A DNA stretch of 64,000 bases from Hymenobacter canadensis (GTDB lineage Bacteria; Bacteroidota; Bacteroidia; Cytophagales; Hymenobacteraceae): NCBI RefSeq assembly GCF_027359925.1, contig NZ_CP114767.1, forward strand, positions 930,001 to 994,000. The letters run 5' to 3'. A program made the translations under genes and the position numbers. Of the stretch, positions 1 to 64,000 are shown in pieces. The notes beneath the pieces were generated by a model, which saw only the letters and a program-made list of their open reading frames with translations, was not told the origin of the DNA and made no database searches. Each line of letters opens with the position of its first letter. Positions within the stretch are counted from its first letter, which is position 1.

Positions 1-7
1 CAGTCGT

Positions 8-161
8 TAAGGGTGATGAGGTGAACCGTGACAGGTTATAGGTCACAGATAAACCGCCCCGCCACCAACCCGTAGAAAGCCAGACGGCGAAGCACCTTGC
101 TTCGCCGTCTGGCTTTTTGCCTTACTTTGGCCCACCTATCACCTCATCACTTCATCACCAA
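8..161. repeat. Nested inverted arms of TGATGAGG/CACCTCATCAC words around a terminator
   Basis: The left arm (about 8-45) repeats GGTGATGAGG- and GTGACAGG-like words. The right arm (about 130-160) carries their reverse complement, CACCTATCACCTCATCAC-like. A perfect terminator hairpin lies between them. The right arm runs up to the start of the HIT gene. No gene end can be assigned in the first 75 bases. Confidence 0.6.
76..118 (+). terminator. Rho-independent terminator of an upstream gene
   Basis: An 18-bp perfect stem (76-93 with 100-117) with a 6-nt loop ends in a T-run on the plus strand. It should terminate a plus-strand gene lying before the window. Confidence 0.8.
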
Positions 162-169
162 CCACCCCA

Positions 170-1063
170 ATGGCTTCCATTTTCTCGCGTATTGTGTCGG
201 GCGAGCTGCCCGCGTATAAAGTAGCCGAGGACGACCAGCACCTGGCGTTTCTCGACATCACGCCGCTGGTGGAAGGCCACACGCTGGTGATTCCGAAGCG
301 CGAAATCGACTACATCTTTGATATGCCAGCCGAGGAGCTGGCGGCGCTGCACCTGTTTGCGCAGCGTGTGGCCAAGGGCGTGCAGGCCGCCGTGCCGTGC
401 AAGCGGATTGGGGTGGCCGTTATCGGGCTGGAAGTGCCGCACGCCCACATTCACCTGATTCCGATGAACAAGGTGGCGGACATGAACTTCGCCAACCCCA
501 AAATCAAGGTGGCCGAAGACCGGATGAAGGAGCTGGCCGCCGCCATTGCCGCGCAGGTGCCCGCCGCCGCCGGTAGCCGCACCGCCTCACTAGACGCCCT
601 GGACACCAAAGGCGGCCGTGAAACCGCCTCGGCCAACGAGCCCGCTGCTTCCGCTGCGGACGCCGCCCCGGCCGACAGCAGCACGGCGCAGCTGCAGCAG
701 CTCACGAAGGGGCTGCTGTTCCTGAGTGAGTCGGATGCGGCGCTGGAGCCAGTGAGCTACGACGCACCGGCCGGCCCGCTGACCGATGCGGCGCTGCTGC
801 AGGCCGTAGGGGCCGAAGCCGGCAGCAAAGTGGAAACCCAGGAGCTGACCCTGTTTCTGCGCAACCACACCGCCGACGACGGCGTGCTCGGCGACCCGGC
901 CCAGGCAAACCGCTTCAAGGCGCTGCAGATGTACCTGAAGCAGGAGCTGCAGGACGTGAAAGTGTACCGCGTAGGTACCGGCCCGCAGGTGCAGGCCTAC
1001 GCCCTCGGCCGCACCGAAAGCGGCAAGCTGGCCGGCTTCAAAACCGTGCTGACGGAAACGTAG
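170..1063 (+). CDS. HIT-family hydrolase fused to a NuiA-like nuclease inhibitor domain
   Basis: Two domains are visible in 297 residues. Residues 1-130 are a HIT protein with the catalytic histidine triad HAHIHL at 91-96; this family hydrolyses or transfers nucleotidyl groups on purine (di)nucleotides. An Ala/Ser-rich linker covers about 131-172. Residues 175-297 match the nuclease A inhibitor NuiA: GLLFLSES at 181-188, VYRVG at 265-269, GKLAG at 285-289 and a final Thr. In cyanobacterial NuiA, Glu24 and the C-terminal Thr135 bridge the nuclease metal; the equivalents here are Glu187 and Thr297. Neither half has a signal peptide, so the protein is cytoplasmic. A NucA-type nuclease lies at 5576-7006. 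The HIT call is near certain and the inhibitor call strong by motif; what the fusion does is unknown. Confidence 0.9.
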   Translation: MASIFSRIVSGELPAYKVAEDDQHLAFLDITPLVEGHTLVIPKREIDYIFDMPAEELAALHLFAQRVAKGVQAAVPCKRIGVAVIGLEVPHAHIHLIPMNKVADMNFANPKIKVAEDRMKELAAAIAAQVPAAAGSRTASLDALDTKGGRETASANEPAASAADAAPADSSTAQLQQLTKGLLFLSESDAALEPVSYDAPAGPLTDAALLQAVGAEAGSKVETQELTLFLRNHTADDGVLGDPAQANRFKALQMYLKQELQDVKVYRVGTGPQVQAYALGRTESGKLAGFKTVLTET

Positions 1064-1068
1064 GAAAT

Positions 1069-1095
1069 GTGGCACGGACTTCAGTCCGTAGCCAC
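1069..1095. repeat. Short hairpin of the ACGGACTTCAGTCCGT repeat family
   Basis: A compact palindrome lies just after the HIT-NuiA stop. It has the same core as the larger inverted pair at 7636-7729, so it is a small member of a dispersed family. Confidence 0.7.
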
Positions 1096-1150
1096 CCGGC
1101 ATCGCACAAGCTATGCTCCAATGGGGAATCCTACTATGCAGATACTTTGT

Positions 1151-1187
1151 GGTGCCGCACTCCTTCGGGGCGGCACCACTTTTTTGT
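1151..1187 (+). terminator. Terminator after the HIT-NuiA gene
   Basis: An 8-bp GC-rich stem (1151-1158 with 1170-1177) is followed by CACTTTTTT. It ends about 12 bases before the peptidase start, so the two genes are probably separate transcripts. Confidence 0.7.
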
Positions 1188-1198
1188 GAATTGATTGC

Positions 1199-2851
1199 AT
1201 GATTATGAAGCCACTAACTGCCTCCGTGCTGAGCGCGCTGCTTCTGCTAAGCAGCGCGGCCCACAGCCAGTCCGGTAAAAACCTGCCCAAACCCCTTCGC
1301 AAACCGCTGAGCAGCATCAGCCCGGCCGGGTTCAAGGCCCACGTGCAGTTCCTAGCCGACGACCAGCTGCGCGGGCGGCAGCCGGGCACGCCGGGCTACA
1401 AAATGGCTGTCGACTACGTGGTGGCGCAGCTGCAGCAGCGCGGCGTGCAGCCGGCCGGCGAAAACGGCACGTTCCTGCAAACTGTGCAACTGCGGCGCGC
1501 CATCACGGAAGCGGGGGCCACGTTGCGCCTGATACCGGCCGGCCCGGCTAGCACGCTGGCCTATGGCACTGACTTCACGCTGTACCCCAACCCCGTACAG
1601 CCGGAAACGACCGTGGAGGCCGGGCTGGTGTTTGCCGGTTTCGGCATCAGCGCGCCAGAGCTGGGGTATGACGACTACGCCGGCCTCGATGCCCGAGGCA
1701 AGGTGGTGGTGCTGACGCGGCTGGAGCCCACGCGCTTCCCCGACGCCGTGCGCCTCTACAACACCGACCTACTGACCGTGCTGCAAACCGCCGCCCGCCA
1801 CGGCGCCGTGGGCGTGCTGCTGGCCGCTCCCAAGTCCACGATGAAGCTGCCCGATCCGCCGAAAGGCCTCGTGAGCGTGCTGGGGCCCGATGGAAAAGTG
1901 GCGGTGTCACGCAGCTTCCAGCCGCAGATTCAGGTGGCGGGCTCCATCAGCGCGGCCACGTTGCAGCGGCTGTTTGCGGGGGCGGCCACCGATACCGCGC
2001 GGGCCATGGCTGCGCTGCGGGCCGGCAAACCGGCTTCGGTGGCGCTGCTGCCGCGCTTGGCCGCCACCCAACGCAGCCGCTACCAGGACGTGACCAGCTA
2101 CAACGTGGTGGGCAAAATCGAAGGCGCCGACCCGCAGCTGCGGCAGGAGTACGTGGTGCACACCGCTCACCTCGACCACCTCGGCGTGGGCGCCCCCGTG
2201 GCCGGCGACTCCATCTACAACGGCGCCCACGACAACGCCACCGGCGTAGCGACGCTGCTGGAAATTGCGGGCGTGTATCAGCAGCTGAAGCCACAGCAGC
2301 GGCCGAAACGCTCGGTACTGCTGACGGTGGTGACGGGGGAGGAGCTGGGCCTGCTGGGCTCGGCGTACTTTGCCCGCAACCCCACCGTGCCCCGCGAAAA
2401 GCTGGTGGCCAACGTCAACACCGATATGCCCACCATCATTGCGCCGCTGCTGTCGGTGGTGGCGCTAGGGGCCGAAAACTCCACGCTGGCCGCGCCGGTG
2501 GCGGAGGCGGCGCGGACGCTGGGCCTCACGGTGGAAGCCGACCCTGAGCCGGCCCAGAACCGCTTCATCCGCTCCGACCAGTACAGCTTCGTGACGCAGG
2601 GCATTCCAGCGCTGCACATCAAGTACGGCAACAAAACGGCCGACGGCCGCAACAACCTCAGCGAGCAGGTGCAGAAGTGGCGCGCCGTCACGTACCACAA
2701 GCCCCAGGACGATATCAACGGTCAGTTTGATTTCGAGGCCGGCAAAACCTACGCCCAGCTGAACTTTCTGGTGGGCTATCTGGTGGCCAATTCCGCGCAG
2801 CGGCCTGCCTGGAACCCGGGCAACTTCTTCGGGGAACGGTTTGGCAAGTAG
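1199..2851 (+). CDS. Secreted M28-family zinc aminopeptidase with PA-like insert
   Basis: A 550-residue exported metallopeptidase. Residues 1-24 form a signal peptide ending in AHSQS. The middle part (about 130-290) resembles a PA-type insert, as is usual in M28 peptidases of Bacteroidota. The catalytic part shows the expected ligands: HLDH at about 324-327, GAHDNATG near 343-350, EELGLLGS near 381 and NTDMP. These residues hold two zinc ions that cleave N-terminal residues from peptides. Start: the ATG at 1199 is followed two codons later by another ATG (1205) that would also give a good signal peptide. The gene ends 3 bp from the convergent AI-2E gene with no terminator between. Confidence 0.93.
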   Translation: MIMKPLTASVLSALLLLSSAAHSQSGKNLPKPLRKPLSSISPAGFKAHVQFLADDQLRGRQPGTPGYKMAVDYVVAQLQQRGVQPAGENGTFLQTVQLRRAITEAGATLRLIPAGPASTLAYGTDFTLYPNPVQPETTVEAGLVFAGFGISAPELGYDDYAGLDARGKVVVLTRLEPTRFPDAVRLYNTDLLTVLQTAARHGAVGVLLAAPKSTMKLPDPPKGLVSVLGPDGKVAVSRSFQPQIQVAGSISAATLQRLFAGAATDTARAMAALRAGKPASVALLPRLAATQRSRYQDVTSYNVVGKIEGADPQLRQEYVVHTAHLDHLGVGAPVAGDSIYNGAHDNATGVATLLEIAGVYQQLKPQQRPKRSVLLTVVTGEELGLLGSAYFARNPTVPREKLVANVNTDMPTIIAPLLSVVALGAENSTLAAPVAEAARTLGLTVEADPEPAQNRFIRSDQYSFVTQGIPALHIKYGNKTADGRNNLSEQVQKWRAVTYHKPQDDINGQFDFEAGKTYAQLNFLVGYLVANSAQRPAWNPGNFFGERFGK

Positions 2852-2854
2852 CGG

Positions 2855-3904
2855 CTACGGCTGGGCCGCCGTGTCGGCAGGGGCGGGGCGGAGGCGGTTT
2901 TCGCGCTCAAACACCCGCATCAGCACCATGAAATAGGAGAGCAGCAGCGGCCCGATCACCAGGCCAAGGATGCCGAAAATCTCCACCCCCAGAATCACGC
3001 CCACCAGCGTGATGAGCGGGTGAATGTCGCCGATGCGGCGGGCCAGTACGATGCGCAGCAGGTTGTCGATGTTCATCACCACCACCACCCCAATCAGCAG
3101 AATGCCCACGCCCTGTCCGGTGTGGCCCTGCGCCAGCTTGACCAGCGCCGCCGGCCCCCACACCAGTGGCGTGCCCAGCACCGGAATGAAGGCCATGAAA
3201 AACGACACCATGCCCCAGAACAGGGCGTCAGGTACCTGAAACACCCAGAGCAGCAGCCCCGTCAGGGTGGCCTGCACCAGCGAAATCAGGGCCTGGCCGA
3301 GCACGTTGGCGTGCACGTTGTTGCGGAGCGCCTCGCCCAGCTCCTGCAGCGTTGCGTCGCGGAAGGGTAGGTAGCGGCGCAGGCCGTGCAGAAACCTTTC
3401 TTCCTGCACAAACATGAAGTAGAGCGTGAACAGCATCAGGCCGATGACGATGGCGAAGTGCAGCAGCCCGCTGGCCAGGGAAGGCAGCCGCTGGCTGAGC
3501 CAGCCCAGGCCCTGCCGGATGAGCGTCTGCACGTTCTGGTCGGCCGTGAAGCTGACGCCGATGCGGCGTTCCAGCGTGTGCAGCACCGCCATCAGCTGGG
3601 TGGTGTCGGTGTGCACGGCGTAGAATTGCAGGCGGTTGACGAGCATCAGAATCAGGGCTGTGAAGGGCAGAATGATGACTACTAGCGCAAACGTCAGCAG
3701 CCCGGCACTGGCCAGCTGCCGGTTCCAGTGGCGCTGGTGCACCAGCGCCGCCCACCACGGCCGGAATACCACGTATAGGATGCCCGCCCCAAACAGTCCG
3801 GTGATATAGCTGCCCAACCCGAACAGCACCAGCCCGGCTAGCACCAGCAGGCACACAATCAGCAGCACGTATTGCTGCCGGGGAGTATAGATGGAGTGCG
3901 ACAT
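2855..3904 (-). CDS. AI-2E family transporter (PerM/YdiK-type membrane protein)
   Basis: A 349-residue polytopic membrane protein. Paired N-terminal membrane helices occupy about residues 12-80, a central soluble stretch follows, and there is a cluster of helices between about 150 and 330. The order matches the AI-2E exporter/PerM family, whose members export small molecules or act as ion antiporters. The substrate cannot be read from sequence. The C-terminal tail is charged. It is convergent with the M28 peptidase and lies downstream of the MFS gene, but the terminator at 3943-3981 separates them. Confidence 0.9.
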   Translation of the reverse strand: MSHSIYTPRQQYVLLIVCLLVLAGLVLFGLGSYITGLFGAGILYVVFRPWWAALVHQRHWNRQLASAGLLTFALVVIILPFTALILMLVNRLQFYAVHTDTTQLMAVLHTLERRIGVSFTADQNVQTLIRQGLGWLSQRLPSLASGLLHFAIVIGLMLFTLYFMFVQEERFLHGLRRYLPFRDATLQELGEALRNNVHANVLGQALISLVQATLTGLLLWVFQVPDALFWGMVSFFMAFIPVLGTPLVWGPAALVKLAQGHTGQGVGILLIGVVVVMNIDNLLRIVLARRIGDIHPLITLVGVILGVEIFGILGLVIGPLLLSYFMVLMRVFERENRLRPAPADTAAQP

Positions 3905-3942
3905 GGCGGCGGGAATGGGCGGTGAACAGGACAGTATACCAT

Positions 3943-3981
3943 AAAAAAACGGTCATCCGGAAGCCGTGGCTCCCGGATGAC
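3943..3981 (-). terminator. Terminator of the MFS transporter gene
   Basis: Arms of 14 bp with one mismatch (3952-3965 with 3968-3981) are followed on the minus strand by CCGTTTTTTTAT. Confidence 0.85.
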
Positions 3982-4007
3982 AGTGGTCTGGTGCGCCAGT
4001 TGGCAGA

Positions 4008-5180
4008 CTACTCGGTTTTGATGCGGCTGGCCAGCACGGCCACGCACAGCCCCAGGCCGGCAATGATGGTAAACGACACCCGCAGACTGGTGAAACCCGC
4101 CACAATACCAATCAGCGGCGGCCCGAACAGAAATCCCAGAAATCCGACCGTGGAAACCGCCGCCAGCGCCACGCTGGCCGGCATGGTGGTGGAGCGGCCC
4201 GCCGCCCCGTACACCAGCGGCACCACCGACGACACCCCGAACCCCACCAGCAGAAAGCCCAGAATAGCCGTGGGCAGCGCCGGCAGCGCCACTGACAGCA
4301 GCAGCCCGGCGGCCGTGAGCAGGCCGCTCAGCTGCAAGGTGCGGCGCAGTCCGTATCGGTGCGCAAAGCCGTCGGCAATGAAGCGGCCACCAGCCATGGT
4401 GCACATAAAGGCCGTGTAGCCGGCGCCCACCCAGGCGGCATCGGCGTGCACCACTTTGCGGAAATACACCCCGCTCCAGTCGAACATGGCACCTTCGCAG
4501 ATCATGGAGCAGAACGCCAGCACCCCCAGCAGCAGCAGCGACTTGTCGGGCAGCGCGAACAGGGGCACCTTCACATCGGGGCCGAGGCTGGCGTCGCGGG
4601 GGCGGATGGAGGTGCTGCAGGCTGCTACGCCCGCTACCACCAGCACGGCCACCAGCACAAAGTGCGGCAGCGGCGCCACCCGCTGGCCAATCATAAGGGT
4701 GCCCAGCGCCGCCCCGGCAAAGCCCGCTAGGCTCCAGAGTCCGTGAAACGACGCCATAATGGACTTGCGGTGCAGCTGCTCTACGCCTACAGCCTGGGTG
4801 TTCACGGCAATGTTGGAGAGGTTGGATACGAAGCCGAACAGCACCAGCCCCGCCACAAGCAGCGGCACCGACTGCGCCAGCCCCAGCGCCACGAGTCCCA
4901 GCGCGTAGCCCACAATGCCGCCCAGCACCACCCGGCGGCTGCCCAGCCGCGCTACCAGCCATCCCGCCACCGGCAACGACGCCATCGAGCCCACCGGCGC
5001 CGCCAGCAGCAGCAGCCCCAGCTGGGCTTCCGAAATACCCAGCTGCTGCTGAATGGTAGGAATGCGCGAGGCCCAGGTGGCAAACGTGAGGCCCATCAGG
5101 AAAAACAACACCCCGACGGCCGCCCGGTAAATCTGGCGGGGCGGGCGGGAAACAACCAGCGGAAGGCGAAGCGTAAGCAT
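4008..5180 (-). CDS. MFS transporter, YbjJ-like
   Basis: From the chosen start the protein has 390 residues and about twelve membrane segments. It begins with a conserved ATWASRIPTIQ element, as in E. coli YbjJ and relatives, followed by an MFS signature-like loop (AGWLVARLGSRR). The substrate is unknown. The reading frame is open to 5327, but the extra 49 residues are low-complexity Pro/Ala-rich. The ATG at 5180 (MLTLRLPL) places the first helix normally, so I use it. A TATCTTTG box lies upstream at 5316-5323. Confidence 0.88.
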   Translation of the reverse strand: MLTLRLPLVVSRPPRQIYRAAVGVLFFLMGLTFATWASRIPTIQQQLGISEAQLGLLLLAAPVGSMASLPVAGWLVARLGSRRVVLGGIVGYALGLVALGLAQSVPLLVAGLVLFGFVSNLSNIAVNTQAVGVEQLHRKSIMASFHGLWSLAGFAGAALGTLMIGQRVAPLPHFVLVAVLVVAGVAACSTSIRPRDASLGPDVKVPLFALPDKSLLLLGVLAFCSMICEGAMFDWSGVYFRKVVHADAAWVGAGYTAFMCTMAGGRFIADGFAHRYGLRRTLQLSGLLTAAGLLLSVALPALPTAILGFLLVGFGVSSVVPLVYGAAGRSTTMPASVALAAVSTVGFLGFLFGPPLIGIVAGFTSLRVSFTIIAGLGLCVAVLASRIKTE

Positions 5181-5315
5181 AGAATCGGGCAGAAGAACCA
5201 ACAGGAAAACCGGGCCGCCATAGCCCACAAAAAAGCCCACTACACCCTTGTGGCGGGGTATGATGGGCGGGAGAGGGAGGACAGGGGCGGCAGCTGCGCC
5301 AGGGCGCAGCCGCCA

Positions 5316-5323
5316 CAAAGATA
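5316..5323 (-). promoter_or_regulatory. Bacteroidota -7 box (TATCTTTG) for the MFS gene
   Basis: An exact match to TAnnTTTG on the minus strand, about 135 bases before the preferred MFS start. No clear TTTG -33 element is visible at the usual distance. The 395-base gap 5181-5575 holds this box and the long inverted repeat; I see nothing else in it. Confidence 0.4.
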
Positions 5324-5466
5324 CCACTCAATCAGGAAGTTGCAGGCAGCGCAGAAATGCCCCGCCGCCCATCAGGGGGAAGATGGCAGAAAAGCACTTT
5401 ACGGCGCTATTGGTTCCCGGATGAAAGCTGGAGCAAGGTGGGAAGCAAAGCCGTGCTGTGTATGAA

Positions 5467-5560
5467 CGTCATGCTGAGCTTGCCTAAGCATCTCTGCTGC
5501 TTCGTTGTAGTGCCAATTGATTAGCCTCGGTAGAGATGCTTCGGCAAGCTCAGCATGACG
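5467..5560. repeat. Long inverted repeat, GTCATGCTGAGC family
   Basis: Arms 5467-5495 and 5532-5560 pair at 28 of 29 positions around a 36-nt spacer. It lies 15 bases after the nuclease stop, between two minus-strand genes. Confidence 0.85.
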
Positions 5561-5575
5561 GTCTATTAAGAAGTT

Positions 5576-7006
5576 CTACCGCACCGGGCCCGTGTCCACC
5601 GTTTTCTGCAGGCGGGTCTGGGCTTCCAGGGGAAGCTTGCTGAGCAGGTCGAGGCCGGTGGCGGCTTCCAGGGCGTCCACGCTCACGCGGTAGCGGCTCC
5701 AGTCGGGGCTCACGGCTTGGTCATTGGGGGTGTCGATGGCGAGGATGCGGGCCTGGCCGGCGGCAATGCGCTGCAGGTCGTTGGCGCCTTCGGGCAGCAG
5801 CACCAGCAGCTTCCAGACCCGGGCCGGCACCGTCACGCGGCCTTGGTCTATGGTGGTTTTCAGGCCGTTGAGGCCGGTGCCGCCTTTGCCGTAGCAACCC
5901 ATCACCACGTACACTTCTTGGCCGCGCTGCACCTGGGCGCGGGTCCATTCCTCAAGGTTGCCCCAGGTGCGCTGGTTGTTGTTGGCCGCCTGCGGAATCA
6001 TGTTGGTCATCAGGAACGTGGCCGAGTTGTCGTCGAGGTCGGTGGTGCGGTCGGCGCTGGGGCAGTTGTGGCCTTTATCGAAGCCGGAGCCGGAGTAGCT
6101 GTTGCGCGTGACGGCGTAGAACTGCCGTGGCAGGGCCGGGTCGGGGCGGAAGTCGTCCTGGCGCGGGGCCGCGCCCATCCAGGCGCGGTTGAGGTGCCAG
6201 CTCACCCAGGTGGGCGTGCCGCGCTGGGCGTTGTAGCCGATGGTGAACTGAGGCTTGGTGAGCAGGTAGTTGGTGGGGTTGTTGGCGTCGGCGGTGGCGC
6301 CGCTGGGGTTGCCCAGTGCCATGTTGTCGTCGCGGCCTACCACCACGGCCTGGCTCGGGTTGGCGGGTTGTGGAACTGTGGGCGAAGGCACGGTAGCCAC
6401 GCTGCCGCCGCTGATGGCCGCACCGTTGGCGGCTTCCAGGGCAATATCGTCGATGTTGAGGCGGCCGGCACCGCCGTCGGTTTTGCGGATTTCCAGGCGC
6501 AGTGGCGCGGGCGTGGGGCCGGCCTGGAAGGTGGTGCTGAGCAGGCGCGGGCTCTGCACCCGCACCGGCTGCCCGATGCGGCGGAACGTGCGGCCGCCAT
6601 CCACGCTGCCCCACAGCTCCCAGGTGGCGGCGGCGTCCTGCCCATACAGCGCGCTGCTGACCCGGATGGTGCGCACCCCGGCCGGAGCATCGAAATTCAT
6701 CCGCACCCGGCCCTTGCCGCGCAGGCGGGCAGCGTGCTCGCCGTGCTTGTGGTCCTGCTCCGACGAGCCGATCAGGGCATCCTCAAAGTACCACAGTCCT
6801 GTGCCCAGCGGCTCGGCGGCGGCCGTGTAGGCACCTTTGCTGCCCGCCTCGAAGGTTTCGGGGAAAGCGGCGGCCTGCGCCACCTGCCGGCCGCCCGATT
6901 CCACCGGGATGGCCGGCGGCCCTTCGGGCAGCGGCGGGCGGGTATTCTCAACGGGCGCCTGCGAGCAAGCCAGCAGCGGGAGCAGAAACAGAGGAAAGAA
7001 GCGCAT
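5576..7006 (-). CDS. Secreted DNA/RNA non-specific endonuclease (NUC1/NucA family) lipoprotein
   Basis: A 476-residue lipoprotein from the ATG at 7006: MRFFPLFLLPLLAC gives a lipobox with Cys14. The track of open codons runs to 7057, but that adds residues before the signal. Residues about 45-192 look like a jelly-roll substrate- or cell-surface-binding module (WYFEDALIG, ELWGSVDGG). The nuclease domain (about 245-470) has DKGH at 310-313 with His313 as general base, followed by CPSADR, and TNMIPQ...N344..W348..LE as the metal-binding part. Family members cleave DNA and RNA with one Mg ion. The usual motif is DRGH; Lys replaces Arg. It should act outside the cell on nucleic acid, for nutrition or biofilm turnover. 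A NuiA-like domain is encoded at 170-1063. Confidence 0.9.
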   Translation of the reverse strand: MRFFPLFLLPLLACSQAPVENTRPPLPEGPPAIPVESGGRQVAQAAAFPETFEAGSKGAYTAAAEPLGTGLWYFEDALIGSSEQDHKHGEHAARLRGKGRVRMNFDAPAGVRTIRVSSALYGQDAAATWELWGSVDGGRTFRRIGQPVRVQSPRLLSTTFQAGPTPAPLRLEIRKTDGGAGRLNIDDIALEAANGAAISGGSVATVPSPTVPQPANPSQAVVVGRDDNMALGNPSGATADANNPTNYLLTKPQFTIGYNAQRGTPTWVSWHLNRAWMGAAPRQDDFRPDPALPRQFYAVTRNSYSGSGFDKGHNCPSADRTTDLDDNSATFLMTNMIPQAANNNQRTWGNLEEWTRAQVQRGQEVYVVMGCYGKGGTGLNGLKTTIDQGRVTVPARVWKLLVLLPEGANDLQRIAAGQARILAIDTPNDQAVSPDWSRYRVSVDALEAATGLDLLSKLPLEAQTRLQKTVDTGPVR

Positions 7007-7139
7007 AACAGCGAAACAGGGCAGTGGGAAGATAGGGAGTGGCGCGAAGTTTGACACGAGCCCGGGCCGGAGCTGGCGGCAGGATTTTCGCCCTGCAAAC
7101 CGGCCTGAAAACTACGTTAAACCTTTTATTTCCTTTCCG

Positions 7140-7625
7140 ATGCTGAAAAAACTATGCTGTCTGCTACTGCTGGCCGGTGCCCCTTCGCTGACATATGCAC
7201 AACTCCGTATGGTTCCTGCCCCCGTGCCGGCCCCGGCCCGCGGGTCCGTCTTGGAAGCCACGGCTACCAAAGAGCACGATACCATGGTCATTGAGCTGAC
7301 CGATGCGCCGGCGGTGGCCTGGCGGCGGCTGGCGCAGGTGCTGGTGGCGCGCGGCTACGCCATCGAGCACAGCAGCCCGGAGCTGCTGACGCTGACCACG
7401 TACCCGCTAAGCGTGGACAACTCGGCGGTGCGCGTGAGTGGTATGGTGGAAGGGCAGAAGCTGACGGTGCGGACCTACTCGGTTAGCCAAAATGATAGCA
7501 ATCCTGAAATCAACATCAGAGGACGCCGCCGCGGCGGCGACAATTCACAATGGCGGGAGCTGGAGGCTATTGGGCAGCAGCTGGGCGGTACCGTGCGCTA
7601 CACCACTTCGGTCGCGCCGGAGTAG
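7140..7625 (+). CDS. Secreted protein of unknown function
   Basis: A 161-residue protein from the ATG at 7140. The frame stays open upstream to 6837, but that part is antisense to the nuclease gene. A signal peptide is visible (MLKKLCCLLLLAGAPSLTYA). The mature part is mixed alpha/beta (AWRRLAQVLVARGYAIE, then LTTYPLSV) and ends in an Arg/Gly-rich loop before the last strand. It resembles the short lipoprotein-like domains found next to outer-membrane proteins, but I cannot name a family. It is divergent from the nuclease gene and shares the 133-base gap between them. Confidence 0.7.
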   Translation: MLKKLCCLLLLAGAPSLTYAQLRMVPAPVPAPARGSVLEATATKEHDTMVIELTDAPAVAWRRLAQVLVARGYAIEHSSPELLTLTTYPLSVDNSAVRVSGMVEGQKLTVRTYSVSQNDSNPEINIRGRRRGGDNSQWRELEAIGQQLGGTVRYTTSVAPE

Positions 7626-7635
7626 GGTGCGGGGC

Positions 7636-7729
7636 TGTGGCACGGACTTTAGTCCGTAGCCCGTCTGCGCGGGGGCATCTGTGCAAGCAGGAGCAACGGT
7701 GCGGGCTACGGGCTGAAGTCCGTGCTACA
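7636..7729. repeat. Inverted repeat of the CACGGACTTTAGTCCGTAGCCC family
   Basis: Arms 7636-7662 and 7703-7729 match at 24 of 27 positions. Each arm is itself partly palindromic. It sits between convergent genes and can act as a terminator-like structure, though no T-run follows. Confidence 0.75.
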
Positions 7730-7749
7730 CGCGGGGGAGCAGGCGCCTC

Positions 7750-8253
7750 CTACTTCTGCTTGACTTTGAGCTTGGTGGTGCTGGTGGGGGCCTGGGCCTG
7801 CTGCATCTGGGCGGCCAGCGGCAGGCTGCTCATGGCCAGGATGGCCTGGTCGCTGGAGAGGGAGGCGCAGGAGAGGGCCACCAGCGCGCCCTGCCACTTA
7901 CAGCTGAAGCCTTCGAGGCGGCCCGGCCCGTAGAGAGACTCGAAGGTGGGGCGCACCTTGCCGGCGTCGGCGGCGCCCTTCACGATGATGGTGACGGCCG
8001 CAAACTGCCCCCGAAAGAACTTGTAGTGGATGCGGGCCGCCGTGAAGCTCCCGACGCGCAACTGCTCATCGAGGCGCTCATAGATTTTTACGTCGCCTTT
8101 GTCCTGCACCAGATTCAGGTGCAGCGCCTCGGTGAGCGGCGACCCGAAGGTGAGCCCCCGGAAGCCGTTGGCGACATCGAGGCGGGCAATGGACTGGGCG
8201 CGGGCTGGTAGGGTGAGCAGCAGGCAGAGCAGAGAGGCAAGCAGGAGTTTCAT
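7750..8253 (-). CDS. Secreted protein of unknown function
   Basis: A 167-residue protein from the ATG at 8253, with the signal peptide MKLLLASLLCLLLTLPARAQ. The frame is open to 8559, but the added residues have no export signal. The mature part begins with a FRGLTFGSPL segment, followed by alternating strands (ARIHYKFFRGQFAAVTIIV) and one Cys pair (CKW...SC) that could form a disulfide. It ends in a Thr/Lys-rich tail. The gene is convergent with the previous secreted protein. No family is recognised with certainty. Confidence 0.75.
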   Translation of the reverse strand: MKLLLASLLCLLLTLPARAQSIARLDVANGFRGLTFGSPLTEALHLNLVQDKGDVKIYERLDEQLRVGSFTAARIHYKFFRGQFAAVTIIVKGAADAGKVRPTFESLYGPGRLEGFSCKWQGALVALSCASLSSDQAILAMSSLPLAAQMQQAQAPTSTTKLKVKQK

Positions 8254-8550
8254 ACAAGGGAAAGAAGGGCAACCGGTGCCGCGCGGCAATAACAAACGCT
8301 GCGCCAGAGACGGCAGTATAGCCATAAAATGGAGACTAAAAATTTGGTGTAGCCGCCTCATGCCCCAGCCCCTGCGCCGCTCGAAGTTCAGCATGAAAAG
8401 GGGAGGGGAACCAGATTTAAGAAAGTAGTAGAAAGCTAAAATCAGAGTCCCTCGTTTTGGGAGAGGAGTTTGGGGGGCGGTAGCTGGCGCAACGCCCCGC
8501 ACCAAACCCCGTCCTTGCCCGCTACCTTGCCGCTTCAACCGCTTCACTAC

Positions 8551-10323
8551 ATGAAACACCCGCTACTCCTGGCTGCCACGTTGGCGGCCGCTGCTTACCT
8601 GTCTGCCTGCTCCGACTCGCCGGGGCGCAAAACGGCCGAGGCCGATGCTCAGCCCGACGTGGCGTTTGAGCGCTACAAGTCGCGCTTCATCGACTCGCTG
8701 TGGTACTACAACCCCGAGTGGGCCAGCGGCGCCGGCTACCACCGCTACGACTCGCTGCTGGTGGTGCCCAACGAGGGGCGCCGCCGCACCGAGGCCAAGG
8801 CCCTGCGGCGCCGCGCCACCGAGCTGGCCACGTTCAAGCCCGAGGAGCTGAGCGTCAACAACCAGACCGACTGGCGCCTGATGCAGAACTACGTGCGCAG
8901 CAGCGGCTTCTACGCCGACACGCTGCGCGACTGGCAGTGGAACCCAGCCAATTACAACCTGGGCGCCTCGGTGGGCGAAATCCTCAACGGCCGCTACTGG
9001 CCGCTGGACCGGCGCTTGCGGGCCATCAGCCTGAAAATCTCGCGTGCCACCGACTACTACGCCGCCGCCGCGCAAAACATCAGCACCCCCACCAAAGAGC
9101 ACACCGAACTGGCCATTCTGCAGAACCAGGGCGGGCTGGAGGTGTTCGGTAAAGCGTTGGAAGACTCCGTGGCCCGCTCTGGGCTGAGTGCGCGGGAGAA
9201 ACAGGAGTTTGCCGACCGGCTGGCTACCACGCGCCTGAGCATCGAGGGCTACCTGCGGTTCCTGAAAGCCGATGTGCTGCCGGCCGGCAAGTTCCGCAGC
9301 TTCCGGCTGGGCCAGGACCTGTTCGCCCGCAAGTTCAGCTACGACATTCAGAGCACGTACTCGGCCGGGCAGGTATACGAGAAGGCCCTCACGCACAAGC
9401 AGGAGCTGCTGCGCGACATGAAGACGCGGGCCACCCGGCTCTACCCGAAGTATTTCCCGGGCCAGCCGCTGCCCACCGACTCGCTGGCTACCGTGCAGCA
9501 GGTCATTGGCAAGCTCTCGGAGAAGCACGCCACGCCGGGCGGCTTCGTGCAGGCCGTGAAAGACCAGATGCCCACGCTGGTGAAGTGGGTGGATGACCAC
9601 AAGCTGCTCACCCAGGACCCCAGCAAGCCGCTGGTGGTGCGCGAAACGCCGCTGTATATGCGCGGCAGCGGCGCGGGCGCCAGCATTTCGGCCCCTGGCC
9701 CCTACGACAAGGCCGCCAACACTTACTACAACGTGGAGCCGCTCACGGGCCAGCCCGAGGCCCAGGCCCAGAGCTACCTGCGCGAGTACAACACCTACAC
9801 GCTGCAAATCCTCAACATCCACGAGGCTATTCCGGGGCACTATACGCAGCTCGTGTACGCCAACCGCAGCCCCTCGCTCATCAAGTCCATCTTCGGCAAC
9901 GGAGCCATGGTGGAGGGCTGGGCCGTGTACGCCGAGCGCATGATGCTGGAAAGCGGCTACGGCGGCAACACCGACGAAATGTGGCTGATGTGGGACAAAT
10001 GGAACATGCGCGTGACGCTCAACGCCATCCTCGACCACGAAGTGCACGTGAAAAATGCCTCCGAGGCCGCCACCGTGGCCATGCTGCGCCGCGACGGATT
10101 TCAGGAAGAGGCCGAGGCCCGCAACAAGTGGCGCCGCGCCACCCTGAGCCAGGTGCAGCTAAGCTCCTACTTCACCGGCTACACCGAAATCTACGACCTG
10201 CGCCAGGAGCTGAAGAAGGAGCAGGGCGCGGGCTTCGACTTGAAAGCCTTCCACGAGCAGTTCCTCAGCTACGGCAGCGCCCCGGTGCGCTACATCCGGG
10301 CCATGATGCTGAAGAAAGCCTAA
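8551..10323 (+). CDS. DUF885 family lipoprotein, putative metallopeptidase
   Basis: A 590-residue lipoprotein from the ATG at 8551; lipobox AYLSAC. It carries the DUF885 signature HEAIPGHYTQ, with His424, Glu425 and His430 (HExxxxGH, a probable zinc site), followed by EGWAVYAERMM, where the Glu is a plausible third ligand. Proteins of this family are treated as exported peptidases or carboxylesterases of unknown substrate. The mature protein is mainly alpha-helical. The 297-base gap upstream is shared with the divergent gene at 7750-8253 and shows no repeat or recognisable box. A strong terminator follows. Confidence 0.9.
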   Translation: MKHPLLLAATLAAAAYLSACSDSPGRKTAEADAQPDVAFERYKSRFIDSLWYYNPEWASGAGYHRYDSLLVVPNEGRRRTEAKALRRRATELATFKPEELSVNNQTDWRLMQNYVRSSGFYADTLRDWQWNPANYNLGASVGEILNGRYWPLDRRLRAISLKISRATDYYAAAAQNISTPTKEHTELAILQNQGGLEVFGKALEDSVARSGLSAREKQEFADRLATTRLSIEGYLRFLKADVLPAGKFRSFRLGQDLFARKFSYDIQSTYSAGQVYEKALTHKQELLRDMKTRATRLYPKYFPGQPLPTDSLATVQQVIGKLSEKHATPGGFVQAVKDQMPTLVKWVDDHKLLTQDPSKPLVVRETPLYMRGSGAGASISAPGPYDKAANTYYNVEPLTGQPEAQAQSYLREYNTYTLQILNIHEAIPGHYTQLVYANRSPSLIKSIFGNGAMVEGWAVYAERMMLESGYGGNTDEMWLMWDKWNMRVTLNAILDHEVHVKNASEAATVAMLRRDGFQEEAEARNKWRRATLSQVQLSSYFTGYTEIYDLRQELKKEQGAGFDLKAFHEQFLSYGSAPVRYIRAMMLKKA

Positions 10324-10353
10324 GCCGCTGGCAGATTGTCCGGTTATGAGGAG

Positions 10354-10388
10354 GCCGCCCCGGAATGGAATTTCCGGGGCGGCTTTTT
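10354..10388 (+). terminator. Terminator after the DUF885 gene
   Basis: A perfect 12-bp stem (10354-10365 with 10372-10383) with loop TGGAAT ends in TTTTTTG. Confidence 0.9.
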
Positions 10389-10489
10389 TGTGGGCGTTGC
10401 CGGAAGTATGGCGGTGGCGGTGTATCTTCGAAGTTAGGTTTCTCTAAATCATGGCGCTGCTTGCTAGTAGTGCACACTTTTCTTGCCGT

Positions 10490-10846
10490 ATGAAAGTTGC
10501 TGAACGACAGCGGGTACACGATGTAAGCGATGAGCAGTTGCGCCAGCTCACGCACGAGCACCTCAAGGTGTTTGCCAAGTTCACATCAGAGAACTGTGAT
10601 GTCTGCGAGCAGTTGGCCCCGCCGTTTGTGAAATTCTCGGACGACGAGGAATTTGAGACTATCTTGTTTGTGCGGCTGAACTCCGATGAAAACCCAGTCG
10701 CCAAAAAAATCATGCAGGAAAAAATAGCCCCGTTCTTCGTGTCGTACTGCCAGGGGCGCCTGCTGGAGTGCGACATGCTGACGACGGAAGCCGCCGTGCT
10801 GGGTATGTTGCAGCGCCTAAAAGAGTTTATGCCTCAAACCTCATGA
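10490..10846 (+). CDS. Thioredoxin-like protein with CDVC site
   Basis: A 118-residue cytoplasmic protein with a thioredoxin-like fold: KVFAKFTSENCDVC begins the active-site helix, and IAPFFVSYCQG supplies the expected cis-Pro region. CDVC replaces the usual CGPC, so the redox potential is probably different; a role as oxidoreductase or monothiol chaperone is an inference. Start: ATG 10490 (MKVAERQ) is preferred; an in-frame ATG at 10451 would add 13 residues. The stop overlaps the start of the next small ORF by ATGA, which suggests translational coupling. Confidence 0.85.
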   Translation: MKVAERQRVHDVSDEQLRQLTHEHLKVFAKFTSENCDVCEQLAPPFVKFSDDEEFETILFVRLNSDENPVAKKIMQEKIAPFFVSYCQGRLLECDMLTTEAAVLGMLQRLKEFMPQTS

Positions 10847-10929
10847 GTGGGCTGCGCTTGCACAAAGACGTGTGGGCGCTGGTGGCCCTGGTAGTTTCGC
10901 TGCTATTCATGCTGCTGCTGTTCCGGTAG
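10843..10929 (+). CDS. 28-residue single-span membrane protein
   Basis: This small ORF starts at the ATGA overlap with the thioredoxin-like gene. It reads MSGLRLHKD, then an uninterrupted hydrophobic span (VWALVALVVSLLFMLLLF) and a final Arg, so one membrane helix with an N-terminal positively charged end. A coupled start, a clean membrane span and the following terminator make it a credible gene although very short. It may tether or assist the thioredoxin-like protein at the membrane; this is inference. Length alone prevents a family call. Confidence 0.6.
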   Translation: MSGLRLHKDVWALVALVVSLLFMLLLFR

Positions 10930-10966
10930 CGGCCGCAGGCTGCAGCGCCGTTTTGGGGCGCATAGC

Positions 10967-11011
10967 AAAGCCCGTTGTTTTCGGCCTGACCGAAAGCAGC
11001 GGGCTTTTTTT
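10967..11011 (+). terminator. Terminator after the thioredoxin-like/small ORF pair
   Basis: A two-part stem (AAAGCCCG...CGGGCTTT with an inner TTTCGG/CCGAAA stem) is followed by seven T. Confidence 0.85.
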
Positions 11012-11093
11012 GAACTTGCGGCCCGCCGAGCCGGAGCGGCAGAAGTTGTTCGGGCAATACGTACGGCTCCGGCTCCCGTGCAGCAGATACTCT

Positions 11094-11618
11094 ATGATAA
11101 CGTTAGCCCCGCTCAAACAGGAACACGTGGCCAGCTTCTACCGCTGGATTCGTGACCCGGAGGTGATTGAGTATTCGTTGTCGGCTTTCCAACGCATGCA
11201 GACCGACGAGCAGATCAGCCAATGGTATTCGGCTACGCTACAGGACCAGAAAAGCCTTAACCTGGGCATCTTCCTCCCCGATACCAACGAGCTGATTGGC
11301 TATGCCGGGCTGTCGGGCATCTCCGGGACCAATCAGTCGGCCGAGTATTTCATTCTCATCGGGCAGAAAGCCTGCTGGGGCCAGGGCGTGGGCACCGCCG
11401 TAACCCGGCAGGTACTGGCCGTTGGCTTTGCAACCTATCAGCTCAACCGGATCATGCTCACGGTTTCGGAAACCAACGTTGGCGGCCTGAAGGCGTATGC
11501 CAAAGCTGGCTTTGTGGAAGAGGGCCGGATGCGGGAGGCGTGTAAAAGAAACGGCCTGTTTCACGACAAGATCATCATGTCGGTGCTGAAAGCAGAGTGG
11601 CAGAGTATGGGGGGCTGA
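11094..11618 (+). CDS. GNAT acetyltransferase, RimJ/RimL type
   Basis: A 174-residue protein from ATG 11094; the open frame upstream to 10872 overlaps the terminator and is not used. The GNAT order is clear: an N-terminal LAPLKQEHVASFYRWIRDPEV segment, LGIFLPDTNELIGYAGL (strands 2-4), the acetyl-CoA loop GQGVGTAVT (an R/QxxGxG/A variant), and a final NVGGLKAYAKAGFVEEGRMRE motif typical of the RimJ/L branch. It should N-acetylate an amine, such as a protein N-terminus or small molecule. The substrate is unknown. Confidence 0.9.
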   Translation: MITLAPLKQEHVASFYRWIRDPEVIEYSLSAFQRMQTDEQISQWYSATLQDQKSLNLGIFLPDTNELIGYAGLSGISGTNQSAEYFILIGQKACWGQGVGTAVTRQVLAVGFATYQLNRIMLTVSETNVGGLKAYAKAGFVEEGRMREACKRNGLFHDKIIMSVLKAEWQSMGG

Positions 11619-11640
11619 AACGCAGACTGAGAGTTGAGGC

Positions 11641-11648
11641 TACCTTTG
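11641..11648 (+). promoter_or_regulatory. -7 box TACCTTTG for the ydcF-like gene
   Basis: An exact TAnnTTTG match 47 bases before the GTG start. No good -33 TTTG at the standard spacing. Confidence 0.4.
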
Positions 11649-11694
11649 CTTGGCCTGGCTGCTACTCCCGGAAGCCGGTTTTCAACTTTCCGCA

Positions 11695-12462
11695 GTGTTT
11701 TTCATTCTTTCCAAGCTCCTCGATTTTCTGTTGTCGCCGGCCGTGTGGCTGGTATTGCTGCTGCTGGCGGCGGTGCTGGTGCGGCAGACGGCGCGCCGCC
11801 GCCAGCTGCTGCTGGCCACGCTGGCGCTGCTGCTGCTGCTCACCAACCCCGGCCTGATCAACGAGGCGCTGCTAGCCTGGGAGCTGCCCCCGGTGCGCCT
11901 ACACCAACTGCCGCCCCGCGCCGACGCGGCCGTGCTGCTCACGGGCATCACCAGCGTCAGCAAGTCGCCGCACGACCGGGTGTACCTGCACGAAGGCGCC
12001 GACCGCCTCACCAATGCCCTGTGGCTGTGGCGGGCCGGGCGGGTGCGCCACATTCTGGTGTCGGGCGGCTCGGGCGCCATGCTACAAAAGGCCCACACCG
12101 AGGCCGCCGACCTCATCACGCTGCTGCACCTGGCCGGCGTGCCCGATTCGGTCATCATCAAAGAAGACCAGAGCCGCAACACCCGCGAAAATGCCCTGTT
12201 CACGCGGCGCATCACCCAGGCCCGGCCCGAGCTGGACACGCTCATTCTGGTGACGTCGGCGTTTCATCAGCGGCGGGCGCTGGGCTGCTTCGCGCAGGTG
12301 GGCCTGCACCCGCAGCCCTTCCCGGCCGGCTACTACAGCACCGACCGCGCCGCCACGCCCGACTACTGGCTCATGCCCGACCCGCAGGCCCTGAGCCGCT
12401 GGAGTCTGCTGCTGCACGAAATCAGCGGGTACGTGGTGTATAAGGTGCTGGGCTACGCGTGA
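11695..12462 (+). CDS. YdcF/ElyC family (DUF218) membrane protein
   Basis: A 255-residue protein with two N-terminal membrane helices (about residues 1-45) and a DUF218 domain: ADAAVLLTGI, the SGGSG loop, the conserved NTRENA (where Glu and Asn line the pocket) and VTSAFHQRRA. The family includes SanA, ElyC and YdcF, implicated in envelope integrity and in binding nucleotide-like or lipid-carrier ligands. Start: the frame opens with TTG at 11650, but family members begin with a VFFILSKLL-like segment, so the GTG at 11695 is chosen. The stop is followed by the 45-bp perfect inverted repeat. Confidence 0.88.
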   Translation: MFFILSKLLDFLLSPAVWLVLLLLAAVLVRQTARRRQLLLATLALLLLLTNPGLINEALLAWELPPVRLHQLPPRADAAVLLTGITSVSKSPHDRVYLHEGADRLTNALWLWRAGRVRHILVSGGSGAMLQKAHTEAADLITLLHLAGVPDSVIIKEDQSRNTRENALFTRRITQARPELDTLILVTSAFHQRRALGCFAQVGLHPQPFPAGYYSTDRAATPDYWLMPDPQALSRWSLLLHEISGYVVYKVLGYA

Positions 12463-12489
12463 GGTGGCGGCCTGACAAGGTTAATAAGT

Positions 12490-12587
12490 AAGCCCGTCAT
12501 GCTGAGCGGAGCGAAGCATCTCGCTAGTGTGGTAGAATCATTTACCACACTAGCGAGATGCTTCGCTCCGCTCAGCATGACGGGCTT
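12490..12587. repeat. Perfect 45-bp inverted repeat, GTCATGCTGAGC family
   Basis: Arms 12490-12534 and 12543-12587 are perfect reverse complements with an 8-nt loop. The right arm ends one base before the stop codon of the aldehyde dehydrogenase. It lies between two convergent genes. Confidence 0.95.
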
Positions 12588-13991
12588 CTACTCTACCTTC
12601 TTCTTACCAGCCGCCGGTTTTTCAGATTTCGCTATCCAAATAGACTTCTGGTTCACGAACTCCCGGATGCCCAGATACGACAGCTCCCGGCCGTAGCCCG
12701 ACTTCTTCACGCCGCCGAACGGCATTTCCGGGGCCGACTTCACGAGGCTGTTGACGAACACGGCGCCGGCTTCCACACGCCGGGCCAGTGCCTCGCCCCG
12801 CTCCACATCGGCCGTCCAGACGGAGCCGCCGAGGCCGAAGCGCGAGTCGTTGGCGAGGCGCACGGCGTCGTCGGCGTCTTTGGCTTCCAGCACCAGCGCC
12901 ACCGGCCCGAATAGCTCCTCGTCGTAGGCGCGCTGGCCGGGCCGGATGTTGCTCAGGATCATGGGGCGGAACAGGGCCGTGCCGGGCTGGCTCTGGCCGC
13001 CGTGCAGCTCCACTTTGGCGCCCTGCTTAATCGAGTCGTTCACCTGTTCAGTCAGCTCGTCAGCCAGGTCGGGGCGGGCGAGGGGGCCGTACTGAGTGCC
13101 CTCCGAGAGCGGGTCGCCGGGCCGGAAGGCCAGCAGGTGGGTTTTCATCTTCGAGATAAACTCCTTCAGGACCGGCTTCTCCACAATGAAGCGCTTGGCC
13201 GCAATGCAACTCTGGCCGGCATTGATCATGCGCGCCTGTGCGGCCGTTTTGGCAGCCACCTCAATATCGGCGTCGGCCAGCACGATGAAGGCGTCGGAGC
13301 CACCCAGCTCCAGCACGGTTTTTTTGATGTAGCGCCCGGCCGTAGCGGCCACCTGGGCGCCGGCAGCTTCCGAGCCGGTGAGCGTCACGGCCCGCACCCG
13401 GTCGTCGGCAATGAGCGGCTCAATCAGGTCGGAGCCGATGAGCAGCGTGCGGAACGTGGCAGGAGGGAAGCCGGCATCATGAAAAATCTTTTCCAGCGCC
13501 AGCGCGCACTGTGGCACGTTGGAAGCGTGCTTGAGCAAACCCACGTTGCCGGCCATCAGGGCCGGGGCCGCGAAGCGCACCACCTGCCAGAACGGGAAGT
13601 TCCAGGGCATGATGGCCAGCACCACCCCAATGGGCTCGTGACTGATAAAGCTGCGCCGGGCTTCAGTCTTGATAATATCGTCGGCCAGGAACTGCTCGGC
13701 GTGCTCGGCATAGTAGTCGCAGCAGAGGGCACACTTCACGGCTTCGGCGCGGCCATCGGCAATGGGTTTGCCCATTTCCACGGCCATGAGGTGGGCCAGC
13801 TCGTCCTGCCGCTCGCGCAGCAGCTCGGCGGCGCGGCGCATGAGGCGGGTGCGCTCGGCAAACGGGGTGGTGCGCCAGGTGGCGGCAGCCCGGTGGCTTT
13901 GGGTGAGAATACGCTCGGTTTTCGACCAGGAAAAAGCCCGGAACCGGCGCTCTACGCGGCCGGTGTAGGGGTTGCGGGACTCAATAGGCAT
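12588..13991 (-). CDS. NAD(P)-dependent aldehyde dehydrogenase, succinate-semialdehyde type
   Basis: A 467-residue ALDH-superfamily enzyme. It shows the MPWNFPFWQ element near 128-136, LTGSEAAG in the nucleotide fold, Glu228 in LELGGSDAF as general base and Cys262 in GQSCIAAKR as nucleophile. [16 protein letters not shown] segment near the C-terminus fits the succinate-semialdehyde/aldehyde branch that works in bacterial GABA or aldehyde breakdown. Substrate specificity is not proven by sequence. A Lys-rich tail (AAGKKKVE) ends the protein. It is a monocistronic gene; the inverted repeat abuts its stop. Confidence 0.9.
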
Positions 13992-14231
13992 GGTAAGGGC
14001 GGGTAGGGAGAGAAACCGGCCGGCGGAAAGGCTCGGCCACAGAACAACTTATAGGCAAACGCAGCCGTAGCACGCGGGTTGTCATGCCGTTGCCGGGAGC
14101 TATAGCAAATTTACCGCCTCCCCAGCGCGAACAATTGCCCGGGAAGTGTACTTTCGCTTGTCGGTAAGCTCTGCTTCATTGCTCACTCGTACTATATCCC
14201 ATTGCCCGTGAATGTCATTCCCCCCGAAGCC

Positions 14232-14771
14232 ATGCCCCCGATAGCCGATGGCGAAGACCTGCTGGTGCAGCGTCTGCGTGACCGGGACGAGGCGGCCATG
14301 ACGCTATTCTACGACCGGTATTCGGCTGCCCTCTACGGCGTTATCATGCGCGTCGTCAAGAAAGAGGAAGAAGCCGAAGACGTGCTGCAGGAAAGCATGG
14401 TCAAAATCTGGAACTCTTTCGCCTCCTACGATGCTAGCAAAGGCCGGCTGTTTACGTGGGTGATGAACGTGAGCCGGAATTTAGCCATCGACAAAATCCG
14501 CTCCCGACAGTACCGCGTAGGTACTCGTACCCAGCCGCTTGAAGACAGCGCCGCAGTACGTGAGCCCGCTTCGCCCACGTTCCGGCCCGAGCACATCGGT
14601 TTGCAGGAAATGACCAAAAAACTCTCCCCTGACCAACAGCAGGTCGTTGATATGCTGTACTTCGGCGGCTACACCCAGAGTGAGGTGGCCGACGAGCTGA
14701 ATCTGCCGCTGGGCACGGTGAAAACCCGCGCCCGCGCTGCTATCAAGGTACTCTCTAAACTGATCCGATAG
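14232..14771 (+). CDS. ECF-type RNA polymerase sigma factor
   Basis: A 179-residue sigma-70 family protein with region 2 (LFYDRYSAALYGVIMRVVKKEEEAEDVLQE, then GRLFTWVMNVSRNLAIDKIR) and region 4 (LSPDQQQVVDMLYFGGYTQSEVADELNLPLGTVKTR, a helix-turn-helix). It directs polymerase to a regulon controlled by the adjacent anti-sigma factor. Start uncertain: the frame opens with TTG 14202, GTG 14208 and ATG 14232; I use the ATG. The next gene begins 2 bases after its stop, so the two are co-transcribed. Confidence 0.92.
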   Translation: MPPIADGEDLLVQRLRDRDEAAMTLFYDRYSAALYGVIMRVVKKEEEAEDVLQESMVKIWNSFASYDASKGRLFTWVMNVSRNLAIDKIRSRQYRVGTRTQPLEDSAAVREPASPTFRPEHIGLQEMTKKLSPDQQQVVDMLYFGGYTQSEVADELNLPLGTVKTRARAAIKVLSKLIR

Positions 14772-14773
14772 CC

Positions 14774-15736
14774 GTGGATACTCAGCAATATATCGAATCA
14801 GGCATTCTGGAAGAATACGCTCTAGGCGTACTCTCCGCCACTGACTCTGCCCAGGTAGAGCAGATGGCTGCCACGCATCCGGAAGTACAGCACGAGCTGC
14901 AGGCCATTATTGGCGGCCTCGATGAGTACGCTCAGGCCCATGCCATTACGCCGCCGCCCGCCATGCGGGAGCGGGTGCTGGCGGGCTGGCAGCAAGCCAT
15001 CCGCAGCACGTCCGCTGATGCCACCGCCGACACGCCCGTAGTGCCGCTGGCGCCCGCCACCCCGGTAGCAACTCCGGAAACTCCTGTTACTGCCCCGCTG
15101 GGTGTGCCTAAGGCCCCCATCGTGCCCGACCCCGTCACCAAGGATGAGTCGGTAGTACGGTCCATCGGCAGTGCGCCGGAGCCCGCCTATGAGGCGGCGC
15201 CCCGCGCTGGCTATGGCTGGCTGATGGCGGCCTCGGTAGCACTGCTGCTGAGCTTGGCCGGCAACTACATCCTGTATAGCCGCTGGCAGAACACGGAAAC
15301 GGCTCTGTTTGCTGCTCAGAATGAACAGGGACGTTTTGCCGCCACCCAGCAGGCATCCGAGAAGCGCCTGCTCACCCAGGACCGCGAGCTGGCCGTACTC
15401 CGCGACGAGCAGTACCAGAGCGTGATTCTGGCCGGAACGCCGGCCGCGCCTTCGGCCAAAGCGCGGGTGCTCTACAACCCCACTACCAAGGCCGTGTACG
15501 TGAACGTGCGCAGCCTGCCCGCGCCACCCGCCGGCAAGCAATACCAGCTCTGGGCCCTCGACAACGGCAAGCCCGTGGATGCTGGCGTGCTGGCCGCTAC
15601 CACTGCCGCCGGCGACAGCCTGCAGCAGATGAAGGACATTGCCAGTGCCCAGGCTTTCGCCATGACGGTGGAAGATGCGGGCGGCAGCGCCTCGCCTACG
15701 CTCTCCACGATGACGGTGCTGGGCAAGATGCTTTAG
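14774..15736 (+). CDS. Membrane anti-sigma factor, RskA-like
   Basis: A 320-residue protein, GTG start. The N-terminal domain (1-70) has the ILEEYALGVLS element common to anti-sigma factors that grip the sigma factor, then a Pro/Ala-rich linker. A single membrane helix sits at about 153-173 (LMAASVALLLSLAGNYILY), followed by a coiled segment. The periplasmic RskA-type domain reads VYVNVRSLPAPPAGKQYQLWAL. It should hold the sigma factor inactive until an envelope signal releases it. There is no zinc-binding HxxxCxxC motif. Immediately downstream is a terminator, so the pair forms a two-gene unit. Confidence 0.9.
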   Translation: MDTQQYIESGILEEYALGVLSATDSAQVEQMAATHPEVQHELQAIIGGLDEYAQAHAITPPPAMRERVLAGWQQAIRSTSADATADTPVVPLAPATPVATPETPVTAPLGVPKAPIVPDPVTKDESVVRSIGSAPEPAYEAAPRAGYGWLMAASVALLLSLAGNYILYSRWQNTETALFAAQNEQGRFAATQQASEKRLLTQDRELAVLRDEQYQSVILAGTPAAPSAKARVLYNPTTKAVYVNVRSLPAPPAGKQYQLWALDNGKPVDAGVLAATTAAGDSLQQMKDIASAQAFAMTVEDAGGSASPTLSTMTVLGKML

Positions 15737-15756
15737 AAAAGCGCAATGGCGCAGTA

Positions 15757-15796
15757 GGGGGCGTGAGGAGGAAAACTTCTTCACGCCCCTTTTTTG
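15757..15796 (+). terminator. Terminator of the sigma/anti-sigma unit
   Basis: An imperfect stem (GGGGCGTGA...TCACGCCCC) is followed by TTTTTTG. Confidence 0.8.
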
Positions 15797-15863
15797 TCGG
15801 TCTGTTTTTGCCGGATTGCTGTTATTTAGGCTGGCAATTCCTTCTCCACTAGAATTTACTGCG

Positions 15864-16412
15864 GTGCACGGTACCATCTTCACACTCCTAAAACGCTACG
15901 TTCAAACGCAGTACGACCACAGCACGTGGGTGCGGCTGATGGAAGCGGCGGGCCTGAGCGCCACCAGCTTCGATCATAAAAACGTGTATCCTGATGAGCA
16001 CATGTATGCGCTGGTCGGGCACGCCGCCGAAATGACCGGCCTCTCGGCGCAGGAGCTGCACGAGAAGTTCGGGGAGTATCTGGTGCCCGACCTGATGTAC
16101 ATGTACCAGAAGCTGCTGCAGCCCAACTGGACTACGCTGGACATGCTGGAGCATACCGAAAACACCATGCACCGGCAGGTTCGGCAGGAGCACGCCGAAA
16201 ACGCCCCGCCCGTGCTGCAGGTCACTCGCCTCTCGCCCGACGAGCTGGAAATCAACTACGTATCGAAACGACGCATGGGGGCACTGGCTGTGGGCATCGT
16301 GCGCGGTATTGCCACTTACTACGACGAGGCTGACCGCATCCTGGTAGAGCCCGAAACCAGCGAGGACGGCGAGCAGGTCCGCATTCGGGTCCGCCGGGTG
16401 GCGGCGGCCTGA
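15864..16412 (+). CDS. Heme NO/O2-binding protein (H-NOX)
   Basis: A 182-residue stand-alone heme sensor. Start: GTG at 15864, because the family N-terminus is (M/V)HGTIF; the frame is open to a TTG-like codon at 15816 without homologous residues. The proximal heme ligand is His103 (in ENTMHRQ), and the diagnostic heme-propionate motif YxSxR is Tyr132-Ser134-Arg136. No distal Tyr can be assigned with confidence, so NO rather than O2 sensing is likely but not proven. H-NOX proteins normally partner with a histidine kinase or diguanylate cyclase encoded next to them. None is seen here; the neighbour is an AhpD-like protein of the arsenosugar set. Confidence 0.9.
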   Translation: MHGTIFTLLKRYVQTQYDHSTWVRLMEAAGLSATSFDHKNVYPDEHMYALVGHAAEMTGLSAQELHEKFGEYLVPDLMYMYQKLLQPNWTTLDMLEHTENTMHRQVRQEHAENAPPVLQVTRLSPDELEINYVSKRRMGALAVGIVRGIATYYDEADRILVEPETSEDGEQVRIRVRRVAAA

Positions 16413-16469
16413 GGTCAATCGGCCCGTCCATCAGTATCGATTCTCTTCCACCACATTCTGTTTCTTTCC

Positions 16470-16808
16470 ATGGAAAAGTCAACGTATTACAACCCCGCCG
16501 ATCTGGCCAAATTTGGCAATATCACCGAGTGGCAGCCCGAAATGGGCAACAAGTTTTTCGCTTACTATGCCGAGGTGTTTAAGGAAGGCGCGCTTTCGGA
16601 GCGGGAAAAGGCGCTGATTGCGCTGGCAGTGGCCCACGCCGTGCAATGCCCCTACTGCATCGATGCCTACACGTCGGACTCGCTGCAGAAAGGCGCCGAC
16701 GAAGCCCAGATGATGGAGGCCGTGCACGTTGCCGCCGCCATCAAGGGCGGAGCCGCTTTGGTGCACGGCGTTCAGATGATGAACAAGGCCAAGGAACTAT
16801 CGATGTGA
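16470..16808 (+). CDS. AhpD/CMD-family peroxidase-like protein of the arsenosugar set
   Basis: A 112-residue alpha-helical protein of the carboxymuconolactone decarboxylase/AhpD superfamily. EREKALIALAVAHAVQCPYC gives the redox CxxC (Cys60, Cys63). The residue aligned with the usual AhpD His after CxxC is Tyr, as in the arsenosugar-associated branch. The protein probably reduces peroxides or handles a thiol step. The gene lies between the H-NOX (57-base gap) and the radical SAM ArsS gene, and this pairing with ArsS is seen in many genomes. The assignment to the branch rests on the context and the CPYCIDAYT motif. Confidence 0.88.
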   Translation: MEKSTYYNPADLAKFGNITEWQPEMGNKFFAYYAEVFKEGALSEREKALIALAVAHAVQCPYCIDAYTSDSLQKGADEAQMMEAVHVAAAIKGGAALVHGVQMMNKAKELSM

Positions 16809-16936
16809 ATCGCTGATTTGTGCTGATTGAGGTGATTCCGCTGATTTCCTTTGGTCAGACCTTATGGCCTTTTCAGTAGCAACTTCTGGTGACCAACGAT
16901 CAGTGAAATCAATTCAATCAGCGTAAATCAGCGATT
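16808..16936. repeat. Inverted arms of CGCTGATT words
   Basis: Left arm 16808-16828 and right arm 16916-16936 pair at 19 of 21 positions. Both sides repeat a GCTGATT/AATCAGC word. The right arm ends next to the ArsS start codon. The 129-base gap holds nothing else. Confidence 0.75.
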
Positions 16937-16937
16937 T

Positions 16938-17987
16938 ATGAAGTCTCTCCAGGCGCGCCACGCGCTATTGGCCGATACCGGCTACCAGCTGACGGTACTT
17001 TCCCAGGCTGATGCTGCCGGGGCGCACCTGCCGGCGTTTGCGCACAAGCTGCGCGAAACCGGCCTGCTGCCGCTGCGCCCTACCAGTCTGCGCGTGATGC
17101 AGATCAACGTGGGCAAGATGTGCAACCAAGTGTGCAAGCACTGCCACGTAGACGCCGGGCCCGACCGCACCGAAATCATGACCCGCGAAACCATGCAGGA
17201 GTGCCTGGCGGCGCTGGCGCAGTCGGATATCCAGGTGGTGGACCTGACCGGCGGGGCACCGGAGATGAACCCGGACTTCCGCTGGCTGGTGGAGCAGATT
17301 TCGGCTCTGGGCCGCCAGACCATTGTGCGCTGCAACCTGACCATCATCGTGGCCAACAAGAAGTACCACGACCTGCCGGAGTTTTTTGCCAAGCACCAAG
17401 TGCAGGTAGTGTCGTCGTTGCCGCACTTCTCGGCGGCCCGCACCGATGCCCAGCGGGGCGAAGGCGTGTTCGGACGTTCCATCCGGGCCCTTCAGATGCT
17501 GAACGAGGTGGGCTATGGCGTGGAAGGCTCGGGTTTGCTGCTGGACCTGGTGTTCAACCCGTCGGGTGCTTTCCTGCCCGGCAGCCAGGCCTCGCTGGAG
17601 CGCGAGTTCAAGCAGCGGCTGCTGCGCGAGCATGGCATCGTGTTCAATAACCTACTGGCCATCACCAATCTGCCCGTGAGCCGCTTCTTGGAATATCTGC
17701 TGGAAAGCGGCAACTACGAGAGCTACATGGAGAAGCTGGTGGCGGCCTACAACCCCACGGCGGCCGAAAACGTGATGTGCCGCAGCACCCTCAGCGTCAG
17801 CTGGGACGGGCTGCTCTACGACTGCGACTTCAACCAGATGCTGGAGCTGCCCGTGGCCGCCCCCGCCCCCCAGCACATCCGCGACTTCGACGAGGCGGCG
17901 CTTAATGCCCGGGCCATCGTGGTAAACCAGCACTGCTTTGGCTGCACGGCTGGCGCGGGTTCCAGCTGCGGCGGTGCCACCACGTAG
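16938..17987 (+). CDS. arsS: Arsenosugar biosynthesis radical SAM protein ArsS
   Basis: A 349-residue radical SAM enzyme. Cys62, Cys66 and Cys69 form CxxxCxxC for the [4Fe-4S]-SAM cluster; DLTGGAPEMNP follows as the SAM-binding GGE-like motif. The Cys-rich C-terminus HCFGCTAGAGSSCGG matches the ArsS family. ArsS adds the 5-deoxyadenosyl group to dimethylarsenite to start arsenosugar synthesis. The methyltransferase ArsM that supplies the substrate is not in the window. A preceding AhpD-like gene and a following rhodanese and glycosyltransferase complete the local set. Confidence 0.93.
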   Translation: MKSLQARHALLADTGYQLTVLSQADAAGAHLPAFAHKLRETGLLPLRPTSLRVMQINVGKMCNQVCKHCHVDAGPDRTEIMTRETMQECLAALAQSDIQVVDLTGGAPEMNPDFRWLVEQISALGRQTIVRCNLTIIVANKKYHDLPEFFAKHQVQVVSSLPHFSAARTDAQRGEGVFGRSIRALQMLNEVGYGVEGSGLLLDLVFNPSGAFLPGSQASLEREFKQRLLREHGIVFNNLLAITNLPVSRFLEYLLESGNYESYMEKLVAAYNPTAAENVMCRSTLSVSWDGLLYDCDFNQMLELPVAAPAPQHIRDFDEAALNARAIVVNQHCFGCTAGAGSSCGGATT

Positions 17988-18029
17988 CCTGCTCAGCCGC
18001 CGTAACTGCCGTTAACCGCACCACTTTGT

Positions 18030-18596
18030 ATGCTGAACCGCCTTGTACATAAGCTGGCCTGGCTTCGCCGCACGAGCCTTGTATCGTCGGGCCTGTGGCT
18101 GCTGGCGCTGGGAGCCTGCGGGCGAGAGCGGCAGGGCGAGCCGGCTCGCACCACTACCGCCTACGACCAGCTGCTGAAAACGCTGTACCGCAATACGGTG
18201 CCGTTGATGCAGCCAGCCCAGCTGGCCGCCACCCTGCAGGCCAAGCCCGGCGGCGTGGTGCTGCTGGACACCCGCACGCCCGACGAATACCGCATAAGCC
18301 ACCTGCAGGGCGCCCGGTTTGTGGACTTCGGCACCTTCGAGAAGTCCGAGTTCCGCGACGTGCCCCGCGACCGGCCAGTAGTGGTGTACTGCTCGGTGGG
18401 CTACCGGAGCGAGCGGGTAGGGGAGCGGCTGCGCGCCCTCGGCTTCCGCGACGTGCGCAACCTCTACGGCGGCATTTTCCAGTGGGTGAACGACGGCTAT
18501 CCGGTGGTCAACGCCCAGGGCCGCACCGACGAAGTACACCCATACTCGGTGCTGTGGAGCCCGTGGCTGAAAAAAGGCCGTAAGGTATACGAGTAG
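18030..18596 (+). CDS. Rhodanese-domain lipoprotein
   Basis: A 188-residue protein. The N-terminal part (GLWLLALGAC, Cys30) is a lipoprotein signal, followed by one rhodanese domain from about 58 to 155. The active-site loop CSVGYR with Cys121 is intact and the LLDTRTPDEY element is present. It may transfer sulfur or detoxify thiols outside the inner membrane. It lies 42 bases downstream of ArsS, so co-transcription is likely, but the lipoprotein signal argues against a direct cytoplasmic role in arsenosugar chemistry. Confidence 0.88.
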   Translation: MLNRLVHKLAWLRRTSLVSSGLWLLALGACGRERQGEPARTTTAYDQLLKTLYRNTVPLMQPAQLAATLQAKPGGVVLLDTRTPDEYRISHLQGARFVDFGTFEKSEFRDVPRDRPVVVYCSVGYRSERVGERLRALGFRDVRNLYGGIFQWVNDGYPVVNAQGRTDEVHPYSVLWSPWLKKGRKVYE

Positions 18597-18615
18597 GCGC
18601 GCCGGCCTTGGTGTT

Positions 18616-18759
18616 GTGTAACGCGAGCTTTGTAGTGCGCCCCCGCGCCACTGGAACGGCTCTGAATGTAGCGCGAACTTTGTAGTTCGCATCCCGGCGC
18701 CGCTGAAACGAAATCGTCCGGGCGGCGCGGGGGCGCAAACTACAAAGTTCGCGCTACAC
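18616..18759. repeat. Three-copy GCGCGAACTTTGTAGT repeat with inverted arms
   Basis: A direct copy occurs at 18616-18649 and another at 18667-18690. An inverted copy lies at 18724-18759. Arms 1 and 3 form a long imperfect stem (2-nt indel). The next gene starts 53 bases later. Confidence 0.8.
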
Positions 18760-18812
18760 GCAGCGACGTCACGTCAGCTTCTCAATTATTCCTTTTGAAT
18801 CTTCTTCCGCTT

Positions 18813-19442
18813 ATGTCTGCCACCAGTGCCAACCCTGCTCACCAGCACCTGCTCGTTTTTGCCCGTCATCCGGAGCTAGGCAAGGTGAAAACCCGGCTGG
18901 CCGCCGGCATCGGCAATGAAGCAGCGCTGGCCGTGTACCGGGAGCTGCTGGCCCATACCCGCGCCGTGGCGCAGGAGCTGCCCGCCCACAAAACCGTGTG
19001 GCTGGCCGAAACCCCCACGACCACCCCCGACAGCGCCGACGCCTGGCCGGATTACGAGCAGCAACTGCAGTTTTCCGGTGACCTGGGCACTCGCATGCTC
19101 ACAGCATTTGCCCACGCTTTCAACCAGGGTGCCCGCGCCGTACTCATCGTTGGGACGGATTGCCCGGGTTTGTCCACGGCTATTCTGGAGCAGGCGTACG
19201 CCGCGCTGGCTACGCACGACCTGGTTGTAGGGCCGGCTGAGGATGGAGGGTATTACCTATTGGGAATGAAAGAGTTGTGTGAGGACATTTTTCTGGGGAA
19301 AAGCTGGAGCACCGACTCCGTGCTGGCCCATACCCTGGCCGACGCCGACCGGCTGGGCCTGACCGTCGCGCAGCTGCCCACGCTGCGCGACGTAGACGAT
19401 GCCGCCGACCTGGCCGCCTGGCGCGCCATCTCCGGCGCGTAG
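18813..19442 (+). CDS. TIGR04282-type arsenosugar glycosyltransferase (CofC/GT-A-like)
   Basis: A 209-residue cytoplasmic protein from ATG 18813; the frame opens earlier at TTG 18795. The N-terminus HLLVFARHPELGKVKTRLA is the nucleotide-sugar loop with RLA; GTDCPGL supplies the metal DxC variant, and VGPAEDGGYYLLGM the acceptor region. This combination marks the family placed with arsenosugar genes. It would transfer a sugar in or near that pathway; the acceptor is unknown. It converges with the GT87-like gene, separated by 33 bases. Confidence 0.87.
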   Translation: MSATSANPAHQHLLVFARHPELGKVKTRLAAGIGNEAALAVYRELLAHTRAVAQELPAHKTVWLAETPTTTPDSADAWPDYEQQLQFSGDLGTRMLTAFAHAFNQGARAVLIVGTDCPGLSTAILEQAYAALATHDLVVGPAEDGGYYLLGMKELCEDIFLGKSWSTDSVLAHTLADADRLGLTVAQLPTLRDVDDAADLAAWRAISGA

Positions 19443-19475
19443 AAGCCGGGGCCGGATTCAAGCGTCGGACAGCAG

Positions 19476-20894
19476 CTAAACAGCCGGGCGCGCCAGCCGC
19501 TGCCGATAATCCCAAAGCATTGCGCCCAGCAGCCCGCCGTATTCCAGCGCCAGCAGCCACGGATTCTCAGTGTAGGCCGTGGTCTGGTAGGCCGCGTACG
19601 ACAACACCACCAGCCCCGACCACACGAAGGTGTAGCGGTAGCGCGTGAACACGCTCAGGGCCAGCAGCGGCGTCAGATACCACGGGTGCACGATGGTGGC
19701 CAGCAGGTAGTAGCCCGTGAGCAGCAGCAGCAGCGTGGCGGGCAGCGTGGTCCAGGTTGGGCGTTTCTCGCCGAAGGTCAGCAGCAGAATCCAGGCCACG
19801 CTGCCCAGCGCCAGCGCCGGCCCGATGCGGGCAATCTGGTTGTAGCCGGTGAGCCAGTAACCGCCGGCGCGCAGCAGGTAATACACGCTTGCGTTGAACT
19901 CGAAGCTGCGAAAATACAGGTCGAGGCTGCGGCCGATATTGCGGGCCAGCTCCGCCGATACAAACGGCGCGAATAGCAGCGCCACAGTCAGCAGCGTGAG
20001 GGTGCCGTAGGCTGCCGTGCGCCACCAGCCCAGCCGGCGCAGTAGCAGCGGCAGCAGCAGCAGCGGCAGCAGCTTGGTGCCCACCGCCAGCCCCAGCGCC
20101 CCCGCCGATATTGCCCAGCGCCCGCGCGTCAGCAGCCACAGCGCCAGCAGCAGCAGCGTCACCACCAAGGCCTCGAAGTGCAGGTTGCCGGTCAGCTCCA
20201 CGAGTACCAACGGGTTGAGCAGATACCACAACGCCCGTTGCCGGGGCAGCCCCAGCTGCCGCAGCAGTGCCAGCAGCAACCCGGCCGTGGCGGCTTCGGC
20301 CAGCAGCAGTACCAGCCGCATCAGCAGTACCGCTCCTCGCTCGTGGTGCGGAAAGATTCCCGAAGCCACCCCAAATACCGCCTGGCACACCGGCGGATAC
20401 ACGGAGTAGTAGTGCGGCGAGTTCAGCTTCGGATAGAGTGTCCGGAGTTCCTTGGTGGCGGGTAGGGGCGAGGTGGTTGCCGGCCGGGGCGAGGTCGGCT
20501 TGGCCTGGACCCCAGCCGCAGAATCATCCGCTACGAGTTCATCCGGGCTGAACAGGTAAGGGTTGAGGCCGGCGGCCACCAGCAGGCCGTCCCAGCGGAA
20601 ACGGTGGTAGTCGTCGGAGAGGGCGGGGAGGGCCGGCAGCCACAGCAGCCGCAGCAGCAGCGCCGCCAGCAGGCCCGCCCGCAGCGGCAGCCGCGAGTGC
20701 AGCAGCCACGCATACGCCCCAAACGCTACCCCAAACAGGCCCAGCAGCTGCCCGAATTCTGCCCGTGGCGTGGCGTAGGCCAGCCCCGCATACGCCCCGC
20801 CGGAAACCAGCAGCGCCAGCAATTGCCGGCCGCTTATCGGCCGCGAATCGTTAGCAAGCGGTTCGGGTGAGTGGGTGTCCGTCAGGCTGTTCAT
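19476..20894 (-). CDS. Polytopic glycosyltransferase, GT87/DUF2029-like
   Basis: A 472-residue integral membrane protein with about twelve hydrophobic spans. The frame runs to 20978, but the ATG at 20894 gives the first hydrophilic segment before helix 1. Family features include SDDYHRFRWDG after the second span (an acidic catalytic pair), the long loop YSVYPPV, and YHPW-like ATIVHPWYL. Such enzymes use polyprenyl-phosphate sugar. It is the last gene of a three-gene minus-strand run (23243 to 19476), although the repeat at 22427-22531 interrupts it. Confidence 0.75.
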   Translation of the reverse strand: MNSLTDTHSPEPLANDSRPISGRQLLALLVSGGAYAGLAYATPRAEFGQLLGLFGVAFGAYAWLLHSRLPLRAGLLAALLLRLLWLPALPALSDDYHRFRWDGLLVAAGLNPYLFSPDELVADDSAAGVQAKPTSPRPATTSPLPATKELRTLYPKLNSPHYYSVYPPVCQAVFGVASGIFPHHERGAVLLMRLVLLLAEAATAGLLLALLRQLGLPRQRALWYLLNPLVLVELTGNLHFEALVVTLLLLALWLLTRGRWAISAGALGLAVGTKLLPLLLLPLLLRRLGWWRTAAYGTLTLLTVALLFAPFVSAELARNIGRSLDLYFRSFEFNASVYYLLRAGGYWLTGYNQIARIGPALALGSVAWILLLTFGEKRPTWTTLPATLLLLLTGYYLLATIVHPWYLTPLLALSVFTRYRYTFVWSGLVVLSYAAYQTTAYTENPWLLALEYGGLLGAMLWDYRQRLARPAV

Positions 20895-20937
20895 GCCGGG
20901 TAGCTGATCTGTTGGATGAAGAAGCCGACAACCGGTA

Positions 20938-22407
20938 TCAGGCCCGGTGCCGGACGGAATACAGGAAGACAATCCCATAGCCGACCGTGAGCATCAGGTG
21001 GAAAGGCAGCAGGCCCCAGTCGCCGAGGTACAGGCCGGCGCCCACCCCGAAAGCGAAGTACAGCGTGAGCAGCCCTTCCGTGAACGTGAGGCCGTCGAGC
21101 AGGTCGCCGGTGCGGTAGCGGCGGCCACGCCAGCCGCCGGTGCGCTTCACCAGCCCCAGCTTGGGCGTGCGGATAAACGCCGACTGCCGGCCCTGGTAGC
21201 CCAGCAGCACCGCCCGCGCGTTGTGCAGCGTCAAACCCATCGACACCGACAAAAACAGCAGGAAGTCGGCCGCGAAGCGCCAGCGCGGGGCGGTGGGCTT
21301 GTCGAGGCGCCAGGCCGTGTAGTAGTAGTACACCAGCGGCACGAAGGCCAGCAAAAACACCGACGCCACCCGCAGCACCGGTTTCAGCTCCGGCAAATCG
21401 GCCCGCACGAATACCAGTGGCACACTCACCAGCGCCATCACCAGAATGGCCACAAACACCGAGCTGTTGAGCAGGTGAAACGTAGCATGGAGCTTAGTCG
21501 AGAGCGGCTGGCCGGAGCGCAGCACGTTGCGCAGGTGCTTGCGGGCGGTTTCGGCGGCGCCCTTGGTCCAGCGGAATTGCTGCGACTTTAGCGCATCGAG
21601 GGTGGCGGGCAGCTCGGCCGGGGCCACCACGTGGGGCAGGTAGTGGAAGCGCCAGCCCCGCAGCTGGGCCCGGTAGCTCAGGTCCAGGTCTTCGGTGAGC
21701 GTGTCGGCGTGCCAGCCGCCGGCATCCTCGATGCAGCTGCGGCGCCACACGCCGCCCGTGCCGTTGAAGTTGATGAAGTGCCCGCCGGCGTTGCGGCCCA
21801 GCTGCTCCACGTGGAAGTGCGCGTTCAGCCCGAACGCCTGCAGCTCTGTGAGCAGCGAGTACTCCTCGTTGAGGTGGCCCCAGCGCGTCTGGACCACGCC
21901 CAGGCGCGGCTCGTGCTGAAAGTAGGGCACCGTGCGGCGCAGAAAATCGGGCTGCGGCACAAAGTCGGCGTCGAAGATGGCCACCAGCTCGGCTTCGGAA
22001 TGAGTCAGGCCGTAGGCTAGAGCGCCGGCCTTGTAGCCCTGGCGGTCGGGCCGGCGCACCTGCTCGATGTGCAGGCCGCGGGCTTGGTGGTAGGCCACGC
22101 GCGCCGCCACCAGGGCCACGGTTTCGTCGGTGGAGTCGTCGAGGACCTGGATGTGGAGTCGGTCGGTGGGGTAGTCGAGGGCGGCGCAGGCATCCAGCAG
22201 GCGCTCGGCCACAAACACCTCGTTGTAGAGCGGCAGCTGCACCGTCACGCGGGGCCACACGGCCGGCGCGGGCGGCTCCGGCGCCAACCCCTGCCGGTAG
22301 GCACGCCGGGCCAGCCGCGTCAGCTGAAACTGCGTGAGGCTGAAGCCCAACACAAACAGCAGACACAGCCCATAAACGACCAGCAGCGTGATTTCGAGGA
22401 AAAGCAT
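20938..22407 (-). CDS. Cellulose-synthase-like GT2 glycosyltransferase
   Basis: A 489-residue processive-type GT2 enzyme with one N-terminal helix and about four C-terminal helices. The catalytic set is complete: VLDDSTDET, the metal DAD motif in IFDADF, TEDLDLS, and QQFRW as Q(Q/R)xRW, which binds the acceptor. The nearest described relatives are beta-mannan or cellulose synthase-like proteins in Bacteroidota. The product cannot be read from sequence. The stop lies 43 bases before the GT87-like start. Confidence 0.9.
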   Translation of the reverse strand: MLFLEITLLVVYGLCLLFVLGFSLTQFQLTRLARRAYRQGLAPEPPAPAVWPRVTVQLPLYNEVFVAERLLDACAALDYPTDRLHIQVLDDSTDETVALVAARVAYHQARGLHIEQVRRPDRQGYKAGALAYGLTHSEAELVAIFDADFVPQPDFLRRTVPYFQHEPRLGVVQTRWGHLNEEYSLLTELQAFGLNAHFHVEQLGRNAGGHFINFNGTGGVWRRSCIEDAGGWHADTLTEDLDLSYRAQLRGWRFHYLPHVVAPAELPATLDALKSQQFRWTKGAAETARKHLRNVLRSGQPLSTKLHATFHLLNSSVFVAILVMALVSVPLVFVRADLPELKPVLRVASVFLLAFVPLVYYYYTAWRLDKPTAPRWRFAADFLLFLSVSMGLTLHNARAVLLGYQGRQSAFIRTPKLGLVKRTGGWRGRRYRTGDLLDGLTFTEGLLTLYFAFGVGAGLYLGDWGLLPFHLMLTVGYGIVFLYSVRHRA

Positions 22408-22426
22408 TTCAAAAAATGACTAAAGA

Positions 22427-22531
22427 GAACGTCATGCAGAGGCGGAGCCGAAGCATCTCGCGTGCTGAGGTTGAGTTACTAATCCTGAGTAGGCAAGCGA
22501 GATGCTTCGGCTGCGCCTCTGCATGACGTTC
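22427..22531. repeat. Long inverted repeat, GTCATGCAGAGGCGGAGCCGAAGCATCTC variant
   Basis: Arms 22427-22461 and 22497-22531 match at 34 of 35 positions around a 35-nt spacer. It lies between two co-oriented glycosyltransferase genes. Confidence 0.9.
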
Positions 22532-22553
22532 TTACTTGCACAAGATCAACTCA

Positions 22554-23243
22554 TTACAGATACCGGAAAATGGTCCAGAGGATTTTGTAGCCGGCGCCCA
22601 GCGTGCCGCGCACCGTGCCCGACACCTTGCTGGTGCCGATGCGGCGGCGGTAGCGCACCGGTACTTCGGTGTTGCGCAGGCGCAGCTTGGCGGCTTTGAG
22701 CTGCATTTCCACCGTCCAGCCGTAGGTGGTGTCAGCCATGCCAATACGTTGCAGCGCCTCCCGCCGGATTGCCCGAAACGGGCCCAGATCGGTGAAGTGG
22801 GCTCCGTAGAGGCGGCGCAGCAGGGAAGTGGCCAGCCAGTTGCCGAAAATCTGCTGGGGCATCATGGAGCCGGCTTCCCGCTCGCCCAGCGCCCGTGAGC
22901 CAATCACCATATCGGCTTCGCCGCGCAGGATAGGCGCCACCAGCATCGGCATTTCCTCGGGGTAGTCGGAATGGTCGCCGTCCAGAAACACAATGATGTC
23001 GGCCTGCTCGGGCAGGGGGCGGGCGAAGGCGTGGGCCATGCCGGCCAGGCAGGCGTGGCCGTAGCCGGGGCGGTTTTCGCGCAGCACCGTGGCGCCGGCC
23101 GCACGGGCCACCTCGCCGGTACGGTCGGAGGAGTTGTTGTCGACTACAATGACTTCCCGCACCAGACCGGCCGGAATCTCGCGCAGCACTTGCGCAATGG
23201 ACTGCTCTTCGTTGAAGGCAGGAATAATGACGTCAATCAGCAT
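22554..23243 (-). CDS. GT2 glycosyltransferase, dolichyl-phosphate-sugar synthase-like
   Basis: A 229-residue GT-A enzyme: DVIIPAFNEEQSIAQVL at the N-terminus, VVDNNSSDRT, FLDGDHSD as the DxD metal site and GSRALGEREAGSM. It lacks a C-terminal multi-spanning region, so it is a soluble or peripheral polyprenyl-phosphate sugar synthase. It could supply the lipid-linked sugar used by the GT87-like protein encoded two genes on; this is an inference from gene order. The ATG at 23243 opens the first strand directly. Confidence 0.9.
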   Translation of the reverse strand: MLIDVIIPAFNEEQSIAQVLREIPAGLVREVIVVDNNSSDRTGEVARAAGATVLRENRPGYGHACLAGMAHAFARPLPEQADIIVFLDGDHSDYPEEMPMLVAPILRGEADMVIGSRALGEREAGSMMPQQIFGNWLATSLLRRLYGAHFTDLGPFRAIRREALQRIGMADTTYGWTVEMQLKAAKLRLRNTEVPVRYRRRIGTSKVSGTVRGTLGAGYKILWTIFRYL

Positions 23244-23465
23244 GGCAGGGGCAGCACATAGCCGCCCGCTTTTGGAGGGCAGAGAAAATTACAGGCTACA
23301 AAGATGCAGACTTGGACCCGGTTGGCGCCTACGGCTGGTCCCGGCGGGCGCAACATTCGGCCTGGGCTGCCGGTTTCCAGCTACTTTTGTGCCCTGGCGC
23401 CCCGGCTTATTGTTTGGGGTCCAGGTTTCTCCTCAAATTCTTCGCGCGTACTGCGCGCCCCGCAT

Positions 23466-23927
23466 ATGCTTCAGATAGGCGACCAGGCTCCCGACTTCAC
23501 CCTCAAAACCACCACCGGCGACACGTTCCGCTTGAGCGAGCAGCACGGCCAGCGCGCCATCGTGCTGTATTTCTACCCCAAAGACGACACCCCCGGCTGT
23601 ACCGCCGAGGCCTGCTCGTTCCGCGACCAGTACCAGGATTTCCAGGACCTCGGGGCCGAAGTGGTAGGCATTAGCTCCGACTCGGAAGCCTCGCACCAGA
23701 AGTTCACCCAGAAGCACCGGCTGCCCTTTCCGCTGCTGGCCGATGCCGGCGGGCAGGTGCGCAAGCTCTACGAAGTGCCCCGCGCCCTGTTGGGTTTGCT
23801 GCCCGGCCGCGTCACGTTCGTCATCGACAAGGAAGGCGCCATCCGCTACATCTTCAACTCCATGAACCGGGCCACCGACCACGTGGAAACGGCCAAAAAA
23901 GTGCTGGCTGAATTGAGCCAGGTTTAA
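23466..23927 (+). CDS. bcp: Thiol peroxidase Bcp (PrxQ type)
   Basis: A 153-residue peroxiredoxin from the ATG at 23466; the frame opens earlier at 23304. PGCTAEACSFRD has the peroxidatic Cys followed five residues later by the resolving Cys, the E. coli Bcp arrangement, and the FYPKDDTPGCT motif is complete. It reduces peroxides with thioredoxin. The gene is followed by an AT-rich stretch (23925-23950) that carries no clear terminator hairpin. Confidence 0.94.
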   Translation: MLQIGDQAPDFTLKTTTGDTFRLSEQHGQRAIVLYFYPKDDTPGCTAEACSFRDQYQDFQDLGAEVVGISSDSEASHQKFTQKHRLPFPLLADAGGQVRKLYEVPRALLGLLPGRVTFVIDKEGAIRYIFNSMNRATDHVETAKKVLAELSQV

Positions 23928-23969
23928 TATATAATATAATAAATATTTTCCTTTCTGCTGCCTGGCTGA

Positions 23970-23977
23970 TACTTTTG
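23970..23977 (+). promoter_or_regulatory. -7 box TACTTTTG directly before the GAF gene
   Basis: An exact TAnnTTTG match ending 5 bases before the ATG, so the transcript may be leaderless. A TTTC at 23947-23950, 19 bases upstream, is one mismatch from the -33 TTTG. Confidence 0.5.
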
Positions 23978-23982
23978 GGCCT

Positions 23983-24720
23983 ATGGATACCTTGCCCGAC
24001 GAGTTGATTCCTGCCAATGATGCGCACCGCCTGCGGACCCTGCATCAGTACCGGATTCTGAACACCACACCCGAGCCCGTATTCGACGAATACGTGGCGC
24101 TGGCGGCGCAGCTATTCAACCTGCCCATCTCGCTGATTTCGTTGGTAAATGAGCAGGAAGTGTTTTTCAAAGCCAATACCGGTATGCCGGGCCTGGAGCG
24201 AGTTGACCGGCCCGACAGTCTGTGCTCGGCCGCCGTGCTGCAGGATAAGGTGCTGTCGTTTGAAGACCTGTCGGCTAACAGCTGCCAGCTGATCAACCCC
24301 TACATGGCGCAGTCGGCCGGGCTGCGGTTCTATGCTGGCGCGGCCCTGCGCATGCCCAACGGCGACAATATCGGGTCGTTGTGCGTGATTGGGCGCGAGC
24401 CCCGTGCCATTACGGCTGGTGAAGAAGCCCTGCTGATGGACCTAGCCGATTTGGCCAGCCGCACCATTCAGCTGCGCCAGCTGATGCTGGACAGTGGCCA
24501 GCTCCGGGAGTGGCAGCAGGTGCAGGCCGAGCTGCAGGAGCTGCTGCACGACAACTCGGCGCTGGCGCGCTACCTCACCAGTCGCACCGGTACTGTGTCG
24601 GCCAATGAGGTGGATCTGCGCGGGGTGCAGCAGCGGCTGCAGGTGCTGCACCGCAGCCTCGACCGGCACATGGCGGAAGTGGCCCGCCTGAGTCCTTCGG
24701 CCAACCAGGAAAATCAGTAG
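23983..24720 (+). CDS. GAF-domain protein
   Basis: A 245-residue soluble protein with one GAF domain (about residues 15-165): RLRTLHQYRILNTTPEPVFDEYVALAAQLFNLPISLISLV is the usual GAF beginning, and SLCVIGREPRAIT closes it. The C-terminal 75 residues are helical and probably coiled coil (LDSGQLREWQQVQAELQELLHD). No output domain is present, so it works as a small-molecule or redox-binding adaptor, or has lost its partner kinase. Neighbouring genes give no clear cue. Confidence 0.85.
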   Translation: MDTLPDELIPANDAHRLRTLHQYRILNTTPEPVFDEYVALAAQLFNLPISLISLVNEQEVFFKANTGMPGLERVDRPDSLCSAAVLQDKVLSFEDLSANSCQLINPYMAQSAGLRFYAGAALRMPNGDNIGSLCVIGREPRAITAGEEALLMDLADLASRTIQLRQLMLDSGQLREWQQVQAELQELLHDNSALARYLTSRTGTVSANEVDLRGVQQRLQVLHRSLDRHMAEVARLSPSANQENQ

Positions 24721-24749
24721 ACTGCTGGCATCGGCAGCAGGCAGCGGCC

Positions 24750-24757
24750 TATATTTG
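24750..24757 (+). promoter_or_regulatory. -7 box TATATTTG before the duplicated small-barrel gene
   Basis: An exact TAnnTTTG match 22 bases before the ATG at 24780. No -33 element is evident. Confidence 0.45.
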
Positions 24758-24779
24758 CGGCCTTTAGCTGTGTACTACA

Positions 24780-25340
24780 ATGGGAGCTTTATTGATTGAT
24801 ATGCTGCAGCGGGCCCAGCGCAGCCGCCGCATTGTGTCGGTACAAACTGGCGGCACGCTGTTTCTGGGATACGTGCTTAGTATCAACCCCGAGCTGCTGG
24901 TGCTGCGCACCATCACGCGGCAGGGCCTGCTCACGGGCGTCCGGACGCTCAGCCTGGATACTGTGTCGGAAGTGCATTTTGATGACCGGTACGTGCGCCT
25001 GATTGAGTTCAAGGAAAACAACCCCGAAGTAGCCTACGGCCAAGCTGCCGCCCCCGACGGCCTCGATACCACCTACCACACGGTGCCCGCGCTGCTCCAG
25101 CACGCCCTCGATACGCACCAGCTACTGCTGATCGAAACCCAGAGCGACCATGACTTCTACGGCTACGTGGTGCGGCTCACGGAAGAAGAGCTGATGCTGG
25201 AAGTGTACACCCAGTACGGCGAGGCCGACGGCCACACCGTGCTCAGCCTCGACGACGTGCGCAGCGTAATCTGGAGCGACGAGGACACGCGCACCATCGA
25301 GCTGCTGCTGCGCCAGCGCGACCAGGCCGCCGGCAGCTAG
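24780..25340 (+). CDS. Protein with duplicated Sm-like/small beta-barrel module
   Basis: A 186-residue soluble protein of unknown function. Two segments align by eye: about 17-75 and 113-175, each carrying GYV...ELLxL, a short loop with Gly, LSLD, V.xV and a final (R/T)xIE. Each is strand-rich and about 60 residues long, like Sm, SH3 or YlxR-type barrels that bind RNA or protein. Duplication within one chain would allow a pseudo-dimer. The structural class is an inference from pattern, not a family match. No signal peptide or membrane span is seen. Confidence 0.75.
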   Translation: MGALLIDMLQRAQRSRRIVSVQTGGTLFLGYVLSINPELLVLRTITRQGLLTGVRTLSLDTVSEVHFDDRYVRLIEFKENNPEVAYGQAAAPDGLDTTYHTVPALLQHALDTHQLLLIETQSDHDFYGYVVRLTEEELMLEVYTQYGEADGHTVLSLDDVRSVIWSDEDTRTIELLLRQRDQAAGS

Positions 25341-25408
25341 CCGCCCCGCGTGGTCAGACTACGCCAGCAGTTCTGCGTAAGCGGGAGTTCACCTGTTTTG
25401 CTTTGCTG

Positions 25409-26404
25409 ATGCTGCGTTCCTGCTTTCTGGTGCTGCTATTGCTGCTGGCCCGCGTCGGGGCTACCCAGTCGGTGCCCGCTACTCTCAATGCCACCCTCTC
25501 CGGCTACGACTATCCGTTTGCGGTGCGTGTGCTTCCTCTGAAGCTGGAAGGGCAGCAGTTGCGCATGGCCTACATGGACGTGCAACCCACTTCACGGGCC
25601 AACGGGCACACGGTACTGCTCCTGCACGGCAAAAACTTCTTCGGGGCCTATTGGGAGGAAACTATCCGGGCGCTGACGGCCGCTGGCTTCCGGGTGGTGG
25701 TGCCCGATCAGCTGGGCTTCGGCAAGTCCGACAAGCCGGATATTCACTATTCCTTTCACCAGCTGGCCCGCAACACCCGGCAGCTGCTCGATACGCTGGG
25801 GGTGAAGAAGGCCGTGGTGGTGGGGCACAGCATGGGCGGTATGCTGGCCACGCGCTTCGCCCTGCTCTACCCCGAAACCACCGAAAAGCTGGTGCTCGAA
25901 AACCCCATCGGGCTGGAGGATTACCGCGTGGGGGTGCCGTTTCAGTCCGTCGACCAGGCCGAAGCCACCGAGCGCAAAAGCACCGAAGCCAGCATCCGGA
26001 AATACCACGCCACCTACTACCCGCGCGGCTACCCCGCCGCCCACGACCAGTGGCTGCTGCCGCTGGCCGCCCAGACCAAAAGTCCGGATTTCGGGCAGGT
26101 GGCCCGCGCCAACGCCCTCACCTTCGACATGATCTACCAGCAGCCGCTCTGCTACGAGTTCGGCCAGGTGCGGGTGCCCACGCTGCTGATTATTGGGCAG
26201 GACGACCGCACGGTGGTGGGCAAAGGCCTCATCAAAGATCCGCAGGTGCTGGCCGCTATGGGCCAGTATCCGGCCTTGGGCAAGCGCGTGGCCGCCCAGA
26301 TCAAGGGGGCCAGGCTGGTGCCGCTGGCCGGCGTGGGCCACATTCCGCACCTGGAAGCCACCCCGCAGTTTCTGGCGGCGCTGCTGGCATTCGTGAAGCC
26401 GTAA
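25409..26404 (+). CDS. Secreted alpha/beta hydrolase
   Basis: A 331-residue protein from ATG 25409, with an N-terminal signal (MLRSCFLVLLLLLARVGA). Alpha/beta-hydrolase order: LLLHGKNFFGAYW oxyanion element, GHSMGG nucleophile elbow (Ser), a lid region and a late GQDDRTVVG (Asp) and GVGHIPHLE (His) for the triad. The enzyme is probably an esterase, epoxide hydrolase or similar; the substrate is unknown. It is unlinked to neighbours by spacing. Confidence 0.9.
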   Translation: MLRSCFLVLLLLLARVGATQSVPATLNATLSGYDYPFAVRVLPLKLEGQQLRMAYMDVQPTSRANGHTVLLLHGKNFFGAYWEETIRALTAAGFRVVVPDQLGFGKSDKPDIHYSFHQLARNTRQLLDTLGVKKAVVVGHSMGGMLATRFALLYPETTEKLVLENPIGLEDYRVGVPFQSVDQAEATERKSTEASIRKYHATYYPRGYPAAHDQWLLPLAAQTKSPDFGQVARANALTFDMIYQQPLCYEFGQVRVPTLLIIGQDDRTVVGKGLIKDPQVLAAMGQYPALGKRVAAQIKGARLVPLAGVGHIPHLEATPQFLAALLAFVKP

Positions 26405-26494
26405 GGTGGTTGGCTCTGGATGCGTAGGAGTAGCAGGCGCCCACGGGCAGATATCTGGATTCAGCTGTAAGTTGCGGTTGAATCCAGCCTGTTT

Positions 26495-27358
26495 ATGCTT
26501 CATACCTATCTGCGTTGGCTGCTGCCGGCGTTGTTGCTGACGACTGCGCCCGCGCTGGCACAGCGCACAGCCGCTCAAACCAAGAAAAACCGCGCCCTAG
26601 CTCGCCGGCCGGCCAAGAAGCCGGCCTTGGTTGCGGCCAGCCCGCAGGCGTTGATAGTGAGCGTCGGCGACACCGGAAAAAGCATGTTTGTTGTGCCGCA
26701 GGTGCAATTGACCATCCCGGCAGCGGCGGCCCGCATCAATCAGTATATGATAGATGCGGCTTTGGGCGAAGACCTGGAAGTGCTGCCCGATACCCTGACG
26801 GCGGCCAGTGGCATCCGGCAGGCCCTGGCCGAGTATGAGACGAACGGGCAGAGTGGGTTTGTGAGAGCCAGCTACGAGGTGCTCTACAACGACCATTTCC
26901 TGTTGTCCATGGAGTTTACGGCGGAGTACATGGGGGCATATCCGTCGTCGTCGGTGCGACATGCCACCTTCGATTTGCGCACCGGCCGCCTGCTGCAGGT
27001 GCGCGACCTGCTGGCCGACACGCTGGCGCTGCGCCAGCGTTGGCAGCAGTCCATCAACCGCCGCATCGGGGCGCACCTCGCCGCTTTGCCCGCCAGCTAC
27101 CCGGAGCTGGATACCGCCATGCTGGCCGACGTGCGCCAGCGCCTGCACTGGAACGACAGCACCCGCACCGCCACCCTCGAAGCCAACGACCCGCGCTTCT
27201 ACGACTTCGCCCTCACGCCCTTCGGCCTCACGCTCTACTACGACTTCGGCTTTCCGCACGTCATCCAGGCCCTGCAGCCCGAGTCCGACTACCTGTTTCC
27301 CTACGCCGACCTCAAAGCCTGGCTGAAACCGAAAGGCCCGCTGGAGTTCAGGCGTTAG
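26495..27358 (+). CDS. Secreted protein resembling the DUF4163/DUF3298 (PdaC-like) fold
   Basis: A 287-residue protein with the signal peptide MLHTYLRWLLPALLLTTAPALAQ, then a Lys/Arg-rich segment. The rest resembles exported DUF4163-DUF3298 proteins: YEVLYNDHFLLSMEFTAEYMGAYPSSS followed by TFDLRTGRLLQVRDLL. The family sits near or within peptidoglycan-acting proteins; the catalytic role is not shown here. The stop codon is directly followed by the stop codon of the opposite gene at 27359 with zero intervening bases and no terminator. Confidence 0.75.
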   Translation: MLHTYLRWLLPALLLTTAPALAQRTAAQTKKNRALARRPAKKPALVAASPQALIVSVGDTGKSMFVVPQVQLTIPAAAARINQYMIDAALGEDLEVLPDTLTAASGIRQALAEYETNGQSGFVRASYEVLYNDHFLLSMEFTAEYMGAYPSSSVRHATFDLRTGRLLQVRDLLADTLALRQRWQQSINRRIGAHLAALPASYPELDTAMLADVRQRLHWNDSTRTATLEANDPRFYDFALTPFGLTLYYDFGFPHVIQALQPESDYLFPYADLKAWLKPKGPLEFRR

Positions 27359-28510
27359 TTAGCGCCGATTGGGAAACGAAACCTCACATACGCACCGAAA
27401 CCCGATGTGCGGTGCCGGGCCCTCGTAGCGGCCCCGGGCCTGCACAGTGCAGGCTTCCAGTGGGTCAAGGTAGCTGCCACCCTTCGTGACTCCTTTTTCC
27501 TGCACCATTTCGGCCGCGTTGCCGAGCATGTGATACAGGCCGAAGGCAGAGGGGGCCAAGCTATAGACGTAGTCGGGGGTTCGCAACGCCAGAAAATCCG
27601 GGACTTCGTGCCTGTAGTGCAGCATTGGCAGGGGAGTTTGCTGACGATTGAAGGCTACGATGTCATCTTTGATGGCAGCAACAGAGTGTGAACTGCCTGA
27701 ACGAGTTTTGAAATAGGCTGCGGCTCCAGGGTTTATGCGGGCCTTTTGCTGCAAGCAGGAAGCACCATACGGATTTCCCTTTACACCACTGCCGGCCGTG
27801 TACTCCCATTCAGTCTCGGTGGGCAGGCGGTAGACTACGCGTACATAGTCTGCGGCCAGTGTGTCCGGGGCCGATGCCGCCCGGCCGGGTTGGCCCTGCC
27901 AGACAGCTGCCGTTACTTGCCGGCTGCGCCACCGACAGTAGGCCTGCACCTGTTCATATTCTATCCCTACTACCGGATAGAAGTGGTAAAAAGGATGGAG
28001 GAAATATTCGGGGATTGGCAACGCTTCACGTCGGGGCCACATGCGGGCGGCAATGGCGGAGTCGCCATTGAATTCCAGGTAACGGATAAACTGCTGCCAT
28101 TCCAAGTTGCTGACTTCGGCTTGGTCGGGCCGGAAATCCACAGTGGGCAGCAGGATATTGCCGGGAAGGAGTAGTGTCTGGTTGCCAGCGGCGCGGGCTT
28201 TGGCAACCGGTGACGCCAGAGTATCAGTGGCCGGTACCGGGCAGGGCAGAAGCTGCTGAAGCGTTGCATAGTCAGGAAATCCCCGGTAGGCTGGCGCAGG
28301 GTAGTTATCTATTACTACAACCGCCAGCCCTGACTCAGTAACAGGCATTGGCGGCTTTGAATCAGGCCAAGCGTCTAGGCCACGCCCCAAAAACGGTAGC
28401 CCAGTGTAAGGGCTGTAGAGGCCTGGCCGCACGCTGCTAGGAAAAACAGCTGAACAGCCGGCAAGAAGCAGCGCCACCATACTGGCTGCGCCCAGAAGAA
28501 CACGGTGCAT
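27359..28510 (-). CDS. FGE/SUMF1-domain lipoprotein
   Basis: A 383-residue lipoprotein; lipobox LLAGCS. The formylglycine-generating-enzyme-like fold is present: EVSNLEWQQFIRYLEFNG, YRLPTETEWEYTAGSG, and GNAAEMVQEKGVTKGGSYLDP, ending in HIGFRCVCE. In Bacteroidota such lipoproteins (GldJ/GldK type) form cell-surface assemblies rather than acting as sulfatase activators. I cannot assign it to one of these. The coding sequence has noticeably more A and T than its neighbours, so it may have been acquired. The ATG at 28510 lies 2 bases after the stop of the Fe-S protein gene. Confidence 0.85.
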   Translation of the reverse strand: MHRVLLGAASMVALLLAGCSAVFPSSVRPGLYSPYTGLPFLGRGLDAWPDSKPPMPVTESGLAVVVIDNYPAPAYRGFPDYATLQQLLPCPVPATDTLASPVAKARAAGNQTLLLPGNILLPTVDFRPDQAEVSNLEWQQFIRYLEFNGDSAIAARMWPRREALPIPEYFLHPFYHFYPVVGIEYEQVQAYCRWRSRQVTAAVWQGQPGRAASAPDTLAADYVRVVYRLPTETEWEYTAGSGVKGNPYGASCLQQKARINPGAAAYFKTRSGSSHSVAAIKDDIVAFNRQQTPLPMLHYRHEVPDFLALRTPDYVYSLAPSAFGLYHMLGNAAEMVQEKGVTKGGSYLDPLEACTVQARGRYEGPAPHIGFRCVCEVSFPNRR

Positions 28511-28512
28511 AT

Positions 28513-29892
28513 TTAGCTTAGGATTCGGAGTGAATCGGCGTGGATGAGCTGGCTGCCTTGGTAGCGGCCTTCGGTGGGGCCGTTTTCGAGGTTGAGCACG
28601 CCGCGTGGGCAGGTCGTGGAGCACATGCCGCAGCCCACGCACGAAGCCCGGATGATGGGCTCGCCGCGCTGGGCGTACTGCTTCACGTCGATGCCCATTT
28701 CGCAGACGTTGGAGCAGTTGCCGCAGGAAATGCACTGCGCGCCGTTGGTGGTGATGCGGAAGCGCGAAAAGTGCTTCTGCAGCAGCCCCAGATACGCCGC
28801 CATCGGGCACCCGAACCGGCACCACACCCGGGCCCCCATCAGCGGGTAGAACCCCACGCCAATCACGCCCGAAAACACCGAGCCAATGGCGAAGCCGTAG
28901 GCTTTGGACAGCGGCTCTGTAACGGCCTGCAGGGCCGGCACCGCGCCCGAGGCCCCCAGCCACAGCAGGGCCGTGAGGGCCACAATCAGTACCAGCACGG
29001 TGTAAATGATGCGGACTTCCCAGCGCCAGGCGGTGCGGCTTTTGTCGGAGAGGTGGCGGTAGGGGTCGCCGGCGGTTTCAGCCAGGCCGCCGCAGCCGCA
29101 CACCCACGAGCAGTACCAGCGCTTGCCGAAGAAATACGTGAGTACGGGGGTGCCCACAAACGACATCACCACGCCCCAGAACACCATGAACACGCCCAGC
29201 GCCGGGCCACCATCCTTGAGCAGGTAGCTCACAGTGCCCGGAAACAGGTAATCGTATTTGAGGGGCCAGAAGTAGGAGAAGTAGTACTCGGGCCGCTGAA
29301 AGGCCAGCAGCAAGCCCGGCAGCAGAAACGCAAACCCCAGCTGAAAGAACATCACCGAAGCCGTGCGGATACGCTGGTAAGGCGAGTGGCGGTACTTCCA
29401 GAGCGCCCGGCCGCCCATCAGCAGCACGGCCAGCGTGTAGAACGTGCCGTACAAAAACCACTGGTCGCTGGGCTTGTGGCGCAGCCATTGGCTGAACGGG
29501 TCGAGGGCATGAATGAGCTGATTGAGCGGTCCGAAATTGCCCTGGCCGTCGTCGTTGCTGAACCAGTACAGCACCACGTAGAACCCGGTCAGGACTACGG
29601 CCGTGAGCCAGGCTACGGCGCCGCGGCTGCTGCTGGCGCGCAGCCAGAGGTTGTCTTGGAGCACGCCGGCCGGCTGGCGCCCAAACTTGTACCACGCCCA
29701 GCCCAGCGTGCCCGCGCTCAGCAGAAGCACGCCGGCCCAGAAGCTGAGACGCGCCCGGCCCGCATCGGCATCGAAGGCCACGGTGAGCAGCGCCAGCAGC
29801 CCCAGGCCCACCACCGTGAGCAGGGTTTTCTCAGTAGCCGAGGTGTCGGGTACGGGTGGGCGGGGCAGGGTCAGGTTAGCGTCAAAAGCCAT
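28513..29892 (-). CDS. Polytopic membrane ferredoxin, NapH/RdxA-like
   Basis: A 459-residue membrane protein from ATG 29892; the upstream frame to 30243 is not supported. There are six or more membrane helices. Two CX3C-type motifs face the membrane (WYCSWVCGCGG and VWCRFGCPMAA), and two [4Fe-4S] ferredoxin motifs lie near the C-terminus (CISCGNCSNVC and CVGCGMCSTTC). This order marks electron-transfer proteins of the NapH/NosR/RdxA type, which pass electrons across the membrane. Its partner is probably the FAD oxidoreductase encoded upstream; the acceptor is unknown. The stop lies 2 bases from the FGE lipoprotein start. Confidence 0.9.
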   Translation of the reverse strand: MAFDANLTLPRPPVPDTSATEKTLLTVVGLGLLALLTVAFDADAGRARLSFWAGVLLLSAGTLGWAWYKFGRQPAGVLQDNLWLRASSSRGAVAWLTAVVLTGFYVVLYWFSNDDGQGNFGPLNQLIHALDPFSQWLRHKPSDQWFLYGTFYTLAVLLMGGRALWKYRHSPYQRIRTASVMFFQLGFAFLLPGLLLAFQRPEYYFSYFWPLKYDYLFPGTVSYLLKDGGPALGVFMVFWGVVMSFVGTPVLTYFFGKRWYCSWVCGCGGLAETAGDPYRHLSDKSRTAWRWEVRIIYTVLVLIVALTALLWLGASGAVPALQAVTEPLSKAYGFAIGSVFSGVIGVGFYPLMGARVWCRFGCPMAAYLGLLQKHFSRFRITTNGAQCISCGNCSNVCEMGIDVKQYAQRGEPIIRASCVGCGMCSTTCPRGVLNLENGPTEGRYQGSQLIHADSLRILS

Positions 29893-29942
29893 GGCAGACA
29901 GCGGAAAACAAGCGGAAAAGAAAAGCTGGCAACAGGCCGCGC

Positions 29943-30170
29943 CTAGTGGTGGTGATGGTGGTCTTCGCTGGGTTTGCCGAACAGGTTCAGCAACGAGCCC
30001 ACCACGTACAGCGCCAGCCAGCACACATACAGCCAGTTGTAGCCGGGCAGCGAGTGGTGCGCGAAGAAATGCAGAATCAGGTGCGCGCCACCGCTCATAA
30101 TCAGGCCCGTAACGGCAATGAACTGGAAGCTGTTGAGGGCGCTGGGTCGGTAGAGTTTGGAGAAATCCAC
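29943..30170 (-). CDS. Small two-helix membrane protein with polyhistidine tail
   Basis: A 75-residue protein (GTG start) with two membrane helices, about residues 14-34 and 44-64, a central HLILHFFAHHS segment and five consecutive His at the C-terminus after GKPSED. The His tail and inner His cluster suggest metal or heme binding. It lies between the FAD oxidoreductase and the membrane ferredoxin, so it may be a subunit of that electron-transfer chain. No family is recognised with confidence. Codon use is like its neighbours. Confidence 0.75.
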   Translation of the reverse strand: MDFSKLYRPSALNSFQFIAVTGLIMSGGAHLILHFFAHHSLPGYNWLYVCWLALYVVGSLLNLFGKPSEDHHHHH

Positions 30171-30182
30171 AGGAAAAAGAGT

Positions 30183-30299
30183 AGCTGAGTTGTTGAGTAA
30201 CTGAGTAAAGTGAGTAACTAAGTAGTTGTTCTGAGGACATCAATTGCGCGGATAGCAGAATGATTGCTCAGCTACTCAGCCCACTCAGTTACTCCTTGA
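30183..30299. repeat. Inverted arms of GAGTAACTGAGTA words
   Basis: The left arm (about 30183-30235) repeats GAGTAACTGAGT; the right arm (about 30265-30298) carries CTCAGCTACTCAGCC and CACTCAGTTACTCC. They pair as an imperfect stem. The block lies between the two redox genes, and its right arm touches the oxidoreductase stop. Confidence 0.65.
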
Positions 30300-31583
30300 A
30301 AGAAGCTGGTCGTTGAACGTACGCAGCATGGCGGGCTCGTGGCGGCGGAAAAATTCGGGGTCGAAGTTGGCGCGGCGCAGCTGGCGCAGCACTTCCTGCA
30401 CCGGCGTGCCGGCCCGTAGCCAGCCTTCCCATACGTCGTGGCGCTGCCGGATACCCAGGGCGTTGACGCCCGTTACGGCGTTGCCCTGGTCGGGCCGGTA
30501 GTTGATGCGCAGGGCGTGGCGGCCATTGGGGTGCTGCCAGTAGCAGGTCTGCTCGCCGGCTTCGGGCCTGGCCGGCACACGGCCGTAGGTCTGGTATTCG
30601 AGCTGGAAGAACTTGGCCGAGTTGAACCACGGCCCGCGCTGATAGGGTGTTGGCTGGCCGCAGATGGTGTAGGCCACCGTTTCGCCCTGCATGCGGCCGG
30701 TGTACCAAAGCTGCTCAATGGGCACCTCTCCGGCCGCCGGCTGGCGGTGCTGGGCGCAGTCGCCGGCGGCATAGATATCGGGCAAGCTGGTTTGCAGGTG
30801 CGCATCCACCAGAATGCCCCGGTCAGTTTCCAGGCCGGGGCAGGTGCCGGCCAGCGCCAGATTGGGCGCCACGCCGGTAGCTAGCCCCACCCACTGGCAG
30901 GGCAGCTCTACACTCTGGGTGGTGCGCACGGCGCGCACCCGTCCGGCCTCGTCGGGCAGGATTTCGGCCAGCTCGGTGCCGTAGTGCACCGCAATGTGGT
31001 GTTCGCGCAGCTGCTGCCCAATCAGGGCGGCTTCTTCGGGGGGCATCACCGAGCCCCAGTAGTGCGTGTCGCGTACGAGCATGGTCACGCCAATACCGCG
31101 GGAGTGCAGCATCTCGGCCAGCTCAATCCCGATCAGGCCGCCGCCTACCACCACGGCTTGTCGCACGCCGTTCGTGTCGCGGTGCATCTGCTCCAGATCG
31201 GGCAGGGAGTAGAGGCCCTGCACGCCCGGCAAGTGCTGGCCGGGCCAGCCCGCCAGCCGGCTCACCGAGCCGGTGGCCAGCAGCAGCTTGTCGTAGGCGA
31301 GCGGCTGGCCGTTGCTGAGGTGCAGCGTTTTCTGGTCGGCATCGAGGGCGGTGGCGGTGGCGTGCACCAGTTCCAGCCGGTTTTCCAGCCAGAACCAGTC
31401 TTCGTAGGGCTTGATGTCCTGGGTGCGCATGTGGCCCATGTACACGTACATGAGGGCGGTGCGGGAGTAGTGGTACGGCGTCTCATCTGACACGAGCGTG
31501 ATGCGGGCTTCGGGCGAGAGGCGCCGCACTGCCAGCGCGCAGCTCACGCCCGTAATGCCGTTGCCGATGATAACCAGGTGCAT
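30285..31583 (-). CDS. FAD/NAD(P)-dependent pyridine nucleotide-disulfide-type oxidoreductase
   Basis: A 432-residue flavoprotein from ATG 31583. Residues 1-20 hold the FAD Rossmann motif MHLVIIGNGITG, and VVVGGGLIGIELAEML near 147-162 is the NAD(P) fold. YDKLLLATGS, then IYAAGDCA (second FAD loop) complete the class. It resembles rubredoxin reductase and assimilatory nitrite reductase NADH domains. It should pass electrons from NAD(P)H to an iron-sulfur partner; the membrane ferredoxin encoded downstream is the obvious candidate. Confidence 0.9.
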   Translation of the reverse strand: MHLVIIGNGITGVSCALAVRRLSPEARITLVSDETPYHYSRTALMYVYMGHMRTQDIKPYEDWFWLENRLELVHATATALDADQKTLHLSNGQPLAYDKLLLATGSVSRLAGWPGQHLPGVQGLYSLPDLEQMHRDTNGVRQAVVVGGGLIGIELAEMLHSRGIGVTMLVRDTHYWGSVMPPEEAALIGQQLREHHIAVHYGTELAEILPDEAGRVRAVRTTQSVELPCQWVGLATGVAPNLALAGTCPGLETDRGILVDAHLQTSLPDIYAAGDCAQHRQPAAGEVPIEQLWYTGRMQGETVAYTICGQPTPYQRGPWFNSAKFFQLEYQTYGRVPARPEAGEQTCYWQHPNGRHALRINYRPDQGNAVTGVNALGIRQRHDVWEGWLRAGTPVQEVLRQLRRANFDPEFFRRHEPAMLRTFNDQLLSRSN

Positions 31584-31887
31584 AGCGGAAGGGGAGAGAG
31601 GAAAGGAGAATGCCCGGCGGCAAACATCGTCAATGTCGGGCAAAACCGGCCGGAGTTGCCTGGGGCACCCGCCCGGTATACGGGCCGGATCGGGGCGGTG
31701 GCTGGCCGGAGCAGCAGGCGGTATGGGCTGCGGCTGGCTGTTGGCCCGGGCGCACCGGCAGATAAACCAGATTGGCTTCGGGGCGGTTTAGAATAGGCAA
31801 CCTGCCGGGTACCCCTATCTGCACAACTTCGTGGGTTGCGGCGCGTACCTACTGGTTACAATTCCTCACCCACTACACTTCCCCAAC

Positions 31888-32304
31888 ATGGCACTAGATA
31901 GTCTGTTTGGCAGCGGCGACGATGTCAATAAAAACGACCAGGAAAACAAGGATATTACCGACAACAGCGGCACGGCTCACAACGAGCAGCTGGAAAAGGA
32001 AAAGGACTTCAAATCGTTGCTCAGCAACGGCAAGGAAGCCAACGACCCCTCGGCGCAGCGCAACACCGGCGCCAACGGCTACACCCAGCGCAGCGACCAG
32101 AAAAACCAGCTCGACAACCTGCACATCGGTGGCAGCGAAACCGAGCCCCAGGGCGGCAACGACCACCAGAATGCCGGTGAGCAGGCCCAGGGACCTGGTT
32201 TTGAGGCGGAAGGCAGCTACGATATGGGCAATGCCGTCCGGTCGCGCGAGCAGAAGTTCGGCGACGACGCCCCCAGCGGCCCGGCCAAGCCCGCCCACGA
32301 CTAG
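31888..32304 (+). CDS. Hydrophilic, probably disordered small protein
   Basis: A 138-residue protein from ATG 31888 that is very rich in Asp, Glu, Asn, Gln, Gly and Lys, has no Cys or Trp and no predicted secondary structure core. It begins MALDSLFGSGDDVNKNDQ and contains NTGANGYTQRSDQKNQLDN. The composition suggests a stress-protective or glue-like disordered protein, but no family is recognised. The 304-base gap before it is shared with the divergent oxidoreductase; I see no repeat or clear promoter in it. Confidence 0.7.
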   Translation: MALDSLFGSGDDVNKNDQENKDITDNSGTAHNEQLEKEKDFKSLLSNGKEANDPSAQRNTGANGYTQRSDQKNQLDNLHIGGSETEPQGGNDHQNAGEQAQGPGFEAEGSYDMGNAVRSREQKFGDDAPSGPAKPAHD

Positions 32305-32330
32305 CCGCATAGCCTTGGCTACCTCCACAG

Positions 32331-32366
32331 AAAAATCCCCGCTTCGGAAGAAGCGGGGATTTTTTG
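32331..32366 (+). terminator. Terminator after the hydrophilic protein gene
   Basis: A 14-bp stem (AAAAATCCCCGCTT paired with AAGCGGGGATTTTT) and a T-run. The A-run on the left allows use from the other strand too. Confidence 0.9.
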
Positions 32367-32579
32367 TGCCTAATGCCAGCGGTGAAGATTCTTTTGCCAG
32401 AATGGAAAAAAAAGCCTCTGTATGGCCCGGTAGTCGCAATAATTAGGATAGAATGTAACAGTTCCCATATCTTTAGGAACCCGTGGTGAACCCGCCTGCC
32501 AGCTGCTTTTTTTGCGAAGCAGGTAGGTTTGTTCGCCACGGTCTGCTCCGGTTTTTTCTCAACACTCCAATCCATCCCT

Positions 32580-33290
32580 ATGCCCACTAAATTTACTGTT
32601 CCTGAGCCTGAAACCGACGAAAACGCGCTGCTGAGCGAAGAAGAGGATTATTCTTCCGGCAACGGCCGGCTGGGCCTGATAGTAGGTGCCATTCTCCTGC
32701 TGGCTGTCATCGGCTACATGTTACTGCCGGGCTCCAGCGGCCGCCGCGTAGTCACTACCATCATTCCTTCGGTGACGCTGGGTGAAGCCAGCGTGACGGG
32801 CGCCAAAGAGGTTGCGCCGGCTGCGGCCGCCGACGTAACCGCCGCCGAAGAAAAAGCCGCGGCAGATGCCGCCAAGCTGGCCGCCACCGACGCCAAGAAG
32901 CCCGCAGTAGTGCGCCCGGCCGCCGAGGCTGGACTGGCCGCCCGCACCACCGAGTCGGTGGCGTTTGCTGCAGCACCGGTAGCCGAAGAGGCTCCAGCCG
33001 CTGAAGTTGCTCCAGCCGCGCCGGCTGCCCCCACCACCATTACGCTGTCGGGCCGCATTCTGGACGAGGATGGCCGCCCGATGGCCGGCGCGACCGTGCT
33101 GCTGAAAGGCTCCCGCAAAGGCACCGGCACCGACGCCAACGGCAACTACACGATGGAAGTGCCGGCCGGCGAAAACGCCCTCGTGTACGGCTACGGTGGC
33201 TACCAGGACCAGGAAGTGCGCACCCGCGGCTCCCAGCCCGTCAACGTGACGCTGCTGCCCTCAGAAGGCACCAAGCGCCGCCGCAAATAA
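32580..33290 (+). CDS. Membrane-anchored protein with carboxypeptidase-regulatory-like domain
   Basis: A 236-residue protein from ATG 32580. One membrane helix follows a short acidic cytoplasmic part: LGLIVGAILLLAVIGYMLL at about 30-48. An Ala/Glu/Lys-rich segment (about 68-150) spans the periplasm. The C-terminal domain (about 152-228) is a CarboxypepD_reg-like beta-sandwich: LSGRILDEDGRPMAGATVLL, GTDANGNYTMEVPAG and YGYGGYQDQEV, as in the N-terminal plugs of Bacteroidota outer-membrane receptors. It may link the inner membrane to surface complexes, in the manner of TonB. Function unknown. It ends in a Lys/Arg-rich tail. Confidence 0.8.
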   Translation: MPTKFTVPEPETDENALLSEEEDYSSGNGRLGLIVGAILLLAVIGYMLLPGSSGRRVVTTIIPSVTLGEASVTGAKEVAPAAAADVTAAEEKAAADAAKLAATDAKKPAVVRPAAEAGLAARTTESVAFAAAPVAEEAPAAEVAPAAPAAPTTITLSGRILDEDGRPMAGATVLLKGSRKGTGTDANGNYTMEVPAGENALVYGYGGYQDQEVRTRGSQPVNVTLLPSEGTKRRRK

Positions 33291-33400
33291 TTGAGTACTT
33301 AGAGTATTGAGTAAGCTGCTATGAGAGTTAAGAGGAGGCTTGGCTGAGTTTCAACACCTACACAACTTTCTCACTACCAAGGATTCAATACTCACTACCG
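33291..33400. repeat. Inverted arms of AGTATTGAGTA words
   Basis: The left arm (33291-33314) carries TTGAGTACTTAGAGTATTGAGTA; the right arm (33371-33399) carries CACTACC and TTCAATACTCACTACC. The perfect palindrome at 33405-33446 follows directly. Confidence 0.5.
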
Positions 33401-33404
33401 TGAT

Positions 33405-33446
33405 AACGACAAGGCCTCCCCGGATATCCGGGGAGGCCTTGTCGTT
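33405..33446. terminator. Perfect 42-bp palindrome between convergent genes
   Basis: The arms 33405-33425 and 33426-33446 are perfect reverse complements with no loop. No T-run follows on either strand, so a terminator role is likely but not certain. It sits 26 bases after the APC permease stop (minus strand). Confidence 0.7.
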
Positions 33447-33472
33447 GGAAGGAAGCACAGGAAACCAGCCGG

Positions 33473-34930
33473 CTATTGCCCGCCGAAGCGCTTGCCGAAC
33501 AGGTAGTACACCGGCACGCCCATCGCCACCAGCCCCAGCCCCAGACCCGCGTCGCGGGCCGTGGTGGGCGACACCAGCAGGATGATGCAGAAGGCCGAGG
33601 CCAGCACCACATATAGCAGCGGAATGACGGGGTAGCCCAGCGCCCGGTAGGGGCGCGGCGCATCGGGCCGGGTACGCCGCAAAATGAAAATGCCAATGAT
33701 GGTGATGACGTAGAACAGAATCACCGAGAACATCACGTAGTTGAGCAGCTGCCCGTAGGAACCCGACAAACACAGTCCACAGGCCCAGATGCACTGCGCC
33801 CACAGCGCAACGCCGGGCACGCCGGCCTTGTTGAGGCGGGCCATGCCGGGGAAGAACAGGCCGTCTTTGGCCATGGCGTAGTAGGCGCGGGCTCCGCTCA
33901 GAATGATGCTGTTGTTGGCCCCGAACGTGCTGATCATGATGAGCACGGCCATGAAGCCGGCGCCCACTTTGCCCAGGATGCTGCCCGCCACGGCCGTGCC
34001 CACCCGCTCATCGGCGGCGTACATGATGCCCCGGCTCATGAGGTCGGAGGCGGCGGCGGCCGGGTCGCCGTGCAGGGGCAGCACCAGCAAGTACACTAGG
34101 TTGATGAGCAGGTACAGCGCCGTAACGATGCCGGTGCCGATGGCCATGCTAAGCACAATGGTGCGCTCGGGCCGCACGATTTCGTCGCCGGAGAAGCCGA
34201 TGTTGTTCCAGGCGTCGGAGCTGAACAGCGAGCCGGTCATGGCCAGCCCGATGGCGCCTACCAGGCTCCAAGTGGTGAGGGGCGTACCCTGGCCGGCGGC
34301 GTCGTAGCTCACGGCCTCCCACATATTGTGGAAGTTGAGGCTCACGGCCTGGTCGCTGATGCCCAGGGCCAGCCCGAACAGGATGAGTAGCGCCAGCGCA
34401 ATGAGCTTGGTGCTGCCGAAGATGTTGGAAATCAGCTTGCCGCCGCGCACCCCGCGCGAGTTCACCCAGGTGAGGCCCACCAGCATGACAATGGCCAGCA
34501 GCATTACGGTGGAGAACTTCAGTGGGCCCAGCTCAAACAGTACGTTCTGCTCGCTGAACCACGGCACCAGCACGCCCACAAACCGCGCAAATGCCACCGC
34601 CACGGCCGCAATTACGCCGGTCTGAATCACGAGAAACAGCGACCAGCCATAGAGGAAGGCCACCAGCTTGTTGTAGGCTTCACGCAGATACACGTACTGT
34701 CCGCCTACCTTCGGGAACATGGCCGCCAGCTCGCCGTAGCTCACGGCGCCGGCCAGTGTGATGAAGCCCGTAATCAGCCACACCACCAGCAGCCAGCCCG
34801 CCGAGCCGACCTGCCGCGCAATGCCGGCCGAGACAATAAAAATACCGGAGCCAATCATGCTGCCGGTGACAATCATGATGGCGTCGAACAGCGTAATGGC
34901 CCGCTGAAAATGGCCTTGTTTCTCAGACAT
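33473..34930 (-). CDS. APC-family amino acid permease
   Basis: A 485-residue transporter with twelve predicted membrane segments. The first reads DAIMIVTGSMIGSGIFIVSAGIA, the GSGIF signature of the amino acid-polyamine-organocation superfamily, and GGQYVYLREAYNK follows. It probably imports or exchanges amino acids with a proton or antiport partner; the substrate is unknown. The long helix 6 to 8 region holds FSSDAWNNIGFSGDEIVRPERT, common to the LAT-type branch. Confidence 0.92.
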   Translation of the reverse strand: MSEKQGHFQRAITLFDAIMIVTGSMIGSGIFIVSAGIARQVGSAGWLLVVWLITGFITLAGAVSYGELAAMFPKVGGQYVYLREAYNKLVAFLYGWSLFLVIQTGVIAAVAVAFARFVGVLVPWFSEQNVLFELGPLKFSTVMLLAIVMLVGLTWVNSRGVRGGKLISNIFGSTKLIALALLILFGLALGISDQAVSLNFHNMWEAVSYDAAGQGTPLTTWSLVGAIGLAMTGSLFSSDAWNNIGFSGDEIVRPERTIVLSMAIGTGIVTALYLLINLVYLLVLPLHGDPAAAASDLMSRGIMYAADERVGTAVAGSILGKVGAGFMAVLIMISTFGANNSIILSGARAYYAMAKDGLFFPGMARLNKAGVPGVALWAQCIWACGLCLSGSYGQLLNYVMFSVILFYVITIIGIFILRRTRPDAPRPYRALGYPVIPLLYVVLASAFCIILLVSPTTARDAGLGLGLVAMGVPVYYLFGKRFGGQ

Positions 34931-35089
34931 AAAAAGAGCGAAAACAGGATTTGGGCCGGGAAGATAGAAGGATTCTGAGCACCGAATACAATTCGGGCCG
35001 GTGGCTGTGCCGGAAATCCACTGCCCGGAACCATAAGGGCGGCCGGTGCTGTACTAGCCAGCAGGAAGTGCCCGGTCGGGGAATGTGCT

Positions 35090-35097
35090 TACTTTTG
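35090..35097 (+). promoter_or_regulatory. -7 box TACTTTTG before the FKBP gene
   Basis: An exact TAnnTTTG match 81 bases before ATG 35178. No obvious -33 element. Confidence 0.4.
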
Positions 35098-35177
35098 GTG
35101 GCCGCTCAGCGGGCCCCGCCTGCAACCCCTGGCGCCTGACCGGCCTCTTACTCCTGATCAGACCTTTTCTTTCCCAT

Positions 35178-35744
35178 ATGCTGCCTTCCTTTCTTCGCAC
35201 CGTTTCCTTTGCCCGATATGCCCTTGCCGGCAGCGTACTGCTCTCGTCGGCGGCCCTGCTCACGGCCTGCAACGACTCCGGTATCGACATCGACGCCCTG
35301 AATGCCCAGGCGCTGCTGCGCCAGAAGCAGGTGCGCACCGCTGACTCGCTGGCCATCACCAAGTACATTGCCGACAGCAGCTTCACCACGGCGCGCCGCC
35401 AGCCATCGGGCCTGTACATCATCACTAAGCGACCCGGCACCGGCAACCTGCCCACTGCCGGCCAGCAGGCTTCAGTGGTGTATAAAGGAAGCCTGATCAG
35501 CAACAACCAGGTATTCGACAAGTCGCGCATCGGGGCCGACGGCCAGCCGGTGCCGTTTGTGTACCGCGTGGGCGGCGGCCAGGTAATTACGGGCTGGGAG
35601 CTGGGCATCGCGCAGATGCGCAAAGGCGAAAAGGCCATTCTGCTGATGCCTTCGGAGCTGGCCTACGGCCCAAGCGGGGCCAACGGCGTTATCCCGGCCG
35701 ACGCGCCCCTGCGCTTCGACGTCGAGCTGACCAACATCCAATAA
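35178..35744 (+). CDS. FKBP-type peptidyl-prolyl isomerase lipoprotein
   Basis: A 188-residue lipoprotein from ATG 35178; lipobox LLTAC. The FKBP domain covers about residues 75-187: SGLYIITKRPGTGN, VVYKGSLISNNQVFDKSR, VPFVYRVGGGQVITGWELGIAQMRKGEKAILLMPSELAYG and ADAPLRFDVEL. These elements form the isomerase active site. It helps fold exported proteins. A terminator-like hairpin follows. The lipoprotein at 35871-36398 lies on the opposite strand. Confidence 0.92.
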   Translation: MLPSFLRTVSFARYALAGSVLLSSAALLTACNDSGIDIDALNAQALLRQKQVRTADSLAITKYIADSSFTTARRQPSGLYIITKRPGTGNLPTAGQQASVVYKGSLISNNQVFDKSRIGADGQPVPFVYRVGGGQVITGWELGIAQMRKGEKAILLMPSELAYGPSGANGVIPADAPLRFDVELTNIQ

Positions 35745-35758
35745 GTATTGAAGTCTAG

Positions 35759-35810
35759 CCAAACGGGGCGGCTGCTGGAATTTTCGGTGGCCGCCCCGTT
35801 TGGTTTTGGG
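35759..35810 (+). terminator. Hairpin after the FKBP gene
   Basis: A perfect 14-bp stem (35759-35772 with 35790-35803) is followed by GGTTTTGG. The T-run is short and interrupted. Confidence 0.65.
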
Positions 35811-35870
35811 GGGGCAGGATATATGCGCCGTGGGAACGGGCAAAGGCTTCCTGAGAGCCTTTATAGAGCC

Positions 35871-36398
35871 CTAAAACTCGCTGCGGTCGTACCAGCTGCG
35901 CATGCGCCACGGGTCGCCTTTCTGGCGGCGCACCAGCACCAGCCGCGCCGAGCCGGCCCCGCTGAACTGCTGGTTGTCACGCTGCTCGATGCTGAGCTGG
36001 AAGGCCCGCTCCACGTACACGAGCGTGTCGGAAAACAGCGTGTCGGTGGTGGGCAGGTACTGGGTCCACTGCAGGTTGGCGGTGCGCGAGGCCCGGAACA
36101 GGCGGTAGGTGGTGGCAATTTCCACGTCGCGGTTCCAGGTGCGGTCCACGTTGGCCGCGAAGTCGCGGTACGTGAACGTGAAGCGCCGGTCGAGCAGCTG
36201 GCCGTAGAGCGTGGAGTCGCGCAGCTGGTAGGCGCTGCGGAACCGCTCGAAAAAGCCGCGCACCGTCACGGGGTTGCCCAACAGCTGGTTGGGGTCGGTG
36301 GGCTGGTCGTCGAGGCCGGGGGCGAAAGGGTTGCAGCCCGCGGCCCCCACGGCGCAGAGGGTAACTGAGTAGCGGAGTAGCTGAGTGAGTCGGGGCAT
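35871..36398 (-). CDS. Lipoprotein, NTF2-like, paralogue 1 of a tandem pair
   Basis: A 175-residue lipoprotein; lipobox GAAGCN. The mature part starts with FFERFRSAYQLRDSTLYGQLLDRRFTFTYRDF, the helix-strand pattern of NTF2-like or SnoaL proteins, and ends LVLVRRQKGDPWRMRSWYDRSEF. It is paralogous to the next gene. Its first codons lie in the left arm of the ACTCAGCTACTC repeat, which therefore encodes part of the signal peptide (LTQLLRYSV). No catalytic role is visible. Confidence 0.75.
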   Translation of the reverse strand: MPRLTQLLRYSVTLCAVGAAGCNPFAPGLDDQPTDPNQLLGNPVTVRGFFERFRSAYQLRDSTLYGQLLDRRFTFTYRDFAANVDRTWNRDVEIATTYRLFRASRTANLQWTQYLPTTDTLFSDTLVYVERAFQLSIEQRDNQQFSGAGSARLVLVRRQKGDPWRMRSWYDRSEF

Positions 36399-36473
36399 AG
36401 GCGGATACGCGGCAGTGACAGGTAAAATAAATTACTCAGCTACTCAGCTACTCAACTGCTCAGCTACTCTTCA
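36361..36473. repeat. Inverted arms of GAGTAGCTGAGT words running into a coding start
   Basis: The left arm (36361-36391) repeats GAGTAGCTGAGT inside the start of the 35871-36398 gene. The right arm (about 36432-36473) repeats ACTCAGCTACTC. The 72-base gap between the two paralogous lipoproteins is otherwise free. Confidence 0.7.
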
Positions 36474-37079
36474 GTTGCGGATGAAATACTTCTTCAGATC
36501 GGTCCAGCTCAGGGCGCTGGATGTACGCTGGTCGCGCCAGCTGGCTATCTTCCACTCATTATTACGACGCCGCACCAGCAGTCGGATGTTGCCTTCCAGC
36601 ATAGTGGAGCGAAACGCCGTGTCCGACTGCACAATTTTCAACTGGTAGAGGGCCGAAACCTCGGCGGAGTCGGCGGTGAAAAACTGGTCGCGGCGGCCGC
36701 TGAACGTGAGTTGGTTCTGGGTGGTGACGGCGGAGCGGCGGCGCAGGCCGTTGAGGTAGTCACGCTCCTCGTTCACGCTCCAGTTGGTAAACAGCGTGGT
36801 GGCGGTGCCGGCCGCCGTGGGGTCGGGCAGGAAGCGGTACTGCGGCCCCGCAAACGTGCGCTCGTAGTTCACCACGTTCAGGGTCTGCACGGCCGTCGTG
36901 AAATTGGCCAGCAAGATATCAATCTGGGTGGGCGGCAGCCAGTCGCTGGCCGCGCCCGCCGGCTCGGGCTCGCGCAGCTGAAAGCAGGACGCCAACAGCA
37001 CCAGCGGCACCACCGCCACGCCTGCTTTCAGCCGCGCTGCTGCGCTCTGAAACCCGAAAAATCTGCCGCGAAAAGTCAT
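36471..37079 (-). CDS. Lipoprotein, NTF2-like, paralogue 2 of a tandem pair
   Basis: A 202-residue lipoprotein; the N-terminal charged segment is followed by VAVVPLVLLASCF, giving the lipobox LASC. The mature part shares the plan of the preceding protein: IDILLANFTTAVQTLNVVNYERTF, then LKIVQSDTAFRST and a final WKIASWRDQRTS. The gene lies 72 bases from its paralogue and could be its co-transcribed upstream partner. The fold is inferred and no active site is visible. Confidence 0.75.
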   Translation of the reverse strand: MTFRGRFFGFQSAAARLKAGVAVVPLVLLASCFQLREPEPAGAASDWLPPTQIDILLANFTTAVQTLNVVNYERTFAGPQYRFLPDPTAAGTATTLFTNWSVNEERDYLNGLRRRSAVTTQNQLTFSGRRDQFFTADSAEVSALYQLKIVQSDTAFRSTMLEGNIRLLVRRRNNEWKIASWRDQRTSSALSWTDLKKYFIRN

Positions 37080-37262
37080 GCGCTGAAGATAAGTAGATTT
37101 CGGCGGTGGGCGGCGAACCTGAACCGCTGCCGGCCGCGCAGCCCGGCAAATTCTATCGCACCACAGATGAGCACGTAGCGTGGAAGCAGCCCCGGCATAG
37201 CAGCCACCGGCCGGCCTGAGCCGTATGACGGGCAGTAAATCGGTTGGCTACGGTTGAATAGC

Positions 37263-37270
37263 TATTTTTG
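37263..37270 (+). promoter_or_regulatory. -7 box TATTTTTG before the 914-residue protein gene
   Basis: An exact TAnnTTTG match 21 bases before ATG 37292. A GTTGG near 37243 could contribute to a -33 element, but spacing is short. Confidence 0.45.
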
Positions 37271-37291
37271 CCGTCCGCTCCCGGTGTCCCA

Positions 37292-40036
37292 ATGTCGAAA
37301 AAGCTGCTCGTATTCCTTACCGGTCTGTTTCTGCTGGCGGCGCTGGCGTCGTACGTGTACTACCGGCGCACGGTAGCGGCCGTACCCGTCGACCCCTGGG
37401 CGCTGGTGCCCGACGACGCCGTGCTGGTGACGGCCACCCGCGACCAGCCCACGCTGGTGCGCCACCTCAAGGAAACGCAGATCTGGGACAACCTCACCAC
37501 CGTCAGCTACTTCCAGAGCCTCGAAAACACCGTGGCGATGATCGACAGCCTCACCGGCGGCCGCAACGTGGTGCTGCGCTTTCTGGGCCGCAAAAACGTG
37601 CTGACGTCGGTGCACGTCACCGGGCCTGGCCGCTTCGATGTGTTGCTGCAGGTGCCGGTGGGTAGCGTGCGCGAGTACCGGCAGGTGCGCAGCCTGGTAG
37701 ACGCCTTGGCCCGCGACCCGCAGTTTCGGGTGCGCACCCGCGACTATGAGGGCACGCTGCTCACTGAAATCAGCGAGCCCGGCACCGGGCGCGGCCTCAC
37801 GTTCATTAACCACCGCAACCACTTGGTATTCAGCCCCAGTTCGCTGCTGGTGGAAGCCGTGGTACGCCGCCTGGCCAGCCCTAAGCAACCTACCGTGGCC
37901 GCCGATTTTCAGGGCACCGACTTCTTCCGGCTGCGCGACGTGGATGCCACGTTGCTGGTGAACTACCGGCGCCTGCCGCAGCTGCTGGGCGTGTTTTTTC
38001 GGTCTGATGTGGTGCTGGGGATTGGGGCTGTAACCAACCTAGCCCGCAACGGCCAGCTGGAAATGAAGCTGGCCGGCAACAAAGTGGTGCTCAATGGCTT
38101 CGTAAACCCTGAAACTACGGCCGGCAGCCTGCATGAGCGGCTGCGCGGCCAGCCCGCCCAGCGCCTGCGCATGGCCGAAGTGCTGAGTTTGCGCACGGCT
38201 CTGCTGGTGCATCTGGGCCTGGGCCCGGCCGGCATCCTGCGCGGCGCCCGGCCCGCCACCCCGCGCCCCGATACGCTCAACCCAGCCGTGCTGCCGCTGC
38301 TCGACAGCCTCACGGCGGGCCTGAGCCAAGAAGTGGCCCTAGCCTATTTGGCCCCGCCCACGGCCCGGGTGAAGCCCGGTCGCTTGGCCCTGATGTGGTG
38401 CGCCCGCCCTGCGCAACAGGCGCTGCTGCTGGGCCAGTTGCGCCGGGTGGTGGGCGCCAGCCCGTCGTTTGAGCGGGTGGGGCCTTACCAGATTCACCAG
38501 ACTGGTGTGCCCGAGCTGCCGGCCCGTTTGGTGGGGCCATTGTTTGCCGGTTTCCGCGCGCCGGTGGTGGCCGTGGTGGGCAGCTACTTGGTGTTCGGCG
38601 ATGATGCCGCCGCGCTGCGGGCCTGGCTGCAGGATGTGGCCGCCGAAAACGTATGGTCCCGCTCGCCCACGCAGGTAGCGTTCCTGCAGGATACCCAGCC
38701 GCTGGCCCGCCTGAGCGTGGTGCTGGATACCCGCAATGCCTGGAACCTGCTGCTGCGCGGCCTGGTGGAGGAGCGCCGGGCCGGACTGCTGCGCAATGAG
38801 TCGTTGTTTAAGCGGTTTCCGCAGGTGGCGTTGCAGCTGGTGCCTGCCGCCAACGAGCAGGAGGACGGTGCCCAGTATTTCAGCCAGTTGCTGCTGCGCC
38901 ATCCGCTGGTGGGTCCGGCCGTGGCGCGGCCGCAGGGCAGTACTGGCACGGGCAGCGTGCTGGCCTTCAAGACGCCGCTGGCCGGGGCTCCGCTGCTGGT
39001 GCCAGTGGCCGGGGCCGCCCGGCCCGGGGTGCTGGTGCAGGATGCCAGCCAAGTGCTGCACTACGTAACGCCCGAAAACGTGGTAGCCTGGTCCGACTCG
39101 CTGCCGGGGCCGCTGGTGGGGCGGCTGCAGCGCCGTACGGTGGCGGGCCGCGCCGGCTACCTGCTGGCCACGGCCGGCCAGCTGCATTTCCTGGACCAGC
39201 AGGGGCGCCCGGCGCCGCAGTTTCCGCTCAACCTGCCCGATTCGGTGCGGGCCACGGGCCTGAGTGTGTCGCCGGAAGGGGCGGGGGCGGCGCCGCGTTT
39301 GCTGGTGGCCGGGGGCGGCGGCAACCTGTTTCTGTACGATACCAACGGCAACGCCTACCCCAACTGGCAGCCCAAACGGCTGGACTTCAACCTGGCGGCC
39401 CAGCCCCTGTACCTGGTGGTAGGCGGGCGCGATGTGCTGGTGGTGCTGCTGGAAAACGGCTACGTCTACGCCTTCGATCAGCAGGGCGCGGCCTACCCGG
39501 GTTTCCCCATCAGCATGGGGGCACGGCTGCAGAGCGAGGCGCTGGTGGAAACGGCCGGCCCTACGCTCAGCCGCACCCGCCTGGCGGTGGTTAACCAGCA
39601 CGGCGAGCAGGTGACGTTTACGCTGGCCGGCGACATCGTGAGCCGCCGCCGCGTAGCCACCTGGAGCCGCACCTCGGTTTTCCGCCTCATCCCCGACCAG
39701 CAGCGCCGCTCCTACGTGGTGGCCCGCGAGGAAGGCGGGCAGCTGGACCTGTTTGAGGCCACCGGGCGGCGCCTGCTGGGCCAGCGTTTTCTTACGTCGG
39801 GCACCAAGCCGGTGCAGTTCTTCGATTTCGGTAGTGGCCGCCGCGTGTATGCCATTACGGAGCTTGGCCCCGGCAAGGCCTACCTCTACGACAGCCAGGG
39901 CCGGCTGCTGGGCGGGCAGCCCTTCGAGAGCAGTGCCCCGGAAATCGGGCTGGAATATGAGGCGGCCACCAAAATCTACCACCTCTACCGCACGGCCGGG
40001 CCGGAGCTGCGCCGCATGGGGCTGGAGTTGAAATAG
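37292..40036 (+). CDS. 914-residue membrane-anchored protein with C-terminal propeller-like repeats
   Basis: A large protein from ATG 37292; the frame opens earlier at a TTG-like codon (37268). It has one N-terminal membrane anchor (LLVFLTGLFLLAALASYVYY), so most of the chain is periplasmic. Residues about 30-560 resemble the secreted DUF3352-type organisation, with paired strand-rich segments (VLVTATRDQPTLVRHL, VFSPSSLLVEAVVRRLA and similar). From about residue 600 there are repeated beta-strand units: QFPLNLPDSVRATG, NLFLYDTNGNAYPNWQ, VYAFDQQGAAYPGFPIS and AYLYDSQGRLLGG, the look of a beta-propeller with WD/VCBS/PQQ-like blades. No catalytic motif is apparent. A scaffold or surface-binding role is an inference. 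Confidence 0.75.
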   Translation: MSKKLLVFLTGLFLLAALASYVYYRRTVAAVPVDPWALVPDDAVLVTATRDQPTLVRHLKETQIWDNLTTVSYFQSLENTVAMIDSLTGGRNVVLRFLGRKNVLTSVHVTGPGRFDVLLQVPVGSVREYRQVRSLVDALARDPQFRVRTRDYEGTLLTEISEPGTGRGLTFINHRNHLVFSPSSLLVEAVVRRLASPKQPTVAADFQGTDFFRLRDVDATLLVNYRRLPQLLGVFFRSDVVLGIGAVTNLARNGQLEMKLAGNKVVLNGFVNPETTAGSLHERLRGQPAQRLRMAEVLSLRTALLVHLGLGPAGILRGARPATPRPDTLNPAVLPLLDSLTAGLSQEVALAYLAPPTARVKPGRLALMWCARPAQQALLLGQLRRVVGASPSFERVGPYQIHQTGVPELPARLVGPLFAGFRAPVVAVVGSYLVFGDDAAALRAWLQDVAAENVWSRSPTQVAFLQDTQPLARLSVVLDTRNAWNLLLRGLVEERRAGLLRNESLFKRFPQVALQLVPAANEQEDGAQYFSQLLLRHPLVGPAVARPQGSTGTGSVLAFKTPLAGAPLLVPVAGAARPGVLVQDASQVLHYVTPENVVAWSDSLPGPLVGRLQRRTVAGRAGYLLATAGQLHFLDQQGRPAPQFPLNLPDSVRATGLSVSPEGAGAAPRLLVAGGGGNLFLYDTNGNAYPNWQPKRLDFNLAAQPLYLVVGGRDVLVVLLENGYVYAFDQQGAAYPGFPISMGARLQSEALVETAGPTLSRTRLAVVNQHGEQVTFTLAGDIVSRRRVATWSRTSVFRLIPDQQRRSYVVAREEGGQLDLFEATGRRLLGQRFLTSGTKPVQFFDFGSGRRVYAITELGPGKAYLYDSQGRLLGGQPFESSAPEIGLEYEAATKIYHLYRTAGPELRRMGLELK

Positions 40037-40156
40037 GCGGAGCGCAGAGTTTTCCGGTGAGAAAGGGGCCGCCGTCGGACCGATAGGCTGGGTAAAACTG
40101 AATATATTGCCTGCTCCGCCGCCCGCTTTTTCGCGCTGGCTTCAACATTTCTGCGC

Positions 40157-41269
40157 TTGAACCCAACCTCTACTACTGCTGCTTCCTGGCCTATCGGGCT
40201 GGTGGTGGGTAAATTCCTGCCGTTTCATACCGGCCACCAGTGGCTGCTGGAGCAGGCCGCCGCCCGCGTGCAGGACCTCTACGTGCTGGTCTACTCCAAC
40301 CCCGATCCGGCCACGATGGATGCCGAAACCCGCGCCGCCTGGATCCGACAGATCTACACGCCGGCCGGGGCCGAGCCGGGCGCGCCGCCGCGCATTGGCT
40401 CTACGGTGCTGCACGTGGTGGCCATGCCAGTCGGCCAGCTGCCCGTGCCCCCCAACGAAGCCGACGACCACTCGCACCGCGAATTTGTGCGCCGCTGGCT
40501 GCGGCAACAGCCCCTGCGGCCCGACGTGGTGTTTGCCTCCGAAGACTACGGGCCGGGCTTCGCGGCCCATATCGGCGCCGAATACGTGGCCGTCGACCCT
40601 CCCCGCACGGTGGTGCCCATCAGCGGCACCCAGATCCGCGCCGACCTGTATGGGCACAATGCCTTCCTGCATCCGGTGGTACAGGCGCATTTTCACTCGC
40701 CGCAGTTTATCCGCAAGATTGTGCTGATGGGCGCCGAAAGCACCGGCAAATCCACGCTCAGCAAGGCGCTGGCCGCGGCGTATGGCACCGTGTGGGTGCA
40801 CGAGTACGGCCGCACGCTGCACGAGGAAAAGAACGGCGCCACCGACTTCGACGACCTGCTTTACATTGCGCACCGCCACCGCGAGCTGGAAGACGAGGCC
40901 GTGCCACACGCCCGCCATTTCCTGTTCGTGGATACCAATGCCGCCACCACGGCGCAGTTTTCCTACTTCTACTACGCCCGCTGCGCGCCCGAGCTGATGG
41001 CCCTGGCCGCCGAGTGCCGGCAGCGCTACTTCCACACCTTCCTCTGCGCCCCCGACATTCCGTACGAAGACGACGGCTGGCGCGACCCGGAAGCCCTGCG
41101 CGACTTCCACCACGGTATGGTAGCTATGCAGTTGGATATGCTGCAAATCCCTTACACGCTACTCACCGGCTCTGTAGAGGAACGCCTGCAGCAGGTATAT
41201 GCCGTGCTCGGCGAGCCGCAAAACGTGCTGGCCTCCGCCCTCACCACCGACCCGCGCAAGTGGGGCTAG
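40157..41269 (+). CDS. nadR: NadR-like bifunctional NMN adenylyltransferase/ribosylnicotinamide kinase
   Basis: A 370-residue enzyme in two domains. Residues 10-190: a nucleotidyltransferase with GKFLPFHTGHQ (His-x-x-His type for ATP) and ISGTQIR, making NAD from nicotinamide mononucleotide. Residues 195-360: a P-loop kinase GAESTGKST with WVHEYGRTLHEE and a lid region, phosphorylating nicotinamide riboside. This is NadR without an N-terminal helix-turn-helix repressor domain, as usual outside enterics. The only plausible start is TTG at 40157, since the next candidate (GTG inside the first strand) would cut the fold. Confidence 0.93.
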   Translation: MNPTSTTAASWPIGLVVGKFLPFHTGHQWLLEQAAARVQDLYVLVYSNPDPATMDAETRAAWIRQIYTPAGAEPGAPPRIGSTVLHVVAMPVGQLPVPPNEADDHSHREFVRRWLRQQPLRPDVVFASEDYGPGFAAHIGAEYVAVDPPRTVVPISGTQIRADLYGHNAFLHPVVQAHFHSPQFIRKIVLMGAESTGKSTLSKALAAAYGTVWVHEYGRTLHEEKNGATDFDDLLYIAHRHRELEDEAVPHARHFLFVDTNAATTAQFSYFYYARCAPELMALAAECRQRYFHTFLCAPDIPYEDDGWRDPEALRDFHHGMVAMQLDMLQIPYTLLTGSVEERLQQVYAVLGEPQNVLASALTTDPRKWG

Positions 41270-41430
41270 GTGGTGGGTTTGTGGGGTAGTGGGTTGGTGG
41301 ATTTATCGTCATCCTAAGCAAAGCGAAGGACCTTATCACGCGTGAACGATTAATGCCGTAACGGCTCGTGTACGTGTGATGAGGTCCTTCGCAAGCTCAG
41401 GATGACATCACTCCACCAACCCGCCAACCC
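41270..41430. repeat. Nested arms of GGTGGGTTGGTGG words around a GTCATCCTGAGC palindrome
   Basis: The left outer arm (about 41270-41302) is GGTGGTGGGTTTGTGGGGTAGTGGGTTGGTGG-like; the right outer arm (about 41410-41430) is CTCCACCAACCCGCCAACCCC-like. The inner arms (41308-41339 and 41376-41406) pair imperfectly as GTCATCCT(A/G)AGC...GAAGGACCT(T/C)ATCAC. It is between two convergent genes. Confidence 0.8.
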
Positions 41431-41436
41431 CAAAAA

Positions 41437-42642
41437 TCACTTGTTCGTCAGCCAGCCTTTGCGGTAGAAATACACCAACTGGAACGCCACAATAGTAACC
41501 AGTACCCCAATCAATATTGGGTAGCCCCAGGGGCTGTACAGCTCGGGCATGTTGAGGCGGTTAACGCCGCCGTTGGGGTTTTCGCGCTGGAAATTCATGC
41601 CGTAGAGCCCCACCACGAAGCTCAGCGGGATGAAGATGGAACTGATGATGGTCAGCACCTTCATCACCTCATTCATGCGGTTGCTCTGGTTGCTCATGAA
41701 CAGCTCCACCAGGCTGGTCACCGATTCGCGGTAGCTCTCGGCCAGGTCCAGGGCCTGGATAGCGTGGTCGTAGCAGTCGCGGAAATAGACCTTCATTTCC
41801 TCGGGCACTATCTCGTCGGGCATGCGCAGGATTTCGGCTACTTTCTCGCGCTCCGGGTACACGAAGCGCCGGAACCGGATGATGTCCTTCTTCATGCGCA
41901 GGATGCGGCCCAGCACGCGCCGGTCGGGGCGGTCCTGCAGAATCCGGTCTTCCAGCTTCTCAATATAGTCGCCGATGGCGGCCATGGTGGGGTAGTACTG
42001 GTCGAGCACCACGTCGGTGAGGGCGTAGGCCAGGTACAGCGGCGGCTTGCGCTTGATCTGGCTGAAGCCCGACCGGATGCGCTGCCGCACGGTGTCGAGG
42101 CAGTCCACGTAGTCGTCCTGAAACGTGAGCACGTAGTTGGGGCCGGTGAAGATGGAGAGCTGGTCGTCGTCGATTTCCAGCAGCTGCGTGAACTCCGTCA
42201 TGCGCGACACCAGAAACAGGCGGTTGTCGCCGAATACGTCCACTTTGGCCCGCTGGTAGTCGCCCAGCACGTCTTCCATCTGCAGCGGGTGCAGCTCGAA
42301 GTCAGCCATCAGCTGCTGCATCAGCTCCAGGTTGTTGTAGCCGCGCACATCAATCCAGTGGCGCAGTTCGGGGTGGCCCTGGAAGTAGGCCAGCAGCTCC
42401 TGGTAGTCGTCGTATTCGCGCTCTACGCAGGAATTTTCGTCGTAGGAAATCAAAAACAGCCGGGGCGTGAGTGAGCCTTCGCGGATGGTGAGCGTGCCGG
42501 GCCGCTGGCCGACGTCGGCCTCGCGGGCCAGGCGCGTATCGGCGCGGTCGGCCACGGAATGCCGGCGCTCGGGCGTGGGCTCGGTGGAGGCATCGGGGGG
42601 CGGCAGCAGCGGGGCGGCGGCTGTGGGAGAAGCGGGTTCCAT
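41437..42642 (-). CDS. corA: CorA-family divalent cation transporter
   Basis: A 401-residue protein from ATG 42642; the open frame reaches 42951 without homologous residues. The N-terminal cytoplasmic funnel extends to about 340; the two C-terminal helices contain the diagnostic GMN motif (YGMNF) followed by a periplasmic loop and the second helix. It moves Mg2+ (or Co2+/Ni2+) into the cell as a pentamer. The first 50 residues are Pro/Ala/Arg-rich and variable. The gene is divergent from the flippase gene with a 73-base gap. Confidence 0.93.
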   Translation of the reverse strand: MEPASPTAAAPLLPPPDASTEPTPERRHSVADRADTRLAREADVGQRPGTLTIREGSLTPRLFLISYDENSCVEREYDDYQELLAYFQGHPELRHWIDVRGYNNLELMQQLMADFELHPLQMEDVLGDYQRAKVDVFGDNRLFLVSRMTEFTQLLEIDDDQLSIFTGPNYVLTFQDDYVDCLDTVRQRIRSGFSQIKRKPPLYLAYALTDVVLDQYYPTMAAIGDYIEKLEDRILQDRPDRRVLGRILRMKKDIIRFRRFVYPEREKVAEILRMPDEIVPEEMKVYFRDCYDHAIQALDLAESYRESVTSLVELFMSNQSNRMNEVMKVLTIISSIFIPLSFVVGLYGMNFQRENPNGGVNRLNMPELYSPWGYPILIGVLVTIVAFQLVYFYRKGWLTNK

Positions 42643-42701
42643 AGGAGGGAGGCGGATTGAGGCCAATGTACGGCGGAAGGCGGGGAGAAAGTTGGCCGGC
42701 G

Positions 42702-42709
42702 TACTTTTG
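42702..42709 (+). promoter_or_regulatory. -7 box TACTTTTG directly before the flippase gene
   Basis: An exact TAnnTTTG match ending 6 bases before ATG 42716, so the transcript is probably leaderless or nearly so. The -33 element is not evident. Confidence 0.5.
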
Positions 42710-42715
42710 GGCCCC

Positions 42716-44032
42716 ATGTCAGTTGCCCGCCCATCCGCCGCCACGCCGCCTCCCGCGCCCGCCGCGCCGCCTGCTGCCCGGCAGTTTGTGCGAGGCTCGG
42801 TGGGCTCGGGCGTGGCCGTGGTGGCGCGTGCGGCGGGGGCGCTGCTGCTCAACAAGCTGCTGGCCGTGTATGGCGGGCCCGGCGGCCTCACGCTGCTGGC
42901 GCACTTCCAGAACCTGATGGCCCTGTTCACGACGCTGCCCAACGACGGCACGCACGTGGGCTTGGTGAAATACCTGGCGCCGCTGCCGGCCCGCGCCGGC
43001 CGCTACCGGGCGTGGCTGGGGGCGGCGCTGCTGCTGAACGGGGCCGCGCTGCTGTTGGGGCTGCTGGCGCTGCTGTTATCTCCGGGGCCGCTGGTGGGAG
43101 TGTTTCAGCCCTCGGTGGGCTGGGTGGTGCTGTTTGGGCTGGGCATTGCGCTGCTCACGGCCTATGCGCTGCTGGGCGCCGTGCTGCTGGCCGCCGGGCA
43201 GCTGCGCGCCTACGTTGGCCTGACGGTGGCGCTGAGCTTGCTGGGGCCGGCGGCCGTGGCGGCGGTGCTGGCTGGCGGCGGTGCGGCTACCACGGCGCTG
43301 CTGGCGTATCTGCTGGCACAGGGAGCCACCTTGCTTCCCGCCTTGTGGCTGACGCACCGGGCCGGACTGCTGCCAGCGTTGTGGCCGGGCCGCCTGAGCA
43401 AAGCCGCGCTGCGGGGCCTGGGCCGCTTCCTTCTGATGGCCGTGGGTCTGCTGCTGTTCGGGAAAGCCGTGGACTTTGCGGTGCGGGAGCTGCTGATCCG
43501 GCAGTTCAGCCTCGCCGAAACCGACCTCTGGCAGGCCGTGGCCAAGCTCTCCGACAACTATACTATGGTGATGACGGCCGTGATGAGCAGCGTGTATTAC
43601 CCGCGGCTGGCGGCGCTGGCGCCTCAGCCAACCGCGCAGCGGGCCTGGGTGCGCACGGTGCTACGGATGCTGGTGCCGCTGCTGGCCGCCGGCCTGGGCC
43701 TCCTCTATGTGTTGCGCCACTGGCTGCTGCCGGTGCTGTTCGAGGCCCGCTTCGGGGCGGCGGCCGGACTGCTGGGCCCCCAGCTGCTCGGCGACTGGCT
43801 GCGGTTTGTGGCGTGGCCCCTGGTGATGGTGCTCACAGCGCAGGCCCGCGTGGGACGTTACGTGGCGCTGCAGGCCGCCTCGGCGGTGCTTTACGCGGCG
43901 GCGCTGGCGCTGCTGCTGCCGCGGCTGGGCTTGCTTGGGGCCGTGTGGGCCTCGGCACTGCGCCACGGCCTGCTACTGTTCTGGTGCGGCTGGTATTTCC
44001 GGCGGTTTTGGGTGAGGGAGGAGGTTAGATAG
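42716..44032 (+). CDS. Oligosaccharide flippase, Wzx-like
   Basis: A 438-residue membrane protein with twelve or more hydrophobic segments in a MATE/Wzx-like pattern, from ATG 42716; the upstream frame to 42467 overlaps the corA start. It has FVRGSVGSGVAVVARAAGA at the N-terminus and paired arginines at the loops, features seen in polysaccharide translocases such as Wzx and WzxE. It probably flips a lipid-linked glycan, with the next glycosyltransferase. The residues are low in sequence similarity within this superfamily, so the call rests on topology and context. Confidence 0.75.
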   Translation: MSVARPSAATPPPAPAAPPAARQFVRGSVGSGVAVVARAAGALLLNKLLAVYGGPGGLTLLAHFQNLMALFTTLPNDGTHVGLVKYLAPLPARAGRYRAWLGAALLLNGAALLLGLLALLLSPGPLVGVFQPSVGWVVLFGLGIALLTAYALLGAVLLAAGQLRAYVGLTVALSLLGPAAVAAVLAGGGAATTALLAYLLAQGATLLPALWLTHRAGLLPALWPGRLSKAALRGLGRFLLMAVGLLLFGKAVDFAVRELLIRQFSLAETDLWQAVAKLSDNYTMVMTAVMSSVYYPRLAALAPQPTAQRAWVRTVLRMLVPLLAAGLGLLYVLRHWLLPVLFEARFGAAAGLLGPQLLGDWLRFVAWPLVMVLTAQARVGRYVALQAASAVLYAAALALLLPRLGLLGAVWASALRHGLLLFWCGWYFRRFWVREEVR

Positions 44033-44067
44033 GAACGTCATTCCGAGTGGAGCGAGGAATGACGTTC
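44033..44067. repeat. Minimal GTCATTCCGAGC-family hairpin
   Basis: Arms 44033-44044 and 44056-44067 (12 bp, perfect) flank GAGTGGAGCGA. It is a short member of the family seen in full at 45044-45148. It starts at the base after the flippase stop. Confidence 0.8.
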
Positions 44068-44111
44068 TTACTTTGTCATCCCATCACCTGTCACCTCATC
44101 ACCAAAAAATA

Positions 44112-45020
44112 ATGACGCCTCTGGTTACCATCGTAGCGCTTTGCTACAACCACGCCCGCTTCCTGCGGCCCGCGCTGGATTCCATTCTGGCCCAGACGTA
44201 CCCGCTGCTGGAGGTGTTTCTGGTGGACGATGGCAGCACCGACGACAGCGTAGCGATACTGCACGAGTACGCCGCCGCGCATCCGGAGTGGAAAACCGTG
44301 TTTCTGCCCGAAAACATCGGCAACTGCGCGGCCTTCAACCGGGCTTTCTTCCAGAGCCAGGGAGAATTTCTTATCGACTTTGCTACCGATGACATCCTGC
44401 TGCCCGAGCGGGTCGCGCGGCAGGTGGCGCGGTTTCAGGAGCTGGATGTCAGCTACGGCATGCTCTACGGCAACGTGGCGCTGCACACCGAGGCCGGGGA
44501 GTTTCAGCGGCTGTTTCACGCTCCCGGCCCTACGGGTGCGCTGCAGCCGGCTCCCGCATCGGGCTGGGTGTTTGAGGACGTGCTACGCCGGTTTTTCATC
44601 AGCGCGCCGTCCATGATGATGCGGCGCGCCACGCTGGAGCAGCTCAACGGCTACGACGAAACGCTGGCCTACGAGGACTTCGATTTCTGGGTGCGCGCCT
44701 CTCGCAGCTGGCAGTTCAGCTACCAGGATGAAATCCTGACCGAAAAGCGCCTGCATCCCCGTTCCATGTCGGCACAGGGCTACCGCCCCGGCGACCCGCT
44801 GGTGGCCTCCACCATCCGCATCTGCCACAAAGCCGCCGCCCTCTGCCGCACCGCGCCCGAGCGCCAGGCGCTGGCCGAGCGGGTGCGCTGGGAGCTGCGC
44901 CAGGCCGCCCGCTGGGGCAACCTCCCCGAGGCCCGCGACCTGTACGCCCTGCTGCGCGAGCTGGGCGGCGCCGGGCTGATTGAGCACGGAATCGGGGTGT
45001 ATCTGAAGGTGAGGGGGTGA
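44112..45020 (+). CDS. GT2 glycosyltransferase
   Basis: A 302-residue GT-A enzyme from ATG 44112. The N-terminus LVTIVALCYNHARFLRPALDSILAQTYPLLEVFLVDDGSTDDS holds the nucleotide-sugar site. FATDDI gives the metal DxD-like site and NGYDETLAYEDFDFWVRAS the catalytic region. It follows the flippase gene by 79 bases and probably adds a sugar to the same lipid-linked glycan. The ATG lies in a right arm of CACCTGTCACCTCATCACC words. Its stop lies in the left arm of the next repeat. Confidence 0.9.
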   Translation: MTPLVTIVALCYNHARFLRPALDSILAQTYPLLEVFLVDDGSTDDSVAILHEYAAAHPEWKTVFLPENIGNCAAFNRAFFQSQGEFLIDFATDDILLPERVARQVARFQELDVSYGMLYGNVALHTEAGEFQRLFHAPGPTGALQPAPASGWVFEDVLRRFFISAPSMMMRRATLEQLNGYDETLAYEDFDFWVRASRSWQFSYQDEILTEKRLHPRSMSAQGYRPGDPLVASTIRICHKAAALCRTAPERQALAERVRWELRQAARWGNLPEARDLYALLRELGGAGLIEHGIGVYLKVRG

Positions 45021-45191
45021 TGAGGTGATGAGGGGTCAACGTTAAGAACGTCATTCCGAGCGGAGCGAGGAATCTCGCGTGCTGACGTTGGATTACCATT
45101 GCAACGTCAGCACGCGAGATTCCTCGCTCCGCTCGGAATGACGTTCTTTATTTACCTGTCACCTGTCACCTGTCACCTGTCACCTGTCACC
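45013..45191. repeat. Nested arms (GGTGATGAGG / CACCTGTCAC words) around a perfect 47-bp inverted repeat
   Basis: The inner arms 45044-45090 and 45102-45148 are perfect reverse complements with an 11-nt loop. The outer left arm (45013-45037) carries GGTGATGAGGTGATGAGG and contains the stop of the GT2 gene. The outer right arm (45155-45190) has five CACCTGT copies and contains the stop codon of the 45180-46862 gene. Confidence 0.9.
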
Positions 45192-46862
45192 CAAAACCAC
45201 CTCATACAACTCCACGGGGCCATCCTGCGCCAATAGGCGGCGGCGCGGGAACCAAGTGAGCATCGAGTCGGCGGAGTAGCGGATGAGTGTGCGGGTGAGT
45301 TCGTCGTTTTGCAGGGTGGCGCGGTTGAGCAACAGCCACGACTTGTCGCCGGGGCGGCGGGCCACGGAGTCGCGCCGGGCGAACCGCTCGTAGCGCAGGC
45401 TGGGGGTGGGGCGGAAGCCGTAGTAGAAATCGGCGTGGCGCAGCAGCATATCATCGGTGAACACCACCCCGCGCTGGCTGGCCGGTAGGTGCGTTTTCAG
45501 GAGCCGCGCCTGCGCAAAATGGGCCGATACACTGGGCTTGCGCATGTAGTACACCGGCCGAATCAGCAGCAGCAGCGCCAGCGCACCCAGCAGCAGCGCC
45601 CCGAAGCCCGAGGTGCCCGGCGTCAGCCAGCCGGGCAGCCTGCGTACGTAGCGCAGGCCGGCTACAGCCAGCAGCAGCAGGCCCAGCCCACCATACAGCA
45701 CCGATACACCGTTGTGCAGCCAGCCCGCAAAGCCCAGCAGCACCAGCCCGATCAGCCAGCTTCCGCGCCCGGTTTGCCACAGGTTGCGCAGCCCAAACCC
45801 GGCCGCCAGCGCAAGCGGCGGCAGCAGCGGCGTCACCATGCGGGCCTGCAATGAAATCGGGTTGTACTCGTGCAGGGAGGTGCTGCCCCACCAGTAGAAG
45901 GCCAGTGTGCTGGCCGCCAGCACCACCCAGAATCCGGCCTCATCGTCAGACGTGGCCGCATCTGCCGGGCCACCTGGGCGGCGGCGGCCGAAGCCGGCAG
46001 CTACGGCCAGTACCAGCATCACGCCCATGCCCAGGGCCACAAAAAACGCCAGTGGCTCCCACGTTACGCGGCCCAGCAGGGCGTCGGCGTGGCCTTGCAC
46101 GTAGTTGCCGTCGCGCATGTAGGCGTTGGTTTGCTCGATGATGTGGTAGCGGTAGAGCACGTCGCCGGTGAGCAGCTGATAGTAGAGCAGGTAGGCCGCC
46201 AGCAGGCCCGCGCCGGTCAGCAGCGCCGTGCGCCAGAACCGGCCGTGCTGCTTCCGCCAGGTATCCAGCGCCAACAGGCCCAGGTAGAAGGGCAGGTAAA
46301 ACACGATGGTTTCCTTGCTGAGCAGGGCCGCGAAGCTCAGCGCCGCGAAGCCCGCGCCCCAGGCAGCCGGCCGGCGCTGCCCGACCCTTCGTCCCGCCAG
46401 CAGCGCCGCCGCCCCGGCCAGGCACCAGAACATCAGCACGTTGTCGGGGTAGAGGTAGGTACTCAGGTTGAGCGTGAAGTAGTGCAGCCCCAGCAGCAGC
46501 AGGGCGCCGGCCGCCACCAGCGGCTCACGCCGCCGATACAGCTGCCAGATAATGCCGGCGCAGCCCAGCGTACACAGCAACGGCCAAAGCGTGGTGCTGA
46601 TGATGTTCACCCCTAACAACCGGTAGAGCGCCGCCACCGGCCCGAAAATCAGCAGGCGTTCCTGCAGCGGGTCGTGGAGCAGGTGCTGCGGGTCGGGAAG
46701 GGGGCAGTAGGTGCCGCTGGCCAGGGCCTGCGCGTAGCGGGCGTAGAGGTAGTCGTCGAGGTCGTAGAGGCCCTCGTGGGCCAGTCCGAAAAAGGCCACG
46801 GTCACGACCAGCACCAGCACCAGAGCCAGCGTGGGAAAGCGGAAAAGCAAGCGGTGATTCAC
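45180..46862 (-). CDS. Polytopic membrane glycosyltransferase, PMT/ArnT-like (GT39/GT83 type)
   Basis: A 560-residue membrane protein (GTG start) with about twelve membrane segments. The first periplasmic loop has LAHEGLYDLDDYLYARYAQALA, the acidic residue pair of the GT-C fold, then long loops. The C-terminal region is a soluble periplasmic tail. It should move a sugar from a polyprenyl-phosphate donor to a protein or lipid glycan. It converges with the GT2 gene in the preceding repeat block, and its stop lies in the repeat. Confidence 0.8.
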   Translation of the reverse strand: MNHRLLFRFPTLALVLVLVVTVAFFGLAHEGLYDLDDYLYARYAQALASGTYCPLPDPQHLLHDPLQERLLIFGPVAALYRLLGVNIISTTLWPLLCTLGCAGIIWQLYRRREPLVAAGALLLLGLHYFTLNLSTYLYPDNVLMFWCLAGAAALLAGRRVGQRRPAAWGAGFAALSFAALLSKETIVFYLPFYLGLLALDTWRKQHGRFWRTALLTGAGLLAAYLLYYQLLTGDVLYRYHIIEQTNAYMRDGNYVQGHADALLGRVTWEPLAFFVALGMGVMLVLAVAAGFGRRRPGGPADAATSDDEAGFWVVLAASTLAFYWWGSTSLHEYNPISLQARMVTPLLPPLALAAGFGLRNLWQTGRGSWLIGLVLLGFAGWLHNGVSVLYGGLGLLLLAVAGLRYVRRLPGWLTPGTSGFGALLLGALALLLLIRPVYYMRKPSVSAHFAQARLLKTHLPASQRGVVFTDDMLLRHADFYYGFRPTPSLRYERFARRDSVARRPGDKSWLLLNRATLQNDELTRTLIRYSADSMLTWFPRRRLLAQDGPVELYEVVLGDR

Positions 46863-46869
46863 GCCGGCA

Positions 46870-47138
46870 AAGATGGTGATTAAGTGATGAGGTGAAAAGG
46901 TGATGAAGTCATGAAGTGATGAGGTGAAAAGACAATGGGGTTATGAAGTGATGAGGTAAGTGGGGCGCTGTCATCCTGAGCTTGCGAAAGACCTTTTCAT
47001 AGCTGTACAACTGGCCCTGGAGCAAATCAGCCTACCTCTTCGGAAATTTCGTGACACCGGTTGGTTCTCACGTGGGAAGGTCCTTCACAAGCTCAGGATG
47101 ACAGCTACCTTTACTCACCTCATCACCTCATCACCCCG
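46870..47138. repeat. Nested arms of TGATGAAGTGATGAGG words around a GTCATCCTGAGC palindrome
   Basis: The left outer arm (about 46870-46960) repeats GTGATGAGGTG- and GTGATGAAGTG-like words. The right outer arm (about 47110-47136) has CACCTCATCACCTCATCACC. The inner arms are 46967-46995 and 47077-47105 (imperfect, 81-nt spacer). It lies between divergent genes, so its role is not only termination. Confidence 0.8.
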
Positions 47139-47140
47139 CA

Positions 47141-48817
47141 ATGCCTGCCACGCTATTCCGACGAGTGCTACTGCCGGCGCTGCTGCTGCTGGCCGTGGGG
47201 TGGGGGCTGGGGGCGTACTTTGAAACCAACGACGACACAGCCATCATCCAGCTGCTGCGCGGCACCACCGCGGCGGTTCCCGTCACCGACCTTTACCTGT
47301 ATTTCCACGGCCTGGGTGCGGGGCTGAGTTGGCTCTATCAGGTGGCGCCCGCCGTGCCCTGGTACGCGCTGCTGCTCTACGGCCTGCTCTACGCCGCTAC
47401 GGTAGGCGCCTTCACCGTCCTCGACCGGCTGCTGCTGGGCCGGCTGCCGGGCCCCTGGATTGTGGGGCTGCTGGTGCTGTTTTTTCTGGTGGCCTGGTTG
47501 GAGCACGGCTTCTGGTTCAACTACGTGCGAATCCCGCTGCTGCTGGCGGGCGTGGGCGTGCTGACGGCCGCCCAGCGCCCCGCCAGCCGCGCCGCGCTGT
47601 GGCTGGGGCTGCTGGCGTTCGGGCTGGGTTGGCTGATCCGGCCCAGCGCGGCGGTGCTGGGGCTGCTGGCGGCCGTGCCGGGCGCGTGGTGGCTGAGCGG
47701 CCGGCGGGCCCTGCCGATACTGGGTGGCGCGGCCACCTGGGCCGTAGCTGGGGCGCTGTGGCTGAACCTGACCTGGAGCCCCGCCGCCGCCACCTTCCGC
47801 CGCCTCGACGTGCTGAAGTCCAACCTGCTGGACTTCCAGCTCTACCAGCCCGCCGCCGCCCTCACGCCCCCGGACAGCCTCGGGCTGGCCGCCGCCCAGC
47901 ACTGGCTACTGGCCGATTCCACGCTCGTGAATGAGGCTTTCTACGCCCGCGCCGCGCCCCTGCCGGCACCCGGCTACTTCCTGCGCACCATAGCGCCCGC
48001 CAAGCTCCGGCTGGCGCTGCCGCAACTCCTGCGCGACTATTTTCCGCTGTTGTTGCTGCTGGCCGTCAGTGGCTGGCTGCTGACTACCGCCCCTGGCCGG
48101 CCCCGCGGCTTCTGGCTGGTGCAGGGGCTGTTTGCGGGGTTGCTGCTTGCCCTGGCGGCAGCGCTGAAGCTGCCGCCGCGCATCGCGCTGCCCCTGCTAG
48201 ATATCTGGCTGCTGGGCAATCTGGCGGCGGTGCTGCCCACGGCTGGGCGGCGTGCGCCATGGGTGCTGCTGGCCGTGCTGGCGCTGGTGGCCGGGCCCTA
48301 CGCCTACAAAACCGTACACCGGGCTGCTGTGCTTGGGCAGGAGCGGCAGCAAAACCAACTGCTACGGCAGCAGCTCACCCATCTCACGCGGCAAACCGGA
48401 GCGCCCGTCCCGCGCCTGATCGTATCGGATGCCTTTGAGGCCACTTACAAAGCCGGGTCGCCGTTCACGGAGGGCATAGCTTCTGTTTCGCAGCGTAATC
48501 CAGCCCGCTACCTGCCCGTGGCGGGCTGGATTACGCTACACCCGTCGCAGGCGGCGTGGCGGCAGCAGCTCACGGGCACGCGCTATTTCCCGGAAAGCCT
48601 GCGCCGCCTGGCTGCCCGGCCCGATGTAGCTTGGATCCTCATGCCCACCACGGCCGCCATCCTCAATCGGCAGCTGGCCGTGCTGGCGGGCCCGCGTGTT
48701 CGATTAGTACCAATTCTGCCGGTGGCGCTGGGGCGTGCAACGGGTGAAATTCAGGCCCGGCACGCTCAATCCGGCGAAGCGCAGGCCTACAAACCATGGG
48801 TGGATTCAGTGGAATAA
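47141..48817 (+). CDS. Polytopic membrane protein of the glycan region
   Basis: A 558-residue protein with about eleven membrane segments and a hydrophilic C-terminal region from about 390. The first loop has FETNDDTAIIQLLRG (acidic pair, GT-C-like). A catalytic residue cannot be proven and the family is not recognised; a role as a glycosyltransferase-like enzyme for the local glycan is an inference. Positions 48492-48537 hold a perfect 17-bp inverted repeat inside the coding sequence. The start ATG follows the CACCTCATCACC arm by 5 bases. Confidence 0.75.
   Translation: MPATLFRRVLLPALLLLAVGWGLGAYFETNDDTAIIQLLRGTTAAVPVTDLYLYFHGLGAGLSWLYQVAPAVPWYALLLYGLLYAATVGAFTVLDRLLLGRLPGPWIVGLLVLFFLVAWLEHGFWFNYVRIPLLLAGVGVLTAAQRPASRAALWLGLLAFGLGWLIRPSAAVLGLLAAVPGAWWLSGRRALPILGGAATWAVAGALWLNLTWSPAAATFRRLDVLKSNLLDFQLYQPAAALTPPDSLGLAAAQHWLLADSTLVNEAFYARAAPLPAPGYFLRTIAPAKLRLALPQLLRDYFPLLLLLAVSGWLLTTAPGRPRGFWLVQGLFAGLLLALAAALKLPPRIALPLLDIWLLGNLAAVLPTAGRRAPWVLLAVLALVAGPYAYKTVHRAAVLGQERQQNQLLRQQLTHLTRQTGAPVPRLIVSDAFEATYKAGSPFTEGIASVSQRNPARYLPVAGWITLHPSQAAWRQQLTGTRYFPESLRRLAARPDVAWILMPTTAAILNRQLAVLAGPRVRLVPILPVALGRATGEIQARHAQSGEAQAYKPWVDSVE
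48492..48537. repeat. Perfect 17-bp inverted repeat inside a coding region
   Basis: The arms 48492-48508 and 48521-48537 (AGCGTAATCCAGCCCGC and its complement) with a 12-nt loop. They encode the hydrophilic stretch around PVAGWITLH and are not maintained by a known RNA feature. Confidence 0.85.
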
Positions 48818-48885
48818 GCGAAAAGGCCAAAATTTTATAGTCGGGGTTCTGGACTTATTCGGTGCAATACCGGGTAGTGGTTATA

Positions 48886-48893
48886 TACCTTTG
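48886..48893 (+). promoter_or_regulatory. -7 box TACCTTTG before the desaturase gene
   Basis: An exact TAnnTTTG match 40 bases before ATG 48934. The -33 position (about 48863) is GTGCA-like, not TTTG. Confidence 0.4.
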
Positions 48894-48933
48894 AGCCGCT
48901 CTCCTTCTTTCCCTACCGCCTAGTCCCACTACC

Positions 48934-49911
48934 ATGATTGCTACTAACATTTCCCGCGGAGAGGTTTTGCAACACCTCGAACCGTTTTTGCGCGAAAACA
49001 TGGGCACCTTCCTCAAGAGCGTGGAAGAAAGCTGGCAACCCTCTGACTACCTGCCGGACCCGCGCCGCGACACCTTTTTCGATGAAGTGAAGCTGCTGCG
49101 TGAAAGCGCCCAGGGCCTCAGCTACGACCTGCTGGCCGTGCTCATCGGCGACACCATCACCGAAGAAGCCCTGCCCAACTACGAAGCCTGGTTTCATCAG
49201 CTTGACGACCTGGGCCGCGACCACAACAGCGGCTGGGGCCAGTGGATCCGCGGCTGGACCGCCGAGGAAAACCGCCACGGCGACCTGCTCAACCGCTACC
49301 TCTACCTGAGCGGCCGCGTGAACATGCGCGAGTTCGAGGTCAGCACTCAGTACCTGATTGCCGACGGTTTCGACCTGGGCACGGCCCACGATCCGTACCG
49401 CGCTTTCGTGTACACCAGCTACCAGGAAACCGCCACCAACCTCTCGCACCGCCGCGTGGGCCAGCTGGCCCGCAAAGTCGGCGATGACGGCCTCTCCAAA
49501 ATCTGCGGCATGATTGCCGGCGACGAAAACCGCCACGCCCGCGTCTACAAGACGTTCGTGGAGAAGATTTTCGAAGTTGACCCTTCGGAAATGATGCTGG
49601 CTTTCGAAGACATGATGCGCAAGAAGATTGTGATGCCGGCGCACTACATGCGTGAAATGGGCATCGAAATGGGCAAAACCTTCGGCCACTTCACCGACGC
49701 CGCCCAGCGCCTCGGCGTGTATACCAGCCAGGACTACACCGACATCCTCGAAACGCTCATCACCGACTGGAAAGTAGCCGAGGTAACCGGCCTCACCGGC
49801 CCCGCCGAAAAAGCTCGCGACTACGTTATGGCCCTGCCCAACCGCCTGCGCCGCGTTGCCGACCGGATGTCGGTACCCAAGCTGGAATACCGCTTCAAGT
49901 GGATCGACTAA
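48934..49911 (+). CDS. Acyl-ACP desaturase (fatty acid desaturase type 2)
   Basis: A 325-residue soluble diiron enzyme. Ligands: EENRHG (Glu112, His115), SYQETATNLSH (Glu165) and DENRH (Glu198, His201), plus an early Glu near 78. It inserts a double bond into acyl chains on acyl carrier protein and so affects membrane fluidity. Length and motif spacing match bacterial DesA-type proteins. The stop is followed by a nested terminator block shared with the next lipoprotein gene. Confidence 0.93.
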   Translation: MIATNISRGEVLQHLEPFLRENMGTFLKSVEESWQPSDYLPDPRRDTFFDEVKLLRESAQGLSYDLLAVLIGDTITEEALPNYEAWFHQLDDLGRDHNSGWGQWIRGWTAEENRHGDLLNRYLYLSGRVNMREFEVSTQYLIADGFDLGTAHDPYRAFVYTSYQETATNLSHRRVGQLARKVGDDGLSKICGMIAGDENRHARVYKTFVEKIFEVDPSEMMLAFEDMMRKKIVMPAHYMREMGIEMGKTFGHFTDAAQRLGVYTSQDYTDILETLITDWKVAEVTGLTGPAEKARDYVMALPNRLRRVADRMSVPKLEYRFKWID

Positions 49912-49914
49912 CCT

Positions 49915-50110
49915 AATCACGGATTTTTCCGGATTAAGCGGATTGGTCGGATTTCGTAGTCGGCGCTGATCCGGCTTCATGTCAACCAACTGAGCATATA
50001 AAAAAAGGAGGCTTGCCATTCGGCAAGCCTCCTTTTTTTGCTTTCCGGTTACGTGATGAAGTCAGCTACAAAAGCCGACTCATCCGACTAATCCGGAAAA
50101 ATCCGTGATT
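49915..50110. repeat. 22-bp perfect inverted repeat with GGATTA words around a terminator
   Basis: The outer arms 49915-49936 and 50089-50110 are perfect reverse complements (AATCACGGATTTTTCCGGATTA type). Both sides repeat a TCGGATT/AATCCGA word. The core is the terminator at 50000-50039. Confidence 0.9.
50000..50039. terminator. Bidirectional terminator between the desaturase and lipoprotein genes
   Basis: A perfect stem of AAAAAAAGGAGGCTTGCC type with its complement and a 4-nt loop. A-run left, T-run right, serving both convergent genes. Confidence 0.9.
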
Positions 50111-50111
50111 A

Positions 50112-50747
50112 CTATTGGCCGTCCATTACCTGGCCCATCGTCCACTTGCCATCGGCGCCCAGCTTGTAGGTGATGGTGCGGCTGGTGGGGGTGGTAGCGG
50201 CCGGCGTGGTGCTGTCGGCAGATGCAGTGGTGGCAGTAGTTACCGGGAACGAGCGGCTCAGCATGCCGTTGCTCAGCATGTACGTGTCTTTGCCGCTGTA
50301 GCCGGTGGCAGCGGTACCCGAAATCATGCCGGGCGAAGCTACGGGCGTGTAGCCCCGCTCCCCAAACTCGTAGCCGTAGAAACCACCGTTGGCCGAGCCA
50401 TTGTCGGTGAAGATGTATAGCTCGGGCTTGCCGTTGCCGTTCAGGTCGGCCGAAACGGCGTCGCGCACGGCTCCGTTGATGTCAACGCGTACGGGGTCGG
50501 CGGAAAGGGCCGAGCCACGGTAGGCGCGAATGGTGAGCTGACGCTGGGCGCTTTCGCCGGTGGTGCGGACCTCGAAGCGGGAGTCGCCCTGGGTGATTTC
50601 GCGGGTGAAGCTTACCGGCTCGGTAGAAGCCGTGTTTTCTACTGTAGGAGTGCTGGAAGAAGTGTCTTCCACTGCCGTCCGCGACGAATCACAGGCGGTG
50701 GCAGTAACCAGGGCAGTGCCGAGCAGGGCAAAAATGGGTGCTTTCAT
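50112..50747 (-). CDS. Lipoprotein with NGNGKPELYIF element, PliI-like by weak resemblance
   Basis: A 211-residue lipoprotein; lipobox ATACD. Ser/Thr-rich after the signal, then a beta-rich domain. DLNGNGKPELYIFTDNGSANGG recalls proteins of the PliI lysozyme-inhibitor type and the calcium-binding VCBS type. The resemblance is weak and no inhibitory function can be shown. The C-terminal part is Thr/Ala-rich and ends MGQVMDGQ. The gap 50748-51142 (395 bases) beyond it holds no gene I can support; an 111-codon open frame there lacks family features. The DUF427 terminator at 51053-51113 is at its far end. Confidence 0.7.
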   Translation of the reverse strand: MKAPIFALLGTALVTATACDSSRTAVEDTSSSTPTVENTASTEPVSFTREITQGDSRFEVRTTGESAQRQLTIRAYRGSALSADPVRVDINGAVRDAVSADLNGNGKPELYIFTDNGSANGGFYGYEFGERGYTPVASPGMISGTAATGYSGKDTYMLSNGMLSRSFPVTTATTASADSTTPAATTPTSRTITYKLGADGKWTMGQVMDGQ

Positions 50748-51052
50748 AAAAAAATGTTAGGAAGAGTGGTACAGTGGTTGGCCCGGTCCGATGACCGGCA
50801 GGCAGCCCCGTAAGGCCGGCAAAAAGAGCAGTTCAAGCAAGTCAGCCATTACCAGCGGGCTTCGCAAAGAATGCGCAATGTATACGCAAGGTACTGTGTT
50901 CTCGGTCAAATACAAATTAAAAACGGACAAATGCCAGGAAAGGTAGCGCCATATAACTGCGTACGAAGCAAACAAACCACCCGGATTTACCCTGAATCTC
51001 AGGGCTATGCTTCCCAAGGCAAATTTTTCGGGGCCAATCAGTTGGGATAAGA

Positions 51053-51113
51053 AAAAGCCGGGAGCCGATGAGCAACCCATATGGGTTTTCATCGACTCCC
51101 GGCTTGCGGTACC
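51053..51113 (-). terminator. Terminator of the DUF427 gene
   Basis: Arms AAGCCGGGAG...CGATGA and their complement (with one or two mismatches) around ATAT; the minus strand ends in CCGGCTTTTTC. It follows the DUF427 stop at 51143 by 30 bases. Confidence 0.85.
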
Positions 51114-51142
51114 CGCATTGGGCCAGCGCTAGCGGCGCAGGC

Positions 51143-51424
51143 TTACGGCTGCACCTGCACGCCTTTCCAGAACGCCACCCGGTCCTTGATTTGCTGGGCC
51201 GCTTCCTTTGGCTCGGGATAAAACCAGGCGGCGTCTTTGTTCAGCTCGCCGTTTACGCGCAGGGAATAATAGCTGGCGCGGCCTTTCCAGGGGCAGGAGG
51301 TATGCGCAATGCTTTCCTCCAGAAACTCCCGCTTGATAGAGTCGGCTGGAAAATAGTGGTTGTTTTCAACGACGACCGTTTCGTCGCTTTCGGCAATGAC
51401 GGTGTTGTTCCAGATGGCTTTCAT
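51143..51424 (-). CDS. DUF427 family protein
   Basis: A 93-residue protein that matches the DUF427 barrel: MKAIWNNTVIAESDETVVVENNHYFP, then the conserved CPWKGRASYYSL and a final KEAAQQIKDRVAFWKG. The family is widespread in bacteria and fungi. It binds an uncharacterised ligand at the Cys-Pro-Trp-Lys site. The function is not known. It is a single gene between an upstream arm block and its own terminator. Confidence 0.92.
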   Translation of the reverse strand: MKAIWNNTVIAESDETVVVENNHYFPADSIKREFLEESIAHTSCPWKGRASYYSLRVNGELNKDAAWFYPEPKEAAQQIKDRVAFWKGVQVQP

Positions 51425-51428
51425 GGGG

Positions 51429-51592
51429 AGTGGGTTTTAGTTGTCAGTTGCTGGGTGGTAGTTGTCGGTTTTTAGTTGATAATTATCAGGTAATGTCAGT
51501 AAAACATCTAGTCCTGACACCCGACAACCACTACCTGACAACTCCCAATTACTCCCCGACAACTAAAAACCGGCTTCTGTTGTTCTGAGAGC
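51429..51592. repeat. Inverted arms of TAGTTGTCAGTTG words
   Basis: The left arm (about 51429-51490) repeats TAGTTGTC(A/G)GTT words. The right arm (about 51517-51572) repeats CCGACAACTA and CCTGACAACTC. It lies between the divergent DUF427 and VWA genes. Confidence 0.7.
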
Positions 51593-51609
51593 TCACTCCC
51601 CCAATTATT

Positions 51610-52716
51610 ATGTCCGCAGGCTTTCGTTTTCGGGATTTCGTGCCCGAGGAGTCGACTGAGAAAGGCTTCGACTCCCTTTTTAAGATATTCATGCAGCTGG
51701 TCACCATCACCAGCGGCGACGTGGGCGAGGCGCTTTCCTGGCTCAATGAGCTGGATAAGCAGTACGGCCTCACCGAGGATGGCTACGGCATGGGCGACTT
51801 CATCGAGGATCTCAAGAAGAAGGGCTACATCGATGAGGACGAGCAGAAAAAAGGCGAGTTCACCATCACCGCCAAGAGCGAGCAGAAAATCCGTAAGTCG
51901 GCGCTGGAAGAAATCTTCGGCAAGCTCAAGAAATCGGGGCCGGGCAACCACCGTACACCCCACACCGGCCAGGGCGACGAGCAGAGCACCGATATGCGGG
52001 AGTTCCGCTTCGGCGACTCGCTCGACCAGATTTCCATGACCGAGAGCATCCGCAATGCCCAACTCAACCACGGCATGGATGGCGACGAGTTCATGCTGAC
52101 CGAGGGCGACCTGGAAGTGCGCGAAAACGAGCACAAAAGCCAGACCAGCACCGTGCTCATGATTGACATCTCGCACAGCATGATTCTGTACGGCGAGGAC
52201 CGCATCACGCCGGCCAAAAAAGTAGCTATGGCCTTGGCCGAGCTGGTGAAGCAGAAGTACCCCAAGGACTTCCTCGACGTCATCGTATTCGGCAACGACG
52301 CCTGGCAGATTGAGGTGAAGGAGCTGCCCTACCTGCAGGTGGGCCCCTACCACACCAACACCGTGGCCGGCCTGGAGCTGGCCCTGGACCTGCTGCGCAA
52401 GCGCAAAACGCCCAACAAGCAGATCTTCATGATTACCGACGGCAAGCCCACCTGCCTGAAGGAAGCCGGCGGCTACTACAAAAACTCATTCGGGCTCGAC
52501 CGCAAAGTGGTCAACAAAACCCTGAACCTGGCCGCCTCGGCCCGCCGCCTGAAAGTGCCCATCACCACGTTCATGATTGCCGACGACCCCTATTTGCGCC
52601 GCTTCGTGGAGGAGTTCACGGAGGTGAACCAGGGCAAGGCGTACTACTCGTCGCTCAAGGGCCTGGGCCACATGATTTTCGAGGACTACAAGCGCAACCG
52701 CCGCAAAAACGTGTAA
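51610..52716 (+). CDS. VWA-domain protein, CoxE/MoxR-partner type
   Basis: A 368-residue soluble protein. The N-terminal half is charged and helical, with FGKLKKSGPGNH and a linker. The VWA domain starts near 182 with DISHS (Asp186, Ser188, Ser190: MIDAS), continues through HTNTVAG (a likely MIDAS Thr) and MITDGKPTC. VWA proteins of this type work with MoxR-like AAA+ ATPases in chelatase or protein-assembly tasks. The ATPase gene follows at 52868, separated by a palindrome block. The protein has no membrane anchor. Confidence 0.9.
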   Translation: MSAGFRFRDFVPEESTEKGFDSLFKIFMQLVTITSGDVGEALSWLNELDKQYGLTEDGYGMGDFIEDLKKKGYIDEDEQKKGEFTITAKSEQKIRKSALEEIFGKLKKSGPGNHRTPHTGQGDEQSTDMREFRFGDSLDQISMTESIRNAQLNHGMDGDEFMLTEGDLEVRENEHKSQTSTVLMIDISHSMILYGEDRITPAKKVAMALAELVKQKYPKDFLDVIVFGNDAWQIEVKELPYLQVGPYHTNTVAGLELALDLLRKRKTPNKQIFMITDGKPTCLKEAGGYYKNSFGLDRKVVNKTLNLAASARRLKVPITTFMIADDPYLRRFVEEFTEVNQGKAYYSSLKGLGHMIFEDYKRNRRKNV

Positions 52717-52735
52717 CGGCTGAACGGCCTCGCAC

Positions 52736-52834
52736 TTGTCATCCTGAGCTTGCGAAGGACCTTATTACATCAGCACGACGACCGAATAGTTTCGTTCCAG
52801 CGTGATAAGGTTCTTCGCAAGCTCAGGATGACAA
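52736..52834. repeat. Inverted repeat of the GTCATCCTGAGC family inside the VWA-AAA pair
   Basis: The arms 52736-52767 and 52803-52834 match at 30 of 32 positions around a 35-nt spacer. It is inserted between two co-oriented, functionally linked genes. Confidence 0.9.
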
Positions 52835-52867
52835 ATCAAATCCATTCGCTCATTCTATTCTCCCTTC

Positions 52868-54424
52868 ATGCCTTCTTACGATTCTCTCTCCGCCGACCAG
52901 CTCCAGCAAATCACCACCCTTGGTGCTCTGAAGAAGTCCGGCTACCAGCCGCGTTCCGTGAAACAGGAGCTGCGCGACAACCTGATCAAGAAACTCCAAA
53001 GCAAAGAGGACGTGTTTCCCGGCATCTTCGGCTACGAGGAAACCGTGATTCCCGAGCTGCAGCGCGCCATTCTGGCCGGCCACCACATCAACCTGCTGGG
53101 CTTGCGCGGCCAGGCCAAAACCCGCATTGCCCGCCTGCTCATCGGCCTGCTCGATGAATGGGTGCCGGTAGTGGCTGGTTCCGAGCTGAATGACGACCCG
53201 TTGCAGCCGCTGTCGGTGTTTGCTAAAAACCTGCTGGCTGAGCACGGCGACAACACGCCCGTGACGTGGATGGGCCGCCAGGACCGCTACACCGAGAAGC
53301 TGGCCACCCCCGACGTATCCGTAGCCGACCTTATCGGCGACGCCGACCCCATCAAGGCGGCCACACTGCGGCTGCCGTACTCGGATGAGCGGGTGATTCA
53401 CTTCGGCTTGATTCCACGGGCGCACCGGGGCATTTTCGTGATCAACGAGCTGCCCGATTTGCAGGCCCGCATCCAGGTGTCGCTGTTCAACATCCTGCAG
53501 GAAGGCGACATTCAGATCCGGGGCTTCAAGGTGCGGCTGCCGCTGGACCTGCAGTTTGTGTTCACGGCCAATCCCGAGGACTACACCAACCGCGGCTCCA
53601 TCGTGACGCCCCTCAAGGACCGCATCGACGCCCAGATCATCACGCACTACCCGAAATCCATCGAAATCGGTAAGCGCATCACCAAGCAGGAAGCCCGTAT
53701 CAAGGACGAGCAGAAGGGCATGGTGACCACCAATGAAGTGATTCACGACCTCGTGGAGCAGGTGGCCGTGGAGGCCCGCGCCTCGGAGTTCGTGGATGCC
53801 AAGTCGGGCGTATCGGCCCGCCTCACCATCTCGGCTTACGAGCAGGTGGTGGCCGGGGCTGAGCGCCGCGCCCTCATCAACGGCGAAGCCACCACCTACG
53901 TGCGCCTCGGTGACTTCATTTCGGCGGTGCCGGCCGTGACGGGCAAGGTGGAGCTGGTGTACGAAGGCGAGCAGGAGGGAGCCGGCATCGTGGCCGAGAA
54001 GCTGATGGGCAAAGCCATCCGTACGCTGTTCCTGAACTACTTCCCCGACCCCGACAAGGCCAAGAAGCTCAAAGGCCGCCCCTCGCCCTACAAAACGGTG
54101 CAGGAGTGGTTCGGCAACGGCCACACCGTGGACCTGCTCCACGATGCCAGCACCAAAGACTACCGCGCCGTGCTGGACCAGGTGCCCGGCCTGCGCGACA
54201 TCGTGACGGAGCTGCACCCCTCCGAGACGCCCGAGCACACCTACTTCCTGATGGAGTTCCTGCTCCACGGCCTGAGCGAGTACAGCCTGATTTCTCGCAA
54301 CCGCCTCACCGCCGGCGCCCAGTTCAAGGACCTGCTCAGCAGCATGTTCACCATGCCCAGCTTCGGCGAGGATGACGACGAGGACGACGAAGACGAAAAG
54401 CCCCAGCGCGGCCGGAAACGGTAG
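52868..54424 (+). CDS. MoxR/Mg-chelatase-like AAA+ ATPase
   Basis: A 518-residue ATPase. Walker A is GLRGQAKT (78-85). The Walker B region is IFVINELPDL (near 189-198), where a usual Asp-Glu is Asn-Glu, as in MoxR relatives; PEDYTNRGSI supplies sensor 1. It ends with an acidic tail (GEDDDEDDEDE) and GRKR. Together with the VWA protein encoded upstream it should form a chelatase-like machine that remodels or metallates a target. The target is not clear from context. A bidirectional terminator follows. Confidence 0.9.
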   Translation: MPSYDSLSADQLQQITTLGALKKSGYQPRSVKQELRDNLIKKLQSKEDVFPGIFGYEETVIPELQRAILAGHHINLLGLRGQAKTRIARLLIGLLDEWVPVVAGSELNDDPLQPLSVFAKNLLAEHGDNTPVTWMGRQDRYTEKLATPDVSVADLIGDADPIKAATLRLPYSDERVIHFGLIPRAHRGIFVINELPDLQARIQVSLFNILQEGDIQIRGFKVRLPLDLQFVFTANPEDYTNRGSIVTPLKDRIDAQIITHYPKSIEIGKRITKQEARIKDEQKGMVTTNEVIHDLVEQVAVEARASEFVDAKSGVSARLTISAYEQVVAGAERRALINGEATTYVRLGDFISAVPAVTGKVELVYEGEQEGAGIVAEKLMGKAIRTLFLNYFPDPDKAKKLKGRPSPYKTVQEWFGNGHTVDLLHDASTKDYRAVLDQVPGLRDIVTELHPSETPEHTYFLMEFLLHGLSEYSLISRNRLTAGAQFKDLLSSMFTMPSFGEDDDEDDEDEKPQRGRKR

Positions 54425-54448
54425 CTTCCTGCAAGCGGTATGACACGA

Positions 54449-54487
54449 AAAAGCCCCGCGTACCGAAAGGTGCGCGGGGCTTTTTTG
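54449..54487. terminator. Bidirectional terminator between the ATPase and cyclophilin genes
   Basis: AAAAAGCCCCGCG...CGCGGGGCTTTTTT, with a T-run on both sides for these convergent genes. Confidence 0.9.
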
Positions 54488-54505
54488 TGTTTGGCTAGCG
54501 GCAAG

Positions 54506-54967
54506 TTACGCCTGCTCGGTTACCACAATTTTCTGAATCTCGTCGTTGGCCTGAATCTGCTCGATGATGTCGAGGCCTTCTACCACTTTACCGAACACAG
54601 TGTGGTTGCGGTCGAGGTGGGCGGTGTTCTGGCGGTCGTGCACGATGAAGAACTGGCTGCCGCCGGTGTTACGGCCGGCATGGGCCATGCTCAGGGCGCC
54701 GCGCTCGTGGTACTGGTGCTCGCCGTTCAGCTCGCAGTCGATTTTGTAGCCGGGGCCGCCGGTGCCGGCCATGCCTTTGGCGCCATCGCGCGAGTTGGGG
54801 CAGCCGCCCTGAATCACGAAGTTAGGGATGACGCGGTGGAACTTCAGGCCGTCGTAGAAGCCCTGCTGGGCCAGGTCGGTGAAGTTTTTAACGGTCTTGG
54901 GAGCATCTTTTTCGTAGAACTCCACTTTCATCACGCCCTTGTTGGTGTGGATTTCGGCAGTCTTCAT
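54506..54967 (-). CDS. Cyclophilin-type peptidyl-prolyl isomerase
   Basis: A 153-residue enzyme from ATG 54967, cytoplasmic (no signal peptide). [19 protein letters not shown] holds the catalytic Arg; [31 protein letters not shown] and HTVFGKV complete the fold. It speeds prolyl isomerisation in folding. The upstream frame to 54994 is unlikely to be used. A TACCTTTG box lies about 68 bases before the ATG. Confidence 0.95.
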
Positions 54968-55034
54968 AAGGAAGGAAATTAGGGTTAGCAGCACCTGTAC
55001 GTGGTGCCTGGCCCCGCGGCTGCGGAACCAGGTG

Positions 55035-55042
55035 CAAAGGTA
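55035..55042 (-). promoter_or_regulatory. -7 box TACCTTTG for the cyclophilin gene
   Basis: An exact TAnnTTTG match on the minus strand, in the divergent gap shared with the fasciclin gene. Confidence 0.4.
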
Positions 55043-55155
55043 ACCAATTCGGCTGCCGCATAAACATCCGAGTGCCGCAACAGTTTCGTAAGCACAACAT
55101 CACGGCGCCCTCCGGATGGAGGCGTTGCATCCCAACCAACCCATTTCCTTTTTTT

Positions 55156-55797
55156 ATGAAGAAGAACCTGCGCACTGCTTCCCTGAGTGTTCTGTCGGCC
55201 GGTCTGCTCTCGTTTGCCCTGGCAAGCTGCGGCGATACCGCCACTACCGAAACTGCCACCACCACCGACACGGCCACCATCGTCGATTCGACGGCCATGA
55301 TGGGCGACTCGGCCCGCATGGGCAGCGCTGAAGGCGTAATGGTGGATGGCGTGGCCATGACGCCCGACAAGAACATCGTGCAGAATGCCGTGCAGGCTAG
55401 CAGCGTAACCACGCTGGTGAAGGCGGTGCAGGCTGCCGGCCTCGATGGCACGCTCAGCGGCCCCGGCCCGTTCACGGTGTTCGCGCCCACCAACGATGCC
55501 TTTGGCAAGCTGCCCGCTGGCGCCCTTGATGGCCTGCTGAAGCCCGAAAGCAAAGAGAAGCTGAAAGGCGTGCTCACCTACCACGTAATTGCCGGCCGCC
55601 TGCTGGCCCAGGACCTGAAAGACGGCCAGAAGCTCACCACCGTGAACGGCCAGCAGTTGACCGTAATGGCCAAAGACGGCAAGGTGATGCTCAGCAACGG
55701 CAAAGACGCCCCGGTAAACGTGGCCATTGCTGATGTTATTTCCAGCAACGGTGTGACGCACGTTATCGACGGCGTACTGCTGCCGACGGCGGAGTAG
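55156..55797 (+). CDS. Fasciclin-domain lipoprotein
   Basis: A 213-residue lipoprotein from ATG 55156; lipobox FALASC. After a Thr-rich stretch comes one fasciclin (FAS1) domain, about residues 75-212: IVQNAVQASSVTTLVKAVQAAGLDGTL, GPFTVFAPTNDAF (first conserved block) and YHVIAGRLL, ending with THVIDGVLLP. FAS1 domains mediate adhesion between cells and matrix. A divergent cyclophilin gene shares the upstream gap. The frame upstream to 55072 is not needed. Confidence 0.93.
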   Translation: MKKNLRTASLSVLSAGLLSFALASCGDTATTETATTTDTATIVDSTAMMGDSARMGSAEGVMVDGVAMTPDKNIVQNAVQASSVTTLVKAVQAAGLDGTLSGPGPFTVFAPTNDAFGKLPAGALDGLLKPESKEKLKGVLTYHVIAGRLLAQDLKDGQKLTTVNGQQLTVMAKDGKVMLSNGKDAPVNVAIADVISSNGVTHVIDGVLLPTAE

Positions 55798-55839
55798 TAT
55801 TTTGTTGGCGCGCTTTGTAAGCGCGTCAGATGAATACAG

Positions 55840-55872
55840 AAAGACCCAGCCGAAATGGCTGGGTCTTTTTTG
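55840..55872. terminator. Bidirectional terminator between the fasciclin and dehydrogenase genes
   Basis: AAAGACCCAGCC...GGCTGGGTCTTTTTT with a GAAAT loop. A small GCGCGC...GCGCG hairpin lies just before it (55807-55826). Confidence 0.9.
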
Positions 55873-55920
55873 TTGGTGTTGTGCCGGCTTGAGGACTTGC
55901 TCCGCCGGGCCAGTCCGGAC

Positions 55921-56805
55921 TTATAGCCCGGCGCCGTCGGTGATGCGCTCGGCGAAGCCAGCCCAGTCGCCTTGCTCGCCTTTGGCCACGGTGGTGGAGA
56001 GGTGGTCGTGGAGGATGTTGGCGAAGGGCATGGGCACCAGGTGCGTGCGCGACTCATCCAGCACCAGGCGCATATCCTTGCGGATAATGGCCGGGGCCGC
56101 GCCCACAGGCTGGTAGTGGCGCTCGGCCACCAGCTTGCCGTAGCCTTTATAAATGGGCGTGTTGAAAAGGGTAGATGTGAAGAACTCGTACACCTGCTGC
56201 CGGTCGAGGCCGCTTTTCTGGGCCAGCGTGAAGGCTTCGGCCATGGCCTCAATGGCGGCGCCCAGCATGAAGTTGCCGCAGAGCTTGACGGTGCTGGCCG
56301 CACCGGGGTCGTCGCCGAAATCGTGGACGCCCTGGCCTAGGGCTTCAAGCAGCGGCGCGAGGCGTTGGCGGGCGCTGGCTTCGCCGGAAGCAGCCAGCCA
56401 GAGCTTGGCCGCAGCGGCCACATCGGGCTTGCCAAATACGGGCGTGGCCACGAGGGTACTGCCGTGCCGGGCGTGGGCTTCGGCCAGGCGGCGGTTGGTA
56501 TCGGGGGCCACGGTGCTGCAGGAGGCATGCACGGCGCCGGCGGGCAGGGCGGCAATCAGCCCATCGGGCCCCAGGCACAGTTCCTGCAGAGCGGCATCAT
56601 CCGTGACCATGGAGAACACGAAGGCCGCGTCGGCTACGGCGGCGGCGGGCGTGGCAGCCACCGTGGCGCCTAGTTTCTCAAGGTCGGCGGCTTTGCTGGC
56701 CGTGCGGTTATAGACAGTGAGGCGATGCCCGGCCTTTAAGAGGTTTTTCGCCATGGCCTCGCCCATATTTCCCAGGCCGAGGAAGGCTACATTATGCTGT
56801 GTCAA
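55921..56805 (-). CDS. NAD(P)-dependent beta-hydroxyacid dehydrogenase
   Basis: A 294-residue enzyme of the 3-hydroxyisobutyrate dehydrogenase superfamily. NVAFLGLGNMGEAMAKNL is the dinucleotide fold; GNFMLGAAIEAMAEAF holds the substrate helix, and KLCGN supplies the catalytic Lys (in STVKLCGNF). It oxidises or reduces a short hydroxyacid or aldehyde. The start is TTG at 56805; no ATG is in frame before the first strand. The nested arms begin 8 bases upstream. Confidence 0.9.
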   Translation of the reverse strand: MTQHNVAFLGLGNMGEAMAKNLLKAGHRLTVYNRTASKAADLEKLGATVAATPAAAVADAAFVFSMVTDDAALQELCLGPDGLIAALPAGAVHASCSTVAPDTNRRLAEAHARHGSTLVATPVFGKPDVAAAAKLWLAASGEASARQRLAPLLEALGQGVHDFGDDPGAASTVKLCGNFMLGAAIEAMAEAFTLAQKSGLDRQQVYEFFTSTLFNTPIYKGYGKLVAERHYQPVGAAPAIIRKDMRLVLDESRTHLVPMPFANILHDHLSTTVAKGEQGDWAGFAERITDGAGL

Positions 56806-56812
56806 AGGAGAA

Positions 56813-56998
56813 TGAAGTTATGAGGTGATGGGGTGATGGGGTGTTGAGGTGACAGGTAACGAAGAACGTCATGCTGAGCTTGTCGGAGCATCTCGCGTGC
56901 TGATGTTGCAATAGTAGTCAGGCATCAGCACGCGAGATGCTTCGACAAGCTCAGCATGACGTTCTTACGTTCTACGCCTTGTCACCTCATCACCAAAA
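56813..56998. repeat. Nested arms of TGATGGGGTGATG words around a GTCATGCTGAGC palindrome
   Basis: The outer left arm (about 56813-56858) repeats GATGAGGTGATGGGGTGATG; the outer right arm (about 56979-56996) has GTCACCTCATCACC. The inner arms 56862-56905 and 56923-56966 match at 43 of 44 positions with a 17-nt loop. Confidence 0.9.
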
Positions 56999-57003
56999 GA
57001 CAC

Positions 57004-57930
57004 CTATTTCCGGTTGTCGTCGGCCTGCTGCATGCTCACGTAGCTGTCGTAGCGGGGCAGGGCAATGCGGCCTTTGTCGACGGCTTCGCGCACGGCGCAG
57101 CCGGGCTCGTGCAGGTGCTGGCAGTTGTGGTAGCGGCACTGGTTGAGCAGGGCGCGCATCTCGGGGAAATAGTGGGCCAGCTCGCCGGCCTTCATATCCA
57201 CCAAGCCCAGCTCCTTGATGCCGGGCGTGTCGATGAGGAAGGTGCCGGGGCGCACTTCCAGCATCTCGGCAAACGTGGTGGTGTGCACACCCTTGTCGGA
57301 AAACTGGCTGATTTCGGCGGTTTTCAGGTCCAGATCGGGCACCAGCACGTTGATGAGCGTGCTCTTGCCGACGCCGGAGTGGCCGGAAAGTAGCGTGGTT
57401 TTGCCGTTGAGCTGGGCGTCGATTTCCGCCACGCCCTCGCCGGTGTGCGCCGAGCAGCGCATGCCCGGGTAGCCGATGCGCTGGTACATGTCCAGGATCT
57501 GCTGCTGGTAATCGGTCAGGTCTTCGTCGTAGAGGTCGGTTTTGTTGAAGAGCAGCGTCACGGGAATCCGGTAGGCCTCGGCCGTCACCAGAAACCGGTC
57601 GATGAAGCCGAACGAGGTAGCCGGCGAGGCCAGCGTCACGACCAGCATGGCTTGGTCGAGGTTGGCGGCCACAATGTGGGCGTGCTCACTCTTGTGCACC
57701 GAGCGCCGGATGATGTAGTTGCGGCGCGGCTCGATATGGTGAATCACGCCGGCGCCCTCGGTTTGCTCTTCCACCGTGAAGGCCACCTCGTCGCCCACGG
57801 CCAGCGGGTTGCTCACCTTCAGGCCCTTGATTTTGAACTTGCCCCGCAGCCGGCAGCGGTGCAGCTGCCCCGTGCCGGTTTCGCGCACCACATACCACGA
57901 GCCCGTGGATCTTACGATAGTACCAGTCAT
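57004..57930 (-). CDS. rsgA: Ribosome biogenesis GTPase RsgA
   Basis: A 308-residue circularly permuted GTPase. An N-terminal OB fold is followed by the G-domain in permuted order: NKTDL (G4) precedes SGHSGVGKSTLIN (G1) and DTPGIKEL (G3). The C-terminal zinc finger reads CRYHNCQHLHEPGC. It binds the 30S subunit and helps its late maturation. A TATCTTTG box lies 42 bases upstream. Confidence 0.96.
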   Translation of the reverse strand: MTGTIVRSTGSWYVVRETGTGQLHRCRLRGKFKIKGLKVSNPLAVGDEVAFTVEEQTEGAGVIHHIEPRRNYIIRRSVHKSEHAHIVAANLDQAMLVVTLASPATSFGFIDRFLVTAEAYRIPVTLLFNKTDLYDEDLTDYQQQILDMYQRIGYPGMRCSAHTGEGVAEIDAQLNGKTTLLSGHSGVGKSTLINVLVPDLDLKTAEISQFSDKGVHTTTFAEMLEVRPGTFLIDTPGIKELGLVDMKAGELAHYFPEMRALLNQCRYHNCQHLHEPGCAVREAVDKGRIALPRYDSYVSMQQADDNRK

Positions 57931-57971
57931 GAAAGGTCAGGGACTTGAATAATTGTTAGGTGCAGTGACGA

Positions 57972-57979
57972 CAAAGATA
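57972..57979 (-). promoter_or_regulatory. -7 box TATCTTTG for rsgA
   Basis: An exact TAnnTTTG match on the minus strand; it directly abuts the palindrome block at 57980-58081. Confidence 0.45.
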
Positions 57980-58081
57980 CTGTCATCCTGAGCTTGCGAA
58001 GGACCTTATAGCACGGGAACGAGGTACTAATACTCTTATCGTTCAGGCGTGGGAAGATCCTTCGCAAGCTCAGAATGACAG
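57980..58081. repeat. Inverted repeat, GTCATCCTGAGC family
   Basis: The arms 57980-58007 and 58054-58081 match at 26 of 28 positions around a 46-nt spacer. It is between two co-oriented genes. Confidence 0.85.
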
Positions 58082-58085
58082 CTGC

Positions 58086-59330
58086 TTAGCTATTCTTTTC
58101 AAGCCACTGCATGATTTTGTGCGTGGCGCCGCTGTGGTCGTGCACATAGTCGAGGCTGAGGTCCTGCACTTTCAGGCGCGACTCTTCCTCGTGAAACAGG
58201 AGCCCGAAAGCCCGCAGCAGCTCCTCGGCCGACGTCACCGGGAAGGCGCAGCCCAGATCCACCAGATCTTCGGCTTCCTGAAACTTGTGGTAGGTCGGCC
58301 CGAAAAACAGCGGCAGGCCAAAAGCAGCGGCTTCCAGCGTGTTGTGTAGGCCCTTGCCGAAAGCGCCACCTACATAGGCAAAATGCCCGAACCGGTACAG
58401 CTGGCTGAGCAGCCCCACGTTGTCGATGAGCAGCACCCGGGCCTGGGCCACGGTGGCGGGCTCGGCCCGGGAGTAGCGCACCACCTGGCCGGGCAGCACG
58501 TCCTCCACCAGCCGCAGGGTAGTGTCGCTGATTTCGTGGGGTGCCACAATGAAGCGTATCTGCGGGGCGTACTGGCGCATCAGCGGCGTGAGGGCCGGCA
58601 GGTCTTCGGGCCAGCTGCTGCCAATGATGAACACCGGCACCCAGTCGTCGGTGAAGGCGTCTACCAGCGGCAACGGCCGGGACGCGGCCGCGGCGGTGCG
58701 CACCACCGTGTCGAAGCGGGTGTCGCCGGCCACGCTGGCCTGCCGGATGCCGGCGCCGCGCAGCAGTTCGGCCGAGGCCTGGTTCTGGGTGAAGATGTGC
58801 GTGAAGCAGCCCAGGATTTTGCGGAAGAATCCGCCCCAGGGTTGGAAAAACAGCTGCTCGGGCCGGAAAATAGCCGACACGCAGAGGGTGGTAATGTGCC
58901 GCCGATGCAGCTCGGCCAGAAAGAAATACCAGAATTCGTACTTCACGAAGACGGCCAGCTGCGGCTGCACCGCGTCGAGGAAGGCGCGGGCATTGGCGGC
59001 CGTGTCCAGCGGCAGGTAGAAAATGTAGTGGGCGCCGGGCCAGTTTTTGCGCACCTCGTAGCCGGAGGGCGAAAAGAACGTCAGCACGATTTTGTGGCCG
59101 GGGTAGCGGGCGGCGTAAGCCTCCATCAGGGGGCGGCCCTGCTCAAACTCGCCCAGCGAGGCGCAGTGAAACCAGGCCAGCGGCGCAGTTTCGGCCTGCA
59201 GAGCCGCCTGAATCCGGGGTAGCAGCCCCTGCCGCCCCTGCACCCACTGGGCCGCTTTGGGCACAAAAGGTGCTGCCAGCTGCAGCAGCCACGCATACAG
59301 GCGCAGAACGATGGAATAGAGAAAAGGCAA
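58086..59330 (-). CDS. waaA: 3-deoxy-D-manno-octulosonic acid (KDO) transferase
   Basis: A 414-residue GT-B enzyme. One N-terminal membrane helix is followed by WFHCASLGEFEQGRPL (catalytic Glu), FFSPSGYEV, YEFWYFFL and the C-terminal GGAFGKGLHNTLEAAAFGLPLFFGP segment that binds CMP-KDO. It adds KDO to lipid A, so the organism makes lipopolysaccharide. Start: TTG at 59330 is the only in-frame codon that keeps the first helix. Confidence 0.94.
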   Translation of the reverse strand: MPFLYSIVLRLYAWLLQLAAPFVPKAAQWVQGRQGLLPRIQAALQAETAPLAWFHCASLGEFEQGRPLMEAYAARYPGHKIVLTFFSPSGYEVRKNWPGAHYIFYLPLDTAANARAFLDAVQPQLAVFVKYEFWYFFLAELHRRHITTLCVSAIFRPEQLFFQPWGGFFRKILGCFTHIFTQNQASAELLRGAGIRQASVAGDTRFDTVVRTAAAASRPLPLVDAFTDDWVPVFIIGSSWPEDLPALTPLMRQYAPQIRFIVAPHEISDTTLRLVEDVLPGQVVRYSRAEPATVAQARVLLIDNVGLLSQLYRFGHFAYVGGAFGKGLHNTLEAAAFGLPLFFGPTYHKFQEAEDLVDLGCAFPVTSAEELLRAFGLLFHEEESRLKVQDLSLDYVHDHSGATHKIMQWLEKNS

Positions 59331-59525
59331 TTGTCAGTGCTTAGTGCTTGGCGCTTCGTGCTTAGACAACGAAATGGTAGCAGCGTGTTCAGAAGCCCAA
59401 ACGAGCATTCGTTCAGACGAGAGTCCGCAAAAATAGGCTTTTGCCTGCAGGCGAACTAAAAAAGGCTCCGACGTATCCGCCGGAGCCTTTTAAAAGCCCT
59501 GTGCACTATGCACAAAGCATTAATT
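59326..59525. repeat. Inverted arms of CAGTGCTTAGTGCTT words around a terminator
   Basis: The left arm (about 59326-59366) repeats AGTGCTTGGCGCTTCGTGCTTAG; the right arm (about 59497-59525) has TGTGCACTATGCACAAAGCATTAATTGC. The core is the terminator at 59458-59494. Confidence 0.6.
59458..59494 (-). terminator. Terminator of the peroxiredoxin gene
   Basis: Arms AAAAGGCTCCG (59459-59470) and CGGAGCCTTTT (59481-59491) with a T-run on the minus strand, 33 bases after the peroxiredoxin stop. Confidence 0.85.
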
Positions 59526-59526
59526 G

Positions 59527-60165
59527 CTAGTGGTTGGCCTGCTTGCCGAGGTAGTTGGCTACGCCCTCGCGGGTGGCCGACATAGCCTCTTTGCCTTCTT
59601 CCCAGTTAGCGGGGCAGACTTCGCCTTTCACCTCGAAGTACTGCAGGGCATCCACCATACGCATGGCTTCGTCGATGCTGCGGCCGAGGGGGCCGTCGTT
59701 TACTACCTGGTGGCGCACGATGCCGTCCTTATCAATCAGGAACAGGCCGCGGTAGGCGAGGGGCGAGCCGACGAAGGTCATTTCGCCGGCCTCATTGTAG
59801 TCGTAGTGGCCGCCGAGCACGTCGTAGTTAGCCGCAATGGTTTTGGTAGCATCGGCCACCAGCGGATACTTTACGCCTTCGATGCCGCCGTTGTCGCGCG
59901 GCGTCTGCAGCCAGGCAAAGTGCGAGAAGTGCGTGTCCGTCGAGCAGCCCACCACGGCTACACCCTTGGCCTCAAAGTCGGCCAGACGATCCTGGAAGGC
60001 AATGATTTCGGTAGGGCAAACGAACGTGAAGTCGGCGGGGTAGAAGTAGAAGATAACGTGCTTCTTGCCCAGGTAACGGTCGAGGGAGAAATCCTCTTCG
60101 AATTCGCTGTCGATAACAGCGGTAGCTTTGAAAGAAGGGGCACGCTTGCCTACGAGAACTGCCAT
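59527..60165 (-). CDS. Typical 2-Cys peroxiredoxin (AhpC/Prx1 type)
   Basis: A 212-residue peroxiredoxin from ATG 60165; the frame opens earlier at 60285. FYPADFTFVCPTE contains the peroxidatic Cys; the resolving Cys is in GEVCPANW near the C-terminus. It reduces H2O2 and organic peroxides. The next gene upstream is a Fur/PerR-type regulator on the same strand, separated by 185 bases, which fits peroxide-controlled regulation. Confidence 0.96.
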   Translation of the reverse strand: MAVLVGKRAPSFKATAVIDSEFEEDFSLDRYLGKKHVIFYFYPADFTFVCPTEIIAFQDRLADFEAKGVAVVGCSTDTHFSHFAWLQTPRDNGGIEGVKYPLVADATKTIAANYDVLGGHYDYNEAGEMTFVGSPLAYRGLFLIDKDGIVRHQVVNDGPLGRSIDEAMRMVDALQYFEVKGEVCPANWEEGKEAMSATREGVANYLGKQANH

Positions 60166-60350
60166 TTTGGGGTGATTAAGTGTTGGGTAATGAGGTGATT
60201 GAGCGTTGTGAAGCCAGCAAATAGCCGGGTCGAAAAAAAGAAATTGGGAAGAGTGGCCAGGCAGGTGGCCGGCTGGTTTCAGCAAACCTGATCAGTCGTT
60301 TGCACTGTATAGCGCCAGTTGCTGGCGTTCAGCTACCGGCCTGCCGATGC

Positions 60351-60800
60351 TTACCCTGCCACCTTCTCGCCGGTGATATGCAGCGAAAAGGTATGGGCCT
60401 GAAAGCCGGGCATGTTACGTTGCGCGAAGAACTCCTGCAGCAGCGTGTCCAACTGCGAATCGTGGAAATCCATGATTTCCTGCGTGTCGGTACAGATCAG
60501 GTGATGGTGGGCTGAGCAGTCGGCGTCGTAGCGGCGGGAAGAGCCTTCGGCCGACGCCACGCGGCGCGTGAGCCCCACTTCCACAAACGAGTCGAGGGCT
60601 TTGTACACGGTACCCAACGAGAGGTTGGGCACCTGCGCCACCACCTGTCGATGCACCTGCTCGGCAGTGGGATGCCCAGGCAGCTGCAGCAGGCACTCCA
60701 GAATGGTAAGGCGCTGCCGGGTAGCCCGCAGGCCAGCTTTGGCCAGCCGGTCGCGCAGTTGGCCCGGAGTGGGCGGCGTATGGTCGGAATGAAAGGTCAC
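60351..60800 (-). CDS. Fur-family regulator, PerR-like
   Basis: A 149-residue protein with GTG start. The winged helix (LRDRLAKAGLRATRQRLTILECLLQ and LSLGTVYKALDSFVEVGL) is followed by the dimer and metal domain with DADCSAHHHLICTDT, where His and Asp residues form the regulatory site. The C-terminal CxxC zinc pairs usual in Fur/PerR are absent. It probably senses peroxide or iron and controls the downstream peroxiredoxin gene; that is an inference from order. The promoter pair TTTG/TATCTTTG lies before it. Confidence 0.9.
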   Translation of the reverse strand: MTFHSDHTPPTPGQLRDRLAKAGLRATRQRLTILECLLQLPGHPTAEQVHRQVVAQVPNLSLGTVYKALDSFVEVGLTRRVASAEGSSRRYDADCSAHHHLICTDTQEIMDFHDSQLDTLLQEFFAQRNMPGFQAHTFSLHITGEKVAG

Positions 60801-60820
60801 TATATAAGAATGCTTCTCCG

Positions 60821-60853
60821 CAAAGATAAGGCTATAAGCCCGCCAGTCCCAAA
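60821..60853 (-). promoter_or_regulatory. Bacteroidota-type promoter of the fur-like gene
   Basis: TATCTTTG at 60821-60828 with TTTG at 60850-60853, a 21-nt spacer, close to the consensus TTTG-N19-TAnnTTTG. The predicted leader is very short. Confidence 0.65.
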
Positions 60854-60883
60854 AATGTTCAGTCAGGCCGTTGGAAGGGAGTT

Positions 60884-60966
60884 GTTAATTGTCAGTTGTT
60901 CGTTGTTAGAAGCCGCACGCTGCAGGTGCATTTTGCCTGACAACTGACAACGAACAACAAACAACT
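60884..60966. repeat. Inverted arms of GTTGTCAGTTGT words
   Basis: The left arm (about 60884-60910) carries GTTGTTAATTGTCAGTTGTTCGTTG; the right arm (about 60936-60966) carries TGACAACTGACAACGAACAACAAACAAC. It lies between the aspartate kinase stop and the fur-like promoter. Confidence 0.75.
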
Positions 60967-60968
60967 CC

Positions 60969-62249
60969 TTACGCCTGCCCGCGGCATACTACCTGAAACG
61001 TCTGGCGCGTGCGTTGCTCCAGCAGCAGCTCACGCCCTTCGGTGAGGCGCTGGATGCTGGCCGCGTCGTAGTTTTTGATGGTGTAGAGCTCCAGGCCTGT
61101 GTTGTAATGGATGGTGAACTGGTTGCGCAGCAAGTCCAGCAGCTTTTCGAGGCGGTAAGCCGAGAAGTCGGTGCAAACCGAGAAGCTGATGGCCGAATTC
61201 TGCATCAGATGAATCTTGAGCCGCACCTGCGCCAGCGCCCCGAAAATCACCTCCAGATTCTCTTCGGAGATAAACGTGAGGTCCTTGCTCTCAAACGACA
61301 CCAGGCACTGCCCATCCTTGCGGATAAAGGCCGGCGCCAGCAGCCCGTGGCGGCAGTCGTGGATGCGGGTGCCCTCGGCGCTGGGGTCCAGAAACGACTT
61401 TACCAGCAGCGGAATCCGGCGCACGGCCAGCGGCTTGATGGTTTTGGGGTGGATGACACTGGCGCCGTAGTACGCCATTTCGATGGTTTCCTGATAGCTG
61501 ATTTCGGGGTAGCGCACCGTGTCCCGGAAAAACTTAGGGTCGGCGTTCAGCAAGCCCGCCACGTCCTTCCAGATCGTCACCGACTTAGCCTGCAGGCAGT
61601 AGGCGAAGATGGCGGCCGTGTAGTCGGAGCCCTCGCGGCCCAGCGTGGTGGTCTGGCCGCTGGCCGTGCCGCCCACAAAGCCCTGCGTCACGATGGGGCC
61701 GTGGGCCAGCAGGTCGGGCAGGGCGGCCAGCAGGTGGCGCTCCGTGGTGGGCCAGTCTACACGGCCCTCGCGCCAGGTGTGGTCCGTGCGAATCAGAGGG
61801 CGGCAGTCCAGCCACTGGGCACCCAGCGCCTTCGCTACGATGCACGTCGCCAGCAGCTCCCCAAAACTTACAATCTGGTCGTACTGCCGGTCGTAGTCGC
61901 CGGGCAGGAGCGTGGCCAGCCGGTCGCCGAGCTGCTCGAATAGGGTAGCCAGCAGCGGCGCGGCGCTGCCGGCCGGCGCTGCCTCGTCGGCTACGCCCAG
62001 CTCCGTGGCTACGCCCGCATGAAACTCGCGCAGTACTGCCAGCGGGCCGCTGAAATCCTGGCCCTTGTGGGCTAGCTGAAAAATCTCCTCCAGTGCATTG
62101 GTGGTTTTGCCCATCGCCGAAACCACAATGAGCAGCGGCGCGCCGGCACCATATTCCTGCACAATGCGGCCGAGGTTGCGGATGGCGGCCGCATCTTTCA
62201 CGGAGGCGCCGCCGAACTTGTAGACTTTCAACTGGAGAGATTCCTGCAT
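60969..62249 (-). CDS. lysC: Aspartate kinase, monofunctional
   Basis: A 426-residue kinase. [21 protein letters not shown] is the ATP/aspartate site; [13 protein letters not shown] and ADPKFFRD belong to the kinase domain. Residues about 300-410 form the regulatory ACT-type part. It phosphorylates aspartate for lysine, threonine and methionine synthesis. No fused homoserine dehydrogenase is present. A TACATTTG box ends 5 bases before the ATG. Confidence 0.94.
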
Positions 62250-62254
62250 GGGCC

Positions 62255-62262
62255 CAAATGTA
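62255..62262 (-). promoter_or_regulatory. -7 box TACATTTG directly before lysC
   Basis: An exact TAnnTTTG match 5 bases before the ATG on the minus strand; suggests a leaderless transcript. Confidence 0.5.
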
Positions 62263-62302
62263 GGGCCGAACGGATATTCGTGCCACTACGCCCGAAAAAG
62301 GT

Positions 62303-62310
62303 TAATTTTG
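62303..62310 (+). promoter_or_regulatory. -7 box TAATTTTG before fbp
   Basis: An exact TAnnTTTG match 36 bases before ATG 62346, opposite in direction to the lysC box. Confidence 0.45.
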
Positions 62311-62345
62311 GCTTCCCACCCATCCGTTCATTCTCTCAGGCTTTT

Positions 62346-63362
62346 ATGAATCAACACGACAAGCTGGCGCTGCCCGTAGGCACTACTCTGGACCGTTTCA
62401 TCATGCGTAAGCAGGAAGATTTTCCATATGCCACCGGCGAGCTAAGCCAGTTGCTGCGCGATATTGCGCTGGCGGCCAAAATCGTGAACCGCGAAATCAA
62501 CCGCTCCGGCCTCATCGATATTGCCGGCGCTTACGGCAACCGCAACGTGCAGGGCGAAGACCAGCAGAAGCTCGACGTCATTGCCAACATCCGCTTCATC
62601 CGAGCCCTGCGCAACGGCGGCGAGGTGTGCACCATCATCAGTGAGGAAGACGAGGAAGTCATCCAGACCGGCAACGTGCAGGGCAAGTACATCGTGGCCA
62701 TCGACCCGCTCGACGGCTCCAGCAACATTGATGTGAACGTGTCTATCGGCACCATCTTCAGCATCTACCGGCGGGTATCGCCCACCGGCACCGAAGGCAC
62801 CATGGCCGACTGCCTGCAGTCCGGCACCCACCAGGTGGCGGCCGGCTACGTGATTTACGGTTCCAGCACCATGATGGTGTACACCACCGGCAACGGCGTC
62901 AACGGCTTCACTTACGAGCCCAGCCTGGGCGAGTTTTTCCTTTCGCACCCCAACATTCAGTCGCCGAAATCCGGCAGTGTGTACTCCGTAAACGAAGGCA
63001 GCTCGGCTTCCTTCTCGCCCGGCATGGCCGCCTACGTGGCGCACTGCAAGGACCAGGGCTTCTCGGCCCGCTACATCGGCTCGCTAGTGGCCGACTTCCA
63101 CCGCAACCTGCTCAAAGGCGGCATCTATATCTATCCGTCCACCCAGAAGTCGCCGAAGGGCAAGTTGCGGCTCATGTACGAGTGCAACCCGCTGGCTTTC
63201 ATTGTGGAGCAGGCCGGCGGCAAGTCCAGCAATGGATACATGCGCACCATGGAAATCGAGCCGCTCGACATGCACGACCGGAGCCCGTTGTTCATTGGCT
63301 CCATCGATCTGGTGAACCAGGCAGAGGAGTTTATGGCCCGCGAGCTGGCTCAGGCAGAGTAG
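62346..63362 (+). CDS. fbp: Fructose-1,6-bisphosphatase class 1
   Basis: A 338-residue enzyme from ATG 62346. Metal and phosphate ligands lie in [15 protein letters not shown] and ISEEDEEV (the Glu/Asp pair for Mg). [15 protein letters not shown] and the late [21 protein letters not shown] complete class 1. It performs the gluconeogenic step. The gene is divergent from lysC, with promoter boxes on both sides of the gap. Confidence 0.96.
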
Positions 63363-63399
63363 CCGGCCGCTTCGGCCGTATTCAGCTGGCATACATATA

Positions 63400-63437
63400 A
63401 AAAGAAGCCCGTCTGCACTACTGCAGACGGGCTTTTT
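63400..63437. terminator. Bidirectional terminator between fbp and the DUF5606 gene
   Basis: AAGAAGCCCGTCTGCA...TGCAGACGGGCTTTTTT with CTAC loop, for two convergent genes. Confidence 0.9.
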
Positions 63438-63456
63438 TATTCCTTTTCAGAAAGAG

Positions 63457-64000
63457 CTAGTCTTTCTTTTTGGGGCTTTTCTTAGCGGGCTTCTCGGTTT
63501 CTTCAGCTTCAGCGGGCTCAGCGGCTTTCTTCTTGGCCTTCGGCTTTTCTTCAGTAGCGTCGTCGTCGGCTTTTTTCGCTGCTTTCTTCGCTGGCGTTGC
63601 GGCCGATGCGTCGGCGTCAGCAGTTTCCGGCGTTTCGGTAGCTTCTTCAGCTGCCTGATACTCCAGGCGGCTGCTAACTACGTGGTACCACTGCACCAGC
63701 TTCTTGATGTCGGACATATACACCCGGTCCCGGTCGTAATCGGGGATGATTTCGCCCATGAACGCTGTCAGGTCCCGGTCATCCGACTTGTGGGTGAGGG
63801 CCAGGCTGCTGCCGTGCTTCTGGTAAATCCGGTCGAAAACGTCCGTCAGCGGTACCGTCTGGTCGTAATCCTGGGTGTAGATGGAAATCTCCTGCAGCAG
63901 CGACACCTTGTTGCGGGCCGAAGCCACGGAGCGGGTCGCCTGCTCATTGAGGGCTTCCACGATAACGCCAGCGCGGGTGGGCTTCACGAGGCGGTACAGA
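63457..64000 (-). CDS. DUF5606 family protein, 5' end outside the window
   Basis: A partial gene; the visible part codes for about 181 residues and runs off the window, because the frame continues upstream of the GTG at 63987 as LYRLVKPTRAG, a position within the family's conserved N-terminus. The domain has AGVIVEALNEQ, SLLQEISIYT, PLTDVFDRIYQKHG, DDRDLTAFMGEIIPDYDRDRVYMSDIKKLVQWY. The C-terminal 60 residues are Ala/Lys/Glu-rich and disordered. Function unknown. Confidence 0.9.
   Translation of the reverse strand, partial: LYRLVKPTRAGVIVEALNEQATRSVASARNKVSLLQEISIYTQDYDQTVPLTDVFDRIYQKHGSSLALTHKSDDRDLTAFMGEIIPDYDRDRVYMSDIKKLVQWYHVVSSRLEYQAAEEATETPETADADASAATPAKKAAKKADDDATEEKPKAKKKAAEPAEAEETEKPAKKSPKKKD

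Follow-up and report, generated by a model that had tools for sequence, protein, structure and literature searches.

The nested geometry seen between genes of the window (the whole 64,000-nucleotide stretch of Hymenobacter DNA analysed here) is real, and we conclude, at a probability of about 0.6, that the blocks showing it are intergenic hairpins, with stems made of arrays of degenerate 7-9-base words, which are kept by slippage and template switching. The initial annotation had described a degenerate word repeated on the left of a core and its reverse complement on the right; by direct reading, this arrangement is present at 13 of 13 coordinates, with the right side sometimes a near relative. 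The thirteen blocks are given below with the count, out of 1000 shuffles, from a test of the arms alone.

8-161, no strand: block, word TGATGAGG/GGTGA, terminator-like hairpin as core; 2/1000
16808-16936, no strand: block, word GCTGATT with period 9-10, arms at 16808-16845 (left) and 16899-16936 (right); 0/1000
30183-30299, no strand: block, word TGAGTAAC, plain loop; 3/1000
33291-33400, no strand: weak block, word TTGAGTA, fold z -0.4 and -2.0; 56/1000
36361-36473, no strand: block, word TGAGTAGC, period 8; 0/1000
41270-41430, no strand: block, word TGGTGGGT, with the REP-like palindrome GTCATCC..GGATGAC as core; 0/1000
45013-45191, no strand: block with arms of unequal words, TGATGAGG on the left and GGTGACA (5.4 copies) on the right, REP-like palindrome core GAACGTCATTCCGAGC; 68/1000
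46870-47138, no strand: block with divergent genes either side, word TGATGAGG, REP-like core; 0/1000
49915-50110, no strand: block, word CGGATT with period 9-10, terminator as core, arms at 49915-49959 (left) and 50066-50110 (right); 0/1000
51429-51592, no strand: block with divergent genes either side, word GTTGTCAG; 32/1000
56813-56998, no strand: block, word TGATGGGG/TGATGAGG, REP-like core; 21/1000
59326-59525, no strand: weak block, word TTAGTGC, period 7, terminator core; 34/1000
60884-60966, no strand: block, word GTTGTCAG/GTTGTTC, period 7, plain loop; 0/1000

This list, which follows the initial annotation, is incomplete, since at 44033-44111 a right-type array without a left arm comes after a REP-like palindrome.

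We examined inverted arms across 864 kb of Hymenobacter genome, using gene calls made by codon score in this analysis and not a published annotation. An inverted pair together with a tandem array unmatched by any of 40 shuffles was found in 13.0% of 494 intergenic gaps and in 0 of 494 coding controls. For the thirteen window blocks the evidence is more graded. When the outer 45 bases or fewer of each side were compared and the left side was dinucleotide-shuffled 1000 times, six blocks lay at or below 1/1000 and seven above it, the weakest at 68/1000; five (33291, 45013, 51429, 56813 and 59326) are weak by arms alone. Among the other window gaps, 4 of 31 reached 1/1000 or less, three of them (12463, 22408, 52717) carrying GTCAT-type REP-like palindromes and the fourth (7626) a different palindrome, and 0 of 104 coding segments attained 0/300. 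By an exact-6-mer statistic, 0-1 of 200 shuffles matched the score for 8 of the 13 blocks, the core supplying the scoring word at 56813, and 0 did for one of 41 other window gaps (26405). Although seven blocks thus fall short of 1/1000 on their arms, the idea that chance or base composition generates the blocks is rejected by the coding controls and is further opposed by the polarity of the arms; we give it practically no weight.

The arms have a fixed polarity, which the initial annotation missed along with the reuse of words. On either strand the 5' arm is G-rich and C-poor in 13 of 13 window blocks, and across nine genomes the G-rich 5' arm prevails by 118 to 5 among 132 period-7/8 blocks. 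The period-8 palindrome CTCACCCCCTAACCCCC is an exception to the polarity. REP-like palindromes have no polarity (45 vs 47), a G-rich lean is seen in non-REP pairs that lie outside array gaps (80 vs 46 of 138), and blocks of other periods from other phyla show no such lean (6 vs 11 of 19).

The words themselves are shared, contrary to the claim that homology between blocks is absent: four word families span 11 of 13 blocks, with TGATGAGG common to 8, 45013, 46870 and 56813, TGAGTA to 30183, 33291 and 36361, nGATT to 16808 and 49915, and GTTGTCAG to 51429 and 60884. Their stated length of about 7 bases proved loose. Among 138 G-rich blocks of nine genomes (the sampled genus sequence totals 2.34 Mb), the best period was most often 7 (69 blocks), with 8 (49) and 9 (13) also frequent and others in 7. 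STRRs, short tandem heptamer repeats of the cyanobacterial type, have degenerate 7-base tandem units and are likewise dispersed between genes with shared words. One word recurs in about twelve of the 56 blocks of one genome. No other arm of the sampled genome outscored an arm's own partner in 31 of 56 blocks of G000, 19 of 25 of G034, 20 of 27 of G002, 11 of 12 of G015, 6 of 6 of G004 and 5 of 5 of G019; the remaining 25 of 56 in G000 score better with another block's arm. Words and polarity also recur beyond the genus, and one nested word, GTTGTCAG, forms blocks in at least seven phyla among the matches listed. This cross-phylum scan gave at least 116 stretches, 80 of them named, and all 30 named non-Hymenobacter stretches were read. 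The trnL introns L292, L293 and L294 have the same stem type and polarity as the blocks, and L295 has no array.

We compared orthologous gaps to see how the arms change. Between two species with flanks 93.5% identical, paired arm sites had changed together 47 times and crosswise 0 times. These counts come from 476 columns in 19 gaps (20 further columns were arm-specific), namely those left from 26 gaps in which both species have arms after 7 with skew below 0.25 in either species were dropped; gap pairs with a gap shorter than 60 bases had been excluded, leaving 219 of 229, and the comparison is a pairwise one between species. Three gaps with whole-word swaps supply 28 of the 47 concerted columns, and without them the count is 19 to 0. 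Copying alone does not explain those 28, because the whole word differs in the three gaps. Whole units have been gained and lost within an arm, one 7-base unit is present in both arms of G002 and neither arm of G034 (G034 181093-181409), and arms changed alone at 167944, 247285 and 266281. At gap 148821, 35 of 35 arm bases are matched in G002, mismatches occur in the other species, and core scores place the loop core in opposite orientation between species, which a whole-block inversion could also explain; an automatic inverted-loop test called 0 of 21 gaps.

Several of these patterns fit template switching. At quasi-palindromes it homogenises arms and inverts spacers, in RNA stems the G-C orientation outnumbers C-G and U-A outnumbers A-U, and cited work had earlier inferred it for short non-coding inverted repeats of proteobacteria (PMC8604942; PMC8794818). 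In our blocks, arms are homogenised within a lineage, and spacer inversion may be represented by the single case at 148821. The passages of those accounts used here draw no link to repeated-word arrays or word swaps. Slippage of units would lengthen or shorten one arm, and template switching during replication, with one arm as template, would restore or rewrite the partner, so that the two arms would change in step and the loop could invert; our species comparison shows the pattern, and we infer the enzymatic steps from published work. The blocks begin at the stop codon and end some 13 bases short of the following start codon, which is probably the only space that tolerates them. The local copying suggested initially is partly supported, by concerted change without crosswise changes, by gap 148821, by gain and loss of units and by the lack of a wobble signature, whereas shared words and word swaps go beyond it. 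It is not the whole story, because the same word occurs in about twelve of 56 blocks and in at least seven phyla (among the matches listed), and because the same gap of a sister species can hold a different word in both arms. On this reading the words do not arise locally but belong to a small set, C-poor in the 5' arm, that is dispersed genome-wide and partly between phyla. As a guess, they spread by horizontal transfer or within a very small hairpin element that host enzymes move.

Position relative to genes bears on two readings that invoke selection. Arm ends coincide with the stop codon, at a median distance of +1 base and with 75% of 140 no more than 5 bases away, blocks show some preference for tandem gaps (86 of 113, vs 727 of 1097 gaps, p 0.02) and, cores included, 12 of 13 window blocks fold better than shuffles on both strands, 33291 being the exception, all of which would suit RNA stems selected at mRNA ends or for intercistronic stability and kept paired by compensatory substitution. 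We consider this unlikely, since some blocks have divergent genes on either side (14 of 113, vs 205 of 1097 gaps) and whole-word differences are far from stepwise compensation. Moreover, mismatches in co-directional gaps are GU-type 130 times and AC-type 134 times (p 0.85), and because GU-type mismatches are not favoured, DNA-level template-switch copying fits better than RNA selection. Arms selected as inward-reading stop arrays, making gaps safe for read-through on both strands, would also account for polarity, and stops per 100 bases number 10.3 inward, 4.0 outward and 7.4 in shuffled inward arms. This excess is not merely the gene's own stop codon, because it persists when each arm is trimmed of its outer 9 bases (9.8, 3.6 and 7.1, respectively). 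Nevertheless, GTTGTCAG, the commonest word in G000, holds no stop, and the same words and polarity occur within a tRNA intron, where translation is not expected, making such selection distinctly improbable.

The strongest competitor, to which we give slightly less than even odds, is that whole blocks, arms and loop, are copies of tiny non-coding mobile elements that enter the spaces between genes and replace one another there. In two relatives one word family is alike across arms and loop: one G002 block, chosen from 155 matches counted, aligns throughout with 13 further places in G002 and G034 at 74-83%. Four orthologous gaps whose flanks are conserved hold different words, and nested GTTGTCAG blocks occur in at least seven phyla among the matches listed; both observations point the same way. 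However, MITEs leave clean empty sites in relatives, and none was seen among 49 orthologous gaps, where the partner was shorter by more than 35 bases in only 5, each explained by array length, loop deletion or a REP-like insertion; nor were target duplications noticed in passing. Loops resembled another loop of their genome beyond all 25 shuffles in just 9 of 45 cases in G000 (several through REP or word pieces), 0 of 21 in G034, 7 of 23 in G002 and 0 of 7 in G015, and a single loop core common to all words is disfavoured, as only 7 of 124 loops compared beat all 60 shuffles, four of them from the GGGACTTG family. REP elements are moved by Y1 transposases, and PF01797 matches occur in 83 of 120 genus genomes, yet G034, which has blocks, and G068, G093 and G098, which have arrays, gave none, so a Y1 (RAYT) mobiliser is not required. 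If repeats were added in telomerase fashion to each 3' end at a break and the ends then joined, polarity and variable cores would follow; we regard this as very improbable, since several blocks, such as 148821 in G002 with its 35 of 35 bases, mirror degenerate units in the same order, an outcome that independent addition would not yield. Returning to stems kept by slippage and template switching, we suggest only tentatively that they form a selfish class of C-poor 7-9-base-word hairpins with fixed polarity, found in at least seven phyla (among the matches listed), which spreads and displaces its own kind at fixed gaps while replication copying keeps its arms alike, geometry and composition being conserved and not sequence.

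Among known systems, the blocks come closest to the GGGAATC repeats of Xanthomonas, which face each other, and to the P6b stem of Nostoc trnL. Elhai and colleagues (2008) reportedly described small dispersed repeats of Nostoc as tiny hairpins often embedded in heptamer arrays, which resembles our blocks, and as having a conserved core within 21-27 bases, which does not. For STRRs, the word ttgtcagttgtcagttgtca is given 44 times in Nostoc 7120 (PMC2408588). Facing GGGAATC or GGGGA(C/T)T heptamer repeats occur in Xanthomonas and Nostoc, with 70 and 75 cases of two nearby arrays in convergent orientation in two Xanthomonas genomes, and vary between close species (Rehm et al. 2015, PMC4692102). 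Like the blocks, these are intergenic heptamer arrays, two facing, with the G-rich strand inward; unlike those quadruplex-able G-tracts, most window words, by eye, lack GGG. The arm comparison, word swaps and multi-phylum word set come from our blocks and not from the cited parts of that account. The cyanobacterial tRNA-Leu intron has a P6b stem that consists of TDNGATT or NNTGAGT heptamer words and has kept its structure through repeated shifts of word class (PMC4476775, PMC3488679). By eye, these words match five window blocks (16808 and 49915; 30183, 33291 and 36361). P6b is one locus in a self-splicing intron, whereas the window has no Rfam match at gathering threshold, including no group I intron. 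TAACTGA repeats are intergenic heptamer arrays of Beggiatoaceae, Cyanobacteria and some Bacteroidetes, many lying just before start codons as right arms do; in the sections cited they are treated as direct repeats, with one indirect repeat in the main genome (MacGregor 2015, PMC4679880).

If our reading is right, covariation of stems, the usual sign of functional RNA, arises by DNA copying alone at many intergenic sites, and the reports of STRRs, P6b word shifts, GGGAATC and TAACTGA would describe one phenomenon sharing polarity. It would also raise the question of what carries the words across phyla.

At all 13 intergenic positions where the initial annotation had described a nested geometry, direct reading of the window confirms a real pattern: a degenerate word array on the left (5') side, then a core, and an array of the reverse-complement word on the right (3') side. 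A core may be a terminator, a REP-like palindrome or a plain loop. In an arms-only shuffle test, which is strict because the dinucleotides of a repetitive arm are preserved, six of the 13 blocks reach ≤1/1000 and eight reach ≤3/1000, and the remaining five lie at 21-68 per 1000. A broader test covered the window and a further 800 kb of its genome, with genes called by a codon-score script, and compared 494 gaps of 80-450 bases (40 shuffles each) with 494 coding controls. The best inverted pair (loop ≥20) is unmatched by shuffles in 43.7% of gaps, much of this being REP-like palindromes, versus 2.2% of controls; a tandem array is unmatched in 16.6% versus 4.5%, and both together in 13.0% versus 0%, which argues against random sequence being equally rich in paired arms. 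Across nine Hymenobacter genomes (2.34 Mb), 165 of the 1428 gaps between 60 and 500 bases long contain array blocks. The window also holds a half block at 44033-44111, absent from the initial annotation, in which a right-type array (CATCACCTGTCACCTCATCACC) comes after a REP-like palindrome and the left arm is missing. Dispersed palindrome families (GTCATCCTGAGC.., GTCATGCTGAGC.., TGTGGCACGGACTTTAGTCCG..) lie in the window as follows, and further families such as TGTAGAGACGCAATATTTTGCGTCTC occur elsewhere in the Hymenobacter genome G000.

Dispersed palindromes in the window
5241-5575, dispersed palindrome
7626-7749, dispersed palindrome
12463-12587, dispersed palindrome
22408-22553, dispersed palindrome
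52717-52867, dispersed palindrome
57892-58085, dispersed palindrome

Since an inverted repeat reads identically on both strands, the side of its G-rich arm is a property of the hairpin. This arm is 5' in 13/13 window blocks; in the 165 array blocks the 5' arm is G-rich in 138, C-rich in 13 and neutral in 14. The bases of the 5' arms are 34% G, 32% T, 25% A and 9% C. Among the 132 blocks of period 7-8, 118 have a G-rich 5' arm versus 5 opposite, the others being neutral; one of the five is a true array-like exception (CTCACCCCCTAACCCCC), and the other four comprise GC-rich palindromes together with a C-run and a terminator-like pair. REP-like pairs (n=97) show no polarity (45 versus 47), and other non-REP pairs (n=138) lean G-rich (80 versus 46). 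Among 296 Bacteroidota genomes, 3 carry nested GTTGTCAGTTGT..ACAACTGACAAC, at 21 places in all; it also occurs at 76 places in 26 genomes from a cross-phylum scan, each picked for at least one place and with overlapping matches within an array counted apart; the outward mirror image occurs at none in either set. At loci from other phyla the polarity holds for period-7/8 blocks built of different words (15 versus 2), and the rule is absent from blocks of other periods (6 versus 11). A palindrome of opposite, C-rich polarity, CTCACCCCCTAACCCCCTCTCC, lies near G000:C1 3545841, and similar ones occur in G034 and G002. The spread of the words and the nearly always C-poor 5' arm may reflect descent from a small number of founders, directional template switching, which PMC8794818 proposes for RNA stems, or selection for inward-reading stop codons, which are still in excess after the outer 9 bases of each arm are removed (9.8 versus 7.1 per 100 bases when shuffled).

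Words are shared between blocks. The 56 blocks of G000 include 12 with GTTGTCAG, 9 with TGAGTAAC, 8 with TGATGAGG and 6 with GAATTAA, and in 25 of the 56 an arm of another block is a better match than the block's own partner arm, which shared words would lead one to expect. The exact nested GTTGTCAG pattern occurs in at least 116 stretches; 30 among the 80 matches listed are non-Hymenobacter (many of them MAGs), and we take these 30 from their titles to represent Bacteroidota, Cyanobacteria, Acidobacteria, Planctomycetes, Chloroflexi (Ardenticatenia), Desulfobacterota and Schekmanbacteria. With that word excluded, 218 of the 1380 8-mers in the arms of these loci recur in Hymenobacter arms, against 101 (maximum 134) for shuffles and 38 for outward reading. 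In a Desulfococcaceae genome (HSG8) the nested GTTGTCAG pattern occurs at 17 places if overlaps are counted; several of these have the common centre TTGCAA and so form nearly perfect palindromes.

In the P6b stem of three of four cyanobacterial tRNA-Leu introns examined (L292, L293, L294), the 5' arm is of TTTAGATTTGNGATT or GGTGAGTGCTGAGT type and the 3' arm is rich in C and A; the fourth (L295) has no array. According to PMC4476775, P6b words have shifted repeatedly from class II to class I. PMC4692102 reports Xanthomonas GGGAATC arrays that face each other and share the G-rich-inward placement of the Hymenobacter blocks. Our search of mostly open-access literature found no report of polarity as a rule across words, of the two arms of such arrays changing in concert, or of a word set that spans phyla.

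Blocks abut genes closely: outer arm ends lie a median +1 base from stop codons (140 ends) and 13 bases from start codons (136 ends), and tandem-gene gaps hold 86 of 113 blocks versus 727 of 1097 gaps (p 0.02). A one-sided TAAGCTC array adjoins a convergent gene's stop codon at L071 and in orthologous gaps of G029, G015 and G003, with a copy number of about one to eight across the four relatives.

We compared arms between the sister species G034 and G002, whose flanks share a median identity of 93.5% (229 orthologous gaps). Of 219 usable gap pairs, 174 lack arms in both species, 9 and 10 show them in just one of the two, and 26 show them in both; these counts take in a few GC-type palindromes. 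Four-way comparison of 476 columns in 19 gaps with C-poor arms yields 47 concerted, 20 arm-specific, 0 crosswise, 69 single, 14 other and 326 identical columns. Of the concerted columns, 28 come from three gaps with different words and 6 from gap 167944, which may be a misaligned expanded array; with these four gaps removed, 13 remain versus 0 crosswise. At gap 148821 the two arms agree at 35/35 bases in G002 and contain mismatches in G034; in forward and reversed orientation the loop core scores 25 and 9 in G034, 10 and 29 in G002. Changes confined to a single arm occur as well. At gaps 112725, 113899, 331938 and 374234 the two species differ in the word of both arms, with flanks aligning up to or near gene ends. 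The swap at 374234 is GAATTAT versus GGGACTTG, the latter block belonging to a dispersed family with similar arms and loop, and orthologous gaps among G015, G026, G029 and G003 likewise have differing words or none. Compared with G034:C24:146218-146496, the orthologous gap in G002 has about 860 additional bases, with an IS-like insertion in the right arm of a TTAGTGC block, and in the G019 gap orthologous to G004 stretch position 19366-19479 a 9-base TATTATGAA array adds 160 bases in one of two close species.

Selection for paired RNA might keep the arms matched; GU mismatches should then exceed AC in co-directional gaps, but these number 130 and 134, with no GU excess. The agreement between arms is best explained by local copying, as the initial annotation suggested, with a probability of roughly 0.6.
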